Shown: positions 1-64,000 of the stretch, in pieces | How the letters are laid out: each line of letters begins with the position of its first letter | How positions within the stretch are numbered: position 1 is the first letter of the stretch | Program-made: the position numbers and the translations under genes | The notes under the pieces: model-generated | What the model saw: the letters and a program-made list of their open reading frames with translations, nothing else | The model's database searches: none | What the model was told of the DNA's origin: nothing | IMG/VR virus record: IMGVR_UViG_3300017917_001342 | Coordinates: 183,669 to 247,668 of that record | DNA: 64,000 bases | Source: a virus | Direction: 5' to 3' (one strand)

Positions 1-768
1 ATTGTTGCTGCTAAGCGTTTCTATCATGAACCCATGGCAGGTTTCAGTATTCCTGCTGCTGAACACAGCACTATGACTAGCTGGGAACGCGATCACGAAG
101 TAGATGCGTATGCAAACATGATTGATCTCTATGCTAAGCCTGGTGCACTGTTTGCAGTTGTTAGCGACAGCTATGACTTTTGGAATGCTGTTAGCAACAT
201 CTGGGGCGAGCAACTGCGAGAACGTGTGATCAACAGTGGTGCAACACTGGTAGTGCGTCCTGATAGCGGTGATCCTACTACTGTGCCTGTTAAAGCTATT
301 CAGTTGCTTGCTGAAAAGTTTGGTTACACTGTAAACAGCAAAGGTTACAAAGTTCTGCCTAGCTGTGTGCGAGTGATCCAAGGTGACGGTATCACACTGG
401 ACAGCATCAAAGTTATCATCAAGAATCTCACTGATGCTGGCTTTGCTATTGACAACCTTGCATTTGGTATGGGCGGCGGACTTGGTCAGATGGTCAACCG
501 TGACACACTGAAGTTTGCACAGAAAGCCAGTGCTGCTAAAGTCAACGGTGTATGGCGCGATGTCTACAAAGACCCCGTAACTGACCACGGTAAGCGTAGC
601 AAGCGCGGTCGTCTTGCACTGGTACGTGACCGTGGACACTGGGAAACTGTACGCGAAGAAGATCGCATGGGTGTTGATTACCTGGAACCAATCTTCTGCA
701 ACGGCGAACTGCTGCGTGACCAAACCTTTGCAGATATTCGCGCTCGTAGCGAAATTGCACAAGACTAA
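1..768 (+). CDS. nadV: Nicotinamide phosphoribosyltransferase (NAMPT/NadV), C-terminal part, cut by window edge
   Basis: Joins nicotinamide to PRPP to make NMN, the entry step of nicotinamide salvage. The frame is open from base 1, so the start lies outside the window; about 255 residues are visible against roughly 490 in the family, and the ATG at 34 is internal. The blocks PAAEHST, VVSDSYD, VRPDSGDP, NSKGYKVLP, VIQGDG, FGMGGGLGQ and KRSKRGRLAL occur in the order and spacing of human NAMPT and bacterial NadV. The RPDSG and GGG segments belong to the substrate site of the family. A hairpin terminator follows. With pnuC (5968) and the nadR-like gene (6623) it gives a nicotinamide-to-NAD route. 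Identification is firm. Confidence 0.95.
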   Translation: MVAAKRFYHEPMAGFSIPAAEHSTMTSWERDHEVDAYANMIDLYAKPGALFAVVSDSYDFWNAVSNIWGEQLRERVINSGATLVVRPDSGDPTTVPVKAIQLLAEKFGYTVNSKGYKVLPSCVRVIQGDGITLDSIKVIIKNLTDAGFAIDNLAFGMGGGLGQMVNRDTLKFAQKASAAKVNGVWRDVYKDPVTDHGKRSKRGRLALVRDRGHWETVREEDRMGVDYLEPIFCNGELLRDQTFADIRARSEIAQD

Positions 769-774
769 AACTTT

Positions 775-808
775 AGTAGAGAGTGTAATAACTCTCTACT
801 ATCTTTTT
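775..808 (+). terminator. Rho-independent terminator after nadV
   Basis: Ten-base perfect arms at 775-784 and 791-800 (AGTAGAGAGT / ACTCTCTACT), a six-base loop and a T-rich run (801-808). It ends the nadV transcript just before a new promoter at 821. Confidence 0.85.
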
Positions 809-820
809 CTAAAGTAACTA

Positions 821-849
821 TTGACACCATTCAAAATAACTGCTATAAA
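821..849 (+). promoter_or_regulatory. Sigma-70-like promoter with extended -10
   Basis: TTGACA at 821-826, 17-base spacer ending in TGC, then TATAAA at 844-849. The same TTGACA...TGC-TATNNN design recurs at 9112 and upstream of many minus-strand genes. It should drive the operon starting at 889. Confidence 0.75.
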
Positions 850-888
850 TCAACTCTTAGATTAACAACTCATACGAGGTCGAATACC

Positions 889-2553
889 ATGAGTGCTAGC
901 GCATCACTATCGCGTAAACAACAACTTGAAGAAATTCTTGCCGTTCGCGGCAAGGCTGCACCAACTGCTAAGCAAAAAGAAGAAGTTGCTGCAAAAGATT
1001 CTCGATTTGCAAAGATTGAAACTAATCCTTTCTTTCAAGCAATTTTCGACGAATCACTAAGCCCTGAACAAAAGCAAGCTGCTGTTACCAAGCTGCTTAC
1101 ATTCACAGGTACACGAGAAGAAAATCGTGAACGTGTTAAGGCGTTTGACCTGTTCAAAGAATATCTGCAAAGTGAACGCGAAGTTATGGCTACGCAGATC
1201 ATCAAGATGAGCGATACCAAAAACTTTGCCACGCTGAAAACTACGTTTGAAGATATCAACTCGTCGCTGATTCAGTTTGAAAACGACATGAAGCCGTTGA
1301 CAGACATTATCGACGCACTGCATGAACTGCGGGCTGATAACCAAACACTTGATGCGTTCCGTGAAATCAAAGATGAAGAAGCTCGTGCTGCTGCTATTGC
1401 AAAGCGTGATGCCGAAATCACTGACCAGATTAATGCTGTGCAGGCACGTATCAATGAACTCAAAACTCAAAACAAAGTTGAAGAACAAAAGAAAGGTTTC
1501 TTTGGCTTTGGTGGGTTGAAGCCCGATGCGATCCAAAACATCGCACGTAACAATGTAGCTATTGAAAACGCTGCTGCTGAACTGCAAAAAATGGCAGACG
1601 AGGCCAAAGCCAATGCTGCAAAAAATACCAACACTGAAAGCAAAGTTACTAATCTTGCAGCTAAAGAAAAGCTGAAAGAAATGCTTAACCTTGCCACTGA
1701 TGAACATCAGCAACGTTCGCAGAACTTGATCAATAGTGCTGTTAACTTTGTTCAAACTTCTAAGAGCAAGATTGAAACTATTCGTGAACACCTGTCTAAC
1801 ATGGGTGGGCAGATTCAAAATCTCGATGATGCTAACAGCCAAATGAGTTTCATCTATGCTATCCTTGGTGAAGGTGTCAAGGGTGCAGAAAATGAAAACA
1901 AAAAGCTGCGCGAATCTGTACTGCAAGCACCTGAAACTGAAAACATGGTTGAGAAACTGACACGCGAATCCAAACAGCGTGATCTCAATGAGCATATTCA
2001 AATGCTTGAAGTCAGTGCTGCTGATACCACTGCAACGGTTGCGGACTTGACCAGTGCTAGCATTCGTATTAAGAATATGAATGACGCTAACCAAAGTCAG
2101 ATCCAAATGGCTCGTGACATGCATGCTCGCGGTGTTGCTGGTGTTGCAGACCGACTGAGTACTGTTATCCAAGCTGTTGGTGCTGCTGCAATTGCCGAGT
2201 CTAATGCTATGACTGCTGAAACACTGCACACTATGTCTACTAACACTGACATTATTGCGCAGAAAGAGTCGATGCGTATCGCAATGGGTCTGCAGGATCG
2301 CAACAACGACATGGTTCGTGCTATCGAAAGCCTTGCACAGTATGGCGAAGTCAACAAGGTTGCTACCGAGTTTACACGTCAAGGTATCGAAACGCTGCGT
2401 GAAAATCTTAACTTGATGGAACAGACTGCCCGAGAGGTTGCAGAAACTGTGCTTGAAAGCAAGAGCGTAGTTGCTGATGTTGTCATGGGTAAGAATGCCG
2501 ATGACAACAAAGCAGTTGAAACCAAAAAAGCCAAAAGCCCGTTTAACCTCTAA
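889..2553 (+). CDS. Large coiled-coil protein, possibly TelA-like
   Basis: 554 residues, strongly helical and rich in Ala, Glu, Asn and Lys, with no signal peptide or membrane span. A short aromatic-glycine patch (KKGFFGFGGLKP, about residues 200-211) interrupts the coils. The C-terminal third has long helices with regular Asn/Gln/Ala heptads, reminding me of TelA/YaaN proteins annotated as toxic anion resistance. That match is from memory of family character, not a motif, so it is tentative. A GAGG ribosome site precedes the ATG. It is the first gene after promoter 821, and the ClpB-like ATPase (2570) and a membrane protein (4714) follow within 20 bases each, so the three probably work together. 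Confidence 0.7.
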   Translation: MSASASLSRKQQLEEILAVRGKAAPTAKQKEEVAAKDSRFAKIETNPFFQAIFDESLSPEQKQAAVTKLLTFTGTREENRERVKAFDLFKEYLQSEREVMATQIIKMSDTKNFATLKTTFEDINSSLIQFENDMKPLTDIIDALHELRADNQTLDAFREIKDEEARAAAIAKRDAEITDQINAVQARINELKTQNKVEEQKKGFFGFGGLKPDAIQNIARNNVAIENAAAELQKMADEAKANAAKNTNTESKVTNLAAKEKLKEMLNLATDEHQQRSQNLINSAVNFVQTSKSKIETIREHLSNMGGQIQNLDDANSQMSFIYAILGEGVKGAENENKKLRESVLQAPETENMVEKLTRESKQRDLNEHIQMLEVSAADTTATVADLTSASIRIKNMNDANQSQIQMARDMHARGVAGVADRLSTVIQAVGAAAIAESNAMTAETLHTMSTNTDIIAQKESMRIAMGLQDRNNDMVRAIESLAQYGEVNKVATEFTRQGIETLRENLNLMEQTAREVAETVLESKSVVADVVMGKNADDNKAVETKKAKSPFNL

Positions 2554-2569
2554 TTAAGGGACTATAACA

Positions 2570-4702
2570 ATGCAATTTCTGATTTCGGGTCGCGAAGTTC
2601 TTGAACGTAACAAAGACTTTAAACTAGTAGGACGCGACAACGATCTCAAGCGTTTGTCCTCGGTACTGATGCGGACCAAAGCCGCATCAGTAATCCTAGT
2701 TGGTCCTGGCGGTGTAGGTGTTACTGCACTGTGCATGGGGCTACAAGCTGCTAAAGAAGATCCTAACGTTGCCTTTGACATTGTTAGCAAGCGTATCTTC
2801 TGGCTTAAAACAGATGAACTGTTTGGCCAAGGCAATATGGAAGCTATCAACAAAGGCTTTACCAGTGTTCTAAATATTCTCAAACGTACACCTGATAGTA
2901 TCCTTGTAATTGAAGACACTCGTGATTTTATCGAAGCTGCTCGCAACAACGGTTGCAGCCACTTTATCAACGGTCTTAACTCTGTAGTAAAGAATGGTGA
3001 AAGTCAGGTTATTCTTGAAGCAAAAGATCAAGACTTGGATATGATCTTTGCTGCACACAGCGACATGCGTCAATGCTACACTATGATTGACATCAGCGAA
3101 CCGTTTGGTAATGATCTCAAAGAGATTGTAAAAACAAATGCTGCATCACTTGAACAGCATCACGGTATTCGTATTGAGCCGGATGCTATTGATACTGCAA
3201 TTGATCTTACAAACAAGTATCGTACTCGTGATGCTAGCCTTAGTCGTGCTCAACCAGAACGCAGCTATAACCTGCTAGACCGTGCTCTTGCAACATATCG
3301 TCTTGAAGCACATAAGCGTCATCCAAAGATTGATCTGCTGCTCAGCAAAGGTGTGCCAGCTGATTCTGCTGAAATTCTTCAACTAGAAACTGAGTTTGCA
3401 AAAACTCAAGCTAGGATTAAAGAACTCTACAATCTACAGCGTGAAGGCGAGATTGCAGTGATCAACCTAGAAGAGCAAATTGCTAAGCAAAAGCAACTAG
3501 ATGACGAAGCTGCTGCTCGTGGTGAAACAGTAGAAGAAGAGCAGCCACAGCGTCGTATTCAAATGTTCAGCAGTGTTGCTAAAGCTGCGGGCTTTGAAAG
3601 CGCAAAAGTTCGTGCGCTGCGTGAAGAAGTTCGTCGCTTCCAAGCAGTGATCAACGAAAATCGTGCAGAGTTTGATGTGCTTACAGAAGCTATCAACGAA
3701 CAACTGTGTCTTACCAAAGACATTGTGCTTGCAGAGTTTAGTCGTTTGAGCGGTATCCCTGCTAACAAGCTAAACGAAGATGAACGCGAAAAACTGCGTA
3801 ATCTTGAAGCTACACTAAATGGTCGTGTGTTTGGTCAAAGCACAGTTATTGCTAAGATTGCCAATGCTATCAAAGTTGCACGTATTGGTCGTCGCAATGG
3901 TAACAAGCCGCAGGCTAGCTTCTTGATCATGGGCCCAAGTGGTACTGGTAAGACTGAAGTCTGTAAAGCACTGGCACATGCACTGAAAGATGATGAAGCT
4001 GCACTTACTCGCTTTGACATGAGTGAATACATGGAAAAGCACAGTGTTGCTAAACTGATTGGTGCACCTGCAGGTTACGAAGGCAGCGAGCGCGGTGGTA
4101 TTCTTACCAACGCAATGCGTCAGAATCCAAACCGTATCATTCTGTTTGATGAAATTGAAAAAGCTGACCCCGCAGTGTTTGACCTGTTCCTACAGATTCT
4201 CAGTGATGGTCGACTGACTGATAACCATGGGCGTACTGTTAACTTCAGTGAGTCTATGATTATCATGACTACTAACATAGGGCAAACATTCTTCCTCAAT
4301 GACAGCCTTAGCGATGAAGAAAGCGAACGTCTTGCAAATCTAGAACTAGACGACAAGTATCGTCCAGAATTCCTAAACCGATTTGCAGGTCGTCAAAACA
4401 TTGTGTGTTTCCGTCGACTTGGTCTTGACAGCATTGAAAAGATTGTACGCCGCGAACTCACTGATCTAAATCGTGCTTATCGTGAAAGCGGGCTTGATAT
4501 TGTTGTTAGTGATGAATCTGTTAAACAGTTCTGTGCAGATCATTACGAACCACGTAACGGTGCCCGTGGTCTGCAAGGTTATGTTGTTAGCAACATTGAA
4601 CCTCTAATTGCTGACTTGATTCTTGAGAATCGTGTTGCTAGTACTAAACTTGAACTGGTATACGATGCTAAAACCAAGCAGTTCAACTCAATCTTTTCCT
4701 AA
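2570..4702 (+). CDS. ClpB/ClpA-like AAA+ ATPase with degenerate first nucleotide site
   Basis: 710 residues with two AAA+ modules, as in Hsp100 unfoldases. Module 1 (about 20-250) has GPGGVGVT at 45-52, where the Walker A lysine is Val, so this site probably does not hydrolyse ATP. A charged coiled-coil region (about 275-400) sits where the ClpB middle domain lies. Module 2 is complete: GPSGTGKT at 455-462, DE of Walker B at 527-528 (ILFDEIEKA), a TTN sensor 1 and a sensor 2 block near the C-terminus (GARGLQGYV). There is no ClpA/ClpX N-domain and no IGF-type loop that I could see, so pairing with ClpP is not indicated. It may remodel the coiled-coil partner encoded at 889. Confidence 0.9.
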   Translation: MQFLISGREVLERNKDFKLVGRDNDLKRLSSVLMRTKAASVILVGPGGVGVTALCMGLQAAKEDPNVAFDIVSKRIFWLKTDELFGQGNMEAINKGFTSVLNILKRTPDSILVIEDTRDFIEAARNNGCSHFINGLNSVVKNGESQVILEAKDQDLDMIFAAHSDMRQCYTMIDISEPFGNDLKEIVKTNAASLEQHHGIRIEPDAIDTAIDLTNKYRTRDASLSRAQPERSYNLLDRALATYRLEAHKRHPKIDLLLSKGVPADSAEILQLETEFAKTQARIKELYNLQREGEIAVINLEEQIAKQKQLDDEAAARGETVEEEQPQRRIQMFSSVAKAAGFESAKVRALREEVRRFQAVINENRAEFDVLTEAINEQLCLTKDIVLAEFSRLSGIPANKLNEDEREKLRNLEATLNGRVFGQSTVIAKIANAIKVARIGRRNGNKPQASFLIMGPSGTGKTEVCKALAHALKDDEAALTRFDMSEYMEKHSVAKLIGAPAGYEGSERGGILTNAMRQNPNRIILFDEIEKADPAVFDLFLQILSDGRLTDNHGRTVNFSESMIIMTTNIGQTFFLNDSLSDEESERLANLELDDKYRPEFLNRFAGRQNIVCFRRLGLDSIEKIVRRELTDLNRAYRESGLDIVVSDESVKQFCADHYEPRNGARGLQGYVVSNIEPLIADLILENRVASTKLELVYDAKTKQFNSIFS

Positions 4703-4713
4703 GGATGTACAAC

Positions 4714-5445
4714 ATGTCAGCTGAAGACAATGCTAACAAAATTCTAAACGACCTCAAGCGTGAAGCAGAAGAAACAGCTAAGCTAGCTGCTAATAGTCCT
4801 GCTGTGAAAACTGTTAAGGAATGGGGTCGACTTGCACGCTTTTGGTACCAGTTTACGGCAACAATGACCTTTATTTTCAATAGGTTCATTTGGCCATACT
4901 ACTCCTGGTGTGCCTGGCTGTTTAGCGTTGTATTTTGGCGTCCGTTTCGTGCTGCATGGGATCGATATGGATATAAAACTAGAAGCGACGGTACTCGTCG
5001 CTTCTCGACTGTACGTGGCACAGGTGTAATTGTAGCCGCAGCAGTTACCGTATTTTTTGTTTATCAACTGCTGTTTGTGCTGTTTGATACTGCGCTGTAT
5101 TTTGCTACCGCGCGAGTCGATGAAACTGTTTATATGAGCAACGCACAGGAAATCTCTGCTGCTGACAATCTTCACAGTGCGCAGGGTTGTATTAGCAAAG
5201 CAGACAGTGCTGAATTTACCTGTGGTACAGAAGACAGTTTGTACTTCCGTATTGAATCAAATGCATTTAGCCACATTTGGAGTTTGCTGCACAACGGTAC
5301 ACTGTTTTATCCAGACTACGTTGCAGCACCAATTGCACCAGGCTGGGAGCAGTGTGTGATTACCAGCTATGGCATTCGTGCTAAGTTCTTTATGCGTACT
5401 TGGGATATCTATCCAAACCTACTAAGCGCAACTTGCAAAGGTTAA
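4714..5445 (+). CDS. Membrane protein with two predicted spans, partner of the ClpB-like operon
   Basis: 243 residues from the ATG at 4714. An ATG at 4705 is possible, but AAGGA (4701-4705) lies 8 bases before 4714, the usual spacing. A soluble helix comes first, then an aromatic-rich hydrophobic stretch (about residues 47-75, many Trp and Phe) and a second span (VIVAAAVTVFFVYQLLFVLF). The C-terminal 120 residues contain four or five Cys and look extracytoplasmic. No family recognised. It starts 12 bases after the ClpB-like stop, so it is translationally close to that operon. Confidence 0.75.
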   Translation: MSAEDNANKILNDLKREAEETAKLAANSPAVKTVKEWGRLARFWYQFTATMTFIFNRFIWPYYSWCAWLFSVVFWRPFRAAWDRYGYKTRSDGTRRFSTVRGTGVIVAAAVTVFFVYQLLFVLFDTALYFATARVDETVYMSNAQEISAADNLHSAQGCISKADSAEFTCGTEDSLYFRIESNAFSHIWSLLHNGTLFYPDYVAAPIAPGWEQCVITSYGIRAKFFMRTWDIYPNLLSATCKG

Positions 5446-5446
5446 C

Positions 5447-5701
5447 ATGAAAGAATATGATAAAATTGCCTGTTTCTGCTGTGACAAACTGTTAGACAAC
5501 ATGCACTACGAATCACGTAACAGCTATGTGTATGTCCATCCAATGGGTGGACTGCACTTTCAAACACACGGGCACTACGGTTCTGCTTTTTTTGACCCGA
5601 TGGATGGCAGTTCATTAGATATAGCTATCTGCGACGAATGTGTTAAAGCCCGTGGGGACAAAATCAGAGGCACCGGAAAGACTGCGGAGCGATTCGGTTG
5701 A
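5447..5701 (+). CDS. Small protein with two Cys clusters, probable zinc ribbon
   Basis: 84 residues. Cysteines pair as C-F-C-C near residue 9 and C-D-E-C near residue 62, a plausible four-Cys zinc site, with several His between them. Function unknown. The start is one base after the stop of the membrane-protein gene, so it belongs to the same transcript. Confidence 0.7.
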   Translation: MKEYDKIACFCCDKLLDNMHYESRNSYVYVHPMGGLHFQTHGHYGSAFFDPMDGSSLDIAICDECVKARGDKIRGTGKTAERFG

Positions 5702-5760
5702 CAGTGTAGTTGATTTATTGTAAACAATAGTCAGCACATAGAGAGTGTGTTGATCTAACT

Positions 5761-5777
5761 GCAAAAGGAGTTTTTGC
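5761..5777 (+). promoter_or_regulatory. Ribosome binding site inside a small hairpin (copy 1)
   Basis: GCAAAAGGAGTTTTTGC can fold with GCAAAA pairing to TTTTGC and the GGAG Shine-Dalgarno in the loop, two bases before the ATG at 5780. An identical copy precedes pnuC. In T4, GGAG in early-message ribosome sites is the target of the RegB endoribonuclease. Confidence 0.55.
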
Positions 5778-5779
5778 AA

Positions 5780-5932
5780 ATGGATAAAACTCGCGAACAT
5801 ACTGATCGCGAAAAAGCTTGGCTTGCTGCATGGTGCGCAGTTGTAACCAATCGACATCCTGATTATGCAGCTAAGTTTGCAGATCAATGTTTGAAAGAAT
5901 TTGACGAACGATTTAACAAAGACGCTCAGTGA
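5780..5932 (+). CDS. Small hypothetical protein
   Basis: 50 residues: MDKTREHTDREKAWL... with a Trp-Ala-Ala-Trp core and an acidic-basic tail (EFDERFNKDAQ). No family recognised. Its ribosome site and the 17 bases around it are repeated upstream of pnuC, so the two are probably regulated alike. Confidence 0.7.
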   Translation: MDKTREHTDREKAWLAAWCAVVTNRHPDYAAKFADQCLKEFDERFNKDAQ

Positions 5933-5948
5933 GAGAGTCTTTCTAACC

Positions 5949-5965
5949 GCAAAAGGAGTTTTTGC
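5949..5965 (+). promoter_or_regulatory. Ribosome binding site inside a small hairpin (copy 2)
   Basis: Same 17-base element as at 5761, with GGAG displayed in the loop. It fixes the pnuC start at the ATG at 5968 rather than an upstream TTG at 5962. Confidence 0.55.
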
Positions 5966-5967
5966 AA

Positions 5968-6630
5968 ATGACTATGAAGTACATTCTCGAATCAATTGCA
6001 TTGGCAATTGTACTTACTGCACTAAGCTATGTTGTTGGCTTGCAAGCAGGTTGGATTACAGAACTCAACTGGCTTGAAGTGTTTGCAGTAGCAACCAGCT
6101 ATAGCTGCACTTGGCTTTGCACTCGTCAAAGCCGTTGGAATTACCCAATTGGTATTGTAACTACTGCTGCATACAGCGTGCTATTCTATCAGTGGGCAAT
6201 GCCGGCGCTGGCACTGTTTAACCTGTATCTTGTGTTTTCGCTGATCTACGGTTGGTTCCGTTGGGGTAGCGATGATAACACTCGGCCTGTTACACGCATT
6301 CCGTTGAAATGGTATACAGGCTACGGTGCAATTGGATTGGTAATCCTTGCGTTGTTCCTTGCTGCAAACTTGATGTTTAACCCTACTGGTATCAGCGAAC
6401 TGAATCCTATTGATGTAGGTCTTGCAGTTGCAAGCGGTATTGCACAGTTGATGCTCGACAACAAGAAACTTGAAAACTGGACGCTGTGGGCAATTATTGA
6501 TATTGTATCAATTCCATTCTTCATCCATGGTGGCTTGACACTGGTTGCGTTCCAGTATATCTTCTTCCTTGTGAACACTGTGATCGGACATGTTCATTGG
6601 AAAAGGTCTATGGTGACTGTAAATGCCTAA
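5968..6630 (+). CDS. pnuC: Nicotinamide riboside transporter PnuC
   Basis: 220 residues with about seven hydrophobic spans. Characteristic PnuC features are an Arg-x-x-x-W-x-x-x-x-G segment (QSRWNYPIGIV), the Tyr/Trp-rich span ending SLIYGWFRWG, and the polar C-terminal helix pair. PnuC lets nicotinamide riboside diffuse in; a kinase then traps it as NMN. The kinase is the C-terminal half of the next gene, whose start overlaps this stop by 8 bases, so the two are translationally coupled. Confidence 0.9.
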   Translation: MTMKYILESIALAIVLTALSYVVGLQAGWITELNWLEVFAVATSYSCTWLCTRQSRWNYPIGIVTTAAYSVLFYQWAMPALALFNLYLVFSLIYGWFRWGSDDNTRPVTRIPLKWYTGYGAIGLVILALFLAANLMFNPTGISELNPIDVGLAVASGIAQLMLDNKKLENWTLWAIIDIVSIPFFIHGGLTLVAFQYIFFLVNTVIGHVHWKRSMVTVNA

Positions 6631-7666
6631 CGCTGTTGTATTGATGACTGCACTTGTGCCCACTATCGGGCACAAGTATCTTATTGACTATGCAAAGAAC
6701 CTTGGACTTATCGGCTATAGGGATCGGGTGCATGTTATTGTGGGTACTATGGATCGAGAACCCGTCAAAGGTGATTTGAGATTTAATGCCATTTCTGAAA
6801 CATATAAGAATGATTCTAGAGTGGTTGTTCATCATCTACATCGTGATGTGCCTCAGGATCCTAGCGAACATCCTGATTTTTGGAATGTCTGGCGTGATAT
6901 TGTTCGTGAGTTTGTTGATGTAAAGCCGGATGATTACTTTGTGGCAAGCGAACTCTACGGCATGGATATGGCCCGTGTGCTTGGCTGTAAGTTTATGCCC
7001 TGCAATCGTTATCGCGAAACTGTACCAGTTAAAGGTACTGATGTTCGTAACGATCTGATGGACAGTTTTGAGCTTATTCTGCCTGCATTTCAAAAGCACA
7101 TTCGCAAAACTGTAACTGTGTTTGGTGCAGAAAGCTGCGGCAAAACTACTATGACTCGTGCGTTGGCAAAAGAACTCAATGGCTACTTTGTACCTGAATG
7201 GGCTAGAGAATATCTTGAAACTGTAGGTGCAGAAGTAACTGACGAACGTATGCTGGCAATTGTTCATGGTCAGGCTGCTCTGCAACGAACTGCTCGTGAC
7301 GATCTGTTCAATAAACCGTTTGTGTTTCAAGACACTGATCTGTTTTCGACTCTAGGCTATTATAGGTTGTGGGGCGGTGGTACTGATCGCGACGTTGATC
7401 TTTGTGAATATCTTGCCAAGCAACTGAAATCTGATTTCTATATTGTAATGAATGATGGTATTCCTTTTGAAGCTGATCCGTTGCGTTATGGTGGAGACAA
7501 GCGTGAAAGCGGTATGCAGTATTGGATTGATCTTCTCGAAGAATTCAAACTACCATACTATGTAGTTCCAAATACAACCAAACATATGCAGACTAACTAT
7601 GCTTGCAATGCAGTGATTGAAATGTTCGATCAATCAACTCAACATATCAAGGAGTATAAACGATGA
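6623..7666 (+). CDS. nadR: Bifunctional NMN adenylyltransferase / ribosylnicotinamide kinase, NadR-like
   Basis: 347 residues. The N-terminal half is a nucleotidyltransferase of the HxGH type: TALVPTIGHKYL at about 9-20 carries T-x-G-H, with the first His replaced by Thr, and the alpha-phosphate loop near VPVKGTDVRNDL resembles the ISxTxxR region. The C-terminal half is a P-loop kinase: GAESCGKT at 168-175 (GAESSGKS in NadR), then VPEWAREY and FQDTDLFST, all typical of the NadR ribosylnicotinamide kinase domain. The helix-turn-helix repressor domain of enterobacterial NadR is absent. It makes NMN from imported riboside and NAD from NMN. It is the last large gene of the NAD block. Confidence 0.9.
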   Translation: MPNAVVLMTALVPTIGHKYLIDYAKNLGLIGYRDRVHVIVGTMDREPVKGDLRFNAISETYKNDSRVVVHHLHRDVPQDPSEHPDFWNVWRDIVREFVDVKPDDYFVASELYGMDMARVLGCKFMPCNRYRETVPVKGTDVRNDLMDSFELILPAFQKHIRKTVTVFGAESCGKTTMTRALAKELNGYFVPEWAREYLETVGAEVTDERMLAIVHGQAALQRTARDDLFNKPFVFQDTDLFSTLGYYRLWGGGTDRDVDLCEYLAKQLKSDFYIVMNDGIPFEADPLRYGGDKRESGMQYWIDLLEEFKLPYYVVPNTTKHMQTNYACNAVIEMFDQSTQHIKEYKR

Positions 7667-7839
7667 AAATGAGACTATTGAATAAACAACTGAAAACAAA
7701 TGATACAACATATGCGCCGGAATTGGAACTTGTTATCAGGGTTCCTATGCAACTAGCATCAGCGGGCGATTATGCTATTCCATCTGCGGAATTTTACGAA
7801 CAAGTAGGTAGAGATTTAGTAGAACTGCTTGACGAATAA
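7663..7839 (+). CDS. Small hypothetical protein at the end of the NAD operon
   Basis: 58 residues beginning MKMRLLNKQLK and ending in an acidic tail (RDLVELLDE). The ATG overlaps the nadR stop (ATGA) and AAGGAG lies 8 bases upstream. No family recognised. It converges with the minus-strand kinase gene one base away. Confidence 0.7.
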   Translation: MKMRLLNKQLKTNDTTYAPELELVIRVPMQLASAGDYAIPSAEFYEQVGRDLVELLDE

Positions 7840-7840
7840 T

Positions 7841-8437
7841 CTAGCTGACCAATGGGTCTGTTATAACTAACGACCCGTCTTTTCTCTGCATGATATTATC
7901 ACTGTGTAAGTCTATATAAAACTTACCTAGTTTAGTTAATCGCTCCATCACGGCTGCAATATCTGGATATTCTTCGTTGAGTTTATCTATTTGATCTTGA
8001 TACCCAACAGGGTCGTCTGTTTTAAAAAATTGTCGCAATGTTTCTAACAGATTATGTAATTCATCTCGGTTAACTGGATACAATTTTTCCATGCGTACAG
8101 AGTAAGTGTTGTCATTTATGCGTATAAACTTACCTTTGATCCTAGGAACGGCTGATAGGTTTTGATTGTTACGTGCAAAATTTAGATATGTAAAATACCC
8201 TGGATCATTGTTGAACACTTTAAACACCCAGGGATATCCGGGTTTTTCAAAAACTACTCCGTATGCGCCACGACCTAGTTTAGTAAATCCCAGCTCTTCT
8301 AATTCAAACACGAAATGTTGCCAGGCATTTTCTTTTTTTGTGTAATTATTAGGATCTGTGTCACCTAGACCTTTTGCAGCAACACCCACATGTGATTGCT
8401 TGATACGCTGTACACCTGTTATTTCATTAACACGCAT
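7841..8437 (-). CDS. Small protein-kinase-like protein
   Basis: 198 residues, a minimal kinase fold. The glycine loop GRGAYGVV is at 55-62, the ATP lysine at K73 (VFKVF), the catalytic loop at 174-183 (YIDLHSDNIM; D176 and N181), and the metal-binding Asp at D194 (ITDP). The spacing and the DLHxDN loop are closer to the aminoglycoside/choline kinase branch of the fold than to classic Ser/Thr kinases; the usual His before the loop is Tyr. The C-lobe is very short, ending four residues after D194. Its start overlaps the stop of 8437-9060 by one base, so both share the late promoter at 9091. The target may be a host protein or a small molecule. Confidence 0.75.
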   Translation of the reverse strand: MRVNEITGVQRIKQSHVGVAAKGLGDTDPNNYTKKENAWQHFVFELEELGFTKLGRGAYGVVFEKPGYPWVFKVFNNDPGYFTYLNFARNNQNLSAVPRIKGKFIRINDNTYSVRMEKLYPVNRDELHNLLETLRQFFKTDDPVGYQDQIDKLNEEYPDIAAVMERLTKLGKFYIDLHSDNIMQRKDGSLVITDPLVS

Positions 8438-9060
8438 TAGTCTCTAGGTCCTAAACCAGACTTCTTGAGTAGATCTTTAAGCGCATTAACTTGATCATCC
8501 GCGGTCTTAGGCTTTTCACTTTTAACTTTGTAGCGATCATTGCCAATGGTAGCTAGTGTACCGCCAATGAACTGTTTGATGATATGTTGTGCAAAACCAA
8601 TGGCACTTGATATTGGCATACCAGTTTTTTGTGCAATGGCACTAGCAAGATCAACTGCTGTAAATTCACCAAGTTCGCGCATTGCATTCATAGCTACTTT
8701 CGTAACACGTATCTGTGCGTCTATAGACTGCTGTACACCATGTGGAACATCTGCACCACCGTCACGATCTTCTTCATGCCAACCGTAGCGTTTATCACCC
8801 ACACGATCTACACAGCATTTGAAATCACTTACCACTGTCTTAAGTAGATCAACAATAGAAAAATCACTGTCAGGGTATAGTCTGCGAATATGATCGGCCC
8901 AGTCTTGTACACTGATACCATTTTCTCCTGCGTTCTTAACAGCTTCTAATGCATCAAGTATACGAGTCTGTGTTTCTGGATCATGCTTTTTCAAACGACG
9001 CTCAATTTGAAAATTAACGGATGGTTTATCTGCAATAGACTCTTTTAGTTTTTTTGGCAT
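8437..9060 (-). CDS. Hypothetical helical protein, possibly two winged-helix-like halves, with a head-tag-like N-terminus
   Basis: 207 residues, no membrane span. Residues 25-100 and 120-185 each look like three helices plus a short strand pair (ending DKRYGWHEE and GNDRYKVKS), suggesting a duplicated winged-helix fold. It starts MPKKLKE|S, matching the L-x-E cut tag seen on many proteins here. The upstream minus-strand TAAATA core at 9091-9096 and the downstream kinase make a two-gene late unit. No function assigned. Confidence 0.75.
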   Translation of the reverse strand: MPKKLKESIADKPSVNFQIERRLKKHDPETQTRILDALEAVKNAGENGISVQDWADHIRRLYPDSDFSIVDLLKTVVSDFKCCVDRVGDKRYGWHEEDRDGGADVPHGVQQSIDAQIRVTKVAMNAMRELGEFTAVDLASAIAQKTGMPISSAIGFAQHIIKQFIGGTLATIGNDRYKVKSEKPKTADDQVNALKDLLKKSGLGPRD

Positions 9061-9090
9061 TCGAGCAGTCTTTCTTTTTATCAGTTGAGT

Positions 9091-9096
9091 TATTTA
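9091..9096 (-). promoter_or_regulatory. T4-type late promoter candidate for 9060-7841
   Basis: Minus-strand TAAATA (in AAAATAAATAAC), 30 bases upstream of the ATG at 9060. T4 late promoters consist of TATAAATA alone. Confidence 0.5.
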
Positions 9097-9111
9097 TTTT
9101 GATATTTGCTA

Positions 9112-9139
9112 TTGACACTGTGTCCAAACCTGCTATATT
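9112..9139 (+). promoter_or_regulatory. Sigma-70-like promoter with extended -10
   Basis: TTGACA at 9112-9117, 16-base spacer ending TGC, TATATT at 9134-9139. A (CA) tract and GGAG ribosome site follow before the ATG at 9182. It is divergent from the late promoter at 9091. Confidence 0.8.
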
Positions 9140-9181
9140 ACAGGTATAAAGTTTAACACACACACACACAGGAGAACTTGA

Positions 9182-9577
9182 ATGGGTATTGCTAAAGGCG
9201 CTCTTTATGTTGGCGCAGGATTGATCGGTGTCGCCGTGCTGTTTGGAGTTGCTACTCCGGTACTAAGTGTGCTTACTGCACCCGGACGAGTGCTCACTGA
9301 TACTATGGGTACCAAGAACATTATCAACAACTACGAAATGTTCTATGATATCAATGCAGGGCATGATCGTCGTGTTGCTGACATTGCAGGACACAAAGCT
9401 GCGGTTGCGTCTGCAACTGGTGATGAAAAGAATCGACTCAATGTTGAGTTGATTGGTATGCAACAAACCTGTCGCGATCTTGTTACTCGCTACAACGCAG
9501 AAAGCAGCAAGATGAACAAGTCGCTGTTCAAAGCTGCTGATCTTCCTTCCGAACTTGACATCAACACCTGCAACTGA
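9182..9577 (+). CDS. Membrane-anchored small protein
   Basis: 131 residues. One N-terminal hydrophobic span (about 5-33, GLIGVAVLFGVATPVLSVL) and then a helical soluble part with two Cys. GGAGAAC precedes the ATG. It sits 12 bases upstream of a lipoprotein gene, so the pair may act at the inner membrane, for example in lysis control or superinfection exclusion. That role is a guess from topology and partner. Confidence 0.75.
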   Translation: MGIAKGALYVGAGLIGVAVLFGVATPVLSVLTAPGRVLTDTMGTKNIINNYEMFYDINAGHDRRVADIAGHKAAVASATGDEKNRLNVELIGMQQTCRDLVTRYNAESSKMNKSLFKAADLPSELDINTCN

Positions 9578-9589
9578 TAGGACACTGCT

Positions 9590-10138
9590 ATGAAAAACGT
9601 TCTTGTTAAACTGTCGATTGTTGCCGCTCTGGGTATGACCCTTATGGCCGGTAGCTGCGATATCCAGCCAAATGCATCTACTAAGCAAAGTGAATCACAA
9701 AAAGCTGCTGCCGCTGCTAACTCGATCAATTTTGCCGCAGGCAATGCTGAAATCGACAATATCAAGCGTCGACTGCAACTTACTAGTGATCCTGCGCTGA
9801 TGGGATTCATTGTACTGTTCAACGACATGGGTCGTCCGATCCTGTACACTACTGTAAAAGGCAAGGTTACCAGTGGTAGCAAGCGTCTGACTGCACCGTT
9901 CCAAGAAACTGCACTGACTCGCGGCGGTGTTGCCGACGCTAGCTCGAGCAACTTTACTGATGCACCTAGCGACGAAGGCACTTGGGGTTCTAGCAACCCG
10001 TATATTTTCTTCTGGACTACCAGCGGACAATACATTCAGTGGAGCGGTAACTACCTCTACAGTGACAAGCCGATTCGTATTACTGATAGCCCGGCAGTGG
10101 TGCTGATGGCGGATGAAGCTACTGCACCTAAGCAGTAA
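9590..10138 (+). CDS. Probable lipoprotein
   Basis: 182 residues with a signal peptide (MKNVLVKLSIVAALGMTLMA) and a lipobox-like A-G-S-C, so Cys near residue 23 would be lipidated. The mature part has an Ala/Ser-rich linker and then a compact beta-rich domain with many Trp, Tyr and Gly (about 70-175). No family recognised. A terminator follows. Confidence 0.8.
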   Translation: MKNVLVKLSIVAALGMTLMAGSCDIQPNASTKQSESQKAAAAANSINFAAGNAEIDNIKRRLQLTSDPALMGFIVLFNDMGRPILYTTVKGKVTSGSKRLTAPFQETALTRGGVADASSSNFTDAPSDEGTWGSSNPYIFFWTTSGQYIQWSGNYLYSDKPIRITDSPAVVLMADEATAPKQ

Positions 10139-10160
10139 ATCTGTTAGTAATTTAAGATAA

Positions 10161-10192
10161 AAGGGTGGTGCAATGCGCCACCCTTATTCTTA
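10161..10192 (+). terminator. Hairpin terminator after the lipoprotein gene
   Basis: An 11-pair stem (one G-T pair) between AAGGGTGGTGC and GCGCCACCCTT with an AAT loop, followed by a weak T-rich tail. It separates the 9182-10138 operon from the large late genes. Confidence 0.7.
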
Positions 10193-10213
10193 TGCAGACA
10201 ATATATATGTTGC

Positions 10214-10219
10214 TAAATA
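10214..10219 (+). promoter_or_regulatory. T4-type late promoter candidate
   Basis: TAAATA in TGCTAAATATTC, 38 bases before the ATG at 10258. Confidence 0.5.
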
Positions 10220-10257
10220 TTCAGCGCATAATTTACATTATCCTGGATATTTACACT

Positions 10258-13200
10258 ATGAAAATCAATCAAATTATCAAGCTCAATGAAGAAGATCCCA
10301 TGGGAGTCGGTAATGACTGGGTAGGGTCAGATGGCATTGTAAATGATTTAGAGACTAACAATAGAATTGTAAAAATTACAGGTGAAATAGCTGGTGCACC
10401 AGGTGCCACTGCTGAAGAAATTATAGATACACCATGGTATAAACGATGGTATAAAAACATGGGCTATGGTATAACGAAACTAGGCCGTGGTGCAAAGTGG
10501 ACATTAAAATGGGTAGCTGTTCCAGTTATTGCATTGTATGATTGTTACAATGCCTATCAAGAAATCGCTGCAATACCAAAAGACGATCCAGATAGATTAG
10601 AAAAAGGCACAGCTATAATTTCTAAATTAGTTGCATCGTACGGCTTACCAGTTGTTGGGGGTTATATAGGTGCATTAATAGGTGCTGGCGTAGGTGTATG
10701 GGCAGGTGGTATAGGTGCTTTACCGGCATCAACAATTGGTGCACTTATTGGAACTGCTAGTGCAATAACTGCACAGGTAGTATATGGCGACGATATAGAT
10801 GCAGAAATTGAAAAGCTAGTTAGTGCAATTTTTGATGTAATTGACAGTGAAGATTCAGAAACTACTACAACACCGCAAGACACTGAATCTAATACTTCAC
10901 CTGTTCCGGCCGGACAACCTAACTTTGATAATTTATCATATGAAGATGCATGGAAGGCAGCAAGAAAATTAGCCACAGAACTAGATCCAGATGAACCTGG
11001 GTCTTATTCCTTTGTGTGGCAAGGAAAAACTTATCCGACAAGTTCAAAAGATGAACCGTTAATACCAGCCGAACGTAGACGTAATTTAATTACATTAAAT
11101 CAACTAAACGAAGGTATTGGTTCAGATATCGGTGCAGTTATAAAAGACCTGTTTAAAGGTGCTAAAACACTAGAGCCAGAAATAAAACAAGGAGCAGATG
11201 CAGCCGCAGATGCAGCAAGAGCCGCTGAAGACGCAGCCGCTGCATTAAAAGCTGGTCAAAGTGCAGAAGACGCAGCAAACGTTGCAAAAGAATTAAACAT
11301 TGCAATAAGAGAAAACAATAAATTCCTTGCTGGACTATTAAATGACGCTAGTCATGTTGTAGAGTTAAACGGAAAGAAATATGCTAGGTATTATAGTCCT
11401 GCAAAAGACAAATGGATATGGACAGATATACAAGCCGCCGAAGCAGGCGGTAAACGATCATCTGGGTTTGTAGCCGATGCAACTGCTAAAGAATTAGATG
11501 ATCTGATTAAATCTGGTACAGACACTGCAACAGACGCTGCAAAAGTCGCAGACGATGCTGCAAAAGCTGCTGACGATGCTACAACTACACCGCCTGCTGC
11601 CGCAGATGACGCTGCAACATCAACTACACCAAAACCGGCAGAACCTACAACACCTAAAGCCCCAGAACCTGCAACACCCGCAGCGCCATCTAGACTTACA
11701 CCTGAATACATAGCAAAAATGAAAGCTAAGCCTGTAAGTAAATGGACTGATAAAGAACTTGCAGAATGGGGTTATCCGCCCGAACTTAGAAATGCAGTGA
11801 GTTTTATACAAAAAACAGATATTGATATGCTGATACCTCTGGCTCAAGCATACAAAGTACCAATGCTCAAGAGTATTGCACAGTTAGCAATGAAAACGCC
11901 TGGCGCATTGTTCAGAGCTGTTAAATTACCAGTTACCAATCCAATTGCAATTTTGTTTATTACGGCCCCGGCTGCATTGACATTTTTTAAAGGTGTATTA
12001 GAACTTGATCCGTCTGATCCTCAATACAAAGAAAAATTAACAAAACTAGTTGTTGAATTTGTTGAAACTGTTGGTATCGGTGTTGCTGCTTGGTACATAA
12101 GTGGATTTGCCGGTAAAAAGTTAGCTGGCTTGTTAGGGCTATCAGAAGCTGGTGCATTTGCTTGGTTATTAAAATGGGTTGCTAGAGGCGGTACTATCTG
12201 GGCAGTAAACGAAAATGCAACAATACAATCGTTAATACAAGACCTTATAGGTAAAGGTGCTGATGCAATTGTTGGACCGACTACAAACAATAACGCAACA
12301 ATAAAAACTAATCCCCTATATAAACAAGGTTTTGATTGGGCAAAAGCTCGAGGATATTCAGATCACGACTCTGATGCATTTGCTAGACATATTGTTCAGC
12401 AAGGCGGATTCCGTAACGAATATAAGTTTAACGAACATGCAACTAACACATTTGCTCTTGCATGGTTGTACAAACAATTAAACGAATCTAACAGTCCAGT
12501 TAGAATTGTAAAGATAAACAAACACATTAAAAATCTGTTAGAATACTTTGACAATTCTAATGCAGTGCATAAATTTGCAATTTCATTGTCGGAATCTATC
12601 AGTTTCAATGAAGAACAAACAAATAATTTTATGACTAATATAACTGCTGCTATTGCGGCTAACACCAAAGGCGACAAAATGGGTGCGCAAAAAGCATTAG
12701 ATGCAGCTAAGCAAAGTCAACCTGCAACAGCACAAGATCAAATTAATCAAAAGAAAGTACTAGATCAAATGGCTAGAACCAACCCTGGATTAAACATACC
12801 GAACACCAATCAAAATGTAACAGAAGACGATCCGATGGGCGCAGGTAATGATTGGGCAACTACTGCAAATGCAAATGATCCAACTGCAAAAGGCACAGAT
12901 CTACTTGCTGCGTATAATGAATTTGCTGCAAAATATCCTGCTGCTAAATTCTTATTGGACATTGTACCTGTTACAGGTACTGCAACCAGTGTTATTGATG
13001 CAAGTCAAGACCTATACAACGGAAAATACGGAAAAGCTGCACTTGATATTCTAGGTGCTATACCAGGTTTCAAAATTGGAAAATATATAAGTCAAGGTCT
13101 AGCTAAAGCTATAAAAGCTGCAAATGTAACTACTAAAACTGCAAACTATGCAAACGCTACAGCAGGACTTGTAGGCAATGAAATCAACGAATCACCTAAA

Positions 13201-15291
13201 GTAGGCGATCACATGATGTTGGAATTGGCAGATGGCCGCGTTGTGGTTGCACCAATTGCAGAACTGCGCGGCAATGGTATAGTAGTAGAACTAGACGAAA
13301 CTGGTAACCAGTGGTTAGAAGAAAGTCCAGAACATCATGCCCTTAAGATAGGTCAAGGTGACGGACACCCATTGAGTACTACAGCCGAAATTTGGAACGC
13401 TATGATAGATCAGTTACCAAGCGATACACCGGACGGTTGGGCAGAAGTATTCATTAGTATGCAAAATCAAACGGGTCAGCCTGCTAGAATCATGCCAAGA
13501 CTTTGGTCGCAAATTTGGCGTCAACAGCACAATGCGCTAGGGGATAGCCTGACTAGAGTTGATATGACAAATTGGGCAGAAGAAGTAGGTAAAGCATTAG
13601 ACAGATCAGGTTTAGTTGAATCATCAATAGAACCATCTAACAGCAATAAGTTAAAGAAACATCTGGATCCTAAAGACCCTGCAATGCTAGCAGTATGGAT
13701 GGCAAGTCGTGCTGGTATAAAAGGTGTACCGGTTGACAAATTTGCCAAAGCCAAAGCTGTACAAAGCGGATTGCCAGCAGACCACTGGTGGAAAAAGATT
13801 AAAAAACTAGTGCAAGAAGGTGCAGTACCAACAGTGCCTAGACTATTAGCTGCTAGAGATATTGAGCCTCTGGTACATTTTGAAGGCGACTATTACATAG
13901 TAAGTCACAACGATGGCAAACATTTAAAGTACGATCTAGTTAAAAAAGTAGTAGCAACAACTGATCGTAACACACCTGCATATCAACATGTAGATCATCT
14001 AGACACAGGTCTACACAGGATTACTAAAGAACAGCTTCGCAGATTAGCTAATGTTGCAATGGAAGCAGATAAACTTGCAGATGGTGAGGACGATACTCCT
14101 GATTTGCCAGACCTACTAGGCGTTATTGCACAGGTAATGGGCCGCAAAGTGCGTAAGCATCCAGATGCATTGTCAACTACCGTTAAGAAATCTGACATGG
14201 GTTATGTAGTCAGTAACCTACTGGTTAGACACTTAGATGGTACAGAAGCACAGGATTTGAAAAATGCATTGCATCGTGCAGGATACAATGTATCAAAAGT
14301 CATTATCAATCCAACAACTATATTGGTAATACTGAAAACTACAAAAACAACTCCTAATACCACAGCTATAATAACTGCTACTCCGCAACCAGATGTAGTA
14401 GGTGGACTTGCAGAAAGTGCCTATGCTATGGAAAAGCGTTATTACATAGTTCGTAAAGACGTTCCCACTGCACCAGTACCGGGTATGAGCGGCTATCACC
14501 AAAAGAGTGAAGCTGATAAAAAACTTGCCAGCATGAAGAACAGTGATCAATATATGGTTCGTGCAATTGACAGCAAGCGTTTGCCAAAAGATGAAATTGC
14601 AGAAGCACGTAGAGATTTTAACTTTGACGAAAACGATATTGCACGTATAGCAGCAATGGATGATCTTGATGCTGCTAAACGATATGCTATCAAATTGATA
14701 ACAGCTAAAACTCGTAGACCAATGACTAAAGATAAGATCATGTGGTTTACAAATTCTATCAATGATACCAAGACAATGAATCGTTTAGTCAAAATGCTTT
14801 ACGACATGATGCTAAGTGGCGAAGGTCATGGTGTTATTGGTGATAGATATTCTACTGGTAAAAGCAGTTATCGCAGACAGTTCGATGAAGAATCACAACG
14901 TCTAGATCCAAAATGCTGGAAGGGTTATCGTAAGCAAGGCACTAAAGTTAAAGACGGAGTTCGTGTTAACAACTGTGTAAAAGTCAACGAAGAAATAAAC
15001 GAAGCAGAATACCAAGGCAAAAGTGTACCTCTCAACAAGCCAATACGTACAAGCCCAAGTGAAGGCGGTAAGTTCAAAGTCTATGTAAAGGATCCTAAAA
15101 CTGGTAACATCAAAATGGTACGTTTTGGTGATACTACTGGGTTGACTATCAAACGTGATGATCCAGAACGTCGTAAGAATTTCCGTGCAAGACACCATTG
15201 CGATAATCCAGGTCCAAAAACCAAAGCACGCTATTGGTCCTGTAAGATGTGGACTCGCAAGCCTGTTGGTCAAGTGTTGAAAGGAAAATAA
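10258..15291 (+). CDS. Giant modular polyprotein, probable packaged/ejected head protein
   Basis: 1677 residues from ATG 10258; a GTG at 10165 lies inside the terminator and is rejected. The tag MKINQIIKLNE|E is followed by predicted (L/I/V)-x-E cuts after E285, E743, E856, E978, E1121, E1386 and E1582, which would give eight or nine pieces. Module 12-285 has glycine-zipper hydrophobic stretches (about 140-190). Module 286-743 has Ala-rich coils, a Pro/Thr linker and more hydrophobic segments, so it could enter membranes as ejection proteins do. The new N-termini after E11 and E856 are near copies (EDPMGVGNDW, DDPMGAGNDW). The C-terminus has two Cys/basic motifs, CWKGYRKQG...NC and ARHHCDNPG...YWSC, which I recognise as recurring in phage proteins without known function. 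Confidence 0.8.
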   Translation: MKINQIIKLNEEDPMGVGNDWVGSDGIVNDLETNNRIVKITGEIAGAPGATAEEIIDTPWYKRWYKNMGYGITKLGRGAKWTLKWVAVPVIALYDCYNAYQEIAAIPKDDPDRLEKGTAIISKLVASYGLPVVGGYIGALIGAGVGVWAGGIGALPASTIGALIGTASAITAQVVYGDDIDAEIEKLVSAIFDVIDSEDSETTTTPQDTESNTSPVPAGQPNFDNLSYEDAWKAARKLATELDPDEPGSYSFVWQGKTYPTSSKDEPLIPAERRRNLITLNQLNEGIGSDIGAVIKDLFKGAKTLEPEIKQGADAAADAARAAEDAAAALKAGQSAEDAANVAKELNIAIRENNKFLAGLLNDASHVVELNGKKYARYYSPAKDKWIWTDIQAAEAGGKRSSGFVADATAKELDDLIKSGTDTATDAAKVADDAAKAADDATTTPPAAADDAATSTTPKPAEPTTPKAPEPATPAAPSRLTPEYIAKMKAKPVSKWTDKELAEWGYPPELRNAVSFIQKTDIDMLIPLAQAYKVPMLKSIAQLAMKTPGALFRAVKLPVTNPIAILFITAPAALTFFKGVLELDPSDPQYKEKLTKLVVEFVETVGIGVAAWYISGFAGKKLAGLLGLSEAGAFAWLLKWVARGGTIWAVNENATIQSLIQDLIGKGADAIVGPTTNNNATIKTNPLYKQGFDWAKARGYSDHDSDAFARHIVQQGGFRNEYKFNEHATNTFALAWLYKQLNESNSPVRIVKINKHIKNLLEYFDNSNAVHKFAISLSESISFNEEQTNNFMTNITAAIAANTKGDKMGAQKALDAAKQSQPATAQDQINQKKVLDQMARTNPGLNIPNTNQNVTEDDPMGAGNDWATTANANDPTAKGTDLLAAYNEFAAKYPAAKFLLDIVPVTGTATSVIDASQDLYNGKYGKAALDILGAIPGFKIGKYISQGLAKAIKAANVTTKTANYANATAGLVGNEINESPKVGDHMMLELADGRVVVAPIAELRGNGIVVELDETGNQWLEESPEHHALKIGQGDGHPLSTTAEIWNAMIDQLPSDTPDGWAEVFISMQNQTGQPARIMPRLWSQIWRQQHNALGDSLTRVDMTNWAEEVGKALDRSGLVESSIEPSNSNKLKKHLDPKDPAMLAVWMASRAGIKGVPVDKFAKAKAVQSGLPADHWWKKIKKLVQEGAVPTVPRLLAARDIEPLVHFEGDYYIVSHNDGKHLKYDLVKKVVATTDRNTPAYQHVDHLDTGLHRITKEQLRRLANVAMEADKLADGEDDTPDLPDLLGVIAQVMGRKVRKHPDALSTTVKKSDMGYVVSNLLVRHLDGTEAQDLKNALHRAGYNVSKVIINPTTILVILKTTKTTPNTTAIITATPQPDVVGGLAESAYAMEKRYYIVRKDVPTAPVPGMSGYHQKSEADKKLASMKNSDQYMVRAIDSKRLPKDEIAEARRDFNFDENDIARIAAMDDLDAAKRYAIKLITAKTRRPMTKDKIMWFTNSINDTKTMNRLVKMLYDMMLSGEGHGVIGDRYSTGKSSYRRQFDEESQRLDPKCWKGYRKQGTKVKDGVRVNNCVKVNEEINEAEYQGKSVPLNKPIRTSPSEGGKFKVYVKDPKTGNIKMVRFGDTTGLTIKRDDPERRKNFRARHHCDNPGPKTKARYWSCKMWTRKPVGQVLKGK

Positions 15292-15292
15292 T

Positions 15293-15742
15293 ATGCGCTT
15301 GTCTGAAATGCTCACATTTGATCAAGACACTATAGACCATTTTGCAGAGATACTAGAAAAAGGTGAACCCTGGGCTATACAAACGATCTACGACGAATTA
15401 GAAGAATATGGTATACCCGACGGTGAGGAAGCTGTATTGTTTAGAGAACTGCTACCTGAGATAGTTGCCTGGTTTAATAACGCAATAACTCATGAGGCTC
15501 TTGCATATTCTGTAATAGATTACGCAATATTTCTAATACAGAACGAAAATCTTACAGCATTAATACCATTTGTCGTTAGAAGTTTAAAAGCAAATAAAAC
15601 CGCAGTAATTAAACATCTGTTAACATTGATAAAAACCAATCACGAAGGTGCATTAGCAAGAGATTTGTTCAATGATCTATCAAAGTTTAACCTAAATTGG
15701 CCTGAATTAGCTGTAATTAAAAAAAGTTTAGAAGCGTTTTAA
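15293..15742 (+). CDS. WPEL-repeat protein, short
   Basis: 149 residues, all helical. It starts MRLSEMLTFDQ (tag-like but without a clear cut) one base after the previous stop and ends with one repeat unit: a helix around KTAVIKHLLTLIK, then LNWPELAVIKKSL. It is the simplest member of the family. Function unknown; the stop abuts the ATG of the next gene. Confidence 0.8.
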   Translation: MRLSEMLTFDQDTIDHFAEILEKGEPWAIQTIYDELEEYGIPDGEEAVLFRELLPEIVAWFNNAITHEALAYSVIDYAIFLIQNENLTALIPFVVRSLKANKTAVIKHLLTLIKTNHEGALARDLFNDLSKFNLNWPELAVIKKSLEAF

Positions 15743-16474
15743 ATGAGCGATAGCCCCTATACAGTTGTTAGTAAATCGTTTGATGAATTAAATGCTGCAA
15801 GTGAAGAAGCGCAGATTGCAGCAGTTAAAGCCAGACCAAATCTAATAACAAAAATTGATAATCCCAGTGCAGCAGTGCAATGGGCAGCAATTGAAGCTCA
15901 CGCAATTGTTGCCAGATACTTAGAGCATCTCGATGAGCGTGTACAACGAAAACTGATAGAAATAGATTATCGTAATCTACGTTACATAAACAATCCATCG
16001 CCTAGTATACAGTTAGCAGCAGTAACAGAAGATCCTAAAAGTATTCAGTATATTACCAATCCAACTCCAGAAGCACAGGTTGTAGCAACTAAAAAATGGC
16101 CCGAGGCTATACGATACATCAGTAGTCCAACCGAAGATGCGCAGGTAAATGCAGTTCTTGGTCATCCGTGGTCTATAGAACACATTGCTGAGCCTTGTGT
16201 GCAAGCACAAAAAATTGCAATATATAGTCAACCAGGTACAATGTTTGACTTGCAATGGCAGTTAGATCCTAATATCTTCAAAGAAGATGTAATCAAAACC
16301 GCCATTATTCGCACGATATTAACATCGTTAAAAAAGGACGGTAATACATATCAGGCAAGAAGATTTATCAATTTTTTAAAATCTTTTGATGTACAATGGC
16401 CTGAACTCGCAGTTATAGAACGTAGCATAGGCAACGAACCAGATGATGAATATGACGAAGGAATTCAACTATGA
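15743..16474 (+). CDS. NPxxEAQ-repeat protein with C-terminal WPEL unit
   Basis: 243 residues. Residues about 20-165 hold six or seven repeats of about 23 residues, each with an 'I..I.NP(S/T)..(A/V)Q.AAV' core (INNPSPSIQLAAV, ITNPTPEAQVVAT, ISSPTEDAQVNAV). This is a helical solenoid known from other phage proteins. It ends with FDVQWPELAVIERSIG, the repeat of the neighbouring genes. A fused solenoid and WPEL unit suggests a protein-binding scaffold. Its stop overlaps the next ATG (ATGA). Confidence 0.8.
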   Translation: MSDSPYTVVSKSFDELNAASEEAQIAAVKARPNLITKIDNPSAAVQWAAIEAHAIVARYLEHLDERVQRKLIEIDYRNLRYINNPSPSIQLAAVTEDPKSIQYITNPTPEAQVVATKKWPEAIRYISSPTEDAQVNAVLGHPWSIEHIAEPCVQAQKIAIYSQPGTMFDLQWQLDPNIFKEDVIKTAIIRTILTSLKKDGNTYQARRFINFLKSFDVQWPELAVIERSIGNEPDDEYDEGIQL

Positions 16475-17220
16475 AAGCCAATGAATTCATTAACGAATCT
16501 ATCAAATGGCAAGGCAACTCAGGTGCTACTCAAGCACGCCAAACTGATCATACTATTGAGGAAGCACGACGTTACGTTAAAGAAAACTATCCTCGAAATA
16601 AAACCTATACTATCAGCAGACTTGAACCAGGGTTTAGAGCATTGGATGCCAAAACCGGCTCTACTAATCCCAGTGCAGCAAATGCTACACTAAATCAAGA
16701 AGCAGCACTGAACCAGTTTGTTGAAATCTTTAAACTAAAACAAAATCCCTACATGAGCGGCAGCGAGCAAGTAACTGGCAGTATAGGATTCAGTTGGCAT
16801 GTAGGTGAAGATAAAGAGCGCAAGCATGCCATCTTCTATTATGAAGATCGCGGCATGGGCAATGACAGTATCACCATTGCTGCAAAAACCATTGTTGAAC
16901 TCAAAGTAATGCAAGAAGTTCTTATTCATACAGGTCTTATCCCTGATCCTGATGAGGCCAAAGCAAAACGCACCGCTGACGCAGATAAACGTAGAGATGT
17001 ACTTGCTAAAAAAGGCATTAAAATTGGTACTCGCATTACTGCTCGTAGACTAGACAACGGCGAAGTGTGGTTTGCTGGCAACGTAACTAGCATTGCACAA
17101 AACGGCTCTGTGGGTATTACTATTGATCAAGTAGATCCTGCTGTACAAGGTGTTACAGTTGGCAGTGTGTATAAAATGAAGCCAGGTAGTATTAGCAAAG
17201 ACATGATCTCCAATGACTGA
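16471..17220 (+). CDS. Probable internal head protein
   Basis: 249 residues. The N-terminus MKANEFINE|S matches the head-tag pattern very well (T4 internal protein III begins MKTYQEFIAE|A). The mature part has a helical N-terminal half, a beta-rich centre (FSWHVGEDKERKHAIFYYED) and a C-terminal SH3-like barrel (about 178-240, KIGTRITARRLDNGEVWFAG). No enzyme motif seen. It overlaps the preceding stop by four bases and is followed by a late promoter. Confidence 0.8.
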   Translation: MKANEFINESIKWQGNSGATQARQTDHTIEEARRYVKENYPRNKTYTISRLEPGFRALDAKTGSTNPSAANATLNQEAALNQFVEIFKLKQNPYMSGSEQVTGSIGFSWHVGEDKERKHAIFYYEDRGMGNDSITIAAKTIVELKVMQEVLIHTGLIPDPDEAKAKRTADADKRRDVLAKKGIKIGTRITARRLDNGEVWFAGNVTSIAQNGSVGITIDQVDPAVQGVTVGSVYKMKPGSISKDMISND

Positions 17221-17230
17221 TTATTTTCAA

Positions 17231-17236
17231 TAAATA
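17231..17236 (+). promoter_or_regulatory. T4-type late promoter candidate
   Basis: TAAATA in TCAATAAATATCAT, with AGGAG five bases later and the ATG at 17253. This is a conventional short leader with a ribosome site. Confidence 0.65.
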
Positions 17237-17252
17237 TCATAGGAGATTTATT

Positions 17253-17699
17253 ATGCGATTAGCAGATTTGTACGGCGACTTGTTTGAGTCTATCACAGCA
17301 GATGATATTAAAGATCCTATTTCCAAGGGACTAGTTCCTAATTTCATCCACAGTATGCCGTCTACTCATCTGCTAACAGGTATGGATCAATACTATCAAT
17401 ATTATAGATTCTTGATTGCCATTGCAGGTTACCCGGAAGATTCCGACATACCATTAACTAGTGTTGTTAGGGATTGGCCTATGACAGTAGCATACACTAC
17501 ACAAGAAAAAGAAATGATAGATAAAGTTGCCAAACGTATGGGTATATCACCTACAGAAATTGCGTACGAAGGCAGTAAAGAATTACCCGATACCTACACT
17601 GTAAGTCCGGTAATGAAATTTTCAATGACTGAATCTCAACACCGCAAATTAAAAAATCTAGCAGTTCTAACAGAGGCAATGATAAATGAAACTAAATGA
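17253..17699 (+). CDS. Small tagged protein, paralogue of the first domain of the next gene
   Basis: 148 residues. The tag MRLADLYGDLFE|S is followed by a domain whose order of motifs (YYQYYRF, a Trp-containing turn, YTTQEKEMIDKVAKRMG, VSPVMKFSMTES) matches residues 35-125 of the protein from 17686 (YLQYRF, YTPEEIETVRLAAEQSG, VSPVMPFHMSET). The function of the shared domain is unknown. The end overlaps the next gene by 14 bases. Confidence 0.8.
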   Translation: MRLADLYGDLFESITADDIKDPISKGLVPNFIHSMPSTHLLTGMDQYYQYYRFLIAIAGYPEDSDIPLTSVVRDWPMTVAYTTQEKEMIDKVAKRMGISPTEIAYEGSKELPDTYTVSPVMKFSMTESQHRKLKNLAVLTEAMINETK

Positions 17700-19485
17700 T
17701 CTGTTTGAACAGTTTGGATCCACAAAACTTGCACAAAATGCAGAAGCAGTAATACCACCTGTTGCGATATTCCCAGATCTTGACAACAGCAACAGTTACC
17801 TGCAATATAGATTCACAACTAATATGGCTGCGGCACGAGCGATTGCCGCCGGTGATGTACCATTTAAAAAAATTGTACCGTGGGAACAGTATCTAACTGT
17901 GGTAGGCTATACCCCAGAAGAAATAGAAACTGTGCGTCTAGCAGCAGAGCAATCTGGTATGAGAATGGAAATGCTTAACACTACCCCTAGCCACGAGCCA
18001 GATTGGGTTAACAAAGTTAGCCCGGTGATGCCGTTTCATATGAGCGAAACTAAGCGTAAAACCAAAGGCAAAGGTTTGTTTGAAAGCGATGGCAAACAGG
18101 TACTGGTAGTATATCCAGGACGTTTTCAGCCGGTACACCGAGGCCACGGTGCAGTGTTTAATGCACTACAAGAAGAGTTTGGTGGCAATGTGTTTATGGC
18201 AACGTCTGATAAAATAGAACCAGATCGCAGTCCATTCAGCTATGCAGATAAATCACTAATGGCTCGTGCTGCTGGTATACCTAGCGATAAATTTGTCAAG
18301 GTTAAAAATCCCTACAGTCCAATTGAAATTACCAAACTCTACGATCCCAACAACACAGTGCTGATACTAGTTGTTGGTGCTAAAGACATGGTGGATGATC
18401 CTAGATTTAAATTTGGTAACAAAAAAGACGGATCACCTAGTTACCTACAAAAATTTAAAGATATTGCTGTAGCTGAGCCTATGAGTAAACACGGCTATAT
18501 TATGGAAGCACCCACTGTGGAATTTCTTGTATTAGGACATCCCGTTACAAGTGCTACACAGGTACGTAATCTCTATGCTAAAAGTGATAACGTAAAACGA
18601 GATAGAATACTTAAAGATCTCTTTGAACAAAACCGTGTAGAACTGAGACAACTGTTTGACAGTAAATTTGGTTCTGTGCAGGAAACTATCAGTGAATCTT
18701 TACACAGCGACCAAATTGTAGACCACATGCGCAATTTCTTAAAAATTGCACAACGTGAATTGCAATTAGCACAATTGCCTAAAATTATTTGGACTAGTTC
18801 AAGTACTGCTCATGGTGAGCGACCAACATTCGGGAAATTCCAAAATGACAACAACACTATTACAGTTAGCATTGTTAACAGGCATCCTATTGACATCATG
18901 CGTACACTTGCGCATGAACTCACGCATTACAAGCAAGATATCACAAAGGGTCTAAACGCCAACAGTGGTGATACTGGCAGTCCAGAAGAAGATGAGGCCA
19001 ATGCTATGGCAGGCCGTATTATGCGGCATTTTGATGAAAAATACCCGCATGCATTTAACGCTAAACCGGTAGTATCAGAACAAATTAAACGTAGAAGTAA
19101 AACTACTAATGAAACTGATACAACTACACCACAAACTAAAATGAATCCTGCAGATATAGAAGCAGACATGCTTGCTAATACAAGTGGTATGCCAGCGGAT
19201 CCAAATGCTGCTAAAAACCTAGCGAAAAAGCTCGGTATTAAGCTGCTTGGTAAAATGGCAGGGAAAGCTATTGCTGGACCTGTAGGTGGTGTTGTAGGTG
19301 GTGTAATAGCAGGCGAAATTGCAGACCGCGCTCTTGTTAAAGAAGAAGTCTGGGATAAACCAAATCCTGTTAAAAAACATAAAAAGCTAGATGCTGACGA
19401 TAAGGCTGCTGCAAAACGCAGAGCCAAAGCTGCTGGTAGAAAATACCCAAACATGGTTGACAACATCTGGGCTGCTAGACGATAA
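17686..19485 (+). CDS. Polyprotein: tag, duplicated domain, cytidylyltransferase-like and metallopeptidase modules
   Basis: 599 residues. The tag MKLNDLFE|Q and cuts after E133 (LFE|S) and E337 (ISE|S) separate the modules. Module 1 is the paralogue of 17253. Module 2 (134-337) is an HxGH nucleotidyltransferase: VYPGRFQPVHRGHGA at about 143, a GHPVTSATQVR block near the end, the fold of NMN or glycerol-phosphate adenylyl/cytidylyltransferases. Module 3 (338 onward) is a zinc peptidase with H410-E411-L-T-H414 and a candidate third ligand E437. The tail has a glycine zipper (AGPVGGVVGGVIAGEIAD) and a Lys/Arg-rich end (AKAAGRKYPNMVDNIWAARR). Expected to act in the infected cell after injection. 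Confidence 0.85.
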   Translation: MKLNDLFEQFGSTKLAQNAEAVIPPVAIFPDLDNSNSYLQYRFTTNMAAARAIAAGDVPFKKIVPWEQYLTVVGYTPEEIETVRLAAEQSGMRMEMLNTTPSHEPDWVNKVSPVMPFHMSETKRKTKGKGLFESDGKQVLVVYPGRFQPVHRGHGAVFNALQEEFGGNVFMATSDKIEPDRSPFSYADKSLMARAAGIPSDKFVKVKNPYSPIEITKLYDPNNTVLILVVGAKDMVDDPRFKFGNKKDGSPSYLQKFKDIAVAEPMSKHGYIMEAPTVEFLVLGHPVTSATQVRNLYAKSDNVKRDRILKDLFEQNRVELRQLFDSKFGSVQETISESLHSDQIVDHMRNFLKIAQRELQLAQLPKIIWTSSSTAHGERPTFGKFQNDNNTITVSIVNRHPIDIMRTLAHELTHYKQDITKGLNANSGDTGSPEEDEANAMAGRIMRHFDEKYPHAFNAKPVVSEQIKRRSKTTNETDTTTPQTKMNPADIEADMLANTSGMPADPNAAKNLAKKLGIKLLGKMAGKAIAGPVGGVVGGVIAGEIADRALVKEEVWDKPNPVKKHKKLDADDKAAAKRRAKAAGRKYPNMVDNIWAARR

Positions 19486-19516
19486 TTAATGCTGCAACTG
19501 CACAACGGAGGTTGTA

Positions 19517-19687
19517 GTGACATTATCAGCTAGTGACAGAGAAACACTTGGACGTATATTGTTCGAAACTGTGTGTCCAAGTAGAAATTGGCTAGATGTG
19601 TTACCAATGGAACGTAGACAGTGGGTGGCAGGCGCTGTTAAAATATATACTTTTGATTTAGATCAAATACGGCACGGCAGATACTAG
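19517..19687 (+). CDS. Small hypothetical protein with GTG start
   Basis: 56 residues starting at GTG 19517, five bases after a perfect GGAGG (19507-19511). It contains PSRNWLDVLPMERRQWVAG and ends QIRHGRY. No family recognised. It is short, but the strong ribosome site and good fit to the gap make it likely real. Confidence 0.65.
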   Translation: MTLSASDRETLGRILFETVCPSRNWLDVLPMERRQWVAGAVKIYTFDLDQIRHGRY

Positions 19688-19698
19688 TTGTTTTAAAC

Positions 19699-19704
19699 TA
19701 AATA
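19699..19704 (+). promoter_or_regulatory. T4-type late promoter candidate, leaderless arrangement
   Basis: TAAATA in AAACTAAATATCTGC with the ATG at 19710 only five bases later and no ribosome site between them. Transcription would start at or next to the A of the start codon. Confidence 0.6.
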
Positions 19705-19709
19705 TCTGC

Positions 19710-22025
19710 ATGAAAATTAGCAGTATATTCAAAAACACAACTATATTAACTGATGGCAGGTCGTGGCGTCGTGACCCTGACGACGACATGTATAGTCGCG
19801 ACAAAACATCAAAATACAAAATCAAAGATATTGTAGATGAACCGCCAGAAGAATTGGAAATCTCAGATGAAGAAAACTTCAAAGGGAAAGACCGAATAAT
19901 TAAAATTCCTCATCTGAATTGTATATTTCTCATTACTGCACATTGGCAATATAGACAATCACTTAGACATGGCAATTTAGACATTGCCATTGAAAAGCTA
20001 TCAAACTTATTTGAACGTAACTACGACGTGATATCTAAACTTCCATATGGGTCGGAGTTTGGATTAATAGATCAAAAGAATTACAAAACTGTTTTTACCA
20101 AGCGTAGATCTAAAAACGGTACTACTGTATATGCAACGAAAACCCTGCTTTCGCCTGAGATGAACCTAAGACCGTCGCAGTATTTTTTTAGAGAATCGTC
20201 TGACAACAGTGTGTTCTTAAAAGACCTTGTAAAAATGTCAGTTGGTATGCCGGACGCTGATTTTTGGATAAGACGCAGTGGCCAATTAAAAAGTCTCGGT
20301 GAACCTAGCAAACAATTTGACCCTGACAAAATAGGTATCAAAGTTACTGCTACCAATATTATAGATCCAAACTATCTCTATTATGTGTTTATGAATTTGC
20401 AAAACCAGGGCGTGTTTGCGCAAATGGCAACAGGATCAACTGGTTTACAACACATTAAAATCAGCAGTCTTGCAAAAATACCGTTTGCACTAAGTGAATC
20501 GCTAAATGAAAACGACGATGAACCTATACGTATTAGACTGCGTGGTAATGAAGATACTGCAAAGCGTTGGATCAAAAGCGTATACGATCAATTCCCAGCA
20601 AATCCGTTAAATGATCGTCAACACGTTATGCAATTTGGCGACGATGCATACGTAGTGTTTGAATTAACACCAAGTTTTAACCGCAGAGGTGCCGTAGAAG
20701 TCAAGTGGATAAGCGCACACCCACAACGCAAAGGTCTCGGTTCTAAAGCACTGAAAACGTTGCAAGATTTAGCGCAAAAGAACAATGTTATGCTTACTCT
20801 TTACCCATGGGAAAAAGGTGAGATTAGCCAACATGATCTCAAGCGTTATTATAAAAAGCATGGGTTCAGAGGCGAAGGCGGCGGTAGTGATTACATGAAG
20901 TGGGATCCGCTGAACGAAAAAGACTACGACGATATAGACGACGATGATAACCGCACACCTGACATAGAAGGTGCTAAGAAATATGTACAGGCTGTAAAAC
21001 GAGATTTTGATCAGTTTGGTGAGTTGCCAATTACTGGCATAATGAATGATTTAGAATATCGCTATAACTTAGATCCATCAACGGTTGATCAAGTTCTACA
21101 GCCTGTTAAAGACGACATTGTAATCTACATAAACACTGAATTTGGAAAAGGTGAATACAGTATATACGGTGCAGTGCGTCGTCTAGATAAACTGTACAGA
21201 TCAGGTATCAGTTGGCACGAACTGTATCGCATGTTAGATAATCACAAGCACAGTATTATAAAATACATGCTCAGTCAGATTAAAAAAGGTGCAACTGGTA
21301 TGGTAATGGAAATGACTATCATACTCAAACGTATGGGACTTGACTGGCCAGAACTTACTGCAATACAACGCAGTTTGCGTGCAGATAAGCAAGCATTGCC
21401 AGAATCATATTCAAAAGAACAACGTATTGAGTTTGCACAAAAAGCATTTGAGCGAGGTACTGTATACGGTTTTTGGCGATTAGATCTGCTTGATTTAAAA
21501 GCTAGCGAAGTACCAGGCGCTATAGAAATACTTAACGCTGATAAAGACCGTTTTATTAGTGCATTATTACGCATGGTTAAAGACGGTAGCTTTTCTGCTG
21601 TGAAATATGCATTAAAAAATTATAGACATCACGGGCTGGATTGGCCAGAACTTGATGTTATAGAACGCAGTGTTAAACAGATATCTGAATCCGACAGTTA
21701 TGATGATCTGCGTAAACGCAACATGGACAAAGTGCTTAAATCGTTTAAGCTTGGTGCGTGGAACGGCTTCAAAAATCTAGATTTTTTTAATATGAAAGCT
21801 GCTGAAGTTCCAGGTGCAGTAGAAGCGTTAGAACAGTTTAAAGAACAATTTGTTAAGATGCTGTTAACTCGCATGAAGAGTGGTGACTATGGTGATATAG
21901 GTACTGCTAGAAACCTAGCTGCTCAGATGCAAGGTGTTGGTATGAGTTGGCCGGAATTAGACATTGTTATAAAAAGTGCTAACAAAGCGTTTGATGATTA
22001 TGATAAAAGTTTAGGCAACGACTGA
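19710..22025 (+). CDS. Polyprotein: HsdS-like, GNAT and three WPEL modules
   Basis: 771 residues. It starts MKISSIFKN. Cuts are predicted after E263 (LSE|S), E403 (LNE|K), E565 (LPE|S) and E660 (ISE|S). Residues about 60-263 contain a stretch (NYLYYVFMNLQ..., ATGSTGLQHIKIS, LAKIPFAL) resembling the target-recognition domain of type I restriction S subunits. Residues about 270-400 are a GNAT acetyltransferase: QRKGLGSKAL is the acetyl-CoA loop and YYKKHGF the C-terminal signature. Residues 404-771 carry three helical modules ending LDWPEL, LDWPEL and MSWPEL. The HsdS similarity is the least certain part. Confidence 0.8.
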   Translation: MKISSIFKNTTILTDGRSWRRDPDDDMYSRDKTSKYKIKDIVDEPPEELEISDEENFKGKDRIIKIPHLNCIFLITAHWQYRQSLRHGNLDIAIEKLSNLFERNYDVISKLPYGSEFGLIDQKNYKTVFTKRRSKNGTTVYATKTLLSPEMNLRPSQYFFRESSDNSVFLKDLVKMSVGMPDADFWIRRSGQLKSLGEPSKQFDPDKIGIKVTATNIIDPNYLYYVFMNLQNQGVFAQMATGSTGLQHIKISSLAKIPFALSESLNENDDEPIRIRLRGNEDTAKRWIKSVYDQFPANPLNDRQHVMQFGDDAYVVFELTPSFNRRGAVEVKWISAHPQRKGLGSKALKTLQDLAQKNNVMLTLYPWEKGEISQHDLKRYYKKHGFRGEGGGSDYMKWDPLNEKDYDDIDDDDNRTPDIEGAKKYVQAVKRDFDQFGELPITGIMNDLEYRYNLDPSTVDQVLQPVKDDIVIYINTEFGKGEYSIYGAVRRLDKLYRSGISWHELYRMLDNHKHSIIKYMLSQIKKGATGMVMEMTIILKRMGLDWPELTAIQRSLRADKQALPESYSKEQRIEFAQKAFERGTVYGFWRLDLLDLKASEVPGAIEILNADKDRFISALLRMVKDGSFSAVKYALKNYRHHGLDWPELDVIERSVKQISESDSYDDLRKRNMDKVLKSFKLGAWNGFKNLDFFNMKAAEVPGAVEALEQFKEQFVKMLLTRMKSGDYGDIGTARNLAAQMQGVGMSWPELDIVIKSANKAFDDYDKSLGND

Positions 22026-22026
22026 C

Positions 22027-24246
22027 ATGAAGTTAGATGATATATTTGAAGCAGGCCCAAAGATAGACAACATTCATGGTATGGGTGCTGTTGGTATAAG
22101 TGGTAATATCGACTACATGGGTTTACGAGTATACGTAAAACCCAGCGTGTTTCTCAAACTTGCATACAGTCATCCTAACCTTGATACTACATACATTCAA
22201 CAACAGTTGTCGATTGGACAAGCTATCGGCGCACCGTTTCTAAGTATTGCAATACCTGAATCGTGGATCAGTCCAGATTCACATTACGAAAAAGTTGTAG
22301 AAGGTGACCTAACTGATCCTGCTGAAATCACAGGTCATGAAGGTCGTCATCGCATGGCTGCTATATTGAAGGAGTACGGAGATGTTCCTGTTGAAACACA
22401 TCTTGTGTTTAATGGTCTTCGTCGTCGTCATATTACTGATAACATGATCGAACGACTAAACAGTGATATATTAAACGAACATGGTAAACTTCTAATAGGG
22501 CCATGGTTTAGTTTAACAGAAACTATCACCGAAGCCGATGCAGATTTTATCTATCGCAATTTTCTAAAAGACATTAACATATACGGTATAACAAAAGCAT
22601 TACATAAAATTTCTCTACGTATTGAACGTGCTGATGCAGACGGTGAAGATCCAGAGACGACTAGAAGTATTTTAACTGATCACAAAGAGTTAATACTTAA
22701 AGAACTATTATCTTGGATAAAACTATGTGAATACAAAGAAGATATCTACGAAGTTATCAAAGCTATCAAGTATGTTAATAGTATAGGTATTGATTGGCCA
22801 GAATTTGAAACAATTAAAAAAGGCTGTAAAAGTATTGCCGCCTCGGCGCCGAGTAATCCTTTTCAACTTGGTTATCACGAAATTAATGAAAACTTTGCAG
22901 ATGGCAAAGGACCAGGTAGACCCGGTGATAGTCGCAGACATGGTATACCCAAACATGCAACTCTGTCACAGTTAGATAAAATTGGTAAAGGGTCTGGACG
23001 TAAGGCGCAGCTAGCACGTTGGCAAGCAAATATGCGTAGAGGTCGTGCTAAAGTTAACGAAAATGAACTAGGCAGCTACATGCCATTAGATATTGCACAA
23101 CTTAAAGAATTACTATTAGTTGTGCAAGATCAACAGGAAATTGTAGATGATCACAGTTTTGATGTAGAACCGGGAACCGTTGCATATAAGCAAATAGAAC
23201 AGGAATATCGTGCATTAACTGCTATCGAATATGTTGTAAAAAACAATATCAAAGCAATTAATAATCCCGAACTACAGCCAGGCGCTATTTTTGTATATGA
23301 TTGGGAATACGATGATGCAATTGGTGCAGCTCAATTACAAGTAACTGGTACAGTGGCCGAATTGAAATGGTTAGGTAGCTATAACAGCTCTGGTAAGCAA
23401 CTGATAAAGCAGGGATTGTCACATGCTAAAACAATGGGTGCTAAGTCTGTTAATCTAACTAGCAAATGGGGCAGTGCTGAATACTATAAAAAGCAAGGCT
23501 TTACACCAAAAGATAATGTGGCAGATAACCCAATAACAGATGTCGGTACATCATTTACAAAAGACATAGATGAAGCATCTCAACAGTATAAAAAGATCAG
23601 TCCTGAACTGATAAAAGACATTGTTGCAACTGTGCCACAGACTCGTGAAATATGGTTCCATGGTAGTAGAGCAACAGGCGCACATCGACGTGACAGTGAT
23701 TGGGATATACTAGTAGTAGTACCAGATGACATTAAAGGCAATACCTATATAGATATTATAGAACTGTTGCGTAACATAGAACGAAACTATCCGAACTACG
23801 ATATACAACCTGCTCACCCACGTAATATGATCACTAATATTGCTAGAGAAGAAGGTGTATTGTTGTGGTCACATAAACCGCCAGTTACTGAAGCCATTGC
23901 ACCACATGGCGATTTTAACAACGAATTGCGCATGATGAAAGCTGGTACTAAGCCTGCTGCAATAATTGATCCTATGGTATATGAACACATGTATAAACCA
24001 TTGGTAAATGATTACGGATGGGAAGTGGTTACATTTAAAAACAATTATGGTCGTAGATACGTAGTAGGACAGATGGGCGAATATGCTCGTATTAAACGTA
24101 TTGCTGATCTAGTTGACAACATGAATAAAAAAATGGAACAAGGTGTTAAAGCAACACCTGAGTATCATATACAATTAGGTCGCTTACTAGGTTATAGTGA
24201 ACAAGATATTGAAGATTTCTTAGAAAAAATTGCAATGAATTCTTGA
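22027..24246 (+). CDS. Polyprotein: ParB-like, WPEF, basic peptide, GNAT and nucleotidyltransferase modules
   Basis: 739 residues, the clearest example of cuts at domain borders. Tag MKLDDIFE|A. Piece 9-169 (ends ITE|A) has a ParB-like ITGHEGRHRMAA core. Piece 170-288 (INE|N) is a helical WPEF unit. Piece 289-345 (VNE|N) is a 57-residue Gly/Arg/Lys peptide (GKGPGRPGDSRRHG...RKAQLARWQANMRRG), likely nucleic-acid binding. Piece 346-516 (IDE|A) is a GNAT with YYKKQGF. Piece 517-622 (VTE|A) is a MNT/Pol-beta type nucleotidyltransferase (FHGSRATG, SDWDILV). Piece 623-739 is unassigned. The overall design fits polyvalent proteins injected with phage DNA. Confidence 0.85.
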   Translation: MKLDDIFEAGPKIDNIHGMGAVGISGNIDYMGLRVYVKPSVFLKLAYSHPNLDTTYIQQQLSIGQAIGAPFLSIAIPESWISPDSHYEKVVEGDLTDPAEITGHEGRHRMAAILKEYGDVPVETHLVFNGLRRRHITDNMIERLNSDILNEHGKLLIGPWFSLTETITEADADFIYRNFLKDINIYGITKALHKISLRIERADADGEDPETTRSILTDHKELILKELLSWIKLCEYKEDIYEVIKAIKYVNSIGIDWPEFETIKKGCKSIAASAPSNPFQLGYHEINENFADGKGPGRPGDSRRHGIPKHATLSQLDKIGKGSGRKAQLARWQANMRRGRAKVNENELGSYMPLDIAQLKELLLVVQDQQEIVDDHSFDVEPGTVAYKQIEQEYRALTAIEYVVKNNIKAINNPELQPGAIFVYDWEYDDAIGAAQLQVTGTVAELKWLGSYNSSGKQLIKQGLSHAKTMGAKSVNLTSKWGSAEYYKKQGFTPKDNVADNPITDVGTSFTKDIDEASQQYKKISPELIKDIVATVPQTREIWFHGSRATGAHRRDSDWDILVVVPDDIKGNTYIDIIELLRNIERNYPNYDIQPAHPRNMITNIAREEGVLLWSHKPPVTEAIAPHGDFNNELRMMKAGTKPAAIIDPMVYEHMYKPLVNDYGWEVVTFKNNYGRRYVVGQMGEYARIKRIADLVDNMNKKMEQGVKATPEYHIQLGRLLGYSEQDIEDFLEKIAMNS

Positions 24247-24277
24247 TTCAATATCAAATATCTAACATGCTTGTGTT

Positions 24278-25120
24278 ATGACAACAGTATTATTCAGCAT
24301 GCCTTGCCACGAAAGTCACGAGGCTATAAACATAAACATTTCAAACCTGCGTCGTTTTAATGGACTGCAACATCCAGTTGTTATTCATGCAGATTCTGGA
24401 TGGAACGAATTTGATCCAGAACGTGTAGATTTTTCCGATATCTACGTCAATCCAAGACGTTATAGAACACAACATGCACATAGTCAGATTACTACTCACA
24501 TCAGTAACTACTTGACAGCAGTAGAACAAGGTGTCGAGTTTGATTACGTTGCAGTATTTCACACTAGCGAAATGTTTGTAAAACGTGGTATGCATGATCA
24601 TATAGCACGATACGATTATGGTCTTTGGTTTACACCAGACACCCAGCCTAAAGATTTTGGTTGGCCTCCTCTACGTAACGCTATAGAAATGAATATGTTT
24701 AAGGATCTGTTTCCTGCAAATGCAGTAGACAACTATCTAGGTAATCTGCTAGAAGGCAGTTGGTGGAGCAGAGATCTTTTCAAAGAAATAGTAGATTGGA
24801 CACTTTACCACTATGATCTCGAAGATCTTCGTTTACCATGGGCAGCAGAAGAATGTTTCTTTCCTACTCTTAGCTGGCATCTAAGCGGAGGTAAACGATT
24901 TACACATCCCTATTGCGCATTTCATCATCAAGATCACTATGTACAAGATCGTACACTGATAGACAACATACGTGCAGGTAGAGATATCACCTGCTGGCAA
25001 CCTCAGAATTTTGTCTACGATTGGAAACCTATTTCTAGCGAAGGTTTTTATTCTGTTAAGCGTATCAGCAGAGACTTAGACGATCCAATTAGACATTATA
25101 TAAGTTGGCTAAAGACATGA
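24278..25120 (+). CDS. Glycosyltransferase-like protein
   Basis: 280 residues, soluble and aromatic-rich. MTTVLFSMPCHESHEAI is a beta-alpha start, FDYVAVFHTSEMFVKRG recalls the core of core-2/I-branching-type and related GT-A enzymes, and a conserved acidic patch (WAAEECFFPTL) could be the catalytic region. It has no head tag and no cut sites, unlike its neighbours. It may modify phage or host surface sugars. Assignment by general pattern only. Confidence 0.6.
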   Translation: MTTVLFSMPCHESHEAININISNLRRFNGLQHPVVIHADSGWNEFDPERVDFSDIYVNPRRYRTQHAHSQITTHISNYLTAVEQGVEFDYVAVFHTSEMFVKRGMHDHIARYDYGLWFTPDTQPKDFGWPPLRNAIEMNMFKDLFPANAVDNYLGNLLEGSWWSRDLFKEIVDWTLYHYDLEDLRLPWAAEECFFPTLSWHLSGGKRFTHPYCAFHHQDHYVQDRTLIDNIRAGRDITCWQPQNFVYDWKPISSEGFYSVKRISRDLDDPIRHYISWLKT

Positions 25121-25132
25121 TGTAATATTTGT

Positions 25133-25138
25133 TAAATA
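25133..25138 (+). promoter_or_regulatory. Late-promoter-like core, uncertain
   Basis: TAAATA in TGTTAAATATAG, directly before a terminator hairpin and with no start codon nearby, so it may be fortuitous. Confidence 0.25.
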
Positions 25139-25139
25139 T

Positions 25140-25166
25140 AGTTGAGAATTCACTCGACTGTTTTTT
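25140..25166 (+). terminator. Rho-independent terminator
   Basis: A seven-pair stem (AGTTGAG / CTCGACT, one G-T pair), a six-base loop and six Ts. It ends transcription from the glycosyltransferase side three bases before the next late promoter. Confidence 0.7.
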
Positions 25167-25168
25167 AA

Positions 25169-25174
25169 TAAATA
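25169..25174 (+). promoter_or_regulatory. T4-type late promoter candidate, leaderless arrangement
   Basis: TAAATA in TTAATAAATATCATC, five bases before the ATG at 25180, with no ribosome site. Confidence 0.65.
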
Positions 25175-25179
25175 TCATC

Positions 25180-26088
25180 ATGAGACTATTAGACATTTTC
25201 ACCCCCGATTACCTCCTGGAAGACCTTGAAGGTCAAAAAGCCCAGCGTGGTCAATTTATCAAAGATAAACTAGGTAAAGACTTTAAAGGTCTACCTGGGT
25301 ATGATGACATCGATAAGCTAATTGACAAAATTGGCGAAGTTGACCCGTCACGTAATGGCATTTACATGCCCTGGATCGCGCGGTTGGTAATCACTAAACC
25401 GGGCGAAAACCGATCTGAAGACCTTGATCGTGTTGGACAAGACTTGCAAAACTTTGAACAGTTTAAAGCACGTATTGCTAACAAAGATATTAACAGTTAC
25501 AAGAGTTTCCAACAGCTCTATGACGTAATTGAACCATTTACTAGACCACAGCCAAAAACTGCTGATCAAAAAGCCAAAGAAAAAGAAGCAGCAGAAATTG
25601 CTAAACTGAAGAATGAAATTATCACAGTTTACAATGGTCCCGAAGGTTGGATACGTATTCCTAAAACACAAGCTGCTGCGGTGTATCTAGGTCGTGGTAC
25701 TCGTTGGTGTACTGCTGCTGATCGCAACAACATGTTTAATCACTATAGTAAAAACGATAACCTGTTTGTTGTACACGATAAAGCACAGGCCAAAGCCTAC
25801 AGAGAGTTTATGGCAGACCCTGCTAATGCTGGTAAGCGTAAACCGCACAACGGTATGTATCAGATGCACATTGAAAGTGGACAGTTTGCGTCAGATGACG
25901 ACAGCAATCAAGGTATGAATGCTGTACCAGATTGGGCAAGAACTCCAATTCTTGATTACTACAAAGCTAACAATCCAAAACTAACTTGGAAGCAGATTAT
26001 GACACTGAGTACATTCGGTGACGAAAATCTTGCTGCGGGTACAGAACATGAGGATCTAATCAACCTCATGAAAGCCTATGGTATCTAA
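25180..26088 (+). CDS. Tagged protein with 'TRWCTA' domain
   Basis: 302 residues from ATG 25180; the long upstream extension contains the terminator and is rejected. Tag MRLLDIFTPDYLLE|D. Residues about 150-270 hold a domain with LGRGTRWCTAADRNNMFNHY, LFVVHD and YQMHIESGQF, a phage-associated fold with an invariant Trp-Cys-Thr-Ala; its chemistry is unknown to me, though the lone Cys could be catalytic. A Lys/Glu-rich helix (125-148) precedes it. It is expected in the head. Confidence 0.75.
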   Translation: MRLLDIFTPDYLLEDLEGQKAQRGQFIKDKLGKDFKGLPGYDDIDKLIDKIGEVDPSRNGIYMPWIARLVITKPGENRSEDLDRVGQDLQNFEQFKARIANKDINSYKSFQQLYDVIEPFTRPQPKTADQKAKEKEAAEIAKLKNEIITVYNGPEGWIRIPKTQAAAVYLGRGTRWCTAADRNNMFNHYSKNDNLFVVHDKAQAKAYREFMADPANAGKRKPHNGMYQMHIESGQFASDDDSNQGMNAVPDWARTPILDYYKANNPKLTWKQIMTLSTFGDENLAAGTEHEDLINLMKAYGI

Positions 26089-26091
26089 ACA

Positions 26092-27120
26092 ATGCGCTTC
26101 GCTGAATTGCAACCTCACACTCAATTCAGCGAAGCTGCTCTCAACTCTGTAACACAGCGTTATATTGATTCACACATAAAACACTTACTATACAAAAAAG
26201 ACCAGTATGGTCCTCGTAATGTACGTAAAGTTGTTGAATTCTTAACTGATTTACAAAATCGTTTTAAACGAGATGGCGATCCCACTACATTTGAAATCGC
26301 CGAAGTACTTGAACCATATAGACAAGATATTATAAAGTACTTGTCTAATTTGTTTGATGGTGTACCAGACAGTTATACGCCTGTATTTCAAGCAGCTATA
26401 TTAACTAATAGTGGTGTACACTGGCCGGAAATAGTTGAAATATTTGAGCCTTATCGAGAACCTATTATTAAAAGAATACTACAAACTGTGCGACACGGTT
26501 ACAGAGACAGTGATGTAGATTCTTGGGTGACAGCATTACGAGCAATTGGGGTTGATTGGCCAGAAGTAGATATCATAGAACGAAGCCGAAACGCTAGTAA
26601 ACAAATCGATGAAAACAGCTTAGTTGCTGATTCGCATAGACAATATATGCTTGATAATATTAGAGACCGTCGGTTTCATATTATCTTTTCACAATTAATC
26701 ACCTATTTCAAACCAGATCCAGTTATTGCAGATGCATTAACTAAAAACAAATCTGTTGTGCTGCAATACATATCCGATGCAATTAAGAACGGGTATTTCT
26801 TAGGTGCTGCAAAATATCTTGTTGGTTTGCAAAATGTTGGTGTTGCGTGGCCGGAACTGGAAAACATTAAAACTGCAATAAAAGTACCGTGCATAACTCG
26901 TATGCTAACAATACTAAAAAAGTCTGATTACGATAGAGACCATCTGACAAATATATTAGAAACAATAAAGTATTTGAGAAAAGCTGGACTTGATTGGCCT
27001 GAGTTAAAAATTATCAACGACGCAGCCGAAACGGAACTTGATTATCATCCCGAAGATGAAGAAGAAGAATACATCGCAACTGATGACGATCGCGGCGACT
27101 ACTACAGAGATCTCTATTAA
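26092..27120 (+). CDS. WPEL-repeat polyprotein
   Basis: 342 residues, all helical. The tag MRFAELQPHTQFSE|A would be cut after E14, and an internal IDE|N lies after E174. There are two WPEL pairs: VHWPEIVEI and VDWPEVDII (136 bases apart) in the first piece, VAWPELENI and LDWPELKII (145 apart) in the second. The C-terminus is very acidic (PEDEEEEYIATDDD), a feature shared with head core proteins. No enzyme motif. Confidence 0.85.
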   Translation: MRFAELQPHTQFSEAALNSVTQRYIDSHIKHLLYKKDQYGPRNVRKVVEFLTDLQNRFKRDGDPTTFEIAEVLEPYRQDIIKYLSNLFDGVPDSYTPVFQAAILTNSGVHWPEIVEIFEPYREPIIKRILQTVRHGYRDSDVDSWVTALRAIGVDWPEVDIIERSRNASKQIDENSLVADSHRQYMLDNIRDRRFHIIFSQLITYFKPDPVIADALTKNKSVVLQYISDAIKNGYFLGAAKYLVGLQNVGVAWPELENIKTAIKVPCITRMLTILKKSDYDRDHLTNILETIKYLRKAGLDWPELKIINDAAETELDYHPEDEEEEYIATDDDRGDYYRDLY

Positions 27121-27127
27121 ACAACGA

Positions 27128-27133
27128 TAAATA
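27128..27133 (+). promoter_or_regulatory. T4-type late promoter candidate
   Basis: TAAATA in ACGATAAATATCCC, 30 bases before the ATG at 27163. The leader can form an imperfect hairpin (AAATATCCC with GGGTATTT) followed by five Ts, so it may also end upstream transcripts. Confidence 0.55.
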
Positions 27134-27162
27134 TCCCTATAACAGCACGGGTATTTTTCTAA

Positions 27163-28530
27163 ATGCAGATACAGAGTTTAATGGAAGCAAAAAACATTCC
27201 GCCGGATGTAGCTGCAAAAATAGACAGCATAGTAAAATCCATGCTGAAAACTGGCTACATAGATGTGTGTGTAAGACGACTTGAAGATGAAGGTCTCACA
27301 GATGCTGGCATACTTGATGTGTTAACTCCACATGCAGACAAGCTAGTAAATCTCATAACAAGTAAAAAGCATAAGACATTACCTGGTTATACAGTTTATG
27401 AGTTGCTATTACTATTAGGTATAGGAGCAAGATGGCCGTCGTTAATTGCAGCACTTGCCAATAACAAAGAGTCAGTAATTAAGTACATTTTAACACAGTT
27501 TAAAGAATATTCTAACGATGATATCGAAATGGATATAATAAATTTCGATATAAAAGTTTTGCAAAAATTAGGTATCGATTGGCCAGAATTAGCAGTTATA
27601 AAAAAATCTGTTGAAAACGAATTGGTAAGAATGGGTCACCCGCCATCATTAATGGAAGCACAGCCTGTAATACCTCAAAAACTTATTAAAATATTCAACC
27701 AACATCTTAACAACATATATGAGCGCGGTATTGACAAGTTAGCGTATTTGATAATTGATATGAAAAATGCAGGTGCAACCGATCAACAGATTGCATCGCT
27801 TCTCAGTGAAAAGCGTCAAGAAATTGTAAAGATACTCAGAAATACTATTCACAATGAATCTCCTAAAAACTGGAGAGCAATTAACGAATTTGCTGTTGCA
27901 ATTGCGTCATTATTAGATCTTGGAATCAAATGGCCGCCATTATTAGAATTATTAAACTACTATCGAGATAAAATCGAAGCCTGGGCAATTGCTGCGGTAT
28001 TTGATGCAGGATTTGGCAAGCATGTTGCTGAGAAATTACGTAAGTTTGAACAATTGGGTTTTGATATATTACCAATACGCCGAGCAATCAAAGCAAACAT
28101 ATTACCTACACTAAAAGAATATCTTACTAAAAATGGTATTGATCATTATACAGTTGCTAAATTAGAGGCTATGCATAGACTAAATCTATTGCCTAAAGCT
28201 CTAGATGACAAAACTACTAAACTTGTTTTTGATGCAATAGAAAACTCTATGAGCAAAGGTATGCCTAATGATTTCAAAAATGCATTGAAATATTTTGCAA
28301 TGATGAACATACCAAATCTTGAATCAACCGTAAAAAGCATAGTAGAAGCTAATAAAACACCTGTTATAAAATCATTACTAACTGCTATGAAAACTGGTTT
28401 AGGTAATGCAAACAACTATTACACGTTACCAACTTATTACATAGTAGATACACTACAGCTATTACATAAACTAGGTATACAGTGGCCAGAAATTGCTGCA
28501 ATTACTAGAAGCTTGAAGGCAGGGCGTTGA
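27163..28530 (+). CDS. WPEL-repeat polyprotein
   Basis: 455 residues. The tag MQIQSLME|A is followed by PPDVAAKIDSIV, closely similar to the start of the protein from 36507 (tag, then PPDVIEQLNGLL), so the two are paralogues. An internal LME|A cut lies after E165. Repeat units end RWPSL, IDWPELAVI, KWPPL and IQWPEIAAI; two have lost the Glu, the mark of decaying repeats. Wholly helical, no catalytic signature. Confidence 0.85.
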   Translation: MQIQSLMEAKNIPPDVAAKIDSIVKSMLKTGYIDVCVRRLEDEGLTDAGILDVLTPHADKLVNLITSKKHKTLPGYTVYELLLLLGIGARWPSLIAALANNKESVIKYILTQFKEYSNDDIEMDIINFDIKVLQKLGIDWPELAVIKKSVENELVRMGHPPSLMEAQPVIPQKLIKIFNQHLNNIYERGIDKLAYLIIDMKNAGATDQQIASLLSEKRQEIVKILRNTIHNESPKNWRAINEFAVAIASLLDLGIKWPPLLELLNYYRDKIEAWAIAAVFDAGFGKHVAEKLRKFEQLGFDILPIRRAIKANILPTLKEYLTKNGIDHYTVAKLEAMHRLNLLPKALDDKTTKLVFDAIENSMSKGMPNDFKNALKYFAMMNIPNLESTVKSIVEANKTPVIKSLLTAMKTGLGNANNYYTLPTYYIVDTLQLLHKLGIQWPEIAAITRSLKAGR

Positions 28531-28531
28531 T

Positions 28532-30391
28532 ATGGATATGTACGGCAACTGGGTTTATTCAGCTTTAAAAGACGTTGTTCGTCAACGTCAATACAAAGAT
28601 GTGGCATTCAAACTACGTAATCTTGGTAGAGAAGGTGTGGCATTTGCTAAATCTGATGATACAACAGCATTGCTTAACGATCGCAAAGACAACTGTCTAC
28701 GCGGTATACTGTTCATAATGAAGTATCACGACGATTATGGTCTTTATGGTCAAGATTTTGTTGATATTGCCAACGGTGCTCGCAAGGTTGGGTTAAACTG
28801 GCCTGAATTGGACATTATTGAAAAGGCTGCTAAATCAATGCCCGAAAATCCATATATAGATGAAGCTATGCATATTGATTTAAAATCTAGTCGTGAACAG
28901 ATATTAGATAAACTTGAACAGATATTCAATGATCCCGGTACGGATGTATTTGATCGCATTGCTGAATTAGATATTGCTAGGAATGTGCTACGACGCATAG
29001 AAAAATCAGACGTTGCCGAAATATTAGCAAAATACAAAACCAATATCATTAAAGACACTCTGCATTATATGCGGCACGGTGTAGTAGAAGTAGACATTCC
29101 TGTATATTTAGAAACACTTCAAGACCTTGGTGCAAACTGGCCCGAATTAACCATCATTATGAATAGTTTTAAAAAACCAAAAAACACACCATTAGATGAA
29201 AACGCACACGATGATTTAGATACAGTATTGGCATCGTTAAAAGACGATGCAGTAGCAAGACCAATTAAAGTAGCTTTTAATAGAATGTCAAATGACATGG
29301 CTGAACACTACAACAGAAAACCTATTTTGGATTTTCTAAAATTTGTTGATCGCTACAAACCCTACATCGGCGACGAAAATATACACTTAATAGTAAATGC
29401 TACTAAGCAGAAAATGTTAGAATATATAGAATGGGTGATAAGCAACTATTCTAAACCGTTTGCAGATCTCACTTTAACCGAACCGCTGTCTAACACATTA
29501 AAATCTATTGCATGGTTAAAACATCACTACGGCATAACATGGCCAGAGTTAAGCACTGTGCTGAATACCTATAAGACTGGTATAATAAAAACCTGTTTGA
29601 AACAGGCTAAGGATGCAAATAGCTACAGCATCGAAGACTTAGAAGATCTCATAACACACCTAGACGCTATAGGAGTCAACTGGCCTGAAATTGCTACTAT
29701 CAAAAAAAGTGTGTTTACCCAACTAGACGAAAGCATAAACATGACTGACCATGGTGTCGCCATGATACTGAATAGTTTAGAAGATCAGCATTTTGATGAC
29801 ATACCCTATGCATTGGCAATTATTGGCGATGCAGACAGGCGTGCTAATTATGGGCTTGTGCCAGCGTTTGACGAAAACAAAACAGAAATAATGCGTGTTA
29901 TATTAAAAGCAATACGCGATCCAGATGAATATAATCTTTGGTTTCCAGAAGCATTTGAAAAAATGATACGAGGTGCAAGACTGCTTGGTATAGATTGGCC
30001 TGAATTTAAAGCTATTGAACGCAGCATCGGCTCAGATGAATTAGACGAAGGTGAAGCGGGTAATTCTGCAATGCAGTATAACCTAAGCGGTGTGCTGTCT
30101 AGTATTAAACATGACGAACCTAGAGAAATGGTATTGTTCCTAAGTCAATTGGTTTGGATTGACAAATGGGGACTTGCAGAGTTAACAGACTACTCAAAAG
30201 AATTGACTCCGCACATCAAATTTATAGTAAAAGCCCTACTTGAATTTTTAAAATACGAATCAGATGATGCAGAACCAATAGACACTGTTAGAGACTGTCT
30301 AAGAGTATTAGAAAAGATGAATGTATCAAGCCCAGACTTGGACATAATTAAACGCAGTTTAGCAGTAGGAAAAGTCAATGACCAGCAGTAA
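28532..30391 (+). CDS. WPEL-repeat polyprotein with four regular cut sites
   Basis: 619 residues starting MDMYGNWVYSALKD, without a head tag. The Trp of the repeats is at 90, 203, 337, 384 and 489. Predicted cuts follow E111 (IDE|A), E223 (LDE|N), E400 (LDE|S) and E506 (LDE|G), that is 16 to 21 residues after a repeat each time. Processing would give five helical pieces of about 105-175 residues, four of them ending in WPEL..I..S plus a short linker. The final repeat is degenerate (SSPDLDIIKRSL). It overlaps the next gene by 14 bases. Confidence 0.85.
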   Translation: MDMYGNWVYSALKDVVRQRQYKDVAFKLRNLGREGVAFAKSDDTTALLNDRKDNCLRGILFIMKYHDDYGLYGQDFVDIANGARKVGLNWPELDIIEKAAKSMPENPYIDEAMHIDLKSSREQILDKLEQIFNDPGTDVFDRIAELDIARNVLRRIEKSDVAEILAKYKTNIIKDTLHYMRHGVVEVDIPVYLETLQDLGANWPELTIIMNSFKKPKNTPLDENAHDDLDTVLASLKDDAVARPIKVAFNRMSNDMAEHYNRKPILDFLKFVDRYKPYIGDENIHLIVNATKQKMLEYIEWVISNYSKPFADLTLTEPLSNTLKSIAWLKHHYGITWPELSTVLNTYKTGIIKTCLKQAKDANSYSIEDLEDLITHLDAIGVNWPEIATIKKSVFTQLDESINMTDHGVAMILNSLEDQHFDDIPYALAIIGDADRRANYGLVPAFDENKTEIMRVILKAIRDPDEYNLWFPEAFEKMIRGARLLGIDWPEFKAIERSIGSDELDEGEAGNSAMQYNLSGVLSSIKHDEPREMVLFLSQLVWIDKWGLAELTDYSKELTPHIKFIVKALLEFLKYESDDAEPIDTVRDCLRVLEKMNVSSPDLDIIKRSLAVGKVNDQQ

Positions 30392-31559
30392 AAACGCAGA
30401 TGAATTAATTGCTGATCGTATGGACGGTTTAAAAAAGCAAGAACCTCTAGCACTTAGAGGATTAATCCATAATCTAAAGAGCAGACCCTATGAATGGTAC
30501 GATGATGATATTGCTGCACTGTTAGAAGAATACAAAGCTGACATATTAAAATACATCACACGCAAATATCATGTGGGCCAGATATCATTACCAACTAATG
30601 ATATTAAAAAGCTAATGAGTGTTGGAATACAATGGCCTGAATTAACTGATCTTGTCAACCGATACAAAACAGCTATTATCAAAAATGTACTAGAAACTCT
30701 TAAGCTAGATTACAGAAACGTAGCTGACACTGTAGGTACGTTGACTAGTATGAATCTCGGTTGGAAAGAATTAGACGCAATTAATCGTAGCTTAAATGCA
30801 CTGCGTAATAATGTAAACGAAGCTTTAAAGTATGATAACAATGAAATAGAAGAACTCAAAACTAACATAATTCAAGACCTACATGACGGATATTATAGAG
30901 ATGCGTTAGATGTCATAGCAACACTGTGGCATGACAATAGTAATCTTGGCGACGTAACTGCTATAACACGTTTATTGGAAAAACATAAACGTGGGTTGAT
31001 TACACAGTTATTAACTGTAATCAAATATAGTAGCACTTACGAATTAAGCAAATATTTTAAAGATTTTATTAAAGGACTACAAGATTTTGGGATTGATTGG
31101 CCAGAATTCGACGCTATGTTAAAATCGATCAACGCTGACAAAACAACACTTGATGAATCTTATTCAAAAAACGATGCAGAACAGTATAAGGATGAAATCA
31201 TTAATACCATTAAGAAGGATGATATGGATGATTTGTTTGAAATGCTTGCTGAGTTTGCATGGATACCGAGAGCACTTGTAGGCGATGTTACAAAACTAAA
31301 TCGTATACTAGAACTACACAAAGTTCGAGTAATAAAAGCATTACTGTCTTATATGCGAGAGCTAGATGACAGCGGTATTTGCTACATCATGCCACAAATT
31401 CTAGGCGGTTTAGAACATGCTGGCATAAATTGGCCCGAGTTAAAAATTATAGATCAAAGTGTTGACAAAATACAAAAACGTCGCGAAGCCGAAGATGACG
31501 ATTTGTATGAGAGTAGCAAAGCAGTAAATACTACTGCAAAAAAGGCTCGCAGACGATGA
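30378..31559 (+). CDS. WPEL-repeat polyprotein
   Basis: 393 residues. It starts MTSSKNADELIADRMDG inside the end of the previous gene. Repeats end IQWPELTDL, LGWKELDAI, IDWPEFDAM and INWPELKII. Cuts are predicted after E148 (VNE|A) and E260 (LDE|S), each 19 residues past the Trp. The C-terminal tail after YESSK is basic (TTAKKARRR). It overlaps the next ATG by four bases. Confidence 0.85.
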   Translation: MTSSKNADELIADRMDGLKKQEPLALRGLIHNLKSRPYEWYDDDIAALLEEYKADILKYITRKYHVGQISLPTNDIKKLMSVGIQWPELTDLVNRYKTAIIKNVLETLKLDYRNVADTVGTLTSMNLGWKELDAINRSLNALRNNVNEALKYDNNEIEELKTNIIQDLHDGYYRDALDVIATLWHDNSNLGDVTAITRLLEKHKRGLITQLLTVIKYSSTYELSKYFKDFIKGLQDFGIDWPEFDAMLKSINADKTTLDESYSKNDAEQYKDEIINTIKKDDMDDLFEMLAEFAWIPRALVGDVTKLNRILELHKVRVIKALLSYMRELDDSGICYIMPQILGGLEHAGINWPELKIIDQSVDKIQKRREAEDDDLYESSKAVNTTAKKARRR

Positions 31560-33865
31560 CACCTCATGAAATTCGCGTAACTCTAAATTTCTTCTTAGAA
31601 GATCTACAAGAAGAACGTTACATTGATGCTGTCAATGGTCTGATAGAATTGTATGCCTATACCAATTCTGATTATCCTCCATATGCTGATCGTAAAAACC
31701 AAATACCCTTTGACAAAATCAGCGAATTACTACAACAGCATAAAACTGGTATTGTAAAACGCTTGTTGCGTTACATGAAGCATTATGATGCAGATGAAGT
31801 AAAACGATTTGTGTTGCTTGCTATCAATGCATTAAAACACTTTGGTATAGATTGGCCTGAACTAGCTGTTATGAAAAACAGCGTTTCGCCGGAAGTTGAA
31901 GAATCCTGGAGCAACAAATATAAGAAAAGCATCAATTGCAGCAATCCAAAAGGTTTTAGTCAACGTGCGCACTGTGCTGCTAGACGTAAGCGCAAAGCTG
32001 GCGGTAAGACTAAGAGCAAGCCAGTGAGAGAAGCATTGAGTTCGCCGCTGGGAGGTATTGTGCTGTCAATGCAAGACGCATTGCGAAAAGGCAGTGATGC
32101 CGCAGTATCGCATCGTGTTATTGACCTTTGGCGTGCTAACACAGCAGAACGACAGCGTGCAAGCGATATGCTAGCAGATGTAGAACACTTGGTAACAAGT
32201 TATGTAGAACGTCATCTCGGTTCAGAAAATCATTTAGATGTACAAGACGGCTTGAACATGCTTCAAGTTTTACCACCAAGTGAAGATTGGGCAGACTTGC
32301 AAGTGTTATTAAACAAATACAAAACCAACATACTAAAGTATTTGTTAAAGTGCATGAAGGATAATGATATAGATATACCTCATTATCGAATACCTGTGTT
32401 GAAAAAATGGGGCACAGATTGGCCAGAACTGGACACAATCTACACCAGTGCTGATTCAGAATTGAAAAAACAAAAACGTATAGACGAGGGTGTTATTGCC
32501 TATCATGCTAGCCCGGTTGCTACAATTCGCAGCAAACGTTTTTGGCCATTTACACATTTTGGCAGTGAAAAAGCCGCAGCAGATCGTATCAAATATCTAA
32601 AGAAAACAGGCGAACTTGCAAAGGACTCGCCAGTCAGAGTCTATCAAGTTGAACTCAATATCAACAATCCCGCTGTAATCAAAGATGAACCTGTGCAACA
32701 CAGTGCAACACAGTTTGCATTTGCATTGAAAAAGGCCAAGCTGATTTCTCAAGAGGAAATGGAAAGCATCACAAAACTTGGACACGATCCTGTTACCTAT
32801 AAGCCTACTATGAGTTACGCTGATGCTGAAAAGCAACGCAATCGTAAATTGAGAGCATTGATGCGTAGCAAAGGCTTTGACGGATTTGCGTATGTGAATC
32901 GCTTTGAAGACAAAGGCAGTATGAGCTATGTCATACTGGATCCCGCACAAGCTAGAACATTGCGACCAGTTAAAGCAGCGCCCGCAGAATTAAAAGAAGA
33001 TGAACGCAACAATTTTTCCACAGTGTTTAGAAATCGTTCTGAACAAGAAGGTGGTCACCGTTTTACACTCAATGCAGATGAATATGTAGAACATATAGAA
33101 AAACTCTTAAAATATGGAATGCTAGCAACTGATAATGTAGTGATAGAATTAGCTACGCTGGGTCGACGCAGGCCCGATGCAATTAAAAATTGGCCAGAAC
33201 TAGCTAACTTATTAAATCAACACAAAGATGAGTTGATGCGCATTATACAACATCACTTTAATAAAGACGTTACCAGTGAGCATGCAATGGCTCGCAGTGT
33301 TGATGTTGCAGGTGCATTAAAGCTAATTGGTATAGACTGGCCAGAAATCGCTCAGCTTATTGAAAAGAACAAGCACAAAATAGTCAAAACACTGCTTGAG
33401 TTTATGCGAGATGAATATGACGCCCATATCCCATACGAACTTAAAACACTGCGTAGCTATGGTGCAGATTGGCCAGAGTTAGCAGTAATTGAAAAAAGCC
33501 TAAACGCAGGATTGAATGAATCAAAGTCTAACAAATTACCGCAGGACGTTACTGACATGGTAATGGACATGCTTAAACGAGATGGCACAGGCATCGCACT
33601 GTATCATATTTGGGAATGGAAATTAGACATAGATAAACTGCCAGAATTAGAAGAATTCCTAAACGACCGCAAGCAAACCTATATGGAAATTATGTTGAAA
33701 AACATGAAGATGGGCGGAGACGCACTATACGGTACAGAACAGTATTTAGAACGTTTAGAAGGTACTAAAATAAATTGGCCTGAACTCAAAGTCATACGTA
33801 ATAGCTTAAATAAGCTATTAGCAGAATTGCATGCGTCGGAAGAACATCCAAATGAAAACCATTGA
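31556..33865 (+). CDS. Polyprotein: WPEL units plus ADP-ribosyltransferase-like module
   Basis: 769 residues. Cuts are predicted after E116 (VEE|S), E159 (VRE|A), E311 (IDE|G), E481 (LKE|D) and E655 (LNE|S). Piece 117-159 is a basic peptide with Cys (SINCSNPKGFSQRAHCAARR). Piece 312-481 starts VIAYHASP, then FWPFTHFGSEKAA, VRVYQVELNINNP, LMRSKGFDGFAYVN and SYVILDPAQAR. That order (Y-H, H-F-G, GFDGF, final I.(D)P) is the ART-like domain found in phage polyvalent proteins. The other pieces are WPEL helical units (IDWPEL, TDWPEL, NWPEL, IDWPEI, ADWPEL, INWPEL). The ART piece may modify host proteins after injection, as T4 Alt does. Confidence 0.85.
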   Translation: MTPHEIRVTLNFFLEDLQEERYIDAVNGLIELYAYTNSDYPPYADRKNQIPFDKISELLQQHKTGIVKRLLRYMKHYDADEVKRFVLLAINALKHFGIDWPELAVMKNSVSPEVEESWSNKYKKSINCSNPKGFSQRAHCAARRKRKAGGKTKSKPVREALSSPLGGIVLSMQDALRKGSDAAVSHRVIDLWRANTAERQRASDMLADVEHLVTSYVERHLGSENHLDVQDGLNMLQVLPPSEDWADLQVLLNKYKTNILKYLLKCMKDNDIDIPHYRIPVLKKWGTDWPELDTIYTSADSELKKQKRIDEGVIAYHASPVATIRSKRFWPFTHFGSEKAAADRIKYLKKTGELAKDSPVRVYQVELNINNPAVIKDEPVQHSATQFAFALKKAKLISQEEMESITKLGHDPVTYKPTMSYADAEKQRNRKLRALMRSKGFDGFAYVNRFEDKGSMSYVILDPAQARTLRPVKAAPAELKEDERNNFSTVFRNRSEQEGGHRFTLNADEYVEHIEKLLKYGMLATDNVVIELATLGRRRPDAIKNWPELANLLNQHKDELMRIIQHHFNKDVTSEHAMARSVDVAGALKLIGIDWPEIAQLIEKNKHKIVKTLLEFMRDEYDAHIPYELKTLRSYGADWPELAVIEKSLNAGLNESKSNKLPQDVTDMVMDMLKRDGTGIALYHIWEWKLDIDKLPELEEFLNDRKQTYMEIMLKNMKMGGDALYGTEQYLERLEGTKINWPELKVIRNSLNKLLAELHASEEHPNENH

Positions 33866-36503
33866 TTTAAACATATTTTTAGAAGCTCAAGGTCCTGCAA
33901 AGATACCAACTGGTTCTGGTAAGTCCACTATTGCAAACCCTGCGCATTCTCCCGGTAGCTATTACGAAGGTGATCCTGCTAACTTTGATTTTGGTGCACA
34001 GCGTAGAAACTACCAAGCATTAAATGCCGCATTGGCACGTAACGGTAAAAAGCTTAATTACATCGGTGTTTCCAAAGCAGATAGTGGTAGAGACACCTTT
34101 GTTGCAACTGCACCCGGTGTTGTATGGTACAAATACGAAGGCAGCAATCCACAGTCTGGACAAAACATACTCTACATCAACGGTGTTAAAGACAAGTTTA
34201 CGTCATTTATGGCATTGTCGCCAGAGGAACAAGACAAGAAACTGTCTGCAAGTCCTGCTGCATTGAGTTTACAAAAAGGTGATGTGTTTGGTTATATCAA
34301 TGCACTGGCTGCGTCAGATGCGCCTGCAAACACTGTTGTTGACAGTTTGAATCAAAACAAAGATTTGATACTGCAACGAATAGCAAACGAACTGTTAAAC
34401 TACCCAAAATACATATCTAAGATAAAAACCTTTAATAAAGCATTGGCTAACAAAGGTGCGTTGCTACCATGGTTAACAGTTGACGAAATTTTAAAAGCAA
34501 TCCAGCCTGTGATATCGAAAGATCTGTTCGACTATTTTTTAAGGTGGCCAAGTACAGATTCATTGAAACGTATCAAATCTGCAATCGCAGTTGGATTGCT
34601 GTTTGACATGTCTTATATGCAAGAATTGACCAATAACAATGTTGATGGGTTTGTCGAACGCTTTTCTAGTCCCGGCATGTTTACCGGACCAGGATATCGC
34701 ATGGTAGACAACCTAATAGAATTTCTAACTCTTGTACGCTACAGTAACCCACGATTAGAAGTTAAGAATCTAATTGACAATGTGGATTATAAGCGCATTG
34801 TAAAATATTTAAACGATTCTAGCAATGTAACAGGAAATGTATATCAAGCTGCTAAACTGTTGTTAAATGCAGGATTTCCAAAAGATCGCATTGTACAGGC
34901 ATTTGAAGATCTAAAAGAAGAAATGGTTGGCAATGCACTGCTTAAATTAGTTAGAACTGCTAGAGTTGATGATATTGGAAATCTCAATGCAGCACTTAAT
35001 ATACTTGGTATATCATGGCCCGAAATTGTTGGGGATAATATACGTAAGCTGATTGAAAATAACAAAACTAATATTATTAAAACTATACTTACTAATGTAA
35101 AAAATGGAGTTTTTCAAAATGCGTTAAATGCTGTCGATTTCTTTATAGATAACGACTACAAATGGCCAGAGCTAGCTGCAATAAAACGAAGCTTAATCGC
35201 TTCACTAAATAACCGAACAGACGAAACACGCAACAGTTTGAGTAACAATATGAAAATCGACGAAGTTGAACAATTAGACGAGGACCTTGGTAATCTAAAT
35301 CAGCTAGGTATGGGTCCGCTGCTTAATGTACTCAAACAGGAGCATTGGAGTCGCCGAAATTACGATCCAGAGATACGTCCGGTCGGCAAGCGTTTTGTTG
35401 GATCGGGCTATGACCGACGAGTAGGTCCTAACAGCGAAATACAAGACATTGGTGCAGTAAAAGACATTCTTAAATCTCTACGTAAAGCATTTAAAACCAC
35501 AGCAGCCGTTGCATTTGCACTATATATAGGCGGCAAACCTGTGATGTTTGGTGTCACAGATGAATATACACTAGCAGGCAGCAGTCGTCATGGTAAAATT
35601 GCCTACGATCTAACACCCTGGGCAGAAACTGTTAAGCTGTATGATCAGCAACAAAAAGGTCGCTACGCACCTAGTACACAGTTGACAACTATGCGTGACA
35701 AAGAAGAACGCAATTACAGTGATCCACGCGACAAATGGGATACTCCTGTAATGGTTACTCAAAAATACGCAGGTGATATGATATCAACTGGCGACTTGTC
35801 AACTATTGCAAAAGTAATTGAATTTATTTCTGCTAACACAGGCGAACCTATCACAGCTAAGTTAGTAATGAAAGACGAAGCTGGCTTTGAAAAAATGAAA
35901 AGCCGACAGATCAATCATGTTGCAGTTCGCAGTGCAGCAGAAGATCTCAAGCATAGACTAAGTGTTTACAAGAACAGCAAAAAACCATCTGTAGATACTA
36001 TTGAAGATTTTATTGCTATGAGCCTTAGAAAACCAGGCAGTGTAGTTCAGTTTGCAGGTGTACCATATCGTTTAACTGCAACCAGCTACGATAAAATAGA
36101 ACCAGTATCTTTGCTATCAGGTAAAGAGTTTAGCACAGATTATAAAAGCAATCTCAAGGACGATTATCATAACAGTGTTAGGATCTATTACAGATACGAC
36201 AAAGACACTAATCAATTGTTGCCGATATATGCCGAATGGTATGACAAAACTGATCCAAATAACCCATCATATCAACGAGTATCTGCTGTTCTAGATGGCA
36301 AAGGTTATATCAAAAGTAGACTAAAAGTGCAGTCGCTAACAAAAGAAGCGGTGATACCAAAAATATTAGAGAAGATTAAATCGTCGCAATTCAAAGATGC
36401 ATTGTTATATGTTCAGGCATTGCAAAAAATGGGTATGGACTGGCCAGAGTTAAGTGTTATTGAACGCAGTGCAAATGCTGAATTAAACAAGCCGAGAGAC
36501 TGA
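33852..36503 (+). CDS. Large tagged polyprotein with WPEL units
   Basis: 883 residues from ATG 33852, overlapping the upstream gene by 14 bases; an in-frame start at 33831 would bury the tag. MKTIDLNIFLE|A is the closest match here to the T4 capsid-targeting sequence (MKTYQEFIAE|A). A Gly/Asn/Tyr-rich region follows (12-100), then long helical stretches with ISWPEIV and YKWPELAAI. A cut lies after E477 (LDE|D). Residues about 495-790 are a mixed alpha-beta domain (TTAAVAFALYIGGKPVMFGV, WAETVKLYDQQQ) without a family I can name. One more unit (MDWPELSVIERS) closes the protein. Confidence 0.85.
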   Translation: MKTIDLNIFLEAQGPAKIPTGSGKSTIANPAHSPGSYYEGDPANFDFGAQRRNYQALNAALARNGKKLNYIGVSKADSGRDTFVATAPGVVWYKYEGSNPQSGQNILYINGVKDKFTSFMALSPEEQDKKLSASPAALSLQKGDVFGYINALAASDAPANTVVDSLNQNKDLILQRIANELLNYPKYISKIKTFNKALANKGALLPWLTVDEILKAIQPVISKDLFDYFLRWPSTDSLKRIKSAIAVGLLFDMSYMQELTNNNVDGFVERFSSPGMFTGPGYRMVDNLIEFLTLVRYSNPRLEVKNLIDNVDYKRIVKYLNDSSNVTGNVYQAAKLLLNAGFPKDRIVQAFEDLKEEMVGNALLKLVRTARVDDIGNLNAALNILGISWPEIVGDNIRKLIENNKTNIIKTILTNVKNGVFQNALNAVDFFIDNDYKWPELAAIKRSLIASLNNRTDETRNSLSNNMKIDEVEQLDEDLGNLNQLGMGPLLNVLKQEHWSRRNYDPEIRPVGKRFVGSGYDRRVGPNSEIQDIGAVKDILKSLRKAFKTTAAVAFALYIGGKPVMFGVTDEYTLAGSSRHGKIAYDLTPWAETVKLYDQQQKGRYAPSTQLTTMRDKEERNYSDPRDKWDTPVMVTQKYAGDMISTGDLSTIAKVIEFISANTGEPITAKLVMKDEAGFEKMKSRQINHVAVRSAAEDLKHRLSVYKNSKKPSVDTIEDFIAMSLRKPGSVVQFAGVPYRLTATSYDKIEPVSLLSGKEFSTDYKSNLKDDYHNSVRIYYRYDKDTNQLLPIYAEWYDKTDPNNPSYQRVSAVLDGKGYIKSRLKVQSLTKEAVIPKILEKIKSSQFKDALLYVQALQKMGMDWPELSVIERSANAELNKPRD

Positions 36504-36506
36504 TCT

Positions 36507-37769
36507 ATGAAGATTACAGAGTTATCAGAGGCTGTAGAATTACCGCCAGATGTTATAGAACAACTTAACGGTTTATTAATTAAACCATTGCGTGATACTC
36601 TGATAAGACGTATGGCATATCCAAATCTCTATTACATAATTGATACATTTGAAGATATGCTTGCTGATAAAAAATATGCCAAGTCGCCGCGTCGTAAACA
36701 GGCAATTGCGTTGCTATTTCCATATGTTTTGCAAGCATTAGATGAGATTATCAAAAATGCCAAAGCAGACGGTAGCTATTATCCTTTCACTAGAATAGTC
36801 AAGCTACTGAGATACAGCATAGACAACGAAGCTGTTGCAGAAGTTTTAGAAAACAACAAAGGCAAACTCTTACAGATATTAAAAGCCTTTATTGACAAAA
36901 CTCACAAATCTGCACATAACGTTGGACGAAATGCCGACGAGAGTGCAATTGTAGATATTGTCAATGCTCTTGATCATGCAGGCATTGATTGGATAGAACT
37001 CAAAGACCTATATAAACAACATTTCTATAATCGCTATAGCGGCTGGTTAAGTCAATCGCAAGACAAATGGGGTACAAATACTGTATTCAATGTGTTAAAC
37101 GACATGAGTAGGCACAAACTCACTATAGATGATCTCAACGAAGAACTAGCGAACCGTTTACAGTCTATGAAATCAACAATATTAAACAGATCACTGTTTA
37201 ATTTTAGACATGATTCTGTGCGATACGGTTTGGTAGAAATGGGAGACTACTATAAAAAACTGCGACGTCTTGGGTTCGATTGGCCTGAATTACAAATATC
37301 TAGCTTAGATCAATTCAAAACACCTATCATGCGTGAGTTACTGACACTGTTTAAAGAACAAAACGTAGGCCGCGCAGCAAAAATAGTAGCAGAATTAAAG
37401 CAGGCAACAGATTGGCCAGAACTAGCTGCTATGGAACGATCACTAGGTGCTAAACAACTTGATGAAGAACTGCACCCTGCACGTATCAAAGCAGTTGATG
37501 AATCTCTGCGCAACGGTGATTATATAGGTGCTGCACATTATATGGGTGTGTACGGTGTCAACATAGATGAGTTCGACAAGCGTGTTCGTGAACGATTTGA
37601 AGAAATGAAACCAGAAATCATTCGTGAAATGCTACAGCTTGTCAAAAACATTTCGCTCGATCGTGGTTATCGAATAATGGACAATGTTCGTAAAGCTGGA
37701 CTAGGTTGGCCAGAGATTGATATCATATTCAAAAGTCTAGACAAGTCCTACACTGAACGATACCGTTAA
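36507..37769 (+). CDS. WPEL-repeat polyprotein
   Basis: 420 residues. The tag MKITELSE|A and the following PPDVIEQLNG mark it as a paralogue of the protein from 27163. Units end IDWIELKDL, FDWPELQIS, TDWPELAAM and LGWPEIDII. A cut is predicted after E320 (LDE|E), 16 residues past the third Trp region. It starts three bases after the previous stop and is the last member of the array. Confidence 0.85.
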   Translation: MKITELSEAVELPPDVIEQLNGLLIKPLRDTLIRRMAYPNLYYIIDTFEDMLADKKYAKSPRRKQAIALLFPYVLQALDEIIKNAKADGSYYPFTRIVKLLRYSIDNEAVAEVLENNKGKLLQILKAFIDKTHKSAHNVGRNADESAIVDIVNALDHAGIDWIELKDLYKQHFYNRYSGWLSQSQDKWGTNTVFNVLNDMSRHKLTIDDLNEELANRLQSMKSTILNRSLFNFRHDSVRYGLVEMGDYYKKLRRLGFDWPELQISSLDQFKTPIMRELLTLFKEQNVGRAAKIVAELKQATDWPELAAMERSLGAKQLDEELHPARIKAVDESLRNGDYIGAAHYMGVYGVNIDEFDKRVRERFEEMKPEIIREMLQLVKNISLDRGYRIMDNVRKAGLGWPEIDIIFKSLDKSYTERYR

Positions 37770-37772
37770 ATA
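37767..37772 (+). promoter_or_regulatory. T4-type late promoter candidate, leaderless arrangement
   Basis: TAAATA in CCGTTAAATATAGT, overlapping the stop of the previous gene (37767-37769) and four bases before the ATG at 37777. No ribosome site is possible in this space. Confidence 0.55.
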
Positions 37773-37776
37773 TAGT

Positions 37777-38355
37777 ATGTTTAACGAATCAGCGCCTCTT
37801 ACAGCAGATGGCAGTTTTGCCAAAAGTCTAAGCTACAGCAAACTCTGGATGTGTCTAGAGTTAAAACGTCTTATGGAAGAATTGAACATCAAAAAATTCA
37901 ACGCTGTATACAGTTTAGGCAGTTGGTATGGCAATATGGGTATATTCATGTTGCTTACCTACGTACCGTTTAAAGTATTGGTTAATGTAGATATTGACCC
38001 AGAACCATTAGCAGCAAGTCAAACAGTTCTTAAAAAACTGTCACCTAATAAAAAAATCATAGGCCTCTGCAAAGATGCCAACAACATAAAATATGTTGCA
38101 GCACAGCCAAGTTTAGTAATCAATACCAGTACTAATAATATGAAAAACTCTGGTTGGTTGGATCATATACCAACTGGCACTGTGGTTGCTATACAGGGTA
38201 GAAACAACGAACCCAAAAACAAACTCAATACTTGCAACTCGCTAGATGAGTTTGATGCACAATATCCACTGAGAGATGTACAGTTTTTAGGCAGCATAAA
38301 GCTAGCTGATCCGGGCGACAAATACCAACGTTGGATGAAGATAGGTATAAAGTAA
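37777..38355 (+). CDS. Class I methyltransferase-like protein
   Basis: 192 residues. AVYSLGSWYGNMGIFML is a Rossmann first strand with a glycine turn, and KVLVNVDIDPEPL gives the acidic end of strand 2 that binds the SAM ribose. It continues with a plausible strand 4 (PSLVINTSTNNM) and ends without an obvious catalytic NPPY motif, so the substrate is open. The gene is widespread in T4-like marine phages as far as I recall, but that is memory, not evidence here. The stop touches the ATG of the next gene. Confidence 0.65.
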   Translation: MFNESAPLTADGSFAKSLSYSKLWMCLELKRLMEELNIKKFNAVYSLGSWYGNMGIFMLLTYVPFKVLVNVDIDPEPLAASQTVLKKLSPNKKIIGLCKDANNIKYVAAQPSLVINTSTNNMKNSGWLDHIPTGTVVAIQGRNNEPKNKLNTCNSLDEFDAQYPLRDVQFLGSIKLADPGDKYQRWMKIGIK

Positions 38356-39402
38356 ATGGCAACAGTTATAGGCGCAGGACAACGTTACGACAGAATCATT
38401 GGTGTAGGTGGTGTAACTGTAAGCACAGACGGTTATTTGTGGAGCAGTCAGAGTGAAATTACACAGCCGTTCCCACCGAGAATGCGTGCGCAGGGTATTG
38501 CAGTAAACGGCAGCAGCAATGTCTGGGTTGCAATAAGCGACAACGGGTTTGCATCTACTAGCTACGATCTTTCAACCTGGACCGCTGCACGACTGTTAGA
38601 TGCTGACTTTACTGCACAGGGTATCAGTTGGAGCATAAACGGCAGTGGTGCTAGACCTATATTCTGTGTGGCAGGCAGTAGAAAATACAACAACGGCAAT
38701 GTATTGCCAAATGAATATGAAGACAATACACAGATTGCACAAATATTAATCAACGAGTCTGGCAGTCCCTATACCTGGGATCAGGCATTTACACACCCTG
38801 ACAACAACAGTTACTTTTTCAATGTGAAATATTTTACAGGTATACTGGTTAACGGTATACCAACTAATGTATGGATTGCAGTGGGTTCAGCAAATGGCCA
38901 ACCGGATATCTGGTACACTAATGACGTTACATGGATAGGCGGTGGATCAGTCCCTGACAACAACACATGGCAGCGTGTAAGTATACCTGAGGTGTTTGCT
39001 AATAGACCTTTATATGATGTTGCAGAATATCAAGGTACACTATACTTTAGTGGCCGAGGTGTGATACTCAATACCAACGACCTTGGTAACCCAACTTGGG
39101 ATTCTAGCAATTTCTTTACAACCGCACGTTCTACACCAAATTATCGTAACATTGCTATTAACCCTGCCGGACACATAGTTGTGGTTAGCAGCGGTGACAT
39201 TCGTTACAGTACAGACAGAGTTGGTTGGACTAGTTACGAATATGAAGGTTATTTTTTCCAAAGTGTTTGCTGGTTCCAAGATCATTGGATAGTCGGCAGT
39301 TACAGTACACTGACTGAATACACTTATTTTACTAGTACCAATACCAGTACCTGGGTACCACGCAATAATCTAGTTCAAATTTACGGCTTCTGTAGTTATT
39401 GA
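38356..39402 (+). CDS. Beta-propeller-like protein with Asp-box-type repeats
   Basis: 348 residues, all beta by composition. Six or seven blades each carry an S/T-x-(D/N)-x-x-x-W strand: STDGYLWSS, STSYDLSTWT, YTNDVTW, NTNDLGNPTWD, STDRVGWTS, TSTNTSTWV. Such blades bind sugars in sialidase-like and phage tail proteins. It has no signal peptide. It is probably a virion surface or host-recognition component; the lack of a tag argues against head packaging. Confidence 0.7.
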   Translation: MATVIGAGQRYDRIIGVGGVTVSTDGYLWSSQSEITQPFPPRMRAQGIAVNGSSNVWVAISDNGFASTSYDLSTWTAARLLDADFTAQGISWSINGSGARPIFCVAGSRKYNNGNVLPNEYEDNTQIAQILINESGSPYTWDQAFTHPDNNSYFFNVKYFTGILVNGIPTNVWIAVGSANGQPDIWYTNDVTWIGGGSVPDNNTWQRVSIPEVFANRPLYDVAEYQGTLYFSGRGVILNTNDLGNPTWDSSNFFTTARSTPNYRNIAINPAGHIVVVSSGDIRYSTDRVGWTSYEYEGYFFQSVCWFQDHWIVGSYSTLTEYTYFTSTNTSTWVPRNNLVQIYGFCSY

Positions 39403-39427
39403 CACACAGTTGACCACCGATTACACT
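39399..39427 (+). promoter_or_regulatory. Possible sigma-70-like promoter
   Basis: TTGACA at 39399-39404 and TACACT at 39422-39427, 17-base spacer. Weak -10; a better TATAGT (39427-39432) is too far downstream. AAAGGAG precedes the ATG at 39460. Confidence 0.4.
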
Positions 39428-39459
39428 ATAGTATCGCAAATGTGTAAAAGGAGCATACT

Positions 39460-39732
39460 ATGAGTATTGGAAGCTTGAGCGAAGCAGATCGACTAAAGAT
39501 CAAAGAACTAATTGACCAGGGTGTGTCTGTAACTCGAGACATCGAAACTCTCAAAGATGGTCTTAAAGAAACGGTCGATGCAATTGCAACAGAACTTGAA
39601 ATTAAAAAAGCAGTTCTTACTAAGGCAATTCGTGTAGCATATAAGATGGCAGAAAATCGCGACGAACTTGCAGAAGGTCGAGAAATTTTTGACGAAATTG
39701 AAGAACTGCTAGATATTGCTAAGAAAAAGTAA
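39460..39732 (+). CDS. dsbA: DsbA-like small dsDNA-binding protein
   Basis: 90 residues, all helical, acidic and lysine-rich (SEADRLKIKELIDQG, KAVLTKAIRVAYKM, IFDEIEELLDIAKKK). Length, helix pattern and the 'LxKAIRVAYK..ENRDEL...REIFDEIEEL' arrangement resemble T4 DsbA, a late protein reported to bind double-stranded DNA at late promoters. It lies just upstream of the DNA polymerase with a strong terminator after it. The similarity is moderate. Confidence 0.6.
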   Translation: MSIGSLSEADRLKIKELIDQGVSVTRDIETLKDGLKETVDAIATELEIKKAVLTKAIRVAYKMAENRDELAEGREIFDEIEELLDIAKKK

Positions 39733-39753
39733 CTGTAGATTATATCTATTACC

Positions 39754-39788
39754 AAGCGAGCAAGTAACTTTGCTCGCTTATTTTATTT
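39754..39788 (+). terminator. Rho-independent terminator
   Basis: Perfect ten-base arms AAGCGAGCAA (39754-39763) and TTGCTCGCTT (39770-39779), then ATTTTATTT. Confidence 0.85.
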
Positions 39789-39799
39789 CAGCATTGCCA

Positions 39800-39828
39800 T
39801 TGTTTAACGAGTATTTGCTTGGTACAAT
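39800..39828 (+). promoter_or_regulatory. Sigma-70-like promoter for DNA polymerase
   Basis: TTGTTT at 39800-39805, 17-base spacer ending TGG, TACAAT at 39823-39828 (extended -10). AAAGGAGAG precedes the ATG at 39875. Confidence 0.6.
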
Positions 39829-39874
39829 TAAATTTAAGTAAGGTTAGCCGGCCACAAGCGGTAAAGGAGAGTAA

Positions 39875-42643
39875 ATGAGTTACGTTGATGCAATCATTGA
39901 CAAAGAAAAGAATACTATTTTTGTTGCAGAACGTGCGCCAGACGGGCGTAGAATACTAACAGAACACCCGACAAAATATGTAGTGTATTGGCCAAGTGAT
40001 CGAGGACAATGGACCAGTATACACGGTGTTAAATTAACACGCTTTCAAACAAATAAAAGCAAAGATTTCCAAAGAGAACTTGGTGTAATACCAAAAGCCA
40101 AACAGCACGAAAGCGATATTAATCCAATCTTTCGCTGTTTATACGACAACTACAGAGATGCGCCAAGTCCAGACCTACATGTTGGACTGTTCGACATTGA
40201 AGTAGACTTTGATCCAGAACGTGGATTTTCTAGTCCAGATGATGCATTTGCACCAATCACAGCAATTTCAATCTGGCTAAACTGGATGGACCGTTGTTTT
40301 ACGCTGGCTATCAAACCGAAAACTATGAGTACAGAAGCTGCAAAGACAGTGTGTGATAGTTTTCCGGACACTATGCTATGCAACACAGAAAAAGAACTGC
40401 TAGACATATTTCTCACACTGATCGAAGACTGCGACATTCTAAGTGGTTGGAACTCAGAAGGCTTTGATATTCCCTATATCTATAACCGTGTAGTGCAGGT
40501 ATTAGGCAAAAGTGAAACTGCGAGAATGTGTCTTTGGGGCAAGTATCCAAAGAAGCGTGAATATGAAAGTTATGGTCGTCAAACTATCACCTATGATCTA
40601 GTAGGTCGTGTACACTTAGACTATCTACAACTTTATCGCAAACACACCTATCACGAAATGCACAGCTATAGACTTGATGCAATTGGTGAATATGAAGTAG
40701 GTGAACGTAAAACACAGTATGAAGGCACTCTTGATCAGCTCTACAACAATGACTTTAAAAAGTTCATTGAATACAACAGACAAGACGTTTTACTGCTAGC
40801 TAAAATTGATGCAAAGCTAAAGTTCATTGAACTGTCTAACAATCTTGCACATACCAACTGTGTGTTGCTGCAAACTACAATGGGCGCTGTGGCACTTATT
40901 GACCAAGCTATTGTCAATGCTGCTAGAGACTTAGAGTTAATTGTACCTAGTAGAGTTCGAGAAACTGAAGCTGAACGTGAAGAGCGTTGGGCAGAAGAAA
41001 CTGAGATGGGCGGCTCTGTGGTTGGTGCATATGTTGCTGATCCAAAACCTGGTATGCACGATTGGATCGGCGGTGTTGACATCAACAGTCTGTATCCGTC
41101 AGTGATTCGTGCGCTAAACATGAGTCCAGAAACTATTCTTGGACATATACGTCCAGACGTTACTGATGCATTTGTACTTAACAAAGTCAAAAACGAAAAG
41201 AAAACTTTTGCAGACGCATGGAACGGTGTATTCGGTACACTGGAATATCAAGAAGTAATGGAACAGTCTGCTAAGGTTATCACGGTTGATTTCGAAGATG
41301 GTACTAGTGCGCAGGTAACTGCTAAAGAAGTCTATAATCTAGTTTGGAACAGCGGTAAGAAACTAACACTCAGCGCAAACGGTACTATATTTGACTATAG
41401 CAAACCTGGACTTATTCCGGGCGTGTTGTCTCGCTGGTACAGAGAACGTAAAGAACTACAGGCTGAATATAAAAAGTGGGCAAAGCTTGCAGATGAAGCT
41501 ACAGATCCTGATCAAAAATCAGAGTGCAAAAAGAAAGCTGAGTTTTATGATCAACGCCAATTGATCAAGAAGATTTTGCTTAACAGTTTGTATGGCGCTA
41601 TCGGTAACCCAGGCAGTCGCTGGTATGATCCAAGAGTTGCACAGAGTACTACACTTAGCGGTCGCTGTGTTGTTAAACACATGAGCAGTAAGATTAATGA
41701 AATTATCACTGGTGAATACAATCACGTTGGTAAAGCAATTATCTATGGTGACACTGACTCTGCATACTTTACAGCGTTTACAACTATGCGTGATAATCCA
41801 GAGTTTGCGGACTATGACTGGAGTAAAGACAATGTAATTGATCTCTATGATAAAATTGCAGACATTACCAACGCTAGTTTCCCAGAGTTTATGTATAGAG
41901 CATTTGGGTGCCCAGATGAAAACGGTAAGATCATTCGCGCAGCACGAGAACTCTGTGCAGCAAAAGGTCTGTTTATTACCAAGAAACGCTATGCTGTTTT
42001 AATCTATGACAAAGAAGGCAAGCGTAAAGATCAGAATGGTAAACCCGGCGAGATCAAAGCAATGGGTCTTGATCTTAAACGCAGTGATACTCCAAAAACT
42101 GTGCAAGACTTTTTGCAAAGCATACTGATATCTGTGCTTACAGGTGTTAAGAAAGAATCTGTGCTGCAACAGATTATGGACTTCCGCAAAGAATTCCGTA
42201 GCTGGCCGGGTTGGGAAAAAGGTTCACCTAAGCGTGCAAACAACATCACACACCACGCTCGCAATCAAGAGATTATGGAAAAGGTCAACTTCAACAAAGT
42301 TGGTAGTGACAGCAAGCGTGCAATGGTACCAGGGCATGTGCTTGCAAGTCTTAACTGGAACAAACTCAAGCGAATCTACAATGACAACTACAGTATGCCA
42401 ATTCAAGATGGACAGAAGGTTATTGTATGTAAACTAAAACCAAATCCCAGTGGTATGACCAGTGTGGCATATCCAACAGATGAACTTAAACTACCACAAT
42501 GGTTTAAAGATTTACCGTTTGATCATGATGCAATGGAAGAAGCACTGATTGATAAGAAGCTTGATAACCTGCTTGGTGTGTTAAAGTGGAACGTAAATGA
42601 CAACAAGGCCAATACCAGCTTTGATGATCTGTTTAGTTTTTAA
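39875..42643 (+). CDS. 43: Family B DNA polymerase, T4 gp43-like
   Basis: 922 residues, close to the T4 enzyme. Exonuclease: ExoI FDIEVDFD with D107 and E109, ExoII SEGFDIPYIYNR, ExoIII YNRQDVLLL. Polymerase: motif A DINSLYPS from D402, motif B around N570 (KKILLNSLYG), motif C D626-T-D628-S (YGDTDSAY). It is therefore an intact proofreading replicase. No intein or split is seen. The sliding clamp follows after one small gene, so replication genes are clustered. Confidence 0.97.
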   Translation: MSYVDAIIDKEKNTIFVAERAPDGRRILTEHPTKYVVYWPSDRGQWTSIHGVKLTRFQTNKSKDFQRELGVIPKAKQHESDINPIFRCLYDNYRDAPSPDLHVGLFDIEVDFDPERGFSSPDDAFAPITAISIWLNWMDRCFTLAIKPKTMSTEAAKTVCDSFPDTMLCNTEKELLDIFLTLIEDCDILSGWNSEGFDIPYIYNRVVQVLGKSETARMCLWGKYPKKREYESYGRQTITYDLVGRVHLDYLQLYRKHTYHEMHSYRLDAIGEYEVGERKTQYEGTLDQLYNNDFKKFIEYNRQDVLLLAKIDAKLKFIELSNNLAHTNCVLLQTTMGAVALIDQAIVNAARDLELIVPSRVRETEAEREERWAEETEMGGSVVGAYVADPKPGMHDWIGGVDINSLYPSVIRALNMSPETILGHIRPDVTDAFVLNKVKNEKKTFADAWNGVFGTLEYQEVMEQSAKVITVDFEDGTSAQVTAKEVYNLVWNSGKKLTLSANGTIFDYSKPGLIPGVLSRWYRERKELQAEYKKWAKLADEATDPDQKSECKKKAEFYDQRQLIKKILLNSLYGAIGNPGSRWYDPRVAQSTTLSGRCVVKHMSSKINEIITGEYNHVGKAIIYGDTDSAYFTAFTTMRDNPEFADYDWSKDNVIDLYDKIADITNASFPEFMYRAFGCPDENGKIIRAARELCAAKGLFITKKRYAVLIYDKEGKRKDQNGKPGEIKAMGLDLKRSDTPKTVQDFLQSILISVLTGVKKESVLQQIMDFRKEFRSWPGWEKGSPKRANNITHHARNQEIMEKVNFNKVGSDSKRAMVPGHVLASLNWNKLKRIYNDNYSMPIQDGQKVIVCKLKPNPSGMTSVAYPTDELKLPQWFKDLPFDHDAMEEALIDKKLDNLLGVLKWNVNDNKANTSFDDLFSF

Positions 42644-42647
42644 CACA

Positions 42648-42676
42648 TTGACAAATGGCCACAGTTAGACAATACT
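42648..42676 (+). promoter_or_regulatory. Possible sigma-70-like promoter before the clamp operon
   Basis: TTGACA at 42648-42653 with AATACT 17 bases later; the -10 is poor. GAGGA precedes the ATG at 42693. Confidence 0.4.
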
Positions 42677-42692
42677 TTTATATGAGGATACT

Positions 42693-42917
42693 ATGACAAA
42701 AACTACAGAAGACGACAGCGAAGGACTTGCATATTCACCGCAAGATCTCAAAACACTGTTTGAAGCATTTCAGATTGCACCAAGTTGGCTAAGCAAGCGT
42801 TTTATTATGAAAGAGCTTTGCGGATGGAATGACGCAGCAATCGAACAAAACGTTAAACTAATGACAGAAGAACAGGCACAGCATGCCAAAGGCAATAAAA
42901 TAGGAGCATACAGATGA
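42693..42917 (+). CDS. Small protein upstream of the sliding clamp
   Basis: 74 residues: an acidic start, then two helices (SPQDLKTLFEAFQIAPSWLSKRFIMKELCGW). It may bind the polymerase or clamp, but nothing in it proves this. Its stop overlaps the clamp ATG (ATGA), so translation is coupled. Confidence 0.75.
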   Translation: MTKTTEDDSEGLAYSPQDLKTLFEAFQIAPSWLSKRFIMKELCGWNDAAIEQNVKLMTEEQAQHAKGNKIGAYR

Positions 42918-43651
42918 AGGACTATATTCAAGATTTAACTAAAAACGTAGTCAGCACGGGATTTTTTGATAAGATCAAAATCACTGCTGACAAAAAAGGT
43001 GTTGCTATCGAAGCACTGGAAAAAGACAAAGAAGTAGTGTTCAAAGGTTCTTTTGCTGATGCACTAGAAGGTGTTGAGGGCGAGTTCGGACTTAGCAATC
43101 TCAGCTTGCTGAGTCACATTGCAAACGACAGCGAATTCAACAGCAAAGACAGTAAACTAGAAGTGGTATATGATACCAAAAACGGTGAAAAGATTGCAGT
43201 TGAACTTACCTATGTTAACAAAAGTAAGAGCTACATCAACTATCGTTTTATGAGCAAGCAACTGATTCCAGATCAGCCAAAGTTCATGCAGCCACAATGG
43301 GATGTTGTAATTAAGCCAAGCAAGGCTCACGTACAGCAGTTTGCATGGGCTAGCAGCGGTCTTGGTGCGTATGAACAGTATTTTATTCCTAAGATTCAAA
43401 ATGGTGAACTCAAGTTCTTCATCGGTGAAGAAGATACTGCAAATCAACGTGGTGGGGTTGTATTTGCTACTGGACTAAGTGAAAAGTTTGAAGCACAGCA
43501 CAAGTGGAAGATTCAACACATTATGACTGTGCTTAAGCTTGCAGACAATGCCGATTGTGAAATGGCCTTTAGTAATAAGGGTGTGATTCAAATCACTCTT
43601 AACACTGGGCTTGGTAACTATCGTTTCATCTTCCCAGCAAAGGTGCGCTAA
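42914..43651 (+). CDS. 45: Sliding clamp, T4 gp45-like
   Basis: 245 residues, slightly longer than T4 gp45 (about 228). Two alpha-beta halves are visible: FGLSNLSLLSHIAND in the first matches the clamp helix pattern, and KPSKAHVQQFAWASS with FIGEEDTANQRGGVVFATG fills the second. The C-terminus (YRFIFPAKVR) lies where gp45 ends in its last strand. In T4 the clamp also activates late transcription with gp33 and gp55, which suits the TAAATA promoters in this window. Confidence 0.85.
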   Translation: MKDYIQDLTKNVVSTGFFDKIKITADKKGVAIEALEKDKEVVFKGSFADALEGVEGEFGLSNLSLLSHIANDSEFNSKDSKLEVVYDTKNGEKIAVELTYVNKSKSYINYRFMSKQLIPDQPKFMQPQWDVVIKPSKAHVQQFAWASSGLGAYEQYFIPKIQNGELKFFIGEEDTANQRGGVVFATGLSEKFEAQHKWKIQHIMTVLKLADNADCEMAFSNKGVIQITLNTGLGNYRFIFPAKVR

Positions 43652-44028
43652 TGCAGCATCCACATCACGCAGTTACTGAGTTTCATGAGGCGTTTGATCT
43701 TATGATTAACTCTACTCCGGTATTACCAGATCCTGCTACAAGAGATCTGCGTAGAAAACTGTTGGAAGAAGAATTTAACGAATATATCACAGCAGAAGCT
43801 GAAGATGATATCGTTGAAATTGCAGATGCACTTGCAGACTTGATCTACATTGCCTGCGGTACAGCAGTTGCCTACGGTATACCGCTTGATAAAGTGTTTG
43901 CAGAAGTGCATCGCAGCAATATGGCTAAACTGGTAGACGGTAAAGTTATACGTAGAGAAGATGGCAAAGTGTTGAAACCTGCAGGCTGGACACCGCCAGA
44001 CATAAAGTCTATACTAGACGCACATTAA
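43651..44028 (+). CDS. MazG-like all-alpha NTP pyrophosphohydrolase
   Basis: 125 residues. The metal site is clear: LLEEEFNEY (ExxE-type) and EIADALADLIYIACG (ExxD). The C-terminal SNMAKLVDGK...GKVLKPAGWTPPD is typical of the phage members that resemble phosphoribosyl-ATP pyrophosphohydrolase. It probably cleans up NTPs or alarmone-type nucleotides. It starts within the clamp stop (TAATG). Confidence 0.85.
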   Translation: MQHPHHAVTEFHEAFDLMINSTPVLPDPATRDLRRKLLEEEFNEYITAEAEDDIVEIADALADLIYIACGTAVAYGIPLDKVFAEVHRSNMAKLVDGKVIRREDGKVLKPAGWTPPDIKSILDAH

Positions 44029-44050
44029 CTGCTCCTTAAAATGTGCGAAA

Positions 44051-44085
44051 TTATGCCGTGTAAGTTTGATGCTTACACGGCATAA
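44051..44085 (+). terminator. Perfect 14-base inverted repeat, terminator or promoter-associated
   Basis: TTATGCCGTGTAAG (44051-44064) and its exact complement (44072-44085) with a 7-base loop. No T-run follows; instead the right arm ends inside the late-promoter core at 44083. Confidence 0.6.
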
Positions 44086-44088
44086 ATA
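44083..44088 (+). promoter_or_regulatory. T4-type late promoter candidate
   Basis: TAAATA in GGCATAAATATCTC, 26 bases before the ATG at 44115, with GAGG as ribosome site. Confidence 0.65.
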
Positions 44089-44114
44089 TCTCACGCATTA
44101 CTTGAGGTTACTTT

Positions 44115-44981
44115 ATGGCTAATTTTCCATTGAGAGCAATACCGTCGCTTAAGACTTATCTTAAAGAAGCCGACGAAGATAAAAAGACTAAAACTGCAAC
44201 TGCAACGGACACAGACGATCTCAAGAAGATGTTTGAGCCGCAAAAAGATCAACCAATTGCCAAAGTTGACAAACCGGGTGAAAAATCATCAGAAACTCCA
44301 AAAGCTGATGCACCAAAATTAAAGGCTGCATCTGCTGCGGATACTGCCCGTGCAATGCGTGGCGTCAGTGCTACAGACGACATGCGAGACATGCTGAGCA
44401 GGATGAATGTGCCAGACGAACTGGTAGACCGCGAACCGGAACTTGATAAAACCGATGGCGAAGAACCAAAGCCACCAACTCCAAGCGATGTACCTGCTGT
44501 TATCAGTCGTGCAATTGCTACAACTGATCCTAATGCAGTGGATCCAAAATTCCATCAGGTTAAGAATCTACCTGGTTACATGAGCCGCGCAATTCGTGCA
44601 ATGGGTCGTGAAACATTTAAGAACTATACAGATACACCAATTGAAGAAATCAGTGTTATTGCTAATCTAGGCGGACAGGGTCCAAACAGTGAGCGAGAAC
44701 TCAACGGTGTATCAGCTTGGCTCAAGCACAATGCAAAAGAAATTGACAAAGGTACACTTGACTTTGGTCAGATGATGCCAGGATATCAAGCACAGACTAT
44801 TCGATTCTCTACACAGGGTGTGCAGTTCCTTGTTGTGCGTGACTTTGCAGGTGGTTACATATATGCATGGCCAGAAGGTGCGGCAGGTAACGAAATAGCA
44901 GGACCTAAATCAACACCTGCATTAGCTGCACCTAGCGACGACGATGATTTAGAGTCGCTAATGAAAAAATACGGAGTCTAA
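44115..44981 (+). CDS. Probable internal head protein
   Basis: 288 residues. Near the start, PSLKTYLKE|ADED looks like the head tag (cut after E18), placed a little deeper than in the other proteins. Residues 19-150 are Lys/Asp/Pro-rich and disordered. Residues about 155-265 form a folded domain (NLPGYMSRAIRAMGRETF, GVQFLVVRDFAGGYIYAWPEG) I cannot name. It has an acidic C-terminus. Its late promoter and following bidirectional terminator make it a single-gene late unit. Confidence 0.8.
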   Translation: MANFPLRAIPSLKTYLKEADEDKKTKTATATDTDDLKKMFEPQKDQPIAKVDKPGEKSSETPKADAPKLKAASAADTARAMRGVSATDDMRDMLSRMNVPDELVDREPELDKTDGEEPKPPTPSDVPAVISRAIATTDPNAVDPKFHQVKNLPGYMSRAIRAMGRETFKNYTDTPIEEISVIANLGGQGPNSERELNGVSAWLKHNAKEIDKGTLDFGQMMPGYQAQTIRFSTQGVQFLVVRDFAGGYIYAWPEGAAGNEIAGPKSTPALAAPSDDDDLESLMKKYGV

Positions 44982-44983
44982 TA

Positions 44984-45011
44984 AAAAACAGCGTCGAAAG
45001 ACGCTGTTTTT
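44984..45011. terminator. Bidirectional terminator between convergent genes
   Basis: Perfect 12-base arms AAAAACAGCGTC / GACGCTGTTTTT around a GAAA tetraloop. T-runs leave in both directions, closing the plus-strand late gene and the minus-strand early cluster. Confidence 0.9.
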
Positions 45012-45015
45012 GTTT

Positions 45016-45609
45016 TTATTCTGCGCTAAGCACAATATCGTAAATTTCTTCCCAGTCTTTAACCATTTGTATTTCTGGGTGTTCAAAACTAAAATTGTGT
45101 CCGTGTGCTACCAGCAAGCTACGCATTCCTAGATCTGAACCGCACACAGCATTTTCAATCTTATCTTCGATCCACCACACACCTGTATCCTTGTATGGTT
45201 GCAGTGCTTCATGCTTGCCAGCGTTGGTAGGCAAAAACACAAAGTTACGAAATGCAGTTTCGCCAAACAGTTTGAAAAGATTCTTCTTACGCAGTTGTTG
45301 CGCATAGGTGTTTGTGCTGAGACTGGTTACAACATCAAACACATATCCATGTTTTTCATGTAGCAGTTTAACGTAATAAGCAGCATCACGCAGTGCTGGC
45401 AAGAACCCAATTGCAGCACTTTCGTTGAACAGTCTGATAAGCTGCATACTTTCTTTTTTACTGATACCGTACCTGAGATCCATTTCGTAGGCTTTGATGT
45501 GTTCTGGCACTATGATATGTCCGTGTTCTTCCATCCATAGTGCAAAAGCCCATTCCCAATTGCAAAGTACTCCGTCGCAATCTGTGACTATGAGTTTAGG
45601 TTTATCCAT
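45016..45609 (-). CDS. HAD-superfamily phosphatase
   Basis: 197 residues. Motif I is VTDCDGVLC (catalytic Asp pair at about 9-11), motif II TSLS, and the acidic motif IV is WWIEDKIENA. There is an alpha-helical cap between motifs I and II. Size and cap resemble 5'-nucleotidase and polynucleotide-phosphatase types, but the substrate is not evident. It is the last gene of the early cluster, two bases after the stop of 45612-46358. Confidence 0.85.
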   Translation of the reverse strand: MDKPKLIVTDCDGVLCNWEWAFALWMEEHGHIIVPEHIKAYEMDLRYGISKKESMQLIRLFNESAAIGFLPALRDAAYYVKLLHEKHGYVFDVVTSLSTNTYAQQLRKKNLFKLFGETAFRNFVFLPTNAGKHEALQPYKDTGVWWIEDKIENAVCGSDLGMRSLLVAHGHNFSFEHPEIQMVKDWEEIYDIVLSAE

Positions 45610-45611
45610 TT

Positions 45612-46358
45612 TTACCCCTTGATAATATTGATAATTTTTGTGTAATTCAGGCGAGTTTCTGCAACATCTTCATTGTTATAATGACGACGATGATCTTTAA
45701 CTCGTCCGCTGACAGTGAGTACATCACCGTCATTGTGTTTGGTTTTGTTAAAGAAACTTACCACATAGTTTTCATCTGTAATACAGGTATGTGAATACAC
45801 GCCAAACTGTTGACTGTATCGCGCACTGAGTACTTTGGCATTGACTTTGACAACATCGCCGACAGGTGCAAGATACTCATTCTTTGCACCAAAGAACACA
45901 TCTTGTGTTTTTTGATTTTTTTCAATGTTTTCTGCCAAATTGACTACATAGCAAAGACGTTTCATGTCTCGACTAGTGACAGTGTCTTTGTTAAGAATCA
46001 CACTGAGTTCGCGCATAAACGGATTGACTTTGCCCTGCATGATTTCGAACATAGAAGTCTGCATAACGAGCTCGCGCATCTCAACAGCACGAGTTTTATG
46101 GTCATCGTTGATAGACAATTCAACATTGACTGTATGAGCATCATTGTGCCAATGAGAAAAGCCAAGGTTGCACATTACAGTAACATGCAACCCCGGTACC
46201 CAGCGATATTCAACATCATAGTCATTGTCAACCTTGCTATTATAGGTATAGATCTCCTGCACAATTTCTCGATTGGCACGATTTTTAGTCCAGCCTTGAG
46301 CTCGATATTCGTCCCATGCTGCAACAATAACAGCAACGGCGTCAAGTGTATTAATCAT
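45612..46358 (-). CDS. Hypothetical protein with possible OB-fold C-terminus
   Basis: 248 residues. The N-terminal half is alpha-beta with WVPGLHVTVMCNLGFSHWHNDAHTV. The C-terminal half (about 160-245) alternates strands such as DVVKVNAKVLSARYSQQFGVYS and DVLTVSGRVKDHRRHYN, as in OB-folds or primase-associated beta barrels, so nucleic-acid binding is possible. It has its own promoter at 46394. Confidence 0.7.
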   Translation of the reverse strand: MINTLDAVAVIVAAWDEYRAQGWTKNRANREIVQEIYTYNSKVDNDYDVEYRWVPGLHVTVMCNLGFSHWHNDAHTVNVELSINDDHKTRAVEMRELVMQTSMFEIMQGKVNPFMRELSVILNKDTVTSRDMKRLCYVVNLAENIEKNQKTQDVFFGAKNEYLAPVGDVVKVNAKVLSARYSQQFGVYSHTCITDENYVVSFFNKTKHNDGDVLTVSGRVKDHRRHYNNEDVAETRLNYTKIINIIKG

Positions 46359-46393
46359 GATGCAGACCTTCTATTGCAGTGTTTGTTACAGCT

Positions 46394-46421
46394 ACAATAG
46401 CATCACATCTAGTGCTGTCAA
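46394..46421 (-). promoter_or_regulatory. Early promoter, cluster type
   Basis: Minus strand TTGACA, 16 bases ending TGC, TATTGT. It overlaps the stop of the upstream gene at 46418. Confidence 0.75.
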
Positions 46422-46678
46422 CCCGCACTACATCGAATACCGATGTTTTCTAGCATAGATTTAGCAAGTAGGTAATCTGCATCTTCTACATAGTCATTGT
46501 AATAGTCGTCGCTGATTACAATAGTATTGTCATCGTCGATGATGTCGAAAATCAAATTAATCAATTCAATTTGATCCATTTCGTCAAACCATTGACTTTT
46601 TCTACCATCGAAGTCTGAACTGTATGTGACAAACCATGAACTAATAGTGTATGGGCTACTTACTGAAATACCTGCCAT
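46418..46678 (-). CDS. Small acidic hypothetical protein
   Basis: 86 residues with an acidic core (IFDIIDDDNTIVISDDYYNDYVED). AAGGA precedes the ATG. No family recognised. Confidence 0.7.
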   Translation of the reverse strand: MAGISVSSPYTISSWFVTYSSDFDGRKSQWFDEMDQIELINLIFDIIDDDNTIVISDDYYNDYVEDADYLLAKSMLENIGIRCSAG

Positions 46679-46694
46679 TTTATTTTCCTTTTTA

Positions 46695-47075
46695 TTAAAC
46701 GATTACTCGTTGGCGGTTTTGAGTTTCTGCATTTTTTCCATAGAGACACACACCACGTTTGCGAATCAAAGTGGCCATGCCTTGTGGATTAACGTCAAAC
46801 ATTTCTTTTACATGCTCTTCGGTAACGCCGTCGGGCATAGTGATAGCATACATTTCGTAATTGCGCTGCGGATTATATCTTGCACGCAACTGCAACATTG
46901 GAATCAGTTCACCAACGTCAACGTCTTTATACACTTCACCTTTCAGTGTTGCTTCAATACGCTTACGATCATACCCGTCCATATCTACTACAGTTTCGAG
47001 GCCGTAGCAGTCCCAGAACAGCAGAAAACGATGCGGATCTTCTTGCTCTAAATCTTCTTCCCAATCGTCGTTCAT
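46695..47075 (-). CDS. Hypothetical protein
   Basis: 126 residues. Contains FLLFWDCYGLETVVDMDGYDR, resembling the 'V.VDIDGY(T/D)' strand of the gene at 56689, so the two may share a small alpha-beta fold. No further identification. Confidence 0.7.
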   Translation of the reverse strand: MNDDWEEDLEQEDPHRFLLFWDCYGLETVVDMDGYDRKRIEATLKGEVYKDVDVGELIPMLQLRARYNPQRNYEMYAITMPDGVTEEHVKEMFDVNPQGMATLIRKRGVCLYGKNAETQNRQRVIV

Positions 47076-47083
47076 AATTGTTC

Positions 47084-47272
47084 TTACTGTTGGAAATCAA
47101 AATGATTTAGAATAAAACCGCCAACTGGACAAAAACCCTTGTCATAGTTGTCGTCGGCAACGTCTGCACACTCTTTGATGATCATTTTTGCAAACTGCAC
47201 ATAATCAAGATCTGCACGTTCCCAATTTTCGGCGCGGCATTTTTCAGCAATAGCTTCGATACGATTAGTCAT
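47084..47272 (-). CDS. Small phage protein with 'FAKMIIKEC' helix
   Basis: 62 residues. The central VQFAKMIIKECADVAD helix is a recurring phage motif, shared with the upstream neighbour (FAESIVDECIRYF). Function unknown. Its ATG overlaps the upstream stop. Confidence 0.75.
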   Translation of the reverse strand: MTNRIEAIAEKCRAENWERADLDYVQFAKMIIKECADVADDNYDKGFCPVGGFILNHFDFQQ

Positions 47273-47526
47273 TTTTTGACTCCAAAATGTTCAACTAGTT
47301 TAGCAGATAGATCTTCGCGCCATAATGCGTCGAAGTCTCTTTGATAGTCTTCATTGAAATATCGAATACATTCGTCAACAATTGACTCAGCAAACTTTTC
47401 AAGCGAACCTGGATTGTTAAGCGACTCTTGCCAAATACGTACAGGTTCAACACCTGTTTCAACATCTGCCCATTTAGTTTGTTTCAAGCCAGCAGCTTTA
47501 GCTAGTTCTTTGAACTTTGGATTCAT
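47269..47526 (-). CDS. Small phage protein, paralogous helix to 47084
   Basis: 85 residues ending in the same 'FA..I..EC...' helix and VEHFGVKK. It overlaps neighbours on both sides by four bases, so it lies within a tightly coupled operon. Confidence 0.75.
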   Translation of the reverse strand: MNPKFKELAKAAGLKQTKWADVETGVEPVRIWQESLNNPGSLEKFAESIVDECIRYFNEDYQRDFDALWREDLSAKLVEHFGVKK

Positions 47527-47768
47527 TGAGTTTTTTCCAATGCGGCCTTGGCTTGTGACATATAGGGTTCGGTGTCGATTTTGCGCAGCAAACGTTTGTA
47601 TCCGTTTTTAACTAACACATCTGCAACATCGTCTTGCTGTACTTTGTCTTCGTAGTAGACCGTAGCACTACCACCCCAAGGTTTAGTACTACGGTCAGTA
47701 ATACGAGTGTCATTGACATATACTGCACCGGACGCTGCTACAGTCAGTGAAACACGTTTATTGCTCAT
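47523..47768 (-). CDS. Small hypothetical protein
   Basis: 81 residues from ATG 47768, which overlaps the upstream TGA; an in-frame GTG one codon earlier is less likely. N-terminal strands (VSLTVAASGAVYVNDTRI), then a helix. It may be a small beta-grasp protein; no family recognised. Confidence 0.7.
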   Translation of the reverse strand: MSNKRVSLTVAASGAVYVNDTRITDRSTKPWGGSATVYYEDKVQQDDVADVLVKNGYKRLLRKIDTEPYMSQAKAALEKTQ

Positions 47769-47953
47769 CACACTTCGCCGAAGTAGCGAATTTCTGCACC
47801 GTATTGCTTGTGCCGAGATTCAACTTGATTGCGAGCTTGTTGATTGTCACGAGCTTCGACAATAGTCTCGTAATAATCAGCAGTGGTGTAGTGTGCATTC
47901 TGCCCCGGAGGAAGATAGGGTTGAACGCCGAATTTATACTTCTTGTATTGCAT
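47768..47953 (-). CDS. Small hypothetical protein
   Basis: 61 residues, one strand and one long helix (TTADYYETIVEARDNQQARNQ). A GAGGTGAT ribosome site precedes the ATG. An overlapping frame from 47961 is rejected as a shadow. Confidence 0.65.
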   Translation of the reverse strand: MQYKKYKFGVQPYLPPGQNAHYTTADYYETIVEARDNQQARNQVESRHKQYGAEIRYFGEV

Positions 47954-47962
47954 TTTATCACC

Positions 47963-48433
47963 TCATGCAGTTTCGTTGTTGATCATCATAAGTTCGATAT
48001 AGAACCGATGGTATTTTTCCATACGATCCAAGTCTTTCTGTGTGACACCCTTGAGGCGACGCACATCAGTGTTGTGACGAAGATCAGCCATCTTAACTTT
48101 CACAGCATCTGGATTGCATGCAACCCGAACCTTGTAGTCGTCATAGCTTTCGCCGGGCATCTTAGTCAGCGAACGGATACCTTCGATGATACGATCTGTG
48201 AACCCCATTTCTTTGAGTTCAGAAAACGTAGTATCAGTGTCTTCTACAAGATCATGTGCAAGAGCAATGCACTGAAGTTCTTCATCATCAGTTTTGAGAT
48301 AGTGCATCACTTTGAGCGGATGCAGGATGTAGGGATTCTTACCACGATCAAACTGACCAGCATGACGATTCGTAGCCAGCACAAGCATCTTACCAAGCAG
48401 TTCGCCCTTTTGAATTTTGTGTTCTTTTGTCAT
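47963..48433 (-). CDS. HD-domain ppGpp hydrolase-like protein (MESH1/SpoT type)
   Basis: 156 residues from ATG 48433. An earlier ATG at 48454 would lie at or before the transcription start predicted from promoter 48459, and AGGAG sits 7 bases from 48433. Motifs of the SpoT/MESH1 hydrolase are present in order: NRHAGQFDRGKNPYILHP, IALAHDLVEDTD with the HD pair, and VKMADLRHNTD. There is no synthetase domain. The likely role is removal of (p)ppGpp or a related alarmone during infection, which would keep host growth functions open. Confidence 0.85.
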   Translation of the reverse strand: MTKEHKIQKGELLGKMLVLATNRHAGQFDRGKNPYILHPLKVMHYLKTDDEELQCIALAHDLVEDTDTTFSELKEMGFTDRIIEGIRSLTKMPGESYDDYKVRVACNPDAVKVKMADLRHNTDVRRLKGVTQKDLDRMEKYHRFYIELMMINNETA

Positions 48434-48458
48434 CGCCATCTCCTGTGTTTGCATTACA

Positions 48459-48486
48459 ACAATAGCAGAATCTAACGCAGTGTCAA
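48459..48486 (-). promoter_or_regulatory. Early promoter, cluster type
   Basis: Minus strand GGTTGACACTG with a 16-base spacer ending TGC, then TATTGT. Confidence 0.8.
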
Positions 48487-48686
48487 CCGCGTTTCTTCAA
48501 ATCTGCCAACTCAAAGATTGCACAGTTCAGAGTGTGTTCACCCCGGGTCAGTGTGGCAATGGCCATCGGCCATTGCCCAAGTTCTTTGCAGACACGCTCG
48601 GCCGTGTCCATGCCATGTTCGGCACAGTTGCTTTCCACAACGCGATAGGCACCTTCACGAAACATTGCATAGATATCGTAAGTCAT
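48483..48686 (-). CDS. Small hypothetical protein
   Basis: 67 residues; two Cys, a Trp (ELGQWPMAIATL) and a basic end. AAGGA lies upstream of the ATG. Its 3' end lies within the -35 of promoter 48459. No family recognised. Confidence 0.7.
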   Translation of the reverse strand: MTYDIYAMFREGAYRVVESNCAEHGMDTAERVCKELGQWPMAIATLTRGEHTLNCAIFELADLKKRG

Positions 48687-48716
48687 AGCGTGTTCCTTTG
48701 CTGTGTTGCTGCGTTG

Positions 48717-48745
48717 TGTTTAGCATGTCACATAAACAGTGTCAA
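48717..48745 (-). promoter_or_regulatory. Early promoter, cluster type
   Basis: Minus strand GGTTGACACTG, 17-base spacer ending TGC, TAAACA. Confidence 0.7.
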
Positions 48746-48749
48746 CCGG

Positions 48750-49154
48750 TTAATGGAATCGATAAACGTCGTGGCAGTCTTTCAGCTTGCAACGTTTCAC
48801 AACGATTTCTTGCAAGCTGCTGCCCCAACCGCTGAACGATTTGTATTTGATCGGAGTACCGTTAGCATGATATGCCACAGGCTGTTCACTTTCGGGCAAG
48901 CGCGAGATATTCCAATCACGTTCGCAATCATACAGCGTTTTAGCAGCAGTCATAGCAGCTTCACGATCACCATAGAAGTCGATTGCTTGATAGCAAGGTG
49001 TATCGTCGCGATTAAAGCTGTCATAGGTAGTATAGATAGCAAACACCACCCAACCTTCTTCAACGCTGTCGTCGGTGCAGTTGAAGCTTTCATAGTCAGT
49101 GCCTTGCGGCTTTTCACGGTACAGGTCGAACCCAGTCAAGTCTAAGTAATACAT
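48750..49154 (-). CDS. Hypothetical protein
   Basis: 134 residues, aromatic-rich, alpha-beta. EGWVVFAIYTTYDSF and YQAIDFYGDREAAMTAA suggest a small mixed sheet. Four Cys are scattered. AAGGAG precedes the ATG. Confidence 0.7.
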   Translation of the reverse strand: MYYLDLTGFDLYREKPQGTDYESFNCTDDSVEEGWVVFAIYTTYDSFNRDDTPCYQAIDFYGDREAAMTAAKTLYDCERDWNISRLPESEQPVAYHANGTPIKYKSFSGWGSSLQEIVVKRCKLKDCHDVYRFH

Positions 49155-49180
49155 AGTGTCGCTCCTTGTTTACAACTATG

Positions 49181-49209
49181 CAAATAGCAGAATCTGTTAA
49201 CAGTGTCAA
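49181..49209 (-). promoter_or_regulatory. Early promoter, cluster type
   Basis: Minus strand TTGACACTG, 17-base spacer ending TGC, TATTTG. Confidence 0.75.
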
Positions 49210-49421
49210 CGTTTCTTGATTGATTTTTTGCCTTTTTCTGTTAGGCGTACAAATCCAACTCGATCTTTGTTGATTGCAAATTCAACTAAGTCACCTGCGT
49301 CTATTGCACGATTTTGCACATGTGAAAACAGAGGTGCACCTACTCGTTTCCACCCATTGACTATTTCTTTAGAGCGATAAACAAGTTCAAGTAATGCTCT
49401 AGTCTCGCTATTGATTGCCAT
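49206..49421 (-). CDS. Small basic protein, possibly winged-helix
   Basis: 71 residues: helix (ETRALLELVYRSKEIV), loop, helix, then a strand pair and a basic tail (VRLTEKGKKSIKKR). The 'LTEKGKK' ending is typical of winged-helix regulators, but the recognition helix is not clear. Confidence 0.65.
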   Translation of the reverse strand: MAINSETRALLELVYRSKEIVNGWKRVGAPLFSHVQNRAIDAGDLVEFAINKDRVGFVRLTEKGKKSIKKR

Positions 49422-49671
49422 TGCGTTCTGTTTGCTCTAGTTCATCGAGATATGCCCGTGCTTCTGCAATAGTACGACGTTTCGTATATTTGCCGTTTCC
49501 TGCACTAAGCAACCATATCATAAACAACACAGCACCGATCCATTGCAAGGGTTCAATACCAAGCAAATAGCCAGGCAACACCATAGCAAACACCATTAGC
49601 AAGCTGTAGGTGTCTGTAAGTATACTTTCGCGTAGAGTTTCGCGAACAATAACAACTTTAGTATTAGACAT
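49408..49671 (-). CDS. Small membrane protein
   Basis: 87 residues with two hydrophobic spans (TYSLLMVFAMVLPGYLLGI and LQWIGAVLFMIWLLSAG) flanked by basic residues, then an amphipathic C-terminal helix. It overlaps genes on both sides. Confidence 0.75.
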   Translation of the reverse strand: MSNTKVVIVRETLRESILTDTYSLLMVFAMVLPGYLLGIEPLQWIGAVLFMIWLLSAGNGKYTKRRTIAEARAYLDELEQTERNGNQ

Positions 49672-49921
49672 TGATAGACTCCGCTAGTTTGATTAGATCT
49701 TCTTCGGTGCCCTGTTCAAACACTGTACCGTGGCCGCTGTCCACAACACGCAGTCCAGGCGCTGTAATAATCGTTGTGTATCCTTCATCAAGTAAACGCA
49801 CAACCACGTCGCCTTTACGCCACATGTCAATGGTCCACATACCGCCCATAGTCTCATAACCACGCGGTACATAGTGTTCGCCAGTTTTGACAGTGTTTAC
49901 AATAGTGCTAATTGCTTGCAT
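49664..49921 (-). CDS. Small hypothetical protein
   Basis: 85 residues; a compact beta-rich fold (MWTIDMWRKGDVVVRLLDEG) followed by a helix. GAGGACAT is the ribosome site. No family recognised. Confidence 0.7.
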   Translation of the reverse strand: MQAISTIVNTVKTGEHYVPRGYETMGGMWTIDMWRKGDVVVRLLDEGYTTIITAPGLRVVDSGHGTVFEQGTEEDLIKLAESINV

Positions 49922-49930
49922 GATGTCCTC

Positions 49931-50137
49931 TCAGTAGGGAGTTGCAGTCATGGGCTTAACAATAAGCCCACAACATTTGCAGTATGAAAAACTCAGATGA
50001 TAATAAAAATGAAAATCGTCATCTCTAACATCATCATATTCTCGATCTTCAATTTCCTGCGTAGTAACCACACGCGGCACAGTAACGACAACAATATTGC
50101 TATCGACTTTGCAGCAATCGAGCATTTCGTTTTCCAT
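49931..50137 (-). CDS. Small protein with two Cys pairs
   Basis: 68 residues with C-C near residue 8 and C-K-C-C near residue 53, a possible zinc site, and a highly acidic middle (EIEDREYDDVRDDD). Confidence 0.65.
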   Translation of the reverse strand: MENEMLDCCKVDSNIVVVTVPRVVTTQEIEDREYDDVRDDDFHFYYHLSFSYCKCCGLIVKPMTATPY

Positions 50138-50146
50138 AGTAGCGTC

Positions 50147-50359
50147 TCACTCTTCCAAAAACTTTTGGATAAACTGATTGTGAAACTCTTGTCCCTGTGC
50201 CATTACAGTAGCAAGGTCGTCCGAGCCAGGCAATGAGCAAGCCCAATTGGGCCAATACTTGCCTTCTTCGTAGCTAATGGTGATATACCCGCGATGTGAT
50301 GCAGGAGTATCAGCAATCCACATGTCTCGCTTAATCCATTCAAGCTGCTTGATCTTCAC
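50147..50359 (-). CDS. Small hypothetical protein with GTG start
   Basis: 70 residues from GTG 50359, six bases after GGAG and overlapping the upstream stop as GTGA; the in-frame TTG at 50371 lacks a ribosome site. Tryptophan-rich (IKQLEWIKRDMWIADTP), with a GYITISYEEGKYWPNWA core seen in several small phage proteins. Confidence 0.7.
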   Translation of the reverse strand: MKIKQLEWIKRDMWIADTPASHRGYITISYEEGKYWPNWACSLPGSDDLATVMAQGQEFHNQFIQKFLEE

Positions 50360-50499
50360 GATAGACTCCAAATGATCAGTGCTACAATAGCAACTGTGTC
50401 AATTACTACAGCCAGTAGTAGCCAGAACACAAGAGGGATTTTGCGTTCTGGCTCTGCTTTTACAGGATATTTGTCAAACTGTGGATTGTAATCATCCAT
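50356..50499 (-). CDS. Very small membrane protein
   Basis: 47 residues from ATG 50499 (MDDYNPQFDKYP), just after the upstream stop; the longer frame to 50586 overlaps the neighbour out of frame and is rejected. One C-terminal span (VFWLLLAVVIDTVAIVALII). Confidence 0.7.
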   Translation of the reverse strand: MDDYNPQFDKYPVKAEPERKIPLVFWLLLAVVIDTVAIVALIIWSLS

Positions 50500-50504
50500 T
50501 GTGT

Positions 50505-50708
50505 TTACCGTTGTGCTTGAGGTTGTGCATTGTGATCTTCCTCGAGATCGCGATAGTGATCTTCGAGTTCCCATTCCTGACGCCACAGTTCGCGGGCAGT
50601 GTTGCCGTAGCCAAAGCCTGCGTAATACTCGTCGTCATAGAGATCATCTTCAGTATCGTAGAGACGATCTTCTGCGGTAATTGTAGCAAATTTACCAAGA
50701 GTTGCCAT
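50505..50708 (-). CDS. Small acidic protein
   Basis: 67 residues from the ATG at 50708, eight bases after AAAGGA (the ATG at 50714 is too close to it). Very acidic with Tyr/Arg/Glu repeats (DRLYDTEDDLYDDEYY) and a charged helical end. It could be a DNA mimic or inhibitor; nothing proves it. Confidence 0.65.
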   Translation of the reverse strand: MATLGKFATITAEDRLYDTEDDLYDDEYYAGFGYGNTARELWRQEWELEDHYRDLEEDHNAQPQAQR

Positions 50709-50732
50709 TTCCATAGTCCTTTCGCTGTTTGA

Positions 50733-51164
50733 TTATTTTTCGCTAACAATCCAAGCTGCAACAACTTTACGACGCAGCTTGGGAAACTCTGCAACCGGAA
50801 CCGGTCGCTTGGTCCAATTGTCCCCCGCAAATCCCATATGGCATGTCATCATATGATCGTTAGTTGCAAACATGATAGGCATGCAATATTCAAAGGGTGT
50901 ACGACCTTTAAAGAACTGTTCAATCGTGGGAGGCGTGGGATATTTAGCAGCAAGATCAATGGGTGTTGCCTTGTACCCCTGTTCACGAAGCAGCAACACC
51001 GCTTCTTCAAGATGCACACCTTCGACATCTTTGAGCGGCTTGTTTTGCATAAACGCTGCTCGCACATGCATGTGACCAACAGGTGCACCAGTGAGCATTG
51101 CAACAGCACTGGGAACACACCATGCAGTGTGCTCCCAACCATCCAAATTCAAAGTATGCAGCAT
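50733..51164 (-). CDS. Papain-fold (C39-like) cysteine peptidase-like protein
   Basis: 143 residues. WCVPSAVAMLTG has the Cys at the start of a helix, as in C39/transglutaminase-like folds, and DHMMTCHMGFAGDN supplies the His about 85 residues later. The short length suits a minimal hydrolase or an inactive binder. The substrate is unknown. It starts 36 bases below promoter 51200. Confidence 0.65.
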   Translation of the reverse strand: MLHTLNLDGWEHTAWCVPSAVAMLTGAPVGHMHVRAAFMQNKPLKDVEGVHLEEAVLLLREQGYKATPIDLAAKYPTPPTIEQFFKGRTPFEYCMPIMFATNDHMMTCHMGFAGDNWTKRPVPVAEFPKLRRKVVAAWIVSEK

Positions 51165-51199
51165 AACATTCTCGCTTTGCGCTGTGTTAACGTATTACG

Positions 51200-51228
51200 T
51201 AATTACTGCCTACAACTGTCAGTGTCAA
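51200..51228 (-). promoter_or_regulatory. Early promoter with -35 in an inverted repeat
   Basis: Minus strand TTGACACTG, 17-base spacer, TAATTA. The -35 lies inside one arm of the inverted repeat at 51221-51252. Confidence 0.6.
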
Positions 51229-51252
51229 GCACTGTGACCAATGCTTGACACT
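51221..51252. repeat. Perfect 11-base inverted repeat
   Basis: AGTGTCAAGCA (51221-51231) and TGCTTGACACT (51242-51252) with a 10-base loop. Read on the plus strand it is followed by TTTTT, a good terminator for antisense transcripts; on the minus strand it follows the stop of the DUF2786 gene. Confidence 0.75.
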
Positions 51253-51258
51253 TTTTAT

Positions 51259-52056
51259 TTAGGCAATCATACGCTTAGAACCAGCGCCAATCGCACGCCC
51301 AAGGTTAACACGTTCGCCTGCGGCTGCACCTGCACTGTGCGCAGTATGGTTTGAACCGTAGCTGAAGCTAGCACCCCTGCGCAGTCGAGTGTACTTGGTA
51401 CGATACGCTTCATCAACTTCTTTGCGCTTTTGTTCAGCAATTTCGCAAACAACCATCGCAGTGCTGCTGGAGGTAGCAGCGTTTTCGATTTGCAGTTGCT
51501 CAGCTTTGCGCTTGTTGGCTTGACGCTCAAGCTCGGCATCCTGTGCCATGCGGTACAGCCGGTTGCTGATACGGTTCACCATCGACATTTGGAAGCTGGC
51601 CTTAGCGCCGCCGCCAACGCTGACATTGCTGCGACGATAGTTTTCGTATTCGCGTTCCATTGCTTCTTTGATCACAGCAATCAGATAGTTTGCAAGTTCA
51701 GTGTCCGGGCGATGTCCCGTGAACGTGATGTTGCCACTGTAGGTATCATACACGCTCTTGGTCTGAGTAAACGCACAAATACCACCCAGCGCCATAACAA
51801 CTTTGTGGCGATGCTTGTTGCCAACCAACGCACTGGTATCCGACTTTTTGTGAACGATATCCAGCGTAATACGACCTTCAGTTTCGGCCAGCGCCAGTTC
51901 AGCTTCTTCGATGTTGTAAGCATCCATCAGCTTTGCAGCAACCGCAAACGCAGCTTGCATTTCAGCTTCGCTGGAACCATCGTTTTCAGCTTTTGCACGA
52001 AGGTTCAGTACACGTTGCAGCATCTTGTCGCGCTTAGACTGTTCAGTGTCGGACAT
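51259..52056 (-). CDS. DUF2786 domain protein
   Basis: 265 residues. The N-terminus (KRDKMLQRVLNLRAKAEN...SEAEMQAAFAVAAKLMDAYNIEEAEL) is the DUF2786 helix pattern. The middle (about 80-160) is an alpha-beta domain with GHRPDTELANYLIAVI, usually found with it. The C-terminus is a coiled coil and then Gly/Ser/Arg-rich. Function unknown; common in phages. It has its own promoter at 52092. Confidence 0.85.
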   Translation of the reverse strand: MSDTEQSKRDKMLQRVLNLRAKAENDGSSEAEMQAAFAVAAKLMDAYNIEEAELALAETEGRITLDIVHKKSDTSALVGNKHRHKVVMALGGICAFTQTKSVYDTYSGNITFTGHRPDTELANYLIAVIKEAMEREYENYRRSNVSVGGGAKASFQMSMVNRISNRLYRMAQDAELERQANKRKAEQLQIENAATSSSTAMVVCEIAEQKRKEVDEAYRTKYTRLRRGASFSYGSNHTAHSAGAAAGERVNLGRAIGAGSKRMIA

Positions 52057-52091
52057 TTTGTATTTCCTACGTTGTGTTACGTTATGTCAGT

Positions 52092-52120
52092 TGTATAGCA
52101 GAGCGGTAAAAGGTGGTCAA
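52092..52120 (-). promoter_or_regulatory. Early promoter, cluster type
   Basis: Minus strand GGTTGACC, 17-base spacer ending TGC, TATACA. The -35 overlaps the stop of the upstream gene at 52117. Confidence 0.75.
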
Positions 52121-52416
52121 CCGTATTTTAACAGTAATTCTAAGAATTTTTCCTGTGAGAGATCTACTAGTTTAGCCCATTCCTCAAATGGATAAGGCTT
52201 GTCATGCAAGTACCACGAAACTGTACCATCTTCTCTGGTAACAGCCGGACCATCGGTTCTATGTATCTGGCCGTAGTAGTACCATCGTTCGTGTGGGCTA
52301 TAGTCTCTGCAAACAGCAGGACCGTCAGTTCTGTGTAATACCTTATCTGGCTTGTGTGTACCAGTTACATGGTAATACAGTGTTAATCCACTGCGTAGTT
52401 TAACAATTTCCTGCAT
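52117..52416 (-). CDS. HRxDGPA-repeat protein
   Basis: 99 residues with two repeats of about 24 residues: VLHRTDGPAVCRD...RWYYYGQ and IHRTDGPAVTREDGTVSWYLHD. These MORN-like beta hairpins occur in phages and other large viruses without known function. Paralogue of the upstream gene. Confidence 0.8.
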   Translation of the reverse strand: MQEIVKLRSGLTLYYHVTGTHKPDKVLHRTDGPAVCRDYSPHERWYYYGQIHRTDGPAVTREDGTVSWYLHDKPYPFEEWAKLVDLSQEKFLELLLKYG

Positions 52417-52418
52417 AG

Positions 52419-52781
52419 TTAACCATATTGCAAAATCATAGCCAGTCGCTGTTCTTGATAGATCATTGGCACACGTTTGATATACTCTTCGAATCGTAAC
52501 TTTTTACCGTCTAGCCACCATTCTACGCTGCCGTCATCATGCTCAACTGCCGGACCGAGAAGTCGATGCAGATGATTCCAATAACGCCATTCAAGTATAC
52601 CTGTAGTTTTGGTATAAATCGCAGGGCCGTCGAGTCTATGGATAGTATTATTTTGATACCACACATAAGACCCATCTGGATATTCCAGTGCAGGTCCGTC
52701 AACTCGATGCAATTTACCGTTGACTTTCCAACGCTTTACACCGGCTCTGCTAACAGTCAATGTCGGAGTCTTTTTAGTCAT
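52419..52781 (-). CDS. HRxDGPA-repeat protein
   Basis: 120 residues with three repeats: KLHRVDGPALEYPDGSYVWY, TIHRLDGPAI and HLHRLLGPAVEHDDGSVEWW. Both repeat proteins share the C-terminal 'FEE(W/Y)..(L/V)......L..(I/L)L(K/Q)YG' helix, so they arose by duplication. It overlaps the dehydrogenase gene by four bases. Confidence 0.8.
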   Translation of the reverse strand: MTKKTPTLTVSRAGVKRWKVNGKLHRVDGPALEYPDGSYVWYQNNTIHRLDGPAIYTKTTGILEWRYWNHLHRLLGPAVEHDDGSVEWWLDGKKLRFEEYIKRVPMIYQEQRLAMILQYG

Positions 52782-53536
52782 ACATCGTCTCGCAGTGTTT
52801 TATTACGTTCAACTGCCCATGCTGCATAGGATTCTGCAATTTGCATATCGGTCATTAGTGTAGACATTGCCGCAGTGTCTTTTGGTAAACAACCACCGCC
52901 GAATCCATATCTACCATCCGGTCCTGGCTGATCCCAATAGCCTTTGCCAAGTCTAGGATCCATGTCTAATACTTGTTTAACGCCGCGCCAATTAAGATTC
53001 AATGCATCGCAGGTTTTTCTAATGTCGTTTACAATTACAGTTCTAACAGCAAGATAAGAATTGACAGCCAGTTTTGCCATAGCTGCATCTTTTGCACTGC
53101 CAATATGTGTTATTGGTATTGTTGCAAAATCTTGCATAAACTCTGCAACATTGTCACCGCCTACAATTGACATCAATGGAGTTACTGCATCAGTAGTCCA
53201 AGTGGCTTTACGTAGAAACTCTGGCCATACAATAGCAGTGTTGTCGAGTTTTAAACTGTCGCAATCAACAGGCGACATCGTACTGCGTATCACCGTAACA
53301 CCTAAAAAACCCTGTTGTGCAGCAAGATCTAATGCGTTGATTACAGCAGATGTATCGTGTGTATGCTCGGAATTCAGCGGCGTTGGTACACAGACAAAAT
53401 GATACTTTGCACTTTTCCAGTCTACAATAGACTCTGGCAATTTTGGATCATTTATGTATACTGAGATGTGATTTTGCAAAGCGACTAGTTCAGTTGCTTT
53501 ACCTACATATCCATATCCGCTAATAACACAGTTCAT
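52778..53536 (-). CDS. UDP-glucose/GDP-mannose dehydrogenase-like, short form
   Basis: 252 residues; cellular enzymes have 390-450. The NAD-binding GYGYVGKA is at 8-15, VCVPTPLN and VIRSTMSP follow in the usual order, the central helix LAVNSYLAVRTVIVNDI is typical, and the catalytic Cys is C216 in GGGCLPKD. The C-terminal UDP-sugar domain is missing; the frame simply ends after the central domain. It may be a catalytically reduced phage form or depend on a partner. It starts within the stop of the upstream gene (TAATG). Confidence 0.85.
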   Translation of the reverse strand: MNCVISGYGYVGKATELVALQNHISVYINDPKLPESIVDWKSAKYHFVCVPTPLNSEHTHDTSAVINALDLAAQQGFLGVTVIRSTMSPVDCDSLKLDNTAIVWPEFLRKATWTTDAVTPLMSIVGGDNVAEFMQDFATIPITHIGSAKDAAMAKLAVNSYLAVRTVIVNDIRKTCDALNLNWRGVKQVLDMDPRLGKGYWDQPGPDGRYGFGGGCLPKDTAAMSTLMTDMQIAESYAAWAVERNKTLRDDV

Positions 53537-53874
53537 TAGACAATATCAGTTGTTTCAAGTTTACCCAATTCAATGCGAAGAATCTGTTCTGGTGCGTACC
53601 AAACGCTGTCAATTTTGATACCTTTAGTACCGCATTTTGCCAGCCATTCGTTTACTTTATCTTCAGCATCTACACGAATATTACCAAGCCCGCCAATGTT
53701 GTAATCTTCAAATGTAATGGTGCGTTCAAACGGCGGTCTAACATCTTTGATATAGATCACCAGATGCTGAGTATGACGTTGCAAAGGAGTAGTTTCGTCC
53801 CAGGCGTCGTAGGCTTTTTGTGCATCATCTCGCGGATCCCACAGCCATTTAAGTGTAGCAAACAGTCCCATCAT
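53536..53874 (-). CDS. Hypothetical protein
   Basis: 112 residues from the ATG at 53874, which overlaps the upstream stop (ATGA) and follows GGAGG closely; the next ATG, 3 bases on, is also possible. Beta-rich middle (HLVIYIKDVRPPFERTITFED). No family recognised. Confidence 0.65.
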   Translation of the reverse strand: MMGLFATLKWLWDPRDDAQKAYDAWDETTPLQRHTQHLVIYIKDVRPPFERTITFEDYNIGGLGNIRVDAEDKVNEWLAKCGTKGIKIDSVWYAPEQILRIELGKLETTDIV

Positions 53875-54233
53875 GCCTCCATCACATAGGGTTTGTCCCA
53901 ACGACCAACGTTGATGTCAATGTAGTGCGAACGGTGGAAGTAATCAGTTTGTGCATCGCTGTGGTCGAAGAAATCCGGACCTTTCATTGCAGCATAGACT
54001 TCTTTGAGAAAGTCTTTGGCTTTGCCAGTGTAGTGATCTTCGAGCCAGTACACGTTGACGTCAATATGACCATTGTGTGCATCTTGACCAAAATCAAGCA
54101 CACCGCTTTTGATATTCAGTACCAGCGTGCTGTGATGATGCACGCTCAGCGTGCCTTTCATGTTGTATTTTTTGAGAACAGCTTTGATTGCCGGAGCCAG
54201 TTGCGCTTTCATCTCTTGAGAAACGTAAGCCAT
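53871..54233 (-). CDS. Small conserved-looking phage protein, possibly LPD29-like
   Basis: 120 residues from ATG 54233 (MAYVSQEMK); the longer frame to 54299 would run into the promoter. LKKYNMKGTLSVHHHSTLVLNIKSGVLDFG followed by DVNVYWLEDHY recalls a small alpha-beta domain of large polyvalent proteins (LPD29 in my memory). Low certainty on that name. Confidence 0.65.
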   Translation of the reverse strand: MAYVSQEMKAQLAPAIKAVLKKYNMKGTLSVHHHSTLVLNIKSGVLDFGQDAHNGHIDVNVYWLEDHYTGKAKDFLKEVYAAMKGPDFFDHSDAQTDYFHRSHYIDINVGRWDKPYVMEA

Positions 54234-54270
54234 TGCGTAAGTCCTTGTGCTGTGTTGCTGCGTTGTGTTA

Positions 54271-54299
54271 TACATAGCACCAGGCAAAGGTACGGTCAA
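54271..54299 (-). promoter_or_regulatory. Early promoter, cluster type
   Basis: Minus strand GGTTGACC, 17-base spacer ending TGC, TATGTA. Confidence 0.75.
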
Positions 54300-54314
54300 C
54301 CGTTTTATAAAAAT

Positions 54315-54340
54315 AAAGGGGGTATAAACCCCCTTTTTTT
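54315..54340. terminator. Bidirectional terminator
   Basis: AAAGGGGG / CCCCCTTT with a six-base loop; seven or more Ts on the plus side and a T-rich tail on the minus side. It ends the nitroreductase transcript. Confidence 0.85.
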
Positions 54341-55037
54341 AAGAAATAACTTCTACGTCTATGTGTTTTTCTTTTGACGTAAAGATTTCGTCCGGATACA
54401 GGTGGTGTTCACGACGATTGCGTTCTTCGTCTTTGAATCCGATCCCCATGATAAGCAGTATGTTGCCTTTTACACCTAGCAATTCTTGAACTTTTGCTAC
54501 GTCAAAACATTGGCAGCAACCTGTTGAGTAACCCATGAGTGATGCAGTGAGGTTCATATAACCTGCTGCAATACCAACTGCAATAGAACGATCTCGCTTG
54601 TAATCTTCTGACAACATAGTAACAAGTTGTTGCTTGTCATTGTCGTAATATTCAAGATGCAAACCTGTTACACGTTCGCTCATCACCTGGTGATATGCAG
54701 CCGCTGCGGGACTGTGTTCTAGGTCTTCGGCATTGAAATCTTCTACTAACACAACTAATAGATTTGCTAGTAATTGTGCCTGAGTCTTCATGCTGAATTC
54801 GCTAGTGTGTTTGTTAACCACACCGCCCAACATAGAAGTGTCATGAATTTGTCTAATAAGGTCTCTATTTGTTACAAATATAGGTTTATAAAATGTAACG
54901 TTTTGCTTAGACGGGCATTCAGTTACAGCAGTCTTAATTACTTCTAGATCTTCTTCGGGGATTGATTTTGAGAGATCCCAATTGCGTTGGCAACGCTGGC
55001 TGCGACGCACTGCCTTTATCAATGTTGTGTTATCCAT
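54339..55037 (-). CDS. Nitroreductase-family protein
   Basis: 232 residues. An early RRSQR motif binds the FMN phosphate in this family; SIAVGIAAGYMNLTASLMGYSTGCCQCF and LLIMGIGF are the conserved C-terminal half. The protein is slightly long and would bind FMN and use NAD(P)H. Possible link to the NAD block at the other end of the window. It is preceded by a late promoter and GAGAGG, so it is probably expressed late although it lies among early genes. Confidence 0.85.
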   Translation of the reverse strand: MDNTTLIKAVRRSQRCQRNWDLSKSIPEEDLEVIKTAVTECPSKQNVTFYKPIFVTNRDLIRQIHDTSMLGGVVNKHTSEFSMKTQAQLLANLLVVLVEDFNAEDLEHSPAAAAYHQVMSERVTGLHLEYYDNDKQQLVTMLSEDYKRDRSIAVGIAAGYMNLTASLMGYSTGCCQCFDVAKVQELLGVKGNILLIMGIGFKDEERNRREHHLYPDEIFTSKEKHIDVEVIS

Positions 55038-55071
55038 AATAACCTCTCTTTCATATACAGGTCTGGCTAGA

Positions 55072-55077
55072 TATTTA
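55072..55077 (-). promoter_or_regulatory. T4-type late promoter candidate
   Basis: Minus-strand TAAATA in GCACTAAATATCTA, 34 bases before the ATG at 55037. Confidence 0.6.
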
Positions 55078-55113
55078 GTGCGCAGTTATTTAAATCTGAG
55101 GTTATTATCACAA

Positions 55114-55845
55114 TTAGAGCAAATATTTTTTTATCAGAGATTTTACTTTGCCTGCAAAGTTTTGTTTCTCTTCTCTAGTACTCATAGTGTCTATTAGATG
55201 TTTAGATTCATCGTAGAATTTATATGCACGGCTAAACAATCTATTGTATTGACGCTGTCCTTCGGGACCTTCTTGGAATAAACCGCGCCCTAGTTTTTGA
55301 TTAGATAATGCAAGTCTTATGACTTCTTTTGATTCCTGTGCAGTACCTACACGGCCTATGGTTTTTAAACTTTCCATTTCGCCATTGACGATATCAAGCA
55401 ATGCCTGTGCAAAACGTGCATTGATTTCCTGCGGTTGTCTTAGATAGGTTTTATATGAATCATCATCACTTTGACGTCGAAGTGCTTTGCCTCGACTTTT
55501 GTAATCATCTAATGCATGTTGTATCTCGTGTGTAAGCACACTGATCAACTCGGTTCTATAATGAACAAGCCGGCGATCTAATGACACAAGATTGTATCTT
55601 GGATCATACCAACCTACTACGCCCTTTTCTGGTTTATGTAGTGCAAATTGTAATTGCTGATCGAACAACAGGTTAATCATATAACCAGAATAGAACTGCG
55701 GCAACGCCCCCGGCATTTCGCTTAGTGTTACAACGTGTTTTGGTTTATTTTCAATTAGCCAATCAGCAACGTATTTAGAAATACGTAGTAGATCTACGCT
55801 GTCTTCAGTGGCTTCATCTAGTGTGTCGAATTCAAATATGCGCAT
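55114..55845 (-). CDS. Tagged zinc metallopeptidase-like protein
   Basis: 243 residues. LTHEIQHALDDY gives H-E-x-x-H at about residues 110-114, and QPQEINARF about 28 residues on offers a third-ligand Glu, so this is gluzincin-like. The N-terminus MRIFEFDTLDE|A carries the head-tag signature with a cut after E11. A second HExxH module is inside the protein from 17686, so two packaged peptidases are suggested. It has no ribosome site; the ATG lies five bases after a late-promoter core, inside an inverted repeat. Confidence 0.8.
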   Translation of the reverse strand: MRIFEFDTLDEATEDSVDLLRISKYVADWLIENKPKHVVTLSEMPGALPQFYSGYMINLLFDQQLQFALHKPEKGVVGWYDPRYNLVSLDRRLVHYRTELISVLTHEIQHALDDYKSRGKALRRQSDDDSYKTYLRQPQEINARFAQALLDIVNGEMESLKTIGRVGTAQESKEVIRLALSNQKLGRGLFQEGPEGQRQYNRLFSRAYKFYDESKHLIDTMSTREEKQNFAGKVKSLIKKYLL

Positions 55846-55869
55846 GCTGATATTTAGTCAGCATGCGCA
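55839..55869. repeat. Perfect 12-base inverted repeat enclosing a late promoter core
   Basis: TGCGCATGCTGA (55839-55850) and TCAGCATGCGCA (55858-55869) flank a 7-base loop. On the minus strand the loop and arm junction spell CTAAATATC, and the downstream arm contains the start codon of the metallopeptidase (55845). Confidence 0.85.
55851..55856 (-). promoter_or_regulatory. T4-type late promoter candidate, leaderless arrangement
   Basis: Minus-strand TAAATA followed by TCAGC and then ATG. It is the third example of exactly five bases between core and start codon. Confidence 0.6.
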
Positions 55870-55878
55870 CACTTTTGA

Positions 55879-56253
55879 TTAACCAAACTTGGCTTTGAGA
55901 CGTTCGTATTCGGCACGTTCACGTTCTGCTTGTTCAGCTTCGCGACGTTTGATGTCCTCGATGCGAGCGTTGTACTCTTCATCGGTTTCCATACGCTTAC
56001 CAACAAACTTCCAAACGATACGTTCACCGTCGTAGTCATTTACCCAGTCTTTGTCAAGCTTGATGTCTTTGAACTTGTCGCCGTAATCCTTGCGGATTTC
56101 TTCAACACGAGCAACGATTTCGTCAAGTGTGTAACCATCCCAATCCATGGTTACTTCAATAAACACTTTGCGACCAAAGCTGGTGTAATCCTCACCAAGG
56201 CTCGCTGTGATTTCTTTGCGATCCATTTCATTTACTTTGCGAGCCTTGGTCAT
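55879..56253 (-). CDS. Hypothetical protein with charged C-terminal helix
   Basis: 124 residues. An alpha-beta N-terminal part (KVFIEVTMDWDGYTLDEIVARV) and a Glu/Arg-rich coiled-coil tail (KRREAEQAERERAEYERLKA). AGGAG precedes the ATG. Function unknown. Confidence 0.75.
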   Translation of the reverse strand: MTKARKVNEMDRKEITASLGEDYTSFGRKVFIEVTMDWDGYTLDEIVARVEEIRKDYGDKFKDIKLDKDWVNDYDGERIVWKFVGKRMETDEEYNARIEDIKRREAEQAERERAEYERLKAKFG

Positions 56254-56282
56254 GTTAGTCTCCTAATGTGTGTTGTGATTTA

Positions 56283-56310
56283 CACTTAACATCTATAGAT
56301 CTGTTGTCAA
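56283..56310 (-). promoter_or_regulatory. Early promoter, cluster type
   Basis: Minus strand TTGACA, 16-base spacer ending TGT, TAAGTG; the -10 is weaker than in the others. Confidence 0.55.
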
Positions 56311-56324
56311 CAGGTATTTTAGAG

Positions 56325-56621
56325 TTAAACCCCGATACTGTCTGCCAAAATACCTGCATCGTGCAAATACTTAAGTACAGTATCATTCGGTGTCACCCAA
56401 AACTGTTCTAGGTTGTTGTCGTTAATTTCTAGAATTCGAGTCCTCACCTCAGGATACGCAGTGCAGATTTTATCAAATCGATCATACAGTTTCATACATT
56501 GTTCGGTAGTTAACCCATATTCTTTGCGAGATGCCCTAGCCATAAATGCCATATGAATAATCAACTGATCGATATTGCCAGTGGGCTCTGTAGGTGCTGC
56601 TTTAAGATCATTAAAAGTCAT
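56325..56621 (-). CDS. Hypothetical protein
   Basis: 98 residues from ATG 56621 (MTFNDLK); the longer frame begins with TTG. Helical, with YGLTTEQCMKLYDRFDKIC. No family recognised. Confidence 0.7.
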   Translation of the reverse strand: MTFNDLKAAPTEPTGNIDQLIIHMAFMARASRKEYGLTTEQCMKLYDRFDKICTAYPEVRTRILEINDNNLEQFWVTPNDTVLKYLHDAGILADSIGV

Positions 56622-56658
56622 AGTAGTCAACCTTATGTGATTAAATTTTACACTGCAC

Positions 56659-56686
56659 TACTAGCATCTACTAATGCAGTGTCAAC
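56659..56686 (-). promoter_or_regulatory. Early promoter, cluster type
   Basis: Minus strand GGTTGACACTG, 16-base spacer ending TGC, TAGTAG. Confidence 0.65.
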
Positions 56687-56688
56687 CG

Positions 56689-57009
56689 TTAACTGCCAGT
56701 AATCAGTTCAATATCGCCAGTATCTAGAAGAACAAAATCTTCTACAAAGATTCGATCAAAGTTACCACTTAGTCGAATAGCAGTGTCGGCAGCAATGTAG
56801 AGATCCTTCCATGTATAGCCATCAATATCTACGGCAACTTCAAAACCTTTGCCGCGATAGATAAGCATCGGTTCGAGTTCTTCCAGAATAGGTGCTTCTT
56901 GATCAAATTTAATACCTTCACCATACATGCTGAATACAGCATAGAGATCATGTTCTTCTGCAAATTCACGGAAATAGTCGTACTCAACATCGAACGAATC
57001 AAGCGGCAT
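56689..57009 (-). CDS. Hypothetical protein
   Basis: 106 residues from ATG 57009, six bases after AAAGGA (the ATG at 57024 precedes that site). Acidic alpha-beta protein with FEVAVDIDGYTWKDLYIAAD, a strand-turn resembling one in 46695-47075. Confidence 0.7.
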   Translation of the reverse strand: MPLDSFDVEYDYFREFAEEHDLYAVFSMYGEGIKFDQEAPILEELEPMLIYRGKGFEVAVDIDGYTWKDLYIAADTAIRLSGNFDRIFVEDFVLLDTGDIELITGS

Positions 57010-57071
57010 AATAGGTCCTTTCATTTTGCCAAGATAAACAATGTACTGTAGCCATTAACAAAGATCAACAC

Positions 57072-57623
57072 TTACCATACATCCCAGATATGTTTCTTAC
57101 CAAGGTAGGTATCTGGATAGGGAAGATGATCCCAGTCTTCGTCTTTAAGAATACGACGTTCAAGTCGACGAACAGCATTGCGCACAGTTTCTTTGCTGAG
57201 AGTTTTGTACGCAGTGTTGCATCCAGTTTCGTTCCAATAGCCATCGCGGGTAAGTTTTGCATACTTGCGCTTAGCTTCGGCAATTTCTTTATCAACATCA
57301 ATGGGAGCATTTTCATAACGATATTTGCTCACATAGTATTTGTATTTTTCAGGCAGCGCACGAAGATAGCAGTCGTACATAACGCTGCCAGGATTAGTGT
57401 GACAGTACCAAAACTGTTTACGAACTGCACGGCAGTCAGCTTCGTAGCGTGCATTGGCAGCAGCAAGATCACGCTGATATTCGGCGTCGGTCTTGCGAAT
57501 TTTGATTTGTGTAGTTAGTTCGCCGTAGCGATGGTAACGACGATACAGCCAGTTGAGTTCGTCGTTGACGAATGCAACTTCAGTCTCGTAGCGAGACTTG
57601 GGTTTACGGTAAGTTCTGCTCAT
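57072..57623 (-). CDS. Basic helical hypothetical protein
   Basis: 183 residues, rich in Tyr, Arg and Lys, with long helices (DAEYQRDLAAANARYEADCRAVRKQ) and a basic N-terminus. It could bind nucleic acid. AAAAGGAG precedes the ATG. Confidence 0.7.
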   Translation of the reverse strand: MSRTYRKPKSRYETEVAFVNDELNWLYRRYHRYGELTTQIKIRKTDAEYQRDLAAANARYEADCRAVRKQFWYCHTNPGSVMYDCYLRALPEKYKYYVSKYRYENAPIDVDKEIAEAKRKYAKLTRDGYWNETGCNTAYKTLSKETVRNAVRRLERRILKDEDWDHLPYPDTYLGKKHIWDVW

Positions 57624-57648
57624 TTTGACTCCTTTTAAGCTAGATAGC

Positions 57649-57681
57649 TTAGAAGTCGTCGTAAAACTTTCTATAGTGCAT
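57649..57681 (-). other. Possible 10-codon leader ORF
   Basis: ATG 57681 to TAA 57649 would encode MHYRKFYDDF. AAGGA lies 7 bases before the ATG, and the ORF sits between promoter 57709 and the gene at 57623. It may be a leader peptide or chance. Confidence 0.3.
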
Positions 57682-57708
57682 AGTCTGTTCCTTTTTGTTA
57701 TTAATCAA

Positions 57709-57737
57709 ACATTAGCAAAAAGCTGTAGTTAATGCAA
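57709..57737 (-). promoter_or_regulatory. Early promoter, cluster type (weaker -35)
   Basis: Minus strand TTGCAT, 17-base spacer ending TGC, TAATGT. Confidence 0.5.
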
Positions 57738-57744
57738 GAAAAAT

Positions 57745-58011
57745 TTAATATCCTAGACGTTCACAAAGTGCATCCATGCCGGTTGTAGTACCTTTGATTT
57801 CGGGTAGTGCTTGCCAGCGGCGATATTGTTTACACAATTCAACAGTGCCGTTTTGTAAACCAGCTGTATTGGTTTCTATCGCTGTAGATTTGTCTGTCTT
57901 TGTAAACACAGTACGATGGTATGCAGTGTCAGCTATGTAAAAACACAAGTTGATACCAGCTAAAAACAATACTAACAGTATTGCATCTAGTGGGTCGTTC
58001 TTTTTATGCAT
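57745..58011 (-). CDS. Small membrane-anchored protein
   Basis: 88 residues from ATG 58011, just after the stop of the upstream gene; the longer frame to 58083 overlaps that gene. One N-terminal span (LDAILLVLFLAGINLCFYIA), then a soluble part with two Cys (LCKQYRRW, DALCERLGY) that would face the periplasm. Confidence 0.7.
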   Translation of the reverse strand: MHKKNDPLDAILLVLFLAGINLCFYIADTAYHRTVFTKTDKSTAIETNTAGLQNGTVELCKQYRRWQALPEIKGTTTGMDALCERLGY

Positions 58012-58012
58012 T

Positions 58013-58255
58013 TTAGTTACCGTTATCCAGTTGTTGACATTGTGCATTAAACACAAATCGTTGATAGTCGTCAGCTTTAGCATTGAGAAACGCTAGTGTT
58101 TTGTCAATGCTGTCTTTGCTATACTTGTCAAATGCTTCTTTTTTAGACCACTCTTTAATGTCATTGGTTACAGCACTGTAGGCATCTTGAAACATCTCTA
58201 ATACACGGTTTGCATCTTTTTCTGTTTCAACATCTACATACACACGATATGCCAT
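58013..58255 (-). CDS. Small helical hypothetical protein
   Basis: 80 residues, starting with a strand (YRVYVDVETE) and continuing as helices. TTAGGAGG is a near-perfect ribosome site. No family recognised. Confidence 0.75.
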   Translation of the reverse strand: MAYRVYVDVETEKDANRVLEMFQDAYSAVTNDIKEWSKKEAFDKYSKDSIDKTLAFLNAKADDYQRFVFNAQCQQLDNGN

Positions 58256-58276
58256 ACTGACCTCCTAACAACAATA

Positions 58277-58816
58277 TCATGCTGCCATACGGTTAGCACC
58301 AAGAGCGTCGCTAACCTTATAGCGTTCAAACATTTTATGTTCTTTTGTGCCAAATTCAAACGGATTTGCAGCATTAGATTCAACAGCTTTGCGCACAGTT
58401 GCCTGCATAGCACGATTGGCAGCAGCTTTGGCAGCGCGAAGTGCAGTTTTGCTAGGACCTTCTTTGAAATTGCCTTTTTGAACAATGTCAACGAACCGTT
58501 CAACAGGACGAACACCACGTGCCTGATTGCAGCGATTGCAGCTCATTGCAAAGTTTTCCCAAGTGTCAGTACCGCCTTGGCTGCGCGGTGTAACATGCTC
58601 GATAGTTGCGCTGTTGTGTTTGTTGGATTCAGGTACACAGTGCTGGCCACACCAGCAGCAACGCCAGTTTTGTGCTTCTGCAAGACGTACACGCATGTAG
58701 ACCTTTTTAGCAGACATGTAAGCCAGTTTGGCCTTAAAACCTTCGCCCGGATATTGCTTTTTCCAATAAGCTTTAGTGGGCTCTTCGGTGATAACAAACG
58801 GGACTTCGAACTTCAT
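58277..58816 (-). CDS. HNH endonuclease
   Basis: 179 residues. The beta-beta-alpha metal core is complete: CCWCGQHC gives the first zinc pairs, IEHVTPRSQGGTDTWENF has the catalytic His and the Asn, and SCNRCNQARG closes the zinc site. Flanking helices are Lys/Arg/Ala-rich. It may be a homing-type or DNA-processing nuclease; being an ordinary operon member with its own ribosome site, it is not obviously a mobile element. Confidence 0.9.
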   Translation of the reverse strand: MKFEVPFVITEEPTKAYWKKQYPGEGFKAKLAYMSAKKVYMRVRLAEAQNWRCCWCGQHCVPESNKHNSATIEHVTPRSQGGTDTWENFAMSCNRCNQARGVRPVERFVDIVQKGNFKEGPSKTALRAAKAAANRAMQATVRKAVESNAANPFEFGTKEHKMFERYKVSDALGANRMAA

Positions 58817-58847
58817 GACCGGTATCCTTGTTGCTGCCTATGCGTTA

Positions 58848-58875
58848 CACATAGCATCAACAACTTAGTTGTCAA
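58848..58875 (-). promoter_or_regulatory. Early promoter, cluster type
   Basis: Minus strand TTGACA, 16-base spacer ending TGC, TATGTG. Confidence 0.75.
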
Positions 58876-59189
58876 TCCTCAAATCGAGAATATTCCCACA
58901 ATTTTACTTTGTTATGACTACCGTAGGATTCAGGTGGTAACTGATCTCGCACAAACCGTTTGATTTCCAGTATAGCTGGACGATTATGTTGGTCTGCTGC
59001 ATTGTTTAGATACTCGTTATCTTTGTCAGACTCTGCATCTGCTAGCAACGAACCTAAGAAATTGCCAGGACCTATTTTGTAGTAATAGTAATATTCCAGA
59101 CTATGTCTCGTATGGTCGGGAATATTATAACCTTCAAAATCTAAACCACGCAGTTTAGCATAGAGAACATGTTCGTCATACTTGCTCAT
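58872..59189 (-). CDS. Hypothetical protein
   Basis: 105 residues, Tyr-rich (SLEYYYYYKIGPGNFLGSLL). ATGA overlap with the upstream gene. Function unknown. Confidence 0.7.
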   Translation of the reverse strand: MSKYDEHVLYAKLRGLDFEGYNIPDHTRHSLEYYYYYKIGPGNFLGSLLADAESDKDNEYLNNAADQHNRPAILEIKRFVRDQLPPESYGSHNKVKLWEYSRFED

Positions 59190-59422
59190 GCCGAATCCTT
59201 TGGTGGGTGATGTGCAGGATCTAGAACTACGTGAGTGCAGGTGTTATCAATTTTAATATACCATTCGCCGTATTCCGCCAACGCTTTGGGAATATTCTCT
59301 AGCTCTCTGCGCAGGTATTCTGCTTGATCTTTCCAGAATTTCGCTTCGGCAATCAACTTTGCACGTTCTTCTGAGCGATATACTTCGCCAAAACTATCCA
59401 AATGGCAATTAGTATGTGACAT
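59186..59422 (-). CDS. Small hypothetical protein
   Basis: 78 residues from ATG 59422 (MSHTNCHLDSFG), within the upstream stop (TAATG); the longer frame starts with TTG. A central charged helix (SEERAKLIAEAKFWKDQAEY) and a His-rich end. Confidence 0.7.
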   Translation of the reverse strand: MSHTNCHLDSFGEVYRSEERAKLIAEAKFWKDQAEYLRRELENIPKALAEYGEWYIKIDNTCTHVVLDPAHHPPKDSA

Positions 59423-59736
59423 TATGTAGTCCAATCCTTTGATAATTCATGAAACATGCGTTTTTGATCTCTAAGACTGCGTAGTTCTTGAACAGCATGT
59501 GCTTCGAAAACTACCGGAACAAATACTGCAACACAATTGTCATGACCCAATCGTGTGAGCATATTATCTACAACAGCACGATCTGGATTGCATTGTGGTT
59601 TAACATCACCCATAGTCATACCGTACCACCACATAAGACCTTTGTCCTTGTCGCAGAGCCACCAATAGTTGACCCATGCGTGTCCTGTCATAGGCTTAGC
59701 AGCAACATCAATTGGTACATAGAGCATAGTTGGCAT
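59422..59736 (-). CDS. Hypothetical protein
   Basis: 104 residues, Trp-rich (HAWVNYWWLCDKDKGLMWWYG) in the N-terminal half and helical at the end. The junction with the upstream gene reads TAATCATG, also seen at the next junction upstream. Confidence 0.7.
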   Translation of the reverse strand: MPTMLYVPIDVAAKPMTGHAWVNYWWLCDKDKGLMWWYGMTMGDVKPQCNPDRAVVDNMLTRLGHDNCVAVFVPVVFEAHAVQELRSLRDQKRMFHELSKDWTT

Positions 59737-59738
59737 GA

Positions 59739-60320
59739 TTAATAGAACACGTTGCGAATAAAGATCTCAGCATCGTGTAGTTCTGGAATCGCAGCGATGA
59801 GATTGCGTTTGCAAACTTCGATACGGTCAAAGAACTCTTTGTTCAGTACTACTGCATTGTCAAGCCCACCATGCGGGTTGTCCATATCAAGAATAGCAGG
59901 GCAGTATCGACCGCTGAGATTTACACCAATAGAGAAGTTGGCTTTTTCGTCGCCCAATTCAACTGGATCGTATATAGCTTTGACATACCAAACTCGTGCA
60001 ATCCTAGAACCCCAAGGCGATTTAACACCTACATGCTCATTGCTTTTAGCATAGGATTTTGGTTCTACAATCTTACCAGTTTCCCAGTTGAAATCGCTCA
60101 GTGTGCTAATAAATGCATTGCGTAACACTGTGTCATAACGAGTGCCAGGGTCAAAGTCGTAGCTAGCATAACGATCGCTGTCATTTACAGCTAAAAATTC
60201 ATCGTAGTCTACAACAGTATCGTTATCAAGATTTACAATATCAATACCAACACGCTTTGCAAACTCAAACGCACGTTCAGCATTAGGGTAACCAAAGTGA
60301 ATTTCTCTATCAACAGGCAT
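59739..60320 (-). CDS. Hypothetical protein
   Basis: 193 residues. The start is alpha-beta (IHFGYPNAERAFEFAKRVGIDIV), followed by an acidic middle and a beta-rich part (RVWYVKAIYDPVEL). No family recognised. Confidence 0.7.
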   Translation of the reverse strand: MPVDREIHFGYPNAERAFEFAKRVGIDIVNLDNDTVVDYDEFLAVNDSDRYASYDFDPGTRYDTVLRNAFISTLSDFNWETGKIVEPKSYAKSNEHVGVKSPWGSRIARVWYVKAIYDPVELGDEKANFSIGVNLSGRYCPAILDMDNPHGGLDNAVVLNKEFFDRIEVCKRNLIAAIPELHDAEIFIRNVFY

Positions 60321-60322
60321 GA

Positions 60323-60535
60323 TTAATTTCCAAATTCTTTCATCACGGTGTAGAGTTTTTCAGTTAGTTCACGTTTAACTCGTGCTGCTGCTACATGATC
60401 TTGCACGTTGCTGACATGCGGATCAACAGTCAGCACACCACGCAGCATGCGAATTGCGTTGATAAGCAGTTCTGCATCATCTTCACGAATGTCTCGATCG
60501 AGTACCACAGTGAGTGCATTATAACGGTCAGTCAT
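60323..60535 (-). CDS. Small phage protein of the 'DDAE..(I/L)NAI.M..GV' type
   Basis: 70 residues from ATG 60535, overlapping the upstream gene by eight bases. VVLDRDIREDDAELLINAIRMLRGVLTVDP is a pattern I recognise from many phage proteins of about 70 residues, function unknown. Confidence 0.75.
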   Translation of the reverse strand: MTDRYNALTVVLDRDIREDDAELLINAIRMLRGVLTVDPHVSNVQDHVAAARVKRELTEKLYTVMKEFGN

Positions 60536-60725
60536 TTTCAAAACCCTTGTAAGATTCAGTTAACGTTACTTTCATTGCTTCTACTTCAACTGCGATCTGT
60601 TCGCCACTAGATGCTTCAATAAAATGAATATCGTCTAGCGCAACATCGACACCATTGGCTGTAAAATATTGATGTACTGCCTGTCGAACTTCGTCGTCGT
60701 CAAGAAAGATGTGTATAGCTGCCAT
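60528..60725 (-). CDS. Small hypothetical protein
   Basis: 65 residues; strand-helix-strand-helix with an acidic N-terminal half (IHIFLDDDEVRQAVHQYF). No family recognised. Confidence 0.65.
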   Translation of the reverse strand: MAAIHIFLDDDEVRQAVHQYFTANGVDVALDDIHFIEASSGEQIAVEVEAMKVTLTESYKGFEND

Positions 60726-60728
60726 TTT

Positions 60729-61559
60729 TCACGCTTTCAATGCTGCAAGGAAAACATATGGCACCATGTCTTCTCTGTCAAGCTCTTTATCAGTAGCATG
60801 GTCATAATGCACTGCCCAAATGCCTCGTTCTCGATTGGGCTTTTCATACTCGTCATACTGTACCCACTCTGGAATATAGTCATCATCAGTTGCGTCTTCT
60901 GCTTCTTTAACCAGACCATAGCGAACACGCAGGCTAGCTTTGACATTGCCAAGGTTGGCAAATCGCTTGTCGACAAATGCATTGCCGTCATTGTCTTCAA
61001 TCTTCCAATAGGTCTTGGCTTTGCCAGCTGAGACCAGTTTGAGGTATGCGCTGGCTTCCTTAGCCGGAATGAACGCACCTCTGATCATCTTGCCGCCTTG
61101 ATATGTACGTGTAGACAAAATCTCCAATCCCGGTGCCATTTCAGCTACAATGCATTTCTCTTGGGGTTTGTACCAAGCAAGTCGCATTTTTTGATCGATG
61201 ATTTTAACACGAGTGCCAGCAGGAACGGTATGTTCTTTAGTACCGTCGTCAACCCAGCCGTTGAATGTCCAGTCGCGTTCAAATTCCCACTCGCTGCCTT
61301 TTACAGCAAGAGTCACAAATTCTTTTTTCATAGCAGGGATCTTGACTTCGGTAAATGCAGTTTTAGCGTCTACAAATCGCCATGTATAACCGTTATAGGT
61401 TACAGCCCAGACATAGCCACCTTTGTGATATTCTTCATATACATTGTAGCGAAGTTTTGTATCAGCATCGGTAAATTTGTGAGTTTTACCTTCGTTGCGC
61501 CATCCAGTACCGTGAACCACAGTACCTGGTTTAATCATTGCCCATTTAGACTTAGCCAT
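60729..61559 (-). CDS. Hypothetical beta-rich protein
   Basis: 276 residues, many Trp/Tyr/Lys and short strands (YVWAVTYNGYTWRFVD, GTRVKIIDQKMRLAWYKP). It may contain small SH3-like barrels. GGAG seven bases before the ATG. Function unknown. Confidence 0.7.
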   Translation of the reverse strand: MAKSKWAMIKPGTVVHGTGWRNEGKTHKFTDADTKLRYNVYEEYHKGGYVWAVTYNGYTWRFVDAKTAFTEVKIPAMKKEFVTLAVKGSEWEFERDWTFNGWVDDGTKEHTVPAGTRVKIIDQKMRLAWYKPQEKCIVAEMAPGLEILSTRTYQGGKMIRGAFIPAKEASAYLKLVSAGKAKTYWKIEDNDGNAFVDKRFANLGNVKASLRVRYGLVKEAEDATDDDYIPEWVQYDEYEKPNRERGIWAVHYDHATDKELDREDMVPYVFLAALKA

Positions 61560-61562
61560 GTC

Positions 61563-61802
61563 TTACTCCGTTGAGTCAGCAAAAACAATTCCGTAGGAAT
61601 TAAGAAGTTTCCATTTATTTGGGTAAAATACACCAGTGTATTTAGAAATAGATACAGTGCCTGTAATACCATAGTTTCCTAAATACTTTATTACACTTAT
61701 AAATTTGCCGGAAAGATATAACGTTTTATTTTCAGTTGTAACAACGTAATTATTATAGTTGTTATCCCAATCTTGTTTATCAAAATTAATAGACAACAGC
61801 AT
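61563..61802 (-). CDS. Small hypothetical protein
   Basis: 79 residues from ATG 61802, seven bases after GAGG. Beta-rich, and its DNA is visibly more AT-rich than that of its neighbours, which may mean later arrival. No family recognised. Confidence 0.7.
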   Translation of the reverse strand: MLLSINFDKQDWDNNYNNYVVTTENKTLYLSGKFISVIKYLGNYGITGTVSISKYTGVFYPNKWKLLNSYGIVFADSTE

Positions 61803-61813
61803 ATGTATTCCTC

Positions 61814-61990
61814 TCAAGGATCATAGTAAAAATCTGGATTTCGACATTCTTCGAGACCTTGTGCAAAGTCCCAGTTGTCTTGCTCAACTGCTGCCCAATA
61901 TTGACGCCAAAGATCATCGGTAGCAGAGTAATAATCTCCGCTGTACGTTCGACCGCGACGATATTTTTTATCGTCGTTATTGACTTGCAT
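61814..61990 (-). CDS. Small hypothetical protein
   Basis: 58 residues: MQVNNDDKKYRRGRTYSGDY..., then a Trp-rich helix (DDLWRQYWAAVEQDNWDF) and a C-terminal DFYYDP. It overlaps the upstream stop by 14 bases and ends just before the ribosome site of the next gene, so it fills the gap exactly. Confidence 0.65.
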   Translation of the reverse strand: MQVNNDDKKYRRGRTYSGDYYSATDDLWRQYWAAVEQDNWDFAQGLEECRNPDFYYDP

Positions 61991-62300
61991 TTGCTAGCAC
62001 CTTTTCATTGTGCAGTGCAAGAAACTCTTTGATCTTAGGCAGAAGATATGTGTCTCGAACACGTTCCACAACACACATACTGCCATTGTGCATTTCTTCC
62101 CATTGACGACACTTGCGGCCGTAGATGTCCAGCATGTCATGGAACAGATACAGATTGTATGCTTCTGAACGTGTGTTATCGTATTCAAAGAACCAAAACT
62201 TTGCCAGATCTTCTTTTTTCATATGTGCAAGTTCGTCGCGAGCTCGCATTAGGATGCCGGAGAAGACATCCTCTAGGACTTCTTTATCAATTTCAGTCAT
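61977..62300 (-). CDS. Hypothetical helical protein
   Basis: 107 residues, acidic and helical (TEIDKEVLEDVFSGILMRAR). AGGA precedes the ATG. No family recognised. Confidence 0.7.
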   Translation of the reverse strand: MTEIDKEVLEDVFSGILMRARDELAHMKKEDLAKFWFFEYDNTRSEAYNLYLFHDMLDIYGRKCRQWEEMHNGSMCVVERVRDTYLLPKIKEFLALHNEKVLANASQ

Positions 62301-62312
62301 TTTATGATCCTG

Positions 62313-62657
62313 TTATGCCATTTCGTAACCAGCAGTTGCCCACTTTTCAACAAAGTCCTTTTCGGCATCAAACGACACATAGTCGTCGCCCTGCATACCC
62401 TGTTCGCTGTAGTAGAACTCATTGCTGAGACCCATTGCAACCAGCTTTTTAACTAGTGCTTTGTGGAAACCACTGTCTGTATAAATTAGACCATGTTCGC
62501 GAATGTTCCAACCGCGAGTATCAAAGTACACCCGCAGTTCACCGTAATCATTGCCGTCGTAGCAAACCAGTTCAAGACCAGTTACTTTGACAGCTTTCGC
62601 AACGCCGCTCCAATGACCGTCACCGGCCGTATTGATCACGAAGTTGACAGTTTTCAT
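62313..62657 (-). CDS. Hypothetical protein, first gene of the long early operon
   Basis: 114 residues, alpha-beta (MKTVNFVINTAGDGHWSG, GELRVYFDTRGWNI). GAGGA precedes the ATG. It is 36 bases below promoter 62693. Confidence 0.75.
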   Translation of the reverse strand: MKTVNFVINTAGDGHWSGVAKAVKVTGLELVCYDGNDYGELRVYFDTRGWNIREHGLIYTDSGFHKALVKKLVAMGLSNEFYYSEQGMQGDDYVSFDAEKDFVEKWATAGYEMA

Positions 62658-62692
62658 TTTTTAGAAGTCCTCTTGGTTGAATAACTATACTG

Positions 62693-62720
62693 AACATAAC
62701 ATTTGTTGCAGCGTTGTCAA
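62693..62720 (-). promoter_or_regulatory. Early promoter, cluster type
   Basis: Minus strand GGTTGACA, 16-base spacer ending TGT, TATGTT. It probably drives the operon from 62657 to 58872, in which no other such promoter was seen. Confidence 0.75.
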
Positions 62721-62746
62721 CCACTTTACTGCTAAAATTTATAAAA

Positions 62747-62752
62747 TAAATA
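62747..62752 (+). promoter_or_regulatory. T4-type late promoter candidate for the tail-fibre gene
   Basis: TAAATA in AAAATAAATACAAG, 24 bases before the ATG at 62777, divergent from the early promoter. No clear ribosome site lies in the leader. Confidence 0.5.
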
Positions 62753-62776
62753 CAAGCTATAACATGGTATAAATCA

Positions 62777-64000
62777 ATGCGGGTACAAGGTAATAAGAAC
62801 TATGGTGTGGATAGCAACGTCTATGTTGGCTATCAAGGTGAACTCACCGTAGATCCCAACACACTCGCAGTTAGAGTTCACGACGGTGTAACGCCTGGCG
62901 GTTTGCCAATTGTAGGTATAACTGGTCCAACTGGCGGTTTAGGCGGTCCTACGGGACCAACAGGTACAGCATCTACAGTGCCAGGTCCTACTGGTCCTGC
63001 TAGTATAGTTACTGGACCAACTGGTCCGGGTGTTGGTGCTACAGGTCCAAGCGGTTTTACAGGTCCAACAGGTCCAACAGGTTCTCCTAGTATAATAACT
63101 GGCCCCACTGGTGCACCCGGTATAGCATCTAGAACTGGTGCCACAGGTCCAACTGGCCCATTAGGCGGTCCTACTGGTCCTACTGGTGCAGAAGGTCCAC
63201 AAGGCCCTGCAGGCGGTCCTACTGGTCCAACAGGATTGAGAGGTGCAACTGGTACCACTGGTGCAATAGGACCTACTGGATATACTGGTGCAATAGGTCC
63301 AACTGGTGCACCAAGCACAGTTCAAGGCCCTACTGGACACACTGGTCCAGCTAGTACAATAACTGGTCCAACTGGCCCATTAGGTGGTCCTACAGGACCT
63401 ACTGGTGTAGCCGGTACAGCAACAAACACTGGTGCTACAGGACCTACAGGTGATCAAGGTCCTACAGGCGCAACTGGTGAACCTGGTACTGCTGCTAATA
63501 CAGGTGCTACAGGTGCTACGGGTCCAACTGGACCGTTAGGAGGCCCAACGGGCCCGGCTGGTTCTAGTGGACCTACTGGTATTAGGGGTGCAACAGGTCC
63601 AACTGGACCGTTAGGAGTAGGACAAACAGGTGCTACTGGTCCTACCGGTATTCAAGGTGATTTAGGTTTAACTGGTCCTACTGGACACACAGGTCCCATA
63701 GGCGCTGCTAGTACTGTAACTGGTCCCACTGGTCCTTTAGGGGGTCCTACAGGTCCTACAGGAGCAGCAAGCGTAATCACAGGTCCTATAGGTGATGCAG
63801 GGCCTACCGGTCCAACTGGTGCCCCTGGCACAGCAGCAAATACAGGTGCAACAGGTCCTACAGGAGATTTGGGCCCAACTGGTCCAACAGGCGCTCCGGG
63901 CACTGCTGCGAACACTGGTGCAACAGGTGCAACAGGTCCTGCTGGTAATCCTGGTGGCCCAACTGGCCCAACTGGATTAAGAGGTTTCACTGGTCCAACT
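62777..64000 (+). CDS. Collagen-like tail fibre protein, cut by right window edge
   Basis: About 408 residues visible, still open at base 64000. The first 45 residues ([20 protein letters not shown], then GVTPGG) are the virion-attachment motif common at the start of phage tail fibres. From about residue 50 the protein is almost pure Gly-X-Y with GPTGPTG, GATGPTG and [10 protein letters not shown] units, so it forms a collagen-type triple helix. An in-frame stop at 62747 fixes the start at or after it. The complement of the repeat has long open frames that are artefacts. Confidence 0.9.

Follow-up and report, generated by a model that had tools for sequence, protein, structure and literature searches.

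The window analysed here is a stretch of 64,000 nucleotides (positions 183,669 to 247,668) from the 518,643-base virus record IMGVR_UViG_3300017917_001342. It contains a cassette of genes whose products include long chains of distinct pieces (Table 1; genes are named by their first coordinate, and ↓ marks a predicted scissile bond). Very basic pieces of 43-95 residues occur alongside enzyme-like domains and helical WPEL units of about 95-118 residues, and the pieces carrying WPEL units are mostly acidic and helical.

Table 1. Putative polyproteins, targeted proteins and selected joints (positions in the window).
Feature	Position	Strand	Leader, joints, pieces or basis
Giant polyprotein, 1677 aa	10258..15291	+	leader MKINQIIKLNE11↓; pieces bounded by E285, E743, E856, E978, E1121, E1386, E1582
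Glu1582, P1 of INE↓AEYQGK ahead of module M2	15001..15003	+	comparison of M2 upstream contexts
Protein with targeting leader MKANEFINE9↓S	16471..17220	+	motif scan
Protein with leader MRLADLYGDLFE12↓S	17253..17699	+	LFE↓S as in the major capsid protein
Polyprotein, leader MKLNDLFE8↓	17686..19485	+	piece 9-133; CTP_transf domain; HExxH piece; basic C-terminal piece VWDKPNPVKKHKK...
Polyprotein, GNAT-like piece (268-403) and three WPEL pieces	19710..22025	+	sites SLNE267↓N, PLNE403↓K, ALPE565↓S, QISE660↓S
Polyprotein, leader MKLDDIFE8↓	22027..24246	+	9-169 module; 170-288 WPEL; 289-345 basic, pI 11.8
22027 polyprotein, remaining pieces	22027..24246	+	346-516 GNAT-like; 517-622 Polbeta nucleotidyltransferase; 623-739 C-terminal module
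Glu345, start joint of module insertion (KVNE↓NELG)	23059..23061	+	comparison with relatives
Glu622, end joint of module insertion (VTE↓AIAPHGD)	23890..23892	+	comparison with relatives
Protein with leader MRLLDIFTPDYLLE↓D	25180..26088	+	G002 counterpart MRLLDIFE↓SFYLLE↓D
WPEL polyprotein	26092..27120	+	leader ...FSE14↓A; joint QIDE174↓N
WPEL polyprotein	27163..28530	+	leader MQIQSLME8↓A; joint SLME165↓A
WPEL polyprotein, predicted 106-177 aa pieces	28532..30391	+	E111, E223, E400, E506
WPEL polyprotein	30378..31559	+	joints E148, E260, E378
Polyprotein, leader NFFLE15↓D	31556..33865	+	WPEL piece; SWSN module 117-159; WPEL 160-311; module 312-481; WPEL pieces
Polyprotein	33852..36503	+	leader MKTIDLNIFLE11↓A; joint QLDE477↓DLGNL
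WPEL polyprotein	36507..37769	+	leader MKITELSE8↓A; joint QLDE320↓E (by-eye alignment with G002)
Further targeted protein, probable	44115..44981	+	leader ...LKTYLKE18↓A

Several pieces resemble known domains. The Polbeta piece of the 22027 protein matches PF18765 (1.5e-9), whereas its GNAT matches are weak, and the CTP_transf (NMN adenylyltransferase-like) domain that follows LFE133↓S in the 17686 protein matches PF01467 (4.8e-9). The zincin-like HExxH piece of the latter begins after ISE337↓S and has a weak M78 match; this is the only chain with an HExxH motif, and the scanned pieces of the other chains contain no Pfam peptidase. In the 31556 protein, the SWSN module is basic (pI 11.2), and the likewise basic module 312-481 (GVIAYHAS...) is likely an ADP-ribosyltransferase, judging by eye. 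The giant protein ends in a module termed M2 (AEYQGK..., pI 10.4), and its E856↓DDPMGAGNDW repeats its own N-terminal E11↓EDPMGVGNDW. Relatives of the 17253 protein have the leaders MRLTDLYGDLFE↓N, MRIHDLYGDLFE↓S and MRITDLYGDLFE↓A. The gene at 24278-25120 lies inside the cassette range, but its ends lack such sites and it is not counted as a member. An AlphaFold model of the 739-aa 22027 protein, made without an alignment, reached a pLDDT of 40 and was not used.

Prohead protease, capsid protein and site motif

The genome of the window's phage encodes an S77 prohead protease (PF03420, E 9.1e-26; G000:C1:407627-408076, profile search). A scaffold gene with 16 strict motif matches adjoins this protease gene and the gene for the major capsid protein, which is of gp23 type. 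T4 gp23 is cut at LTE↓A, and SGILFE↓SATPG of the window's capsid protein aligns opposite SFLTE↓AEIGG of T4 gp23. T4 gp21 cleaves after L/I-x-E, and the 10 N-terminal residues of T4 IPIII suffice for packaging, residues 4 and 7 of this leader serving in targeting and residues 8 and 10 governing processing, which an Asp at position 10 inhibits (PMC9026906). Because of the capsid site alignment and these gp21 and IPIII requirements, the specificity expected in the window's phage is (L/I)-x-E followed by a small residue, which agrees with the gp21-type specificity that the original prediction had assumed. The T4 late promoter TATAAATA has no match in the window, which thus gives no support for late expression.

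The original prediction proposed that (L/I/V/F)-x-E followed by A/S/G/N/D occurs at the N-terminus and again between domains of three proteins, and every Glu that it listed is present in the context described. These are E8, E169, E288, E345, E516 and E622 in the 22027 protein, the seven boundaries of the giant protein in Table 1 (numbered from the ATG at 10258), and the four joints of the 28532 protein, which follow the W of a WPEL at distances of 21, 20, 16 and 17 residues. The list was nevertheless selective: all three proteins contain more matches, which by appearance lie within folded regions (for example E78 and E92 in the 22027 protein; E352, E630, E652, E1022 and E1187 in the giant protein) or, like the E↓NK match E448 of the 28532 protein, inside repeats. 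In addition, the motif is degenerate, several of its strict matches fall inside modules, and matches in such places (E↓NK of the repeat, for example) are probably left uncut. Site conservation in homologues, a check proposed earlier and run on collinear alignments, did not separate the two groups: the listed sites were kept in 22 of 33 cells and the other matches in 11 of 17.

The proposed count against shuffled proteins would, taken alone, hardly have borne the prediction out. In the 18 cassette proteins, the broad motif (hydrophobic-x-E, then a small residue) occurs 68 times against 46.7±6.7 in shuffles (p 0.004), and in 16 other genes of the window 22 times against 25. This 1.4-1.5-fold excess by itself proves little, because a lysine mock motif, [LIVF]xK[ASGND], is raised too (84 against 59). 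Both numbers would fit a motif that is a functionless by-product of helical, Glu-rich linkers; it is the placement of the motif, rather than its frequency, that carries weight. A narrower motif, [LIVF][NDT]E[ASGND], which was chosen after looking at the data, occurs 28 times in the cassette against 8.5 in shuffles and 6 times against 4.6 in the controls. A near-identical narrow motif is raised in relatives as well (17 against 4.3 in G001, G003 and G004; 15 against 6.6 in G002).

An N-terminal leader of the capsid-targeting type, ending in a predicted cut site, is found in most cassette genes. A strict site lies within the first 22 or so residues in 8 of 17 genes, with 1.7 expected; the corresponding figure for non-cassette genes is 27 of 183, with 16.3 expected, and these include the scaffold, the protease and the capsid protein. 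In the 15293, 28532 and 30378 proteins no leader can be made out clearly, and the model set out below does not explain how they would be packaged.

Module exchange at the joints among relatives

Searches of the phage collection found no close DNA or whole-protein relatives of the cassette, of the 28532 protein or of the 22027 protein, nor did a pattern scan of it with the 22027 protein; relatives were reached through single-module searches. The best of them is G002, a fragment of 158 kb that shares synteny with the window (loci L120 and L121). The relative L120:992-6118 has sites at several joints matching those of the giant protein, and the G002 homologues of the 19710 and 22027 proteins are fused into one chain.

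That the sites lie between modules, as originally proposed, is borne out by the relatives, which swap, gain, lose, fuse and separate modules exactly at these Glu residues. For example, the window's 22027 protein reads KVNE345↓ GNAT-like piece, IDE516↓ Polbeta piece, VTE622↓AIAPHGD, whereas G002 has KTNE↓AIAPHGD and G001 has TNE↓AAPAHGD, both enzyme pieces being absent. Similarly, VEE116↓ SWSN module KPVRE159↓ALSSPLG of the 31556 protein corresponds to KPVAE↓ALASPLG in G002, where the SWSN module is missing at this place and instead ends another chain, after ELDE↓. Phage Bellamy has this SWSN module as a stand-alone gene of 51 residues, MKSFKQFQE↓SWSN...KPVE (MKSFKQFQE↓SWSNKYKKSIDC...). The 312-481 module of the 31556 protein, which stands between RIDE311↓ and ELKE481↓DERNNFSTV, is absent from G002 (QLDE↓ADSRADFSTV), the difference again ending at sites.

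Modules of one chain are also separate genes in relatives, with identical boundaries. The second half of the 33852 protein, which follows the internal QLDE477↓DLGNL joint, is a gene with its own leader in G002, MTIDHLDLLE↓DLGNL (L121:9903-11144), and the last piece of the 36507 protein, at QLDE320↓ELHPARIKAV, corresponds to a separate G002 gene, SVTE↓SDISPELLSRMSKAV (L121:11141-11554). Conversely, the gene start MKLDDIFE↓AGPKIDN of the 22027 protein is internal in G002 (LIAE↓VGPAIDN), and the start of the 27163 protein, SLME↓AKNIPPDV, corresponds to the internal G002 joint DLHE↓DDSVSPKI. The CTP_transf domain, internal in the window (GLFE133↓SDGKQVLVVYPGRFQP), begins a gene in Melnitz-3 (MKKFSEIIE↓ARGDTAVFTFGRFNPP).

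This pattern was quantified at 62 break-points, places where local homology between genomes stops (minimum identity 42%, minimum length 35; every junction entered a single time). A strict site lies no more than 6 residues away on 44 of the 124 break-point sides, against 14.3±3.2 at random, and on both sides of 15 of the 62 break-points, against 0.81±0.85, which amounts to a 3-fold single-sided and an 18-fold double-sided enrichment. Mock motifs (D, K, Q or N in place of E, E shifted by one, polar P3) show no significant enrichment at the same break-points. The genomes share history, which makes the p-values optimistic, and the mock motifs share that same history. These results leave the by-product explanation strongly disfavoured and extremely improbable. 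An earlier run with default BLAST extension pointed in the same direction (p 0.02) and was noisy. Two thirds of the break-point sides lack a strict motif, and the break-points are blurred by BLAST ends and by cross-matches among WPEL units.

Module M2 offers a view of a single joint in many settings. It occurs in 80 metagenomic viral loci with 30 distinct upstream contexts (<40% identity), of which 24 were kept after Met-started and very short ones had been dropped. Across these unrelated contexts, P1 is E in 21/24 and P3 is L/I/V/M/F in 22/24, and P2, P4 and all other upstream residues vary; judged by its sequence, the M2 joint keeps only the residues read by T4 gp21. In five metagenomic fragments, Met directly replaces the E. 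In ten annotated phages of 18-54 kb, which would be expected to be without an S77 protease, the gene begins at or near the module (MAKYQGRTVKLNKP..., MATYKGKSVSLNKP...), and in CRP-6, M2 heads a longer protein. Among contigs of at least 140 kb with an M2 site, 5/6 carry an S77 protease, the site-less contigs being too short to serve as negatives.

The M2 figures bear on the idea that gene fusions left former targeting leaders inside the chains, where they may still bind the core, with only the first site cut and the rest being relics. Some internal joints do resemble complete leaders, such as KTFEEFRE↓S of S-SM2 beside MKSFKQFQE↓S of Bellamy. However, most joints keep only P3 and P1, the targeting part being gone, and these two positions are a requirement of the protease rather than of targeting, as in T4 IPIII (PMC9026906); relics, moreover, would not persist at so many joints. 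This explanation is accordingly considered very unlikely.

The WPEL repeats are of two kinds, with or without a Ser nine residues after the Trp. Terminal units of the Ser type have a strict site within 30 residues in 14/15 cases, and 8 more end the protein, whereas units without that Ser have a site in 3/14 and mostly continue the solenoid (Fisher p 1e-4). Stand-alone WPEL genes elsewhere in the window's genome and in G002 end just past WPELxxIxxS. A unit modelled from 12 paralogues (pLDDT 80) is a helix bundle with the LDE in a low-confidence tail; a fold search with this model found no significant match. A tblastn search with a made-up WPEL-like string, to which no weight is given, found no match.

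Proposed head packaging and relation to known systems

Published work shows virion packaging for relatives of a single module family only. These CTP_transf relatives are members of T4-GC190 (records L151-L153), a protein of which is reported among those of purified S-SM1 virions (PMC3037559). ORF91 of S-SCSM1 is in the virion proteome (PMC9602691), and a cytidylyltransferase was detected in the S-CREM2 virion (PMC10665884), although the authors of these studies note that such proteins could also be carry-over in the preparation (PMC3037559; PMC9602691; PMC10665884). Starts in this family read MKSFLQFLKE↓A, MKKFSAFLTE↓A and MKSFSQFLTE↓T. After its start, MKSFLQFLKE↓AAESG, ORF91 has internal sites GLRE↓Q, DIVE↓N and DVME↓A, so that the sequences following the predicted sites are AAESGASVQAK, QYVSER (GLRE↓), NLNTGMIGEIIR (DIVE↓) and AVVNYPGPSGVSGPER (DVME↓). 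The module corresponding to the second module of ORF91 is a gene of its own in Syn1, with the start MRDFKKLRE↓Q.

The finding of homologous cytidylyltransferases in mature virions (PMC3037559; PMC9602691) counts against the possibility that the cassette encodes expendable prohead core (scaffold) proteins, chopped at the sites so that their fragments exit to make room for DNA, like T4 gp22, gp67 and gp68, and would not act as delivered effectors. T4 core proteins and SPN3US propeptides do receive several cuts each and mostly leave the head (PMC9026906; PMC10052503), and most WPEL pieces are acidic and helical. Yet several pieces are enzymes or strongly basic, unlike core proteins, and the usual scaffold adjoins the protease. 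A core role is thus unlikely for the cassette as a whole, though the WPEL pieces may still have one.

The placement of the sites, the S77 gene, the capsid-protein site, the leaders and the exchange of modules at the joints support the original reading. The cassette probably encodes head-packaged polyproteins that are cut by the prohead protease and deliver injected proteins, where we infer packaging, cutting and injection from T4 biology. According to this model, the products would be internal head proteins of a T4-like giant phage, and one short N-terminal targeting leader per long protein would, in most cases, bring the whole chain into the prohead core. The S77 (gp21-type) protease would then cut after the Glu of (L/I/V/F)-x-E at flexible joints between modules, releasing a Polbeta nucleotidyltransferase, GNAT-like enzymes, an NMN-adenylyltransferase-like enzyme, an HExxH protein, basic peptides and helical WPEL units. 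The freed proteins may stay with the DNA and be injected together with it.

Such polyproteins are best read as widespread in aquatic T4-like phages. We lean towards a general strategy of these phages (cyanophages, pelagiphages, methylophages and 500-kb phages), in which several effectors enter the head as one chain behind a single leader, are set free in equal numbers by the capsid protease, and can be swapped at the cut sites, which also act as recombination joints, giving a modular head cargo. If true, DNA phages would have an equivalent of the polyproteins of RNA viruses, one that relies on the capsid-maturation protease, and nature would offer a design in which a single tag brings several cargos into a phage head. 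For most of the proteins in aquatic T4-like phages no role is known; the site motif would provide a rule for reading which of them are packaged and injected and where their mature products start and end, and would flag modules acting at the first moment of infection.

T4 internal proteins, SPN3US propeptides, P1 Dar proteins and polyvalent proteins each share part of this arrangement, which in our view comes near to being a general rule in a large phage group. We found no account, in the open-access literature searched, of head-cargo chains divided by prohead-protease sites or of modules being exchanged at such sites. Polyvalent proteins, which have been likened to polyproteins, are multi-domain chains with enzymes such as GNAT, and their packaging and injection have been proposed (Iyer et al., 2017; PMC5512222). 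Chains of the cassette, in which several domains were also recognised, would resemble them if injected. Their release, however, is proposed to occur via embedded peptidase domains, whereas here the predicted cutter is a separate prohead protease with a site at each joint. The SPN3US-type ejection proteins, which gp245 processes, are giant-phage head proteins cut after x-x-E at several sites each (PMC10052503; PMC7411985), but A-x-E is required there, and the extra cuts degrade a propeptide, so that a single mature fragment stays. DarA and DarB of P1 have an N-terminal capsid-targeting part and are packed into the capsid, and DarA is thought to be processed (PMC9024508); in contrast to the cassette, they have no described array of cut sites between exchangeable modules.

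T4 IPI-III and Alt (PMC9026906) provide a parallel in targeting. As in the cassette, their N-terminal leaders end in (L/I)-x-E and the genome encodes an S77 protease; packaging with the DNA is a further, probable similarity. In T4, one leader yields one mature product, with an extra C-terminal cut in Alt, whereas repeated sites and exchangeable modules are found here. As in viral polyproteins, sites of the type cut by a virus-coded protease lie between separable modules. Leaders of the MKSFKQYLAE type are present in the window's phage and in its relatives.

Possible head module M2 and a second repeat family

M2, the last module (AEYQGK...) of the giant polyprotein, forms the N-terminus of a protein of Roseobacter phage CRP-6; judged by eye, the rest of that protein looks like a prohead protease of the XkdF/HK97 type. 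Its gene lies just upstream of the one for the capsid protein, a setting which suggests that M2 also serves inside the head in phages that are not related to this one. The ends of WPEL helical units are also found fused to 'I.NPS..VQLAAV'-type repeats, in three sequence stretches (L137, L138 and L140) and in window 15743-16474, whose protein matches phrog_5925; these repeats are a second family linked to the cassette.

Leader-like starts and stand-alone WPEL genes

The Fe/Mn superoxide dismutase of the virus begins MKLAQLTE/SNKK (slash, predicted cut site), possibly a targeting leader, which raises the question of whether the enzyme might be head-packaged. Single-WPEL-unit genes, two in the whole virus record (G000) and one in the syntenic relative's fragment (G002), approximate the predicted cleavage pieces in size and lack an obvious leader.

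NAD-related neighbors

NAD-related genes adjoin the cassette (window 34-7666).

Coordinates of the features discussed
Feature	Location	Strand	Basis or remark
M2 protein, CRP-6	L012:2962-3651		just upstream of capsid gene
Fe/Mn superoxide dismutase	L094:14062-14601 = G000:C1:104061-104600	-	PF02777 6.9e-21, PF00081 1.7e-12
271-aa protein, canonical T4-type leader MKSFKQYLAE/N	L097:17681-18496	-	N-terminal sequence
Protein with leader-like start MRIFEFDTLDE/ATEDS	window 55114-55845	-	outside cassette
Single WPEL unit	G000:C1:77893-78156	-	
Single WPEL unit	G000:C1:338551-338814	+	
Single WPEL unit	G002:C1:17473-17670	-	
Nicotinate phosphoribosyltransferase-like	window 34		by eye
ClpA-like ATPase, same region	window 2570		phrog_4871
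PnuC-like membrane protein	window 5962		by eye
NMN adenylyltransferase	window 6623		phrog_3462

Follow-up and report, generated by a model that had tools for sequence, protein, structure and literature searches.

The question raised by this locus is whether a single phage gene built of six modules, with a putative cleavage site at every joint, encodes one multidomain protein or several products made as one chain. The window, which is the whole stretch of DNA that was analysed (64,000 nucleotides), comprises bases 183,669-247,668 of a virus record 518,643 bp long. The frame at 22027..24246 (+) is a real open reading frame with an ATG start, and its product has 739 aa and 83.5 kDa. We consider that this product is probably a polyprotein that a T4-like giant phage packages behind one leader, and that it would be cut by an S77 protease into six products that are retained and injected; we give this reading a probability of about 0.7. 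The features of the gene are the following (the arrow marks the predicted scissile bond; the evidence is in brackets):

22027..24246 (+): open reading frame of the six-module protein (translation, 739 aa, 83.5 kDa)
22027..22050 (+): leader MKLDDIFE of the capsid-targeting type, with a cut predicted behind E8 (motif; T4 IPII/IPIII leaders)
22051..22533 (+): module 1, residues 9-169, family unnamed, "ParB-like" in the first-pass annotation (172 viral relatives, alignments)
22525..22533 (+): predicted site ITE↓A after residue 169 (motif; in the low-confidence model segment 166-170)
22534..22890 (+): module 2, WPEF helical repeat, residues 170-288 (repeat likeness to neighbouring genes, model)
22882..22890 (+): predicted site INE↓N after residue 288 (motif; contexts in relatives)
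22891..23061 (+): module 3, basic peptide, residues 289-345 (250 viral relatives, contexts)
23053..23061 (+): predicted site VNE↓N after residue 345 (motif, gap test)
23062..23574 (+): module 4, GNAT acetyltransferase-like, residues 346-516 (weak fold matches; relative with Pfam GNAT)
23566..23574 (+): predicted site IDE↓A after residue 516 (motif, gap test)
23575..23892 (+): module 5, minimal nucleotidyltransferase (MntA-like), residues 517-622 (Pfam PF18765, PF01909)
23884..23892 (+): predicted site VTE↓A after residue 622 (motif; equivalent joint in L005 is TNE↓A)
23893..24243 (+): module 6, C-terminal alpha/beta domain, residues 623-739 (10 viral relatives, model, Foldseek)

The first-pass annotation had placed an L/I/V-x-E↓A/N site at every module boundary, and this placement was borne out. 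In the 739-aa protein, [LIV]-x-E↓[AN] occurs after residues 8, 169, 288, 345, 516 and 622 and nowhere else. Compared with composition shuffles, the number of matches to this pattern, which had been picked with the sequence already in view, is high (1.5 expected, 6 found, p ~0.001; 55 of 20,000 shuffles in a second run). Far more telling than their count is the placement of the sites: the six fall one in each of the six inter-module gaps, which total 89 residues, and none of 20,000 shuffles matched this, either under the pattern above or under the looser [LIVMF]xE[ASGNDQ], the module limits being taken from homology to relatives, Pfam and the predicted model and the gap limits being set by hand after inspection of the data. 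The count given by the looser pattern is itself ordinary (8 sites, attained in 2,498 of 20,000 shuffles), and its two additional sites (78 and 92) lie within the folded, well-predicted module 1. The strict T4 motif [LI]xE occurs 13 times, 8 of them outside the gaps, and covers only four of the six gaps because the other two sites have V at P3; valine is the second commonest P3 residue among relatives (23 of 83). Bare motif counting was dropped as evidence, since a control frame of 710 aa (ClpB-like by eye) contains four [LIV]xE[AN] (p 0.17). The restriction of P1' to A or N describes the 739-aa protein and does not extend to its relatives, in which P1' is often Y, K or V. Cuts at the six sites would give products of 17.9, 13.7, 6.2, 19.0, 12.3 and 13.5 kDa; fragments of "12-19 kDa" had been predicted, a range that leaves out the 6-kDa basic peptide.

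The names given earlier to the modules fared differently. The nucleotidyltransferase is confirmed by Pfam (PF18765, E 3.7e-8), with a match to NF047752 in NCBIfam that scored below cut-off, and the GNAT label is consistent with weak fold matches and with a relative, L135, whose corresponding stretch overlaps a Pfam GNAT match. The WPEF label agrees with a repeat common to neighbouring genes, and the basic peptide (57 aa, 6.2 kDa, pI 11.8) is indeed a mobile module found in many viral contexts. By contrast, "ParB-like" could not be confirmed for module 1: none of PHROGs, NCBIfam, Pfam and PDB yielded a family name, a Pfam run on 26 members gave no weighty match, and DdrB-like ParB and other named polyvalent-protein domains likewise had no weighty match among the 26 members in Pfam, in PHROGs or in PDB. 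The C-terminal domain has a confidently predicted fold (pLDDT 88.7). Its nearest structures in Foldseek are 2guk, an uncharacterised Porphyromonas gingivalis protein, and then a methyltransferase effector (prob 0.99 and 0.95, TM 0.55-0.57, E 0.03-0.12), matches too weak for a function to be assigned from them. In the AlphaFold model of the whole protein (mean pLDDT 67.9), all five internal sites lie in or at stretches with pLDDT <50; since the alignment behind the model had 20 rows, chiefly covering module 1, the low pLDDT over modules 4 and 5 (GNAT and nucleotidyltransferase) says little about those joints. Foldseek with the whole model returned no match at E 0.001 or better, and VIA-align returned middling matches only, a family missing among them not being thereby excluded.

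A point absent from the first-pass annotation is that the first site of the protein closes a leader of the T4 capsid-targeting type. The sequence MKLDDIFE↓A resembles the T4 IPII/IPIII leader MKTYQEFIAE↓A (from the T4 record), and the 739-aa protein thus has the short N-terminal leader ending in [L/I]-x-E that characterises T4 internal proteins. Leaders of this kind are concentrated around the gene, where the leader rule picks out 9 of 16 cluster genes versus 1 of 29 other genes in the window (p 1e-4; one of the nine, at 15293, looks spurious). Cluster genes without a leader include those at 15743, 19710, 28532 and 30378, and those with a leader or a leader-like start include:

16471..17220 (+): gene with leader MKANEFINE↓S (leader rule)
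17253..17699 (+): gene with leader MRLADLYGDLFE↓S (leader rule)
17686..19485 (+): gene for a cytidylyltransferase-like domain behind leader MKLNDLFE↓Q (leader rule, PHROG 395)
25180..26088 (+): gene with leader MRLLDIFTPDYLLE↓D; its L005 relative starts MRLLDIFE↓S (leader rule)
26092..27120 (+): WPEL-repeat gene with leader MRFAELQPHTQFSE↓A (leader rule)
27163..28530 (+): WPEL-repeat gene, leader-like MQIQSLME↓A, outside the M[KR] rule count (by sequence)
33852..36503 (+): gene with leader MKTIDLNIFLE↓A (leader rule)
36507..37769 (+): WPEL-repeat gene with leader MKITELSE↓A (leader rule)

Many genes of this cluster (15293-37769) consist of helical repeats of ~60 aa ending in (D/N)WPEL/F, often in several copies, for which no family name was found. 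The product of 17686-19485 joins a cytidylyl/NMN-adenylyltransferase-like domain (PHROG 395) to a metalloprotease-like stretch, and excerpts of the cyanophage literature report such enzymes in virions. In 31556-33865, a basic module, WSNKYKKSINCS, has VEE↓S on one side and VRE↓A on the other; a stretch YHASP...FG in this frame looks by eye like an ADP-ribosyltransferase, a relative in L122 having a KptA-like stretch below cut-off. Also by eye, the genes at 34-768, 5962-6630 and 6623-7666 look like an NAD salvage set (NAMPT-like, PnuC-like and NadR-like).

Beyond the window, the pattern M[RK]xx[ED]F[ILVM]xE fits 109 distinct ORF starts in 172 viral loci, which were picked for carrying the modules and are therefore not a random sample. 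Six swapped or altered patterns fit 0, 0, 0, 4, 0 and 2 starts, the last two having K/R or D/Q in place of Glu, so that a Glu appears to be needed at P1 of the leaders, which fits the specificity of an S77 protease. Such an enzyme is encoded in the same genome. It is a T4 gp21-type (S77) prohead protease (88.8 bits, E 9.1e-26) whose sole PDB match is the T4 prohead protease 5jbl, over residues 29-170, and it belongs with the major capsid protein to a T4-type head set; the frames around it are portal- and scaffold-like, as named by position and look. Cuts are predicted by eye in the major capsid protein (LFE↓S near its start) and in a small core-like gene (MRNFISIVE↓A). The major capsid family has another, short hit (39.9 bits) distant from the capsid gene, at G000:C1:265816-265929. 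Among 20 module-bearing records, the S77 protease was found in six, all of them among the seven records that have 250 kb or more; of the 14 in which it was not found, 13 are <225 kb and one has 310 kb, and since the small records may be fragments, its absence there says little.

How the same modules are arranged in other viruses carries the greatest part of the argument. Full-length relatives of the 739-aa protein were found neither in phages (tblastn) nor in viral_contigs, and its modules alone have relatives: 250 in viral_contigs for the basic peptide and 172 for module 1 (80 kept in each case), 10 viral relatives for the C-terminal module (none with a single sequence as query, 10 with an alignment) and two for the GNAT module, plus L132 and L135 found among other loci. 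Among named phages, the basic peptide and the standalone module-1 gene had no match. Some modules occur as small leader-bearing genes of their own, which start MRAAEFVIDE↓NFADG (L015), MRADEFISE↓NFSDG (L008) or MRATEFIAE↓LKIDN (L015), and a leader-bearing basic-peptide gene in L077 has further residues behind the peptide; elsewhere, the same modules form the tail end of unrelated proteins or take a middle position in long frames. In these internal contexts, module 1 is preceded by LIVMF at P3 in 17 of 22 cases and by E at P1 in 17 of 22, and the basic peptide in 22 of 32 and 32 of 32, respectively. When five modules are pooled, [LIVMF]-x-E stands exactly at the boundary in 68 of 83 non-redundant internal contexts, compared with 4, 2, 3, 5, 0, 0, 2 and 4 of 83 at control shifts of 8 down to 1 residues upstream. 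The other 15 contexts break the rule in register, some by 1-2 residues (e.g., LIAE↓VG in L005).

Two comparisons show how closely rearrangement follows these sites. In L088, a near relative whose module 1 is 72% identical, the counterpart of the upstream gene (19710-22025) and modules 1-2 are in one frame, in which WDPLSE↓T and AVNE↓N are separated by ~170 extra residues, the 19710 protein having WDPLNE↓K at that point; with one frame there and two here, stop and start codons move and the sites stay. In L005 and L168, the basic peptide is joined straight to the C-terminal module (AKTNE↓AIAPHGD), and in the 739-aa protein the cassette of GNAT and nucleotidyltransferase sits between AKVNE↓ and ↓AIAPHGD, exactly at the predicted scissile bonds. 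On comparison, it is well supported that the limit of a module across viruses is marked by the predicted site and not by the limit of the ORF. Still longer frames, of ~1,240-1,270 aa and starting MNLKE or MKLVDILE↓N, are present in L122 (1075-4887) and L135 (16-3738); the latter contains GNAT and deaminase stretches and the former nucleotidyltransferase and KptA-like stretches below cut-off. These frames have predicted sites at many joints and are richer test cases than the 739-aa protein.

The alternative that survives best, although we regard it as improbable, is that the leader alone is cut and that the internal motifs are relics of fused leader-bearing genes, the protein acting as one multidomain chain. 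Modules are known as separate leader-bearing genes, so that fusions would leave leader ends behind; an intact multidomain chain is what has been proposed for most polyvalent proteins, and T4 Alt and the SPN3US head proteins, in the excerpts consulted, lose terminal propeptides only. Nevertheless, a relic should keep P4 and P5 of the leader as well, where leaders prefer F and E, and the internal contexts keep only P3 and P1: P2 is mostly N, D or E, and hydrophobic residues are seldom found at P4 and P5 (12 of 83 and 5 of 83). Inside chains, the cutting half of the leader is thus retained and its targeting half is not, as selection for cleavage predicts, unlike a fusion relic. The occurrence of the site before five unrelated modules in those 68 of 83 contexts, and the residue-exact insertion of the cassette, also argue against relics.

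Distinctly less probable is that the protein is a scaffold-like component of the prohead core, which the protease shreds and whose fragments mostly exit the head. In T4, gp22, gp67 and gp68 provide a precedent, giving several fragments that mostly exit (PMC9026906, in the part consulted), and the basic peptide, with its pI of 11.8, and the helical WPEF repeats could be structural. However, there is no obvious reason for GNAT and nucleotidyltransferase modules in a scaffold, and a separate scaffold candidate stands beside the protease (L085 11272-12480, by position and look, with no weighty family match). Against a core protein, and in favour of the packaged polyprotein, also speak leader-bearing enzymes that were detected in mature virions of the cyanophage S-CREM2. 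For this phage, the 207 annotated genes were translated and set against the virion list of PMC10665884 (Table 3), the count omitting the genes from gp208 on, which include two endolysins and four structural proteins of that table; virion proteins outside the T4-type structural set (26) were compared with undetected proteins (161). A T4-style leader rule fixed before the proteins were inspected fits 3 of 26 versus 0 of 161 (p 0.0024), the leader rule carried over from the earlier counts 4 of 26 versus 5 of 161 (p 0.023), and F[LIMF]xE in the first 12 residues, a rule chosen post hoc, 5 of 26 versus 1 of 161 (p 2e-4). Leader-like stretches are present in the virion SAM hydrolase (MKDFDSFLEE), kinase (VKRFDAFLTE) and cytidylyltransferase (MKNFSSFLTE), and in the annotated frame of the virion Cas9-like protein RFASFMAE occupies residues 18-25. 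At L188 7704-12846, which corresponds to S-CREM2 gp12-gp14, Cas9-like and kinase-like virion proteins have capsid-targeting-like stretches near their starts, hinting at effectors packaged deliberately in a cultured cyanophage; for such proteins, the authors left contamination open in the part of PMC10665884 consulted.

A further module of the system, WSxKYKxSINCS, has matches in 17 named records, every one from a phage of Synechococcus or Prochlorococcus; among these phages, S-SM2 (gp108/gp109) and Bellamy (gp122/gp123) are culturable carriers of the modules. Its small gene starts MKSFKQFQE↓SWSNKYK in Bellamy and MKTFKQFQE↓GWSNKYK in SynMITS9220M01; in S-SM2 gp108, the module follows MKTLKQFLKE...FRE↓, and the larger neighbours of the gene repeat the site pattern (six of the 17 records examined). 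The last alternative, that leader and motif serve another role (e.g., an intracellular address or a degron) in a protein that is not in the virion, draws on packaging in this phage being a deduction and is very improbable, given the likeness of the leader to T4 internal-protein leaders, the enrichment of leaders among the S-CREM2 virion-detected proteins and the match of Glu at P1 to S77 specificity.

Previous studies describe the components of the packaged polyprotein that we favour. Capsid-targeting leaders, gp21-type cutting after L/I-x-E and T4 core proteins cut into several fragments are known, as is the trimming of T4 Alt at both ends (PMC9026906, in the part consulted). The T4 proteins IPI, IPII, IPIII and Alt resemble the 739-aa protein in having a short leader ending in hydrophobic-x-Glu, an S77 protease and, as proposed here, small effectors for delivery; in the T4 internal proteins each leader serves one product, whereas here one leader would serve six products by means of internal cuts. 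Unrelated domains are likewise combined in one phage chain in polyvalent proteins (Iyer et al., 2017; PMC5512222), which are heavily shuffled and are predicted to be injected, according to the excerpts of that paper, and GNAT is among their domains in those of PMC7824862. The link to polyvalent proteins drawn in the first-pass annotation therefore holds for the multidomain build, the GNAT and the nucleotidyltransferase and is not confirmed for the ParB-like module: disparate activities (nucleotidyltransferase, GNAT and other modules) lie in one phage polypeptide, whose injection and role in conflict are putative. The protein also shows one mark of a viral polyprotein, a predicted site at each joint between separable products, and the excerpts of PMC5512222 already liken polyvalent proteins to RNA-virus polyproteins. 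There, release by embedded peptidase domains is proposed; none was seen in the 739-aa protein, whose modules would be released in trans, the head-maturation protease acting on a linear site that recurs along the chain.

Further parallels for packaging are the Dar antirestriction proteins of phage P1, which are packaged and ejected as proposed here. The prohead protease removes an N-terminal portion of DarA, a packaging signal lies at the N-terminus of DarB, and the excerpts consulted do not describe multi-site cutting into several retained modules. Excerpts on the ejection proteins of SPN3US and phiKZ likewise report gp21-type cuts after a short Glu-ending motif, with several sites per propeptide; in SPN3US the motif is A-x-E and terminal propeptides are removed, whereas here retained enzymes would be separated. 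In the literature searched, where subscription papers were mostly outside scope, no title or abstract start described polyvalent proteins cut by a prohead protease, and the combination of a targeting leader, a prohead-protease site at each joint and residue-exact exchange was not found, its components being known. Further background was drawn from excerpts of PMC10052503, PMC7411985, PMC9024508, PMC12810830, PMC3037559 and PMC9602691.

The processing model put forward earlier is strengthened by what is directly observed, namely the sites and their positions, the matching S77 gene in the genome and the way the site is conserved where modules begin in different viruses; from these we infer cleavage in this phage, together with packaging, retention and injection and the host targets and functions of the modules. 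In our proposal, the eight-residue leader would act as a capsid-targeting sequence and bring the chain, still at full length, into the core of the prohead. As the head matures, the S77 (gp21-type) protease would cut at six exposed joints, each time after the Glu of [LIV]-x-E; the leader would come off, and six products of ~6-19 kDa would be set free, which may remain in the head and, being small enough to follow DNA, enter the host together with it. A single targeting signal would thereby load several effectors in equal numbers. Once inside, the nucleotidyltransferase and the GNAT module would act by modifying components of the host or of defence, and the basic peptide may bind DNA. Modules would also be gained, lost and reshuffled at the very sites that are cut.

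We also lean, less firmly than for the single protein, towards the view that a large group of T4-like phages, giants included, runs polyprotein delivery, with effector chains behind one capsid-targeting leader, the prohead protease as processing enzyme and its site as the joint for module exchange, so that a module would be free to switch between a leader-bearing gene of its own and a link in a chain. Chained effectors combined with a head protease are a strategy seldom considered for bacterial viruses. Polyvalent proteins pose the puzzle of how long multidomain chains are packaged and pass down a narrow tail, and of how their parts then act independently; a leader with [LIV]-x-E joints is a simple, readable code that would answer both halves of it. 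If this is true, packaged effectors and their exact ends could be read off the sequence, both for giant phages that are uncultured and for cyanophages that can be cultured, and it suggests that the kinase, cytidylyltransferase and SAM hydrolase of cyanophage virions may be packaged on purpose and not be contaminants.

Follow-up and report, generated by a model that had tools for sequence, protein, structure and literature searches.

We found that the start codon of a putative metallopeptidase gene in a jumbo phage lies within a perfect palindrome that carries a late promoter core in its loop. We propose, with a probability of about 0.7, that the corresponding RNA hairpin is a temporal switch on the translation of a late gene, working on the same principle as those of T4 e, soc and I-TevI but in a leaderless form. 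A single 31-bp element (55839-55869 of the window, the whole 64,000-nt stretch analyzed here) would then combine a late promoter, a predicted start site and a translational lock. The source record, 518,643 bp long, belongs to a jumbo phage related to T4. By its T4-type DNA polymerase, the nearest named relatives are Agrobacterium phage Atu_ph07, Sinorhizobium phage Phosso, XaC1, CBB and RaK2. The phage also has a gene for a homologue of gp55, the late sigma factor (phrog_234 match, E=6.6e-22).

Read on the minus strand from 55869 to 55839, the element consists of TGCGCATGCTGA, the 7-base loop CTAAATA and TCAGCATGCGCA. As the earlier note had described, the two 12-nt arms are exactly complementary (12/12 bases paired) and the ATG (55845-55843) lies within the downstream, 3' arm; TAAATA (55856-55851) lies within the loop. 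Once G-U pairs are included, the minus-strand RNA forms a 17-bp stem that covers the AUG (55834-55874; -26.6 kcal/mol, z -7.3), and none of 200 shuffles was as good. Two such pairs favor the coding strand at this gene, although the hairpin class overall has no sense/antisense asymmetry, and we therefore set strand bias aside as an argument for an RNA role. When the flanks of TAAATA were dinucleotide-shuffled 5,000 times the longest perfect stem obtained was 10 bp, and 9 of 20,000 shuffles equaled the pairing between the 71 nt 5' of the ATG and the gene's first 12 nt. The phage genome has no second copy of the palindrome, even with up to 3 mismatches allowed, and the exact sequence is absent from the viral_contigs collection. 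No match in Rfam reached the gathering score of any family.

The controlled gene (55114-55845, minus strand) encodes a protein of 243 aa with an HEIQH motif. Its distant PA5oct-like relatives align from residue 1, which supports the ATG at 55845 as the start, and no Shine-Dalgarno site is found 5' of this ATG. The predicted structure of the protein had a mean pLDDT of 42, too poor for use. The HEIQH protein is distantly akin to PA5oct gp104/gp105, which are annotated as virion proteins seen by mass spectrometry. Among viral contigs, bacterial genomes and 30 relative records, no relatives of the gene and its upstream neighbor were near enough for covariation analysis.

The earlier note had guessed that the loop holds a late promoter, and this is now supported by the enrichment and strand bias of its core. 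Among hexamers in the 70 nt that precede genes, none is as enriched as TAAATA (13-fold in 304 kb of genome), which outranks the Shine-Dalgarno words, and in 503 kb we counted 95 copies in the sense orientation 5' of genes versus 21 antisense. The nameable genes behind TAAATA are late in kind, namely tail fibers, a virion protein family and a holin-like protein. Since the canonical T4 late box TATAAATA is absent from the window, we took TAAATA as the promoter motif. The box of the peptidase gene is GACTAAATA, which has AC in place of TA at the first two positions of TATAAATA and matches it in the TAAATA core. The jumbo-phage promoters resemble the T4-type late promoter (PMC2988020) in their core, in the presence of a gp55 homologue and in their location before late-type genes. 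They differ in that the box is looser at its first two positions and in that they fall into two spacing classes, one of them leaderless.

In T4 the 8-bp late box starts at -13 (PMC2988020), which makes TAAATA occupy -11 to -6. If the start codon lies 11 nt from the first base of TAAATA, it therefore begins at +1. By this geometry the predicted +1 of the peptidase late transcript is the A of the ATG (55845, minus strand) and the message is predicted to be leaderless. The suggestion of a leaderless message thus holds up as a prediction from the 11-nt spacing and the lack of a Shine-Dalgarno site. We found that the distance from TAAATA to the start codon is bimodal, either 10-11 nt or about 21-40 nt, with almost none between. 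Three related phages carry TAAATA at 10-11 nt before 22, 11 and 13 genes and at 12-20 nt before only 1, 2 and 3, with a second, broad mode at 21-40 nt; gene starts came from a simple purpose-written caller that gave no bonus for the 10-11 nt spacing. The short spacing occurs at 6 and 2 genes in two records that are more distant, and at none in T4 or in the examined stretches of Atu_ph07 and Phosso. Counts of TAAATA-N5-ATG are near background in Phosso, CBB, RaK2 and T4, and slightly above it in Atu_ph07. Among 69 orthologue pairs the leaderless spacing is present in both members in 12 and in one member in 13.

Leaderless mRNAs exist in bacteria and phages, for example that of lambda cI. The peptidase gene resembles them in its predicted 5'-terminal AUG, its -10 element about 10 nt upstream and its lack of a Shine-Dalgarno site, but differs in that it is tied to a phage late-sigma promoter and a start-codon hairpin. 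Phage transcripts are often leaderless, according to a remark in PMC5312081, and we found no leaderless late message from a T4-type promoter in the literature searched. Judging from these sequence patterns we lean, less firmly than for the peptidase hairpin itself, toward a clade of T4-related jumbo phages with a leaderless late program, in which about a fifth to a quarter of the start-proximal late promoters would fire at the start codon. A subset including the peptidase gene would add the loop-promoter hairpin, so that the start codon could be read only from the late message. If this is true, late expression in the clade would change promoter and mode of translation initiation together.

According to the proposed mechanism, read-through transcripts from upstream would hold both arms, and the 17-bp hairpin would hide the AUG and prevent early translation. 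The late sigma factor of the phage would then fire the promoter in the loop, and transcription would begin at or beside the A of the AUG. Such a late message would contain none of the upstream arm and only some of the downstream arm, which would leave the AUG free at the 5' end for translation as a leaderless mRNA. In the modeled read-through RNA the AUG is paired with a probability >0.99. In RNA modeled with the AUG at its 5' end, the A is free (0.97), the next two bases are partly paired and the structure is weak (-4.5 kcal/mol). As in the T4-type switch, then, a stem covers the start codon in read-through RNA, and the position of TAAATA in the loop would yield a late RNA without the 5' arm, given a +1 inferred from T4 geometry. 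The earlier note had a hairpin gating the leaderless message. The leaderless part of that idea stands, but the direction is reversed: a leaderless message without the upstream arm cannot fold the hairpin, which is possible only in transcripts that read through from upstream.

A possible source of such read-through is a sigma70-type promoter, TTGACA-16-TATGTT (62693-62720, minus strand), at the head of a co-directional gene run. Promoters of the form TTGACA-16..18-TANNNT occur before genes of this phage 35 times in the sense and 7 times in the antisense orientation, and are likely its early class. No strong coding-strand terminator was called between the promoter at 62720 and position 54336, and the genes there are co-directional. 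Two terminator-like sites were called on the minus strand from 64 to 50 kb; one is weak and the strong one is a hairpin 3' of the nitroreductase gene (54315-54336). We infer the exact +1, the read-through into the peptidase gene and the effect on translation. Read-through RNA would in any case give only weak translation from an internal AUG that lacks a Shine-Dalgarno site, and the lock may therefore matter mainly against re-initiation after the stop codon of the upstream co-directional gene (55879-56253, minus strand), 4 nt 5' of the extended stem. A ribosome halted there could momentarily open the base of the stem, which counts against the lock.

In T4, hairpins control the late translation of e, soc, 49, I-TevI, I-TevII, I-TevIII and segB, and the same is true of mobE of Aeh1 (PMC3014915, PMC2988022). 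For e, soc and I-TevI, late transcripts without the 5' arm are described (PMC3014915, PMC2988022). The peptidase gene is like these genes in that a late promoter is located in or next to the 5' portion of a start-sequestering hairpin, and in that the late RNA would lack the 5' arm. It is unlike them in that the promoter core forms the apical loop. The messages of the T4 hairpin genes also have a leader with a Shine-Dalgarno site, whereas the peptidase message has its predicted +1 at the AUG and no such site. Because no Shine-Dalgarno site becomes exposed on its late transcript, we regard the peptidase switch as a variant, not a plain member, of the T4 type.

We asked how often such pairing recurs by scoring how well the start region pairs with the 71 nt that precede the predicted +1, relative to shuffles, with 0.01 as the threshold for passing. 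As a positive control, T4 soc, I-TevI, I-TevII and segB pass the test. T4 e, 49 and I-TevIII fail, and the test thus misses some known cases. Three jumbo phages gave 14 passes among 194 promoter genes and 6 among 600 control genes (p=2e-5), and an independent set of four other jumbo phages gave 15/145 promoter genes versus 11/400 controls (p=6e-4). For the seven phages combined the figures are 29/339 and 17/1000 (p=4e-8). The excess persists against swapped upstream regions and against controls matched for intergenic gap. This would extend a textbook timing switch of T4 to jumbo phages, in which it recurs, including the cultured Atu_ph07 and Phosso, and also before a holin-like gene. The leaderless genes as a class show no clear enrichment for hairpins (3/47 pass at 0.01), and a scan of leaderless sites for the exact loop form gave two 12-bp cases, while shorter stems were hardly in excess. 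Reciprocal orthologues taken together show no significant hairpin conservation; orthologues of switch genes generally do not retain a detectable hairpin, which indicates that the trait turns over.

The same hairpin form is present at gene 497300-497812, of the virion protein family, which reads TTGTGTGCCATGTA-TAAATATC-TACATGGCACACGA with TAAATA in the loop, the ATG in an arm and the 11-nt spacing. Four relatives with about 73% identity retain the promoter, the spacing and the hairpin in different letters. Across the gene and these relatives 5 of 14 pairs are changed on both sides, which 0 of 500 shuffles reach and for which slid controls give 0-1. Since the compensatory changes come mostly from one branch, we consider this evidence good but not overwhelming. 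The conservation of the arms that had been proposed as a check on the palindrome is thus found at this equivalent leaderless gene. A third example is the gene that follows the DNA polymerase in L049, with a 15-bp hairpin of this form (-21.9 kcal/mol). The version in L020 is weaker, and the G002 orthologue combines a leadered promoter with a different hairpin over its ATG. A holin-like gene (phrog_3427; L184:2762-3316, plus strand) with a TAAATA promoter recalls the control of the T4 lysis gene e. The start-region hairpin differs among this gene, its G002 orthologue and its G025 orthologue, and only that of G025 passes the shuffle test.

The earlier note had also offered the palindrome as a terminator, an operator or a cruciform, and we consider each of these less likely than the switch. 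The hairpin begins 4 nt past the upstream stop codon, the opposite strand matches the terminator pattern, and long hairpins abound in the genome, many of them with A/T tails; all three points would fit a terminator or 3'-end stabilizer of the upstream gene that overlaps the next gene's promoter by chance. However, an intrinsic terminator has a GC-rich stem followed by a U-tract, and on the coding strand the stem is followed by UAUUUGAA, which is not a U-tract; the terminator-like call is on the opposite strand only. Moreover, the positions of ATG and promoter match a geometry that recurs in other genes, with covariation in one, and we therefore think a terminator unlikely. An inverted repeat centered with perfect symmetry on a promoter could also be a DNA operator at which a dimeric repressor blocks the late promoter, for instance by autoregulation, and I-TevI is known to repress its own late promoter (PMC2988022). 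We give this reading slightly less weight still, because the palindrome is single-copy in the genome and because the arms of the equivalent gene change in their letters while complementarity is kept, which favors a structure over a fixed recognition site.

It could also be argued that the palindrome arose by chance over an ordinary leaderless late promoter and has no effect on timing, since the majority of leaderless genes have no such hairpin, or that it forms a cruciform in DNA. That possibility appears to us as improbable as an operator: the 12-bp flanking stem was not reached in the 5,000 shuffles, the same geometry is seen again in other genes, and nothing supports a cruciform. We therefore retain the timing switch as the preferred reading of the peptidase hairpin.

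A candidate second switch lies directly downstream, before a nitroreductase-family gene (54339-55037, minus strand). It has perfect arms of 11 nt on the minus strand: the 5' arm ATAATAACCTC (55098-55108) precedes the gene and the 3' arm GAGGTTATTAT (55036-55046) covers the Shine-Dalgarno site and start codon. Two TAAATA boxes (55092-55087 and 55077-55072) occupy the loop on the same strand (55072-55092), so that in the region 54339-55108 both lie between ATAATAACCTC and GAGGTTATTATG. The start region is almost fully paired in the modeled read-through RNA and only partly freed in the late RNA. In the close relative L101 (1-2120) the peptidase gene and its upstream neighbor are missing and a different gene occupies the place before the nitroreductase gene. 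There the 11-nt upstream arm is absent and a terminator-like hairpin precedes the nitroreductase promoter, beyond which a shorter complementary stretch, TAACCTC, is found.

Two further perfect inverted repeats of 14 bp were seen in the window. In gene 26092-27120 one (26096-26135) begins 4 nt past the ATG, and no TAAATA is nearby. The 3' arm of the other (44051-44085) enters the TAAATA promoter of gene 44115-44981, the orthologues of which in other contigs have hairpins over the start codon instead.
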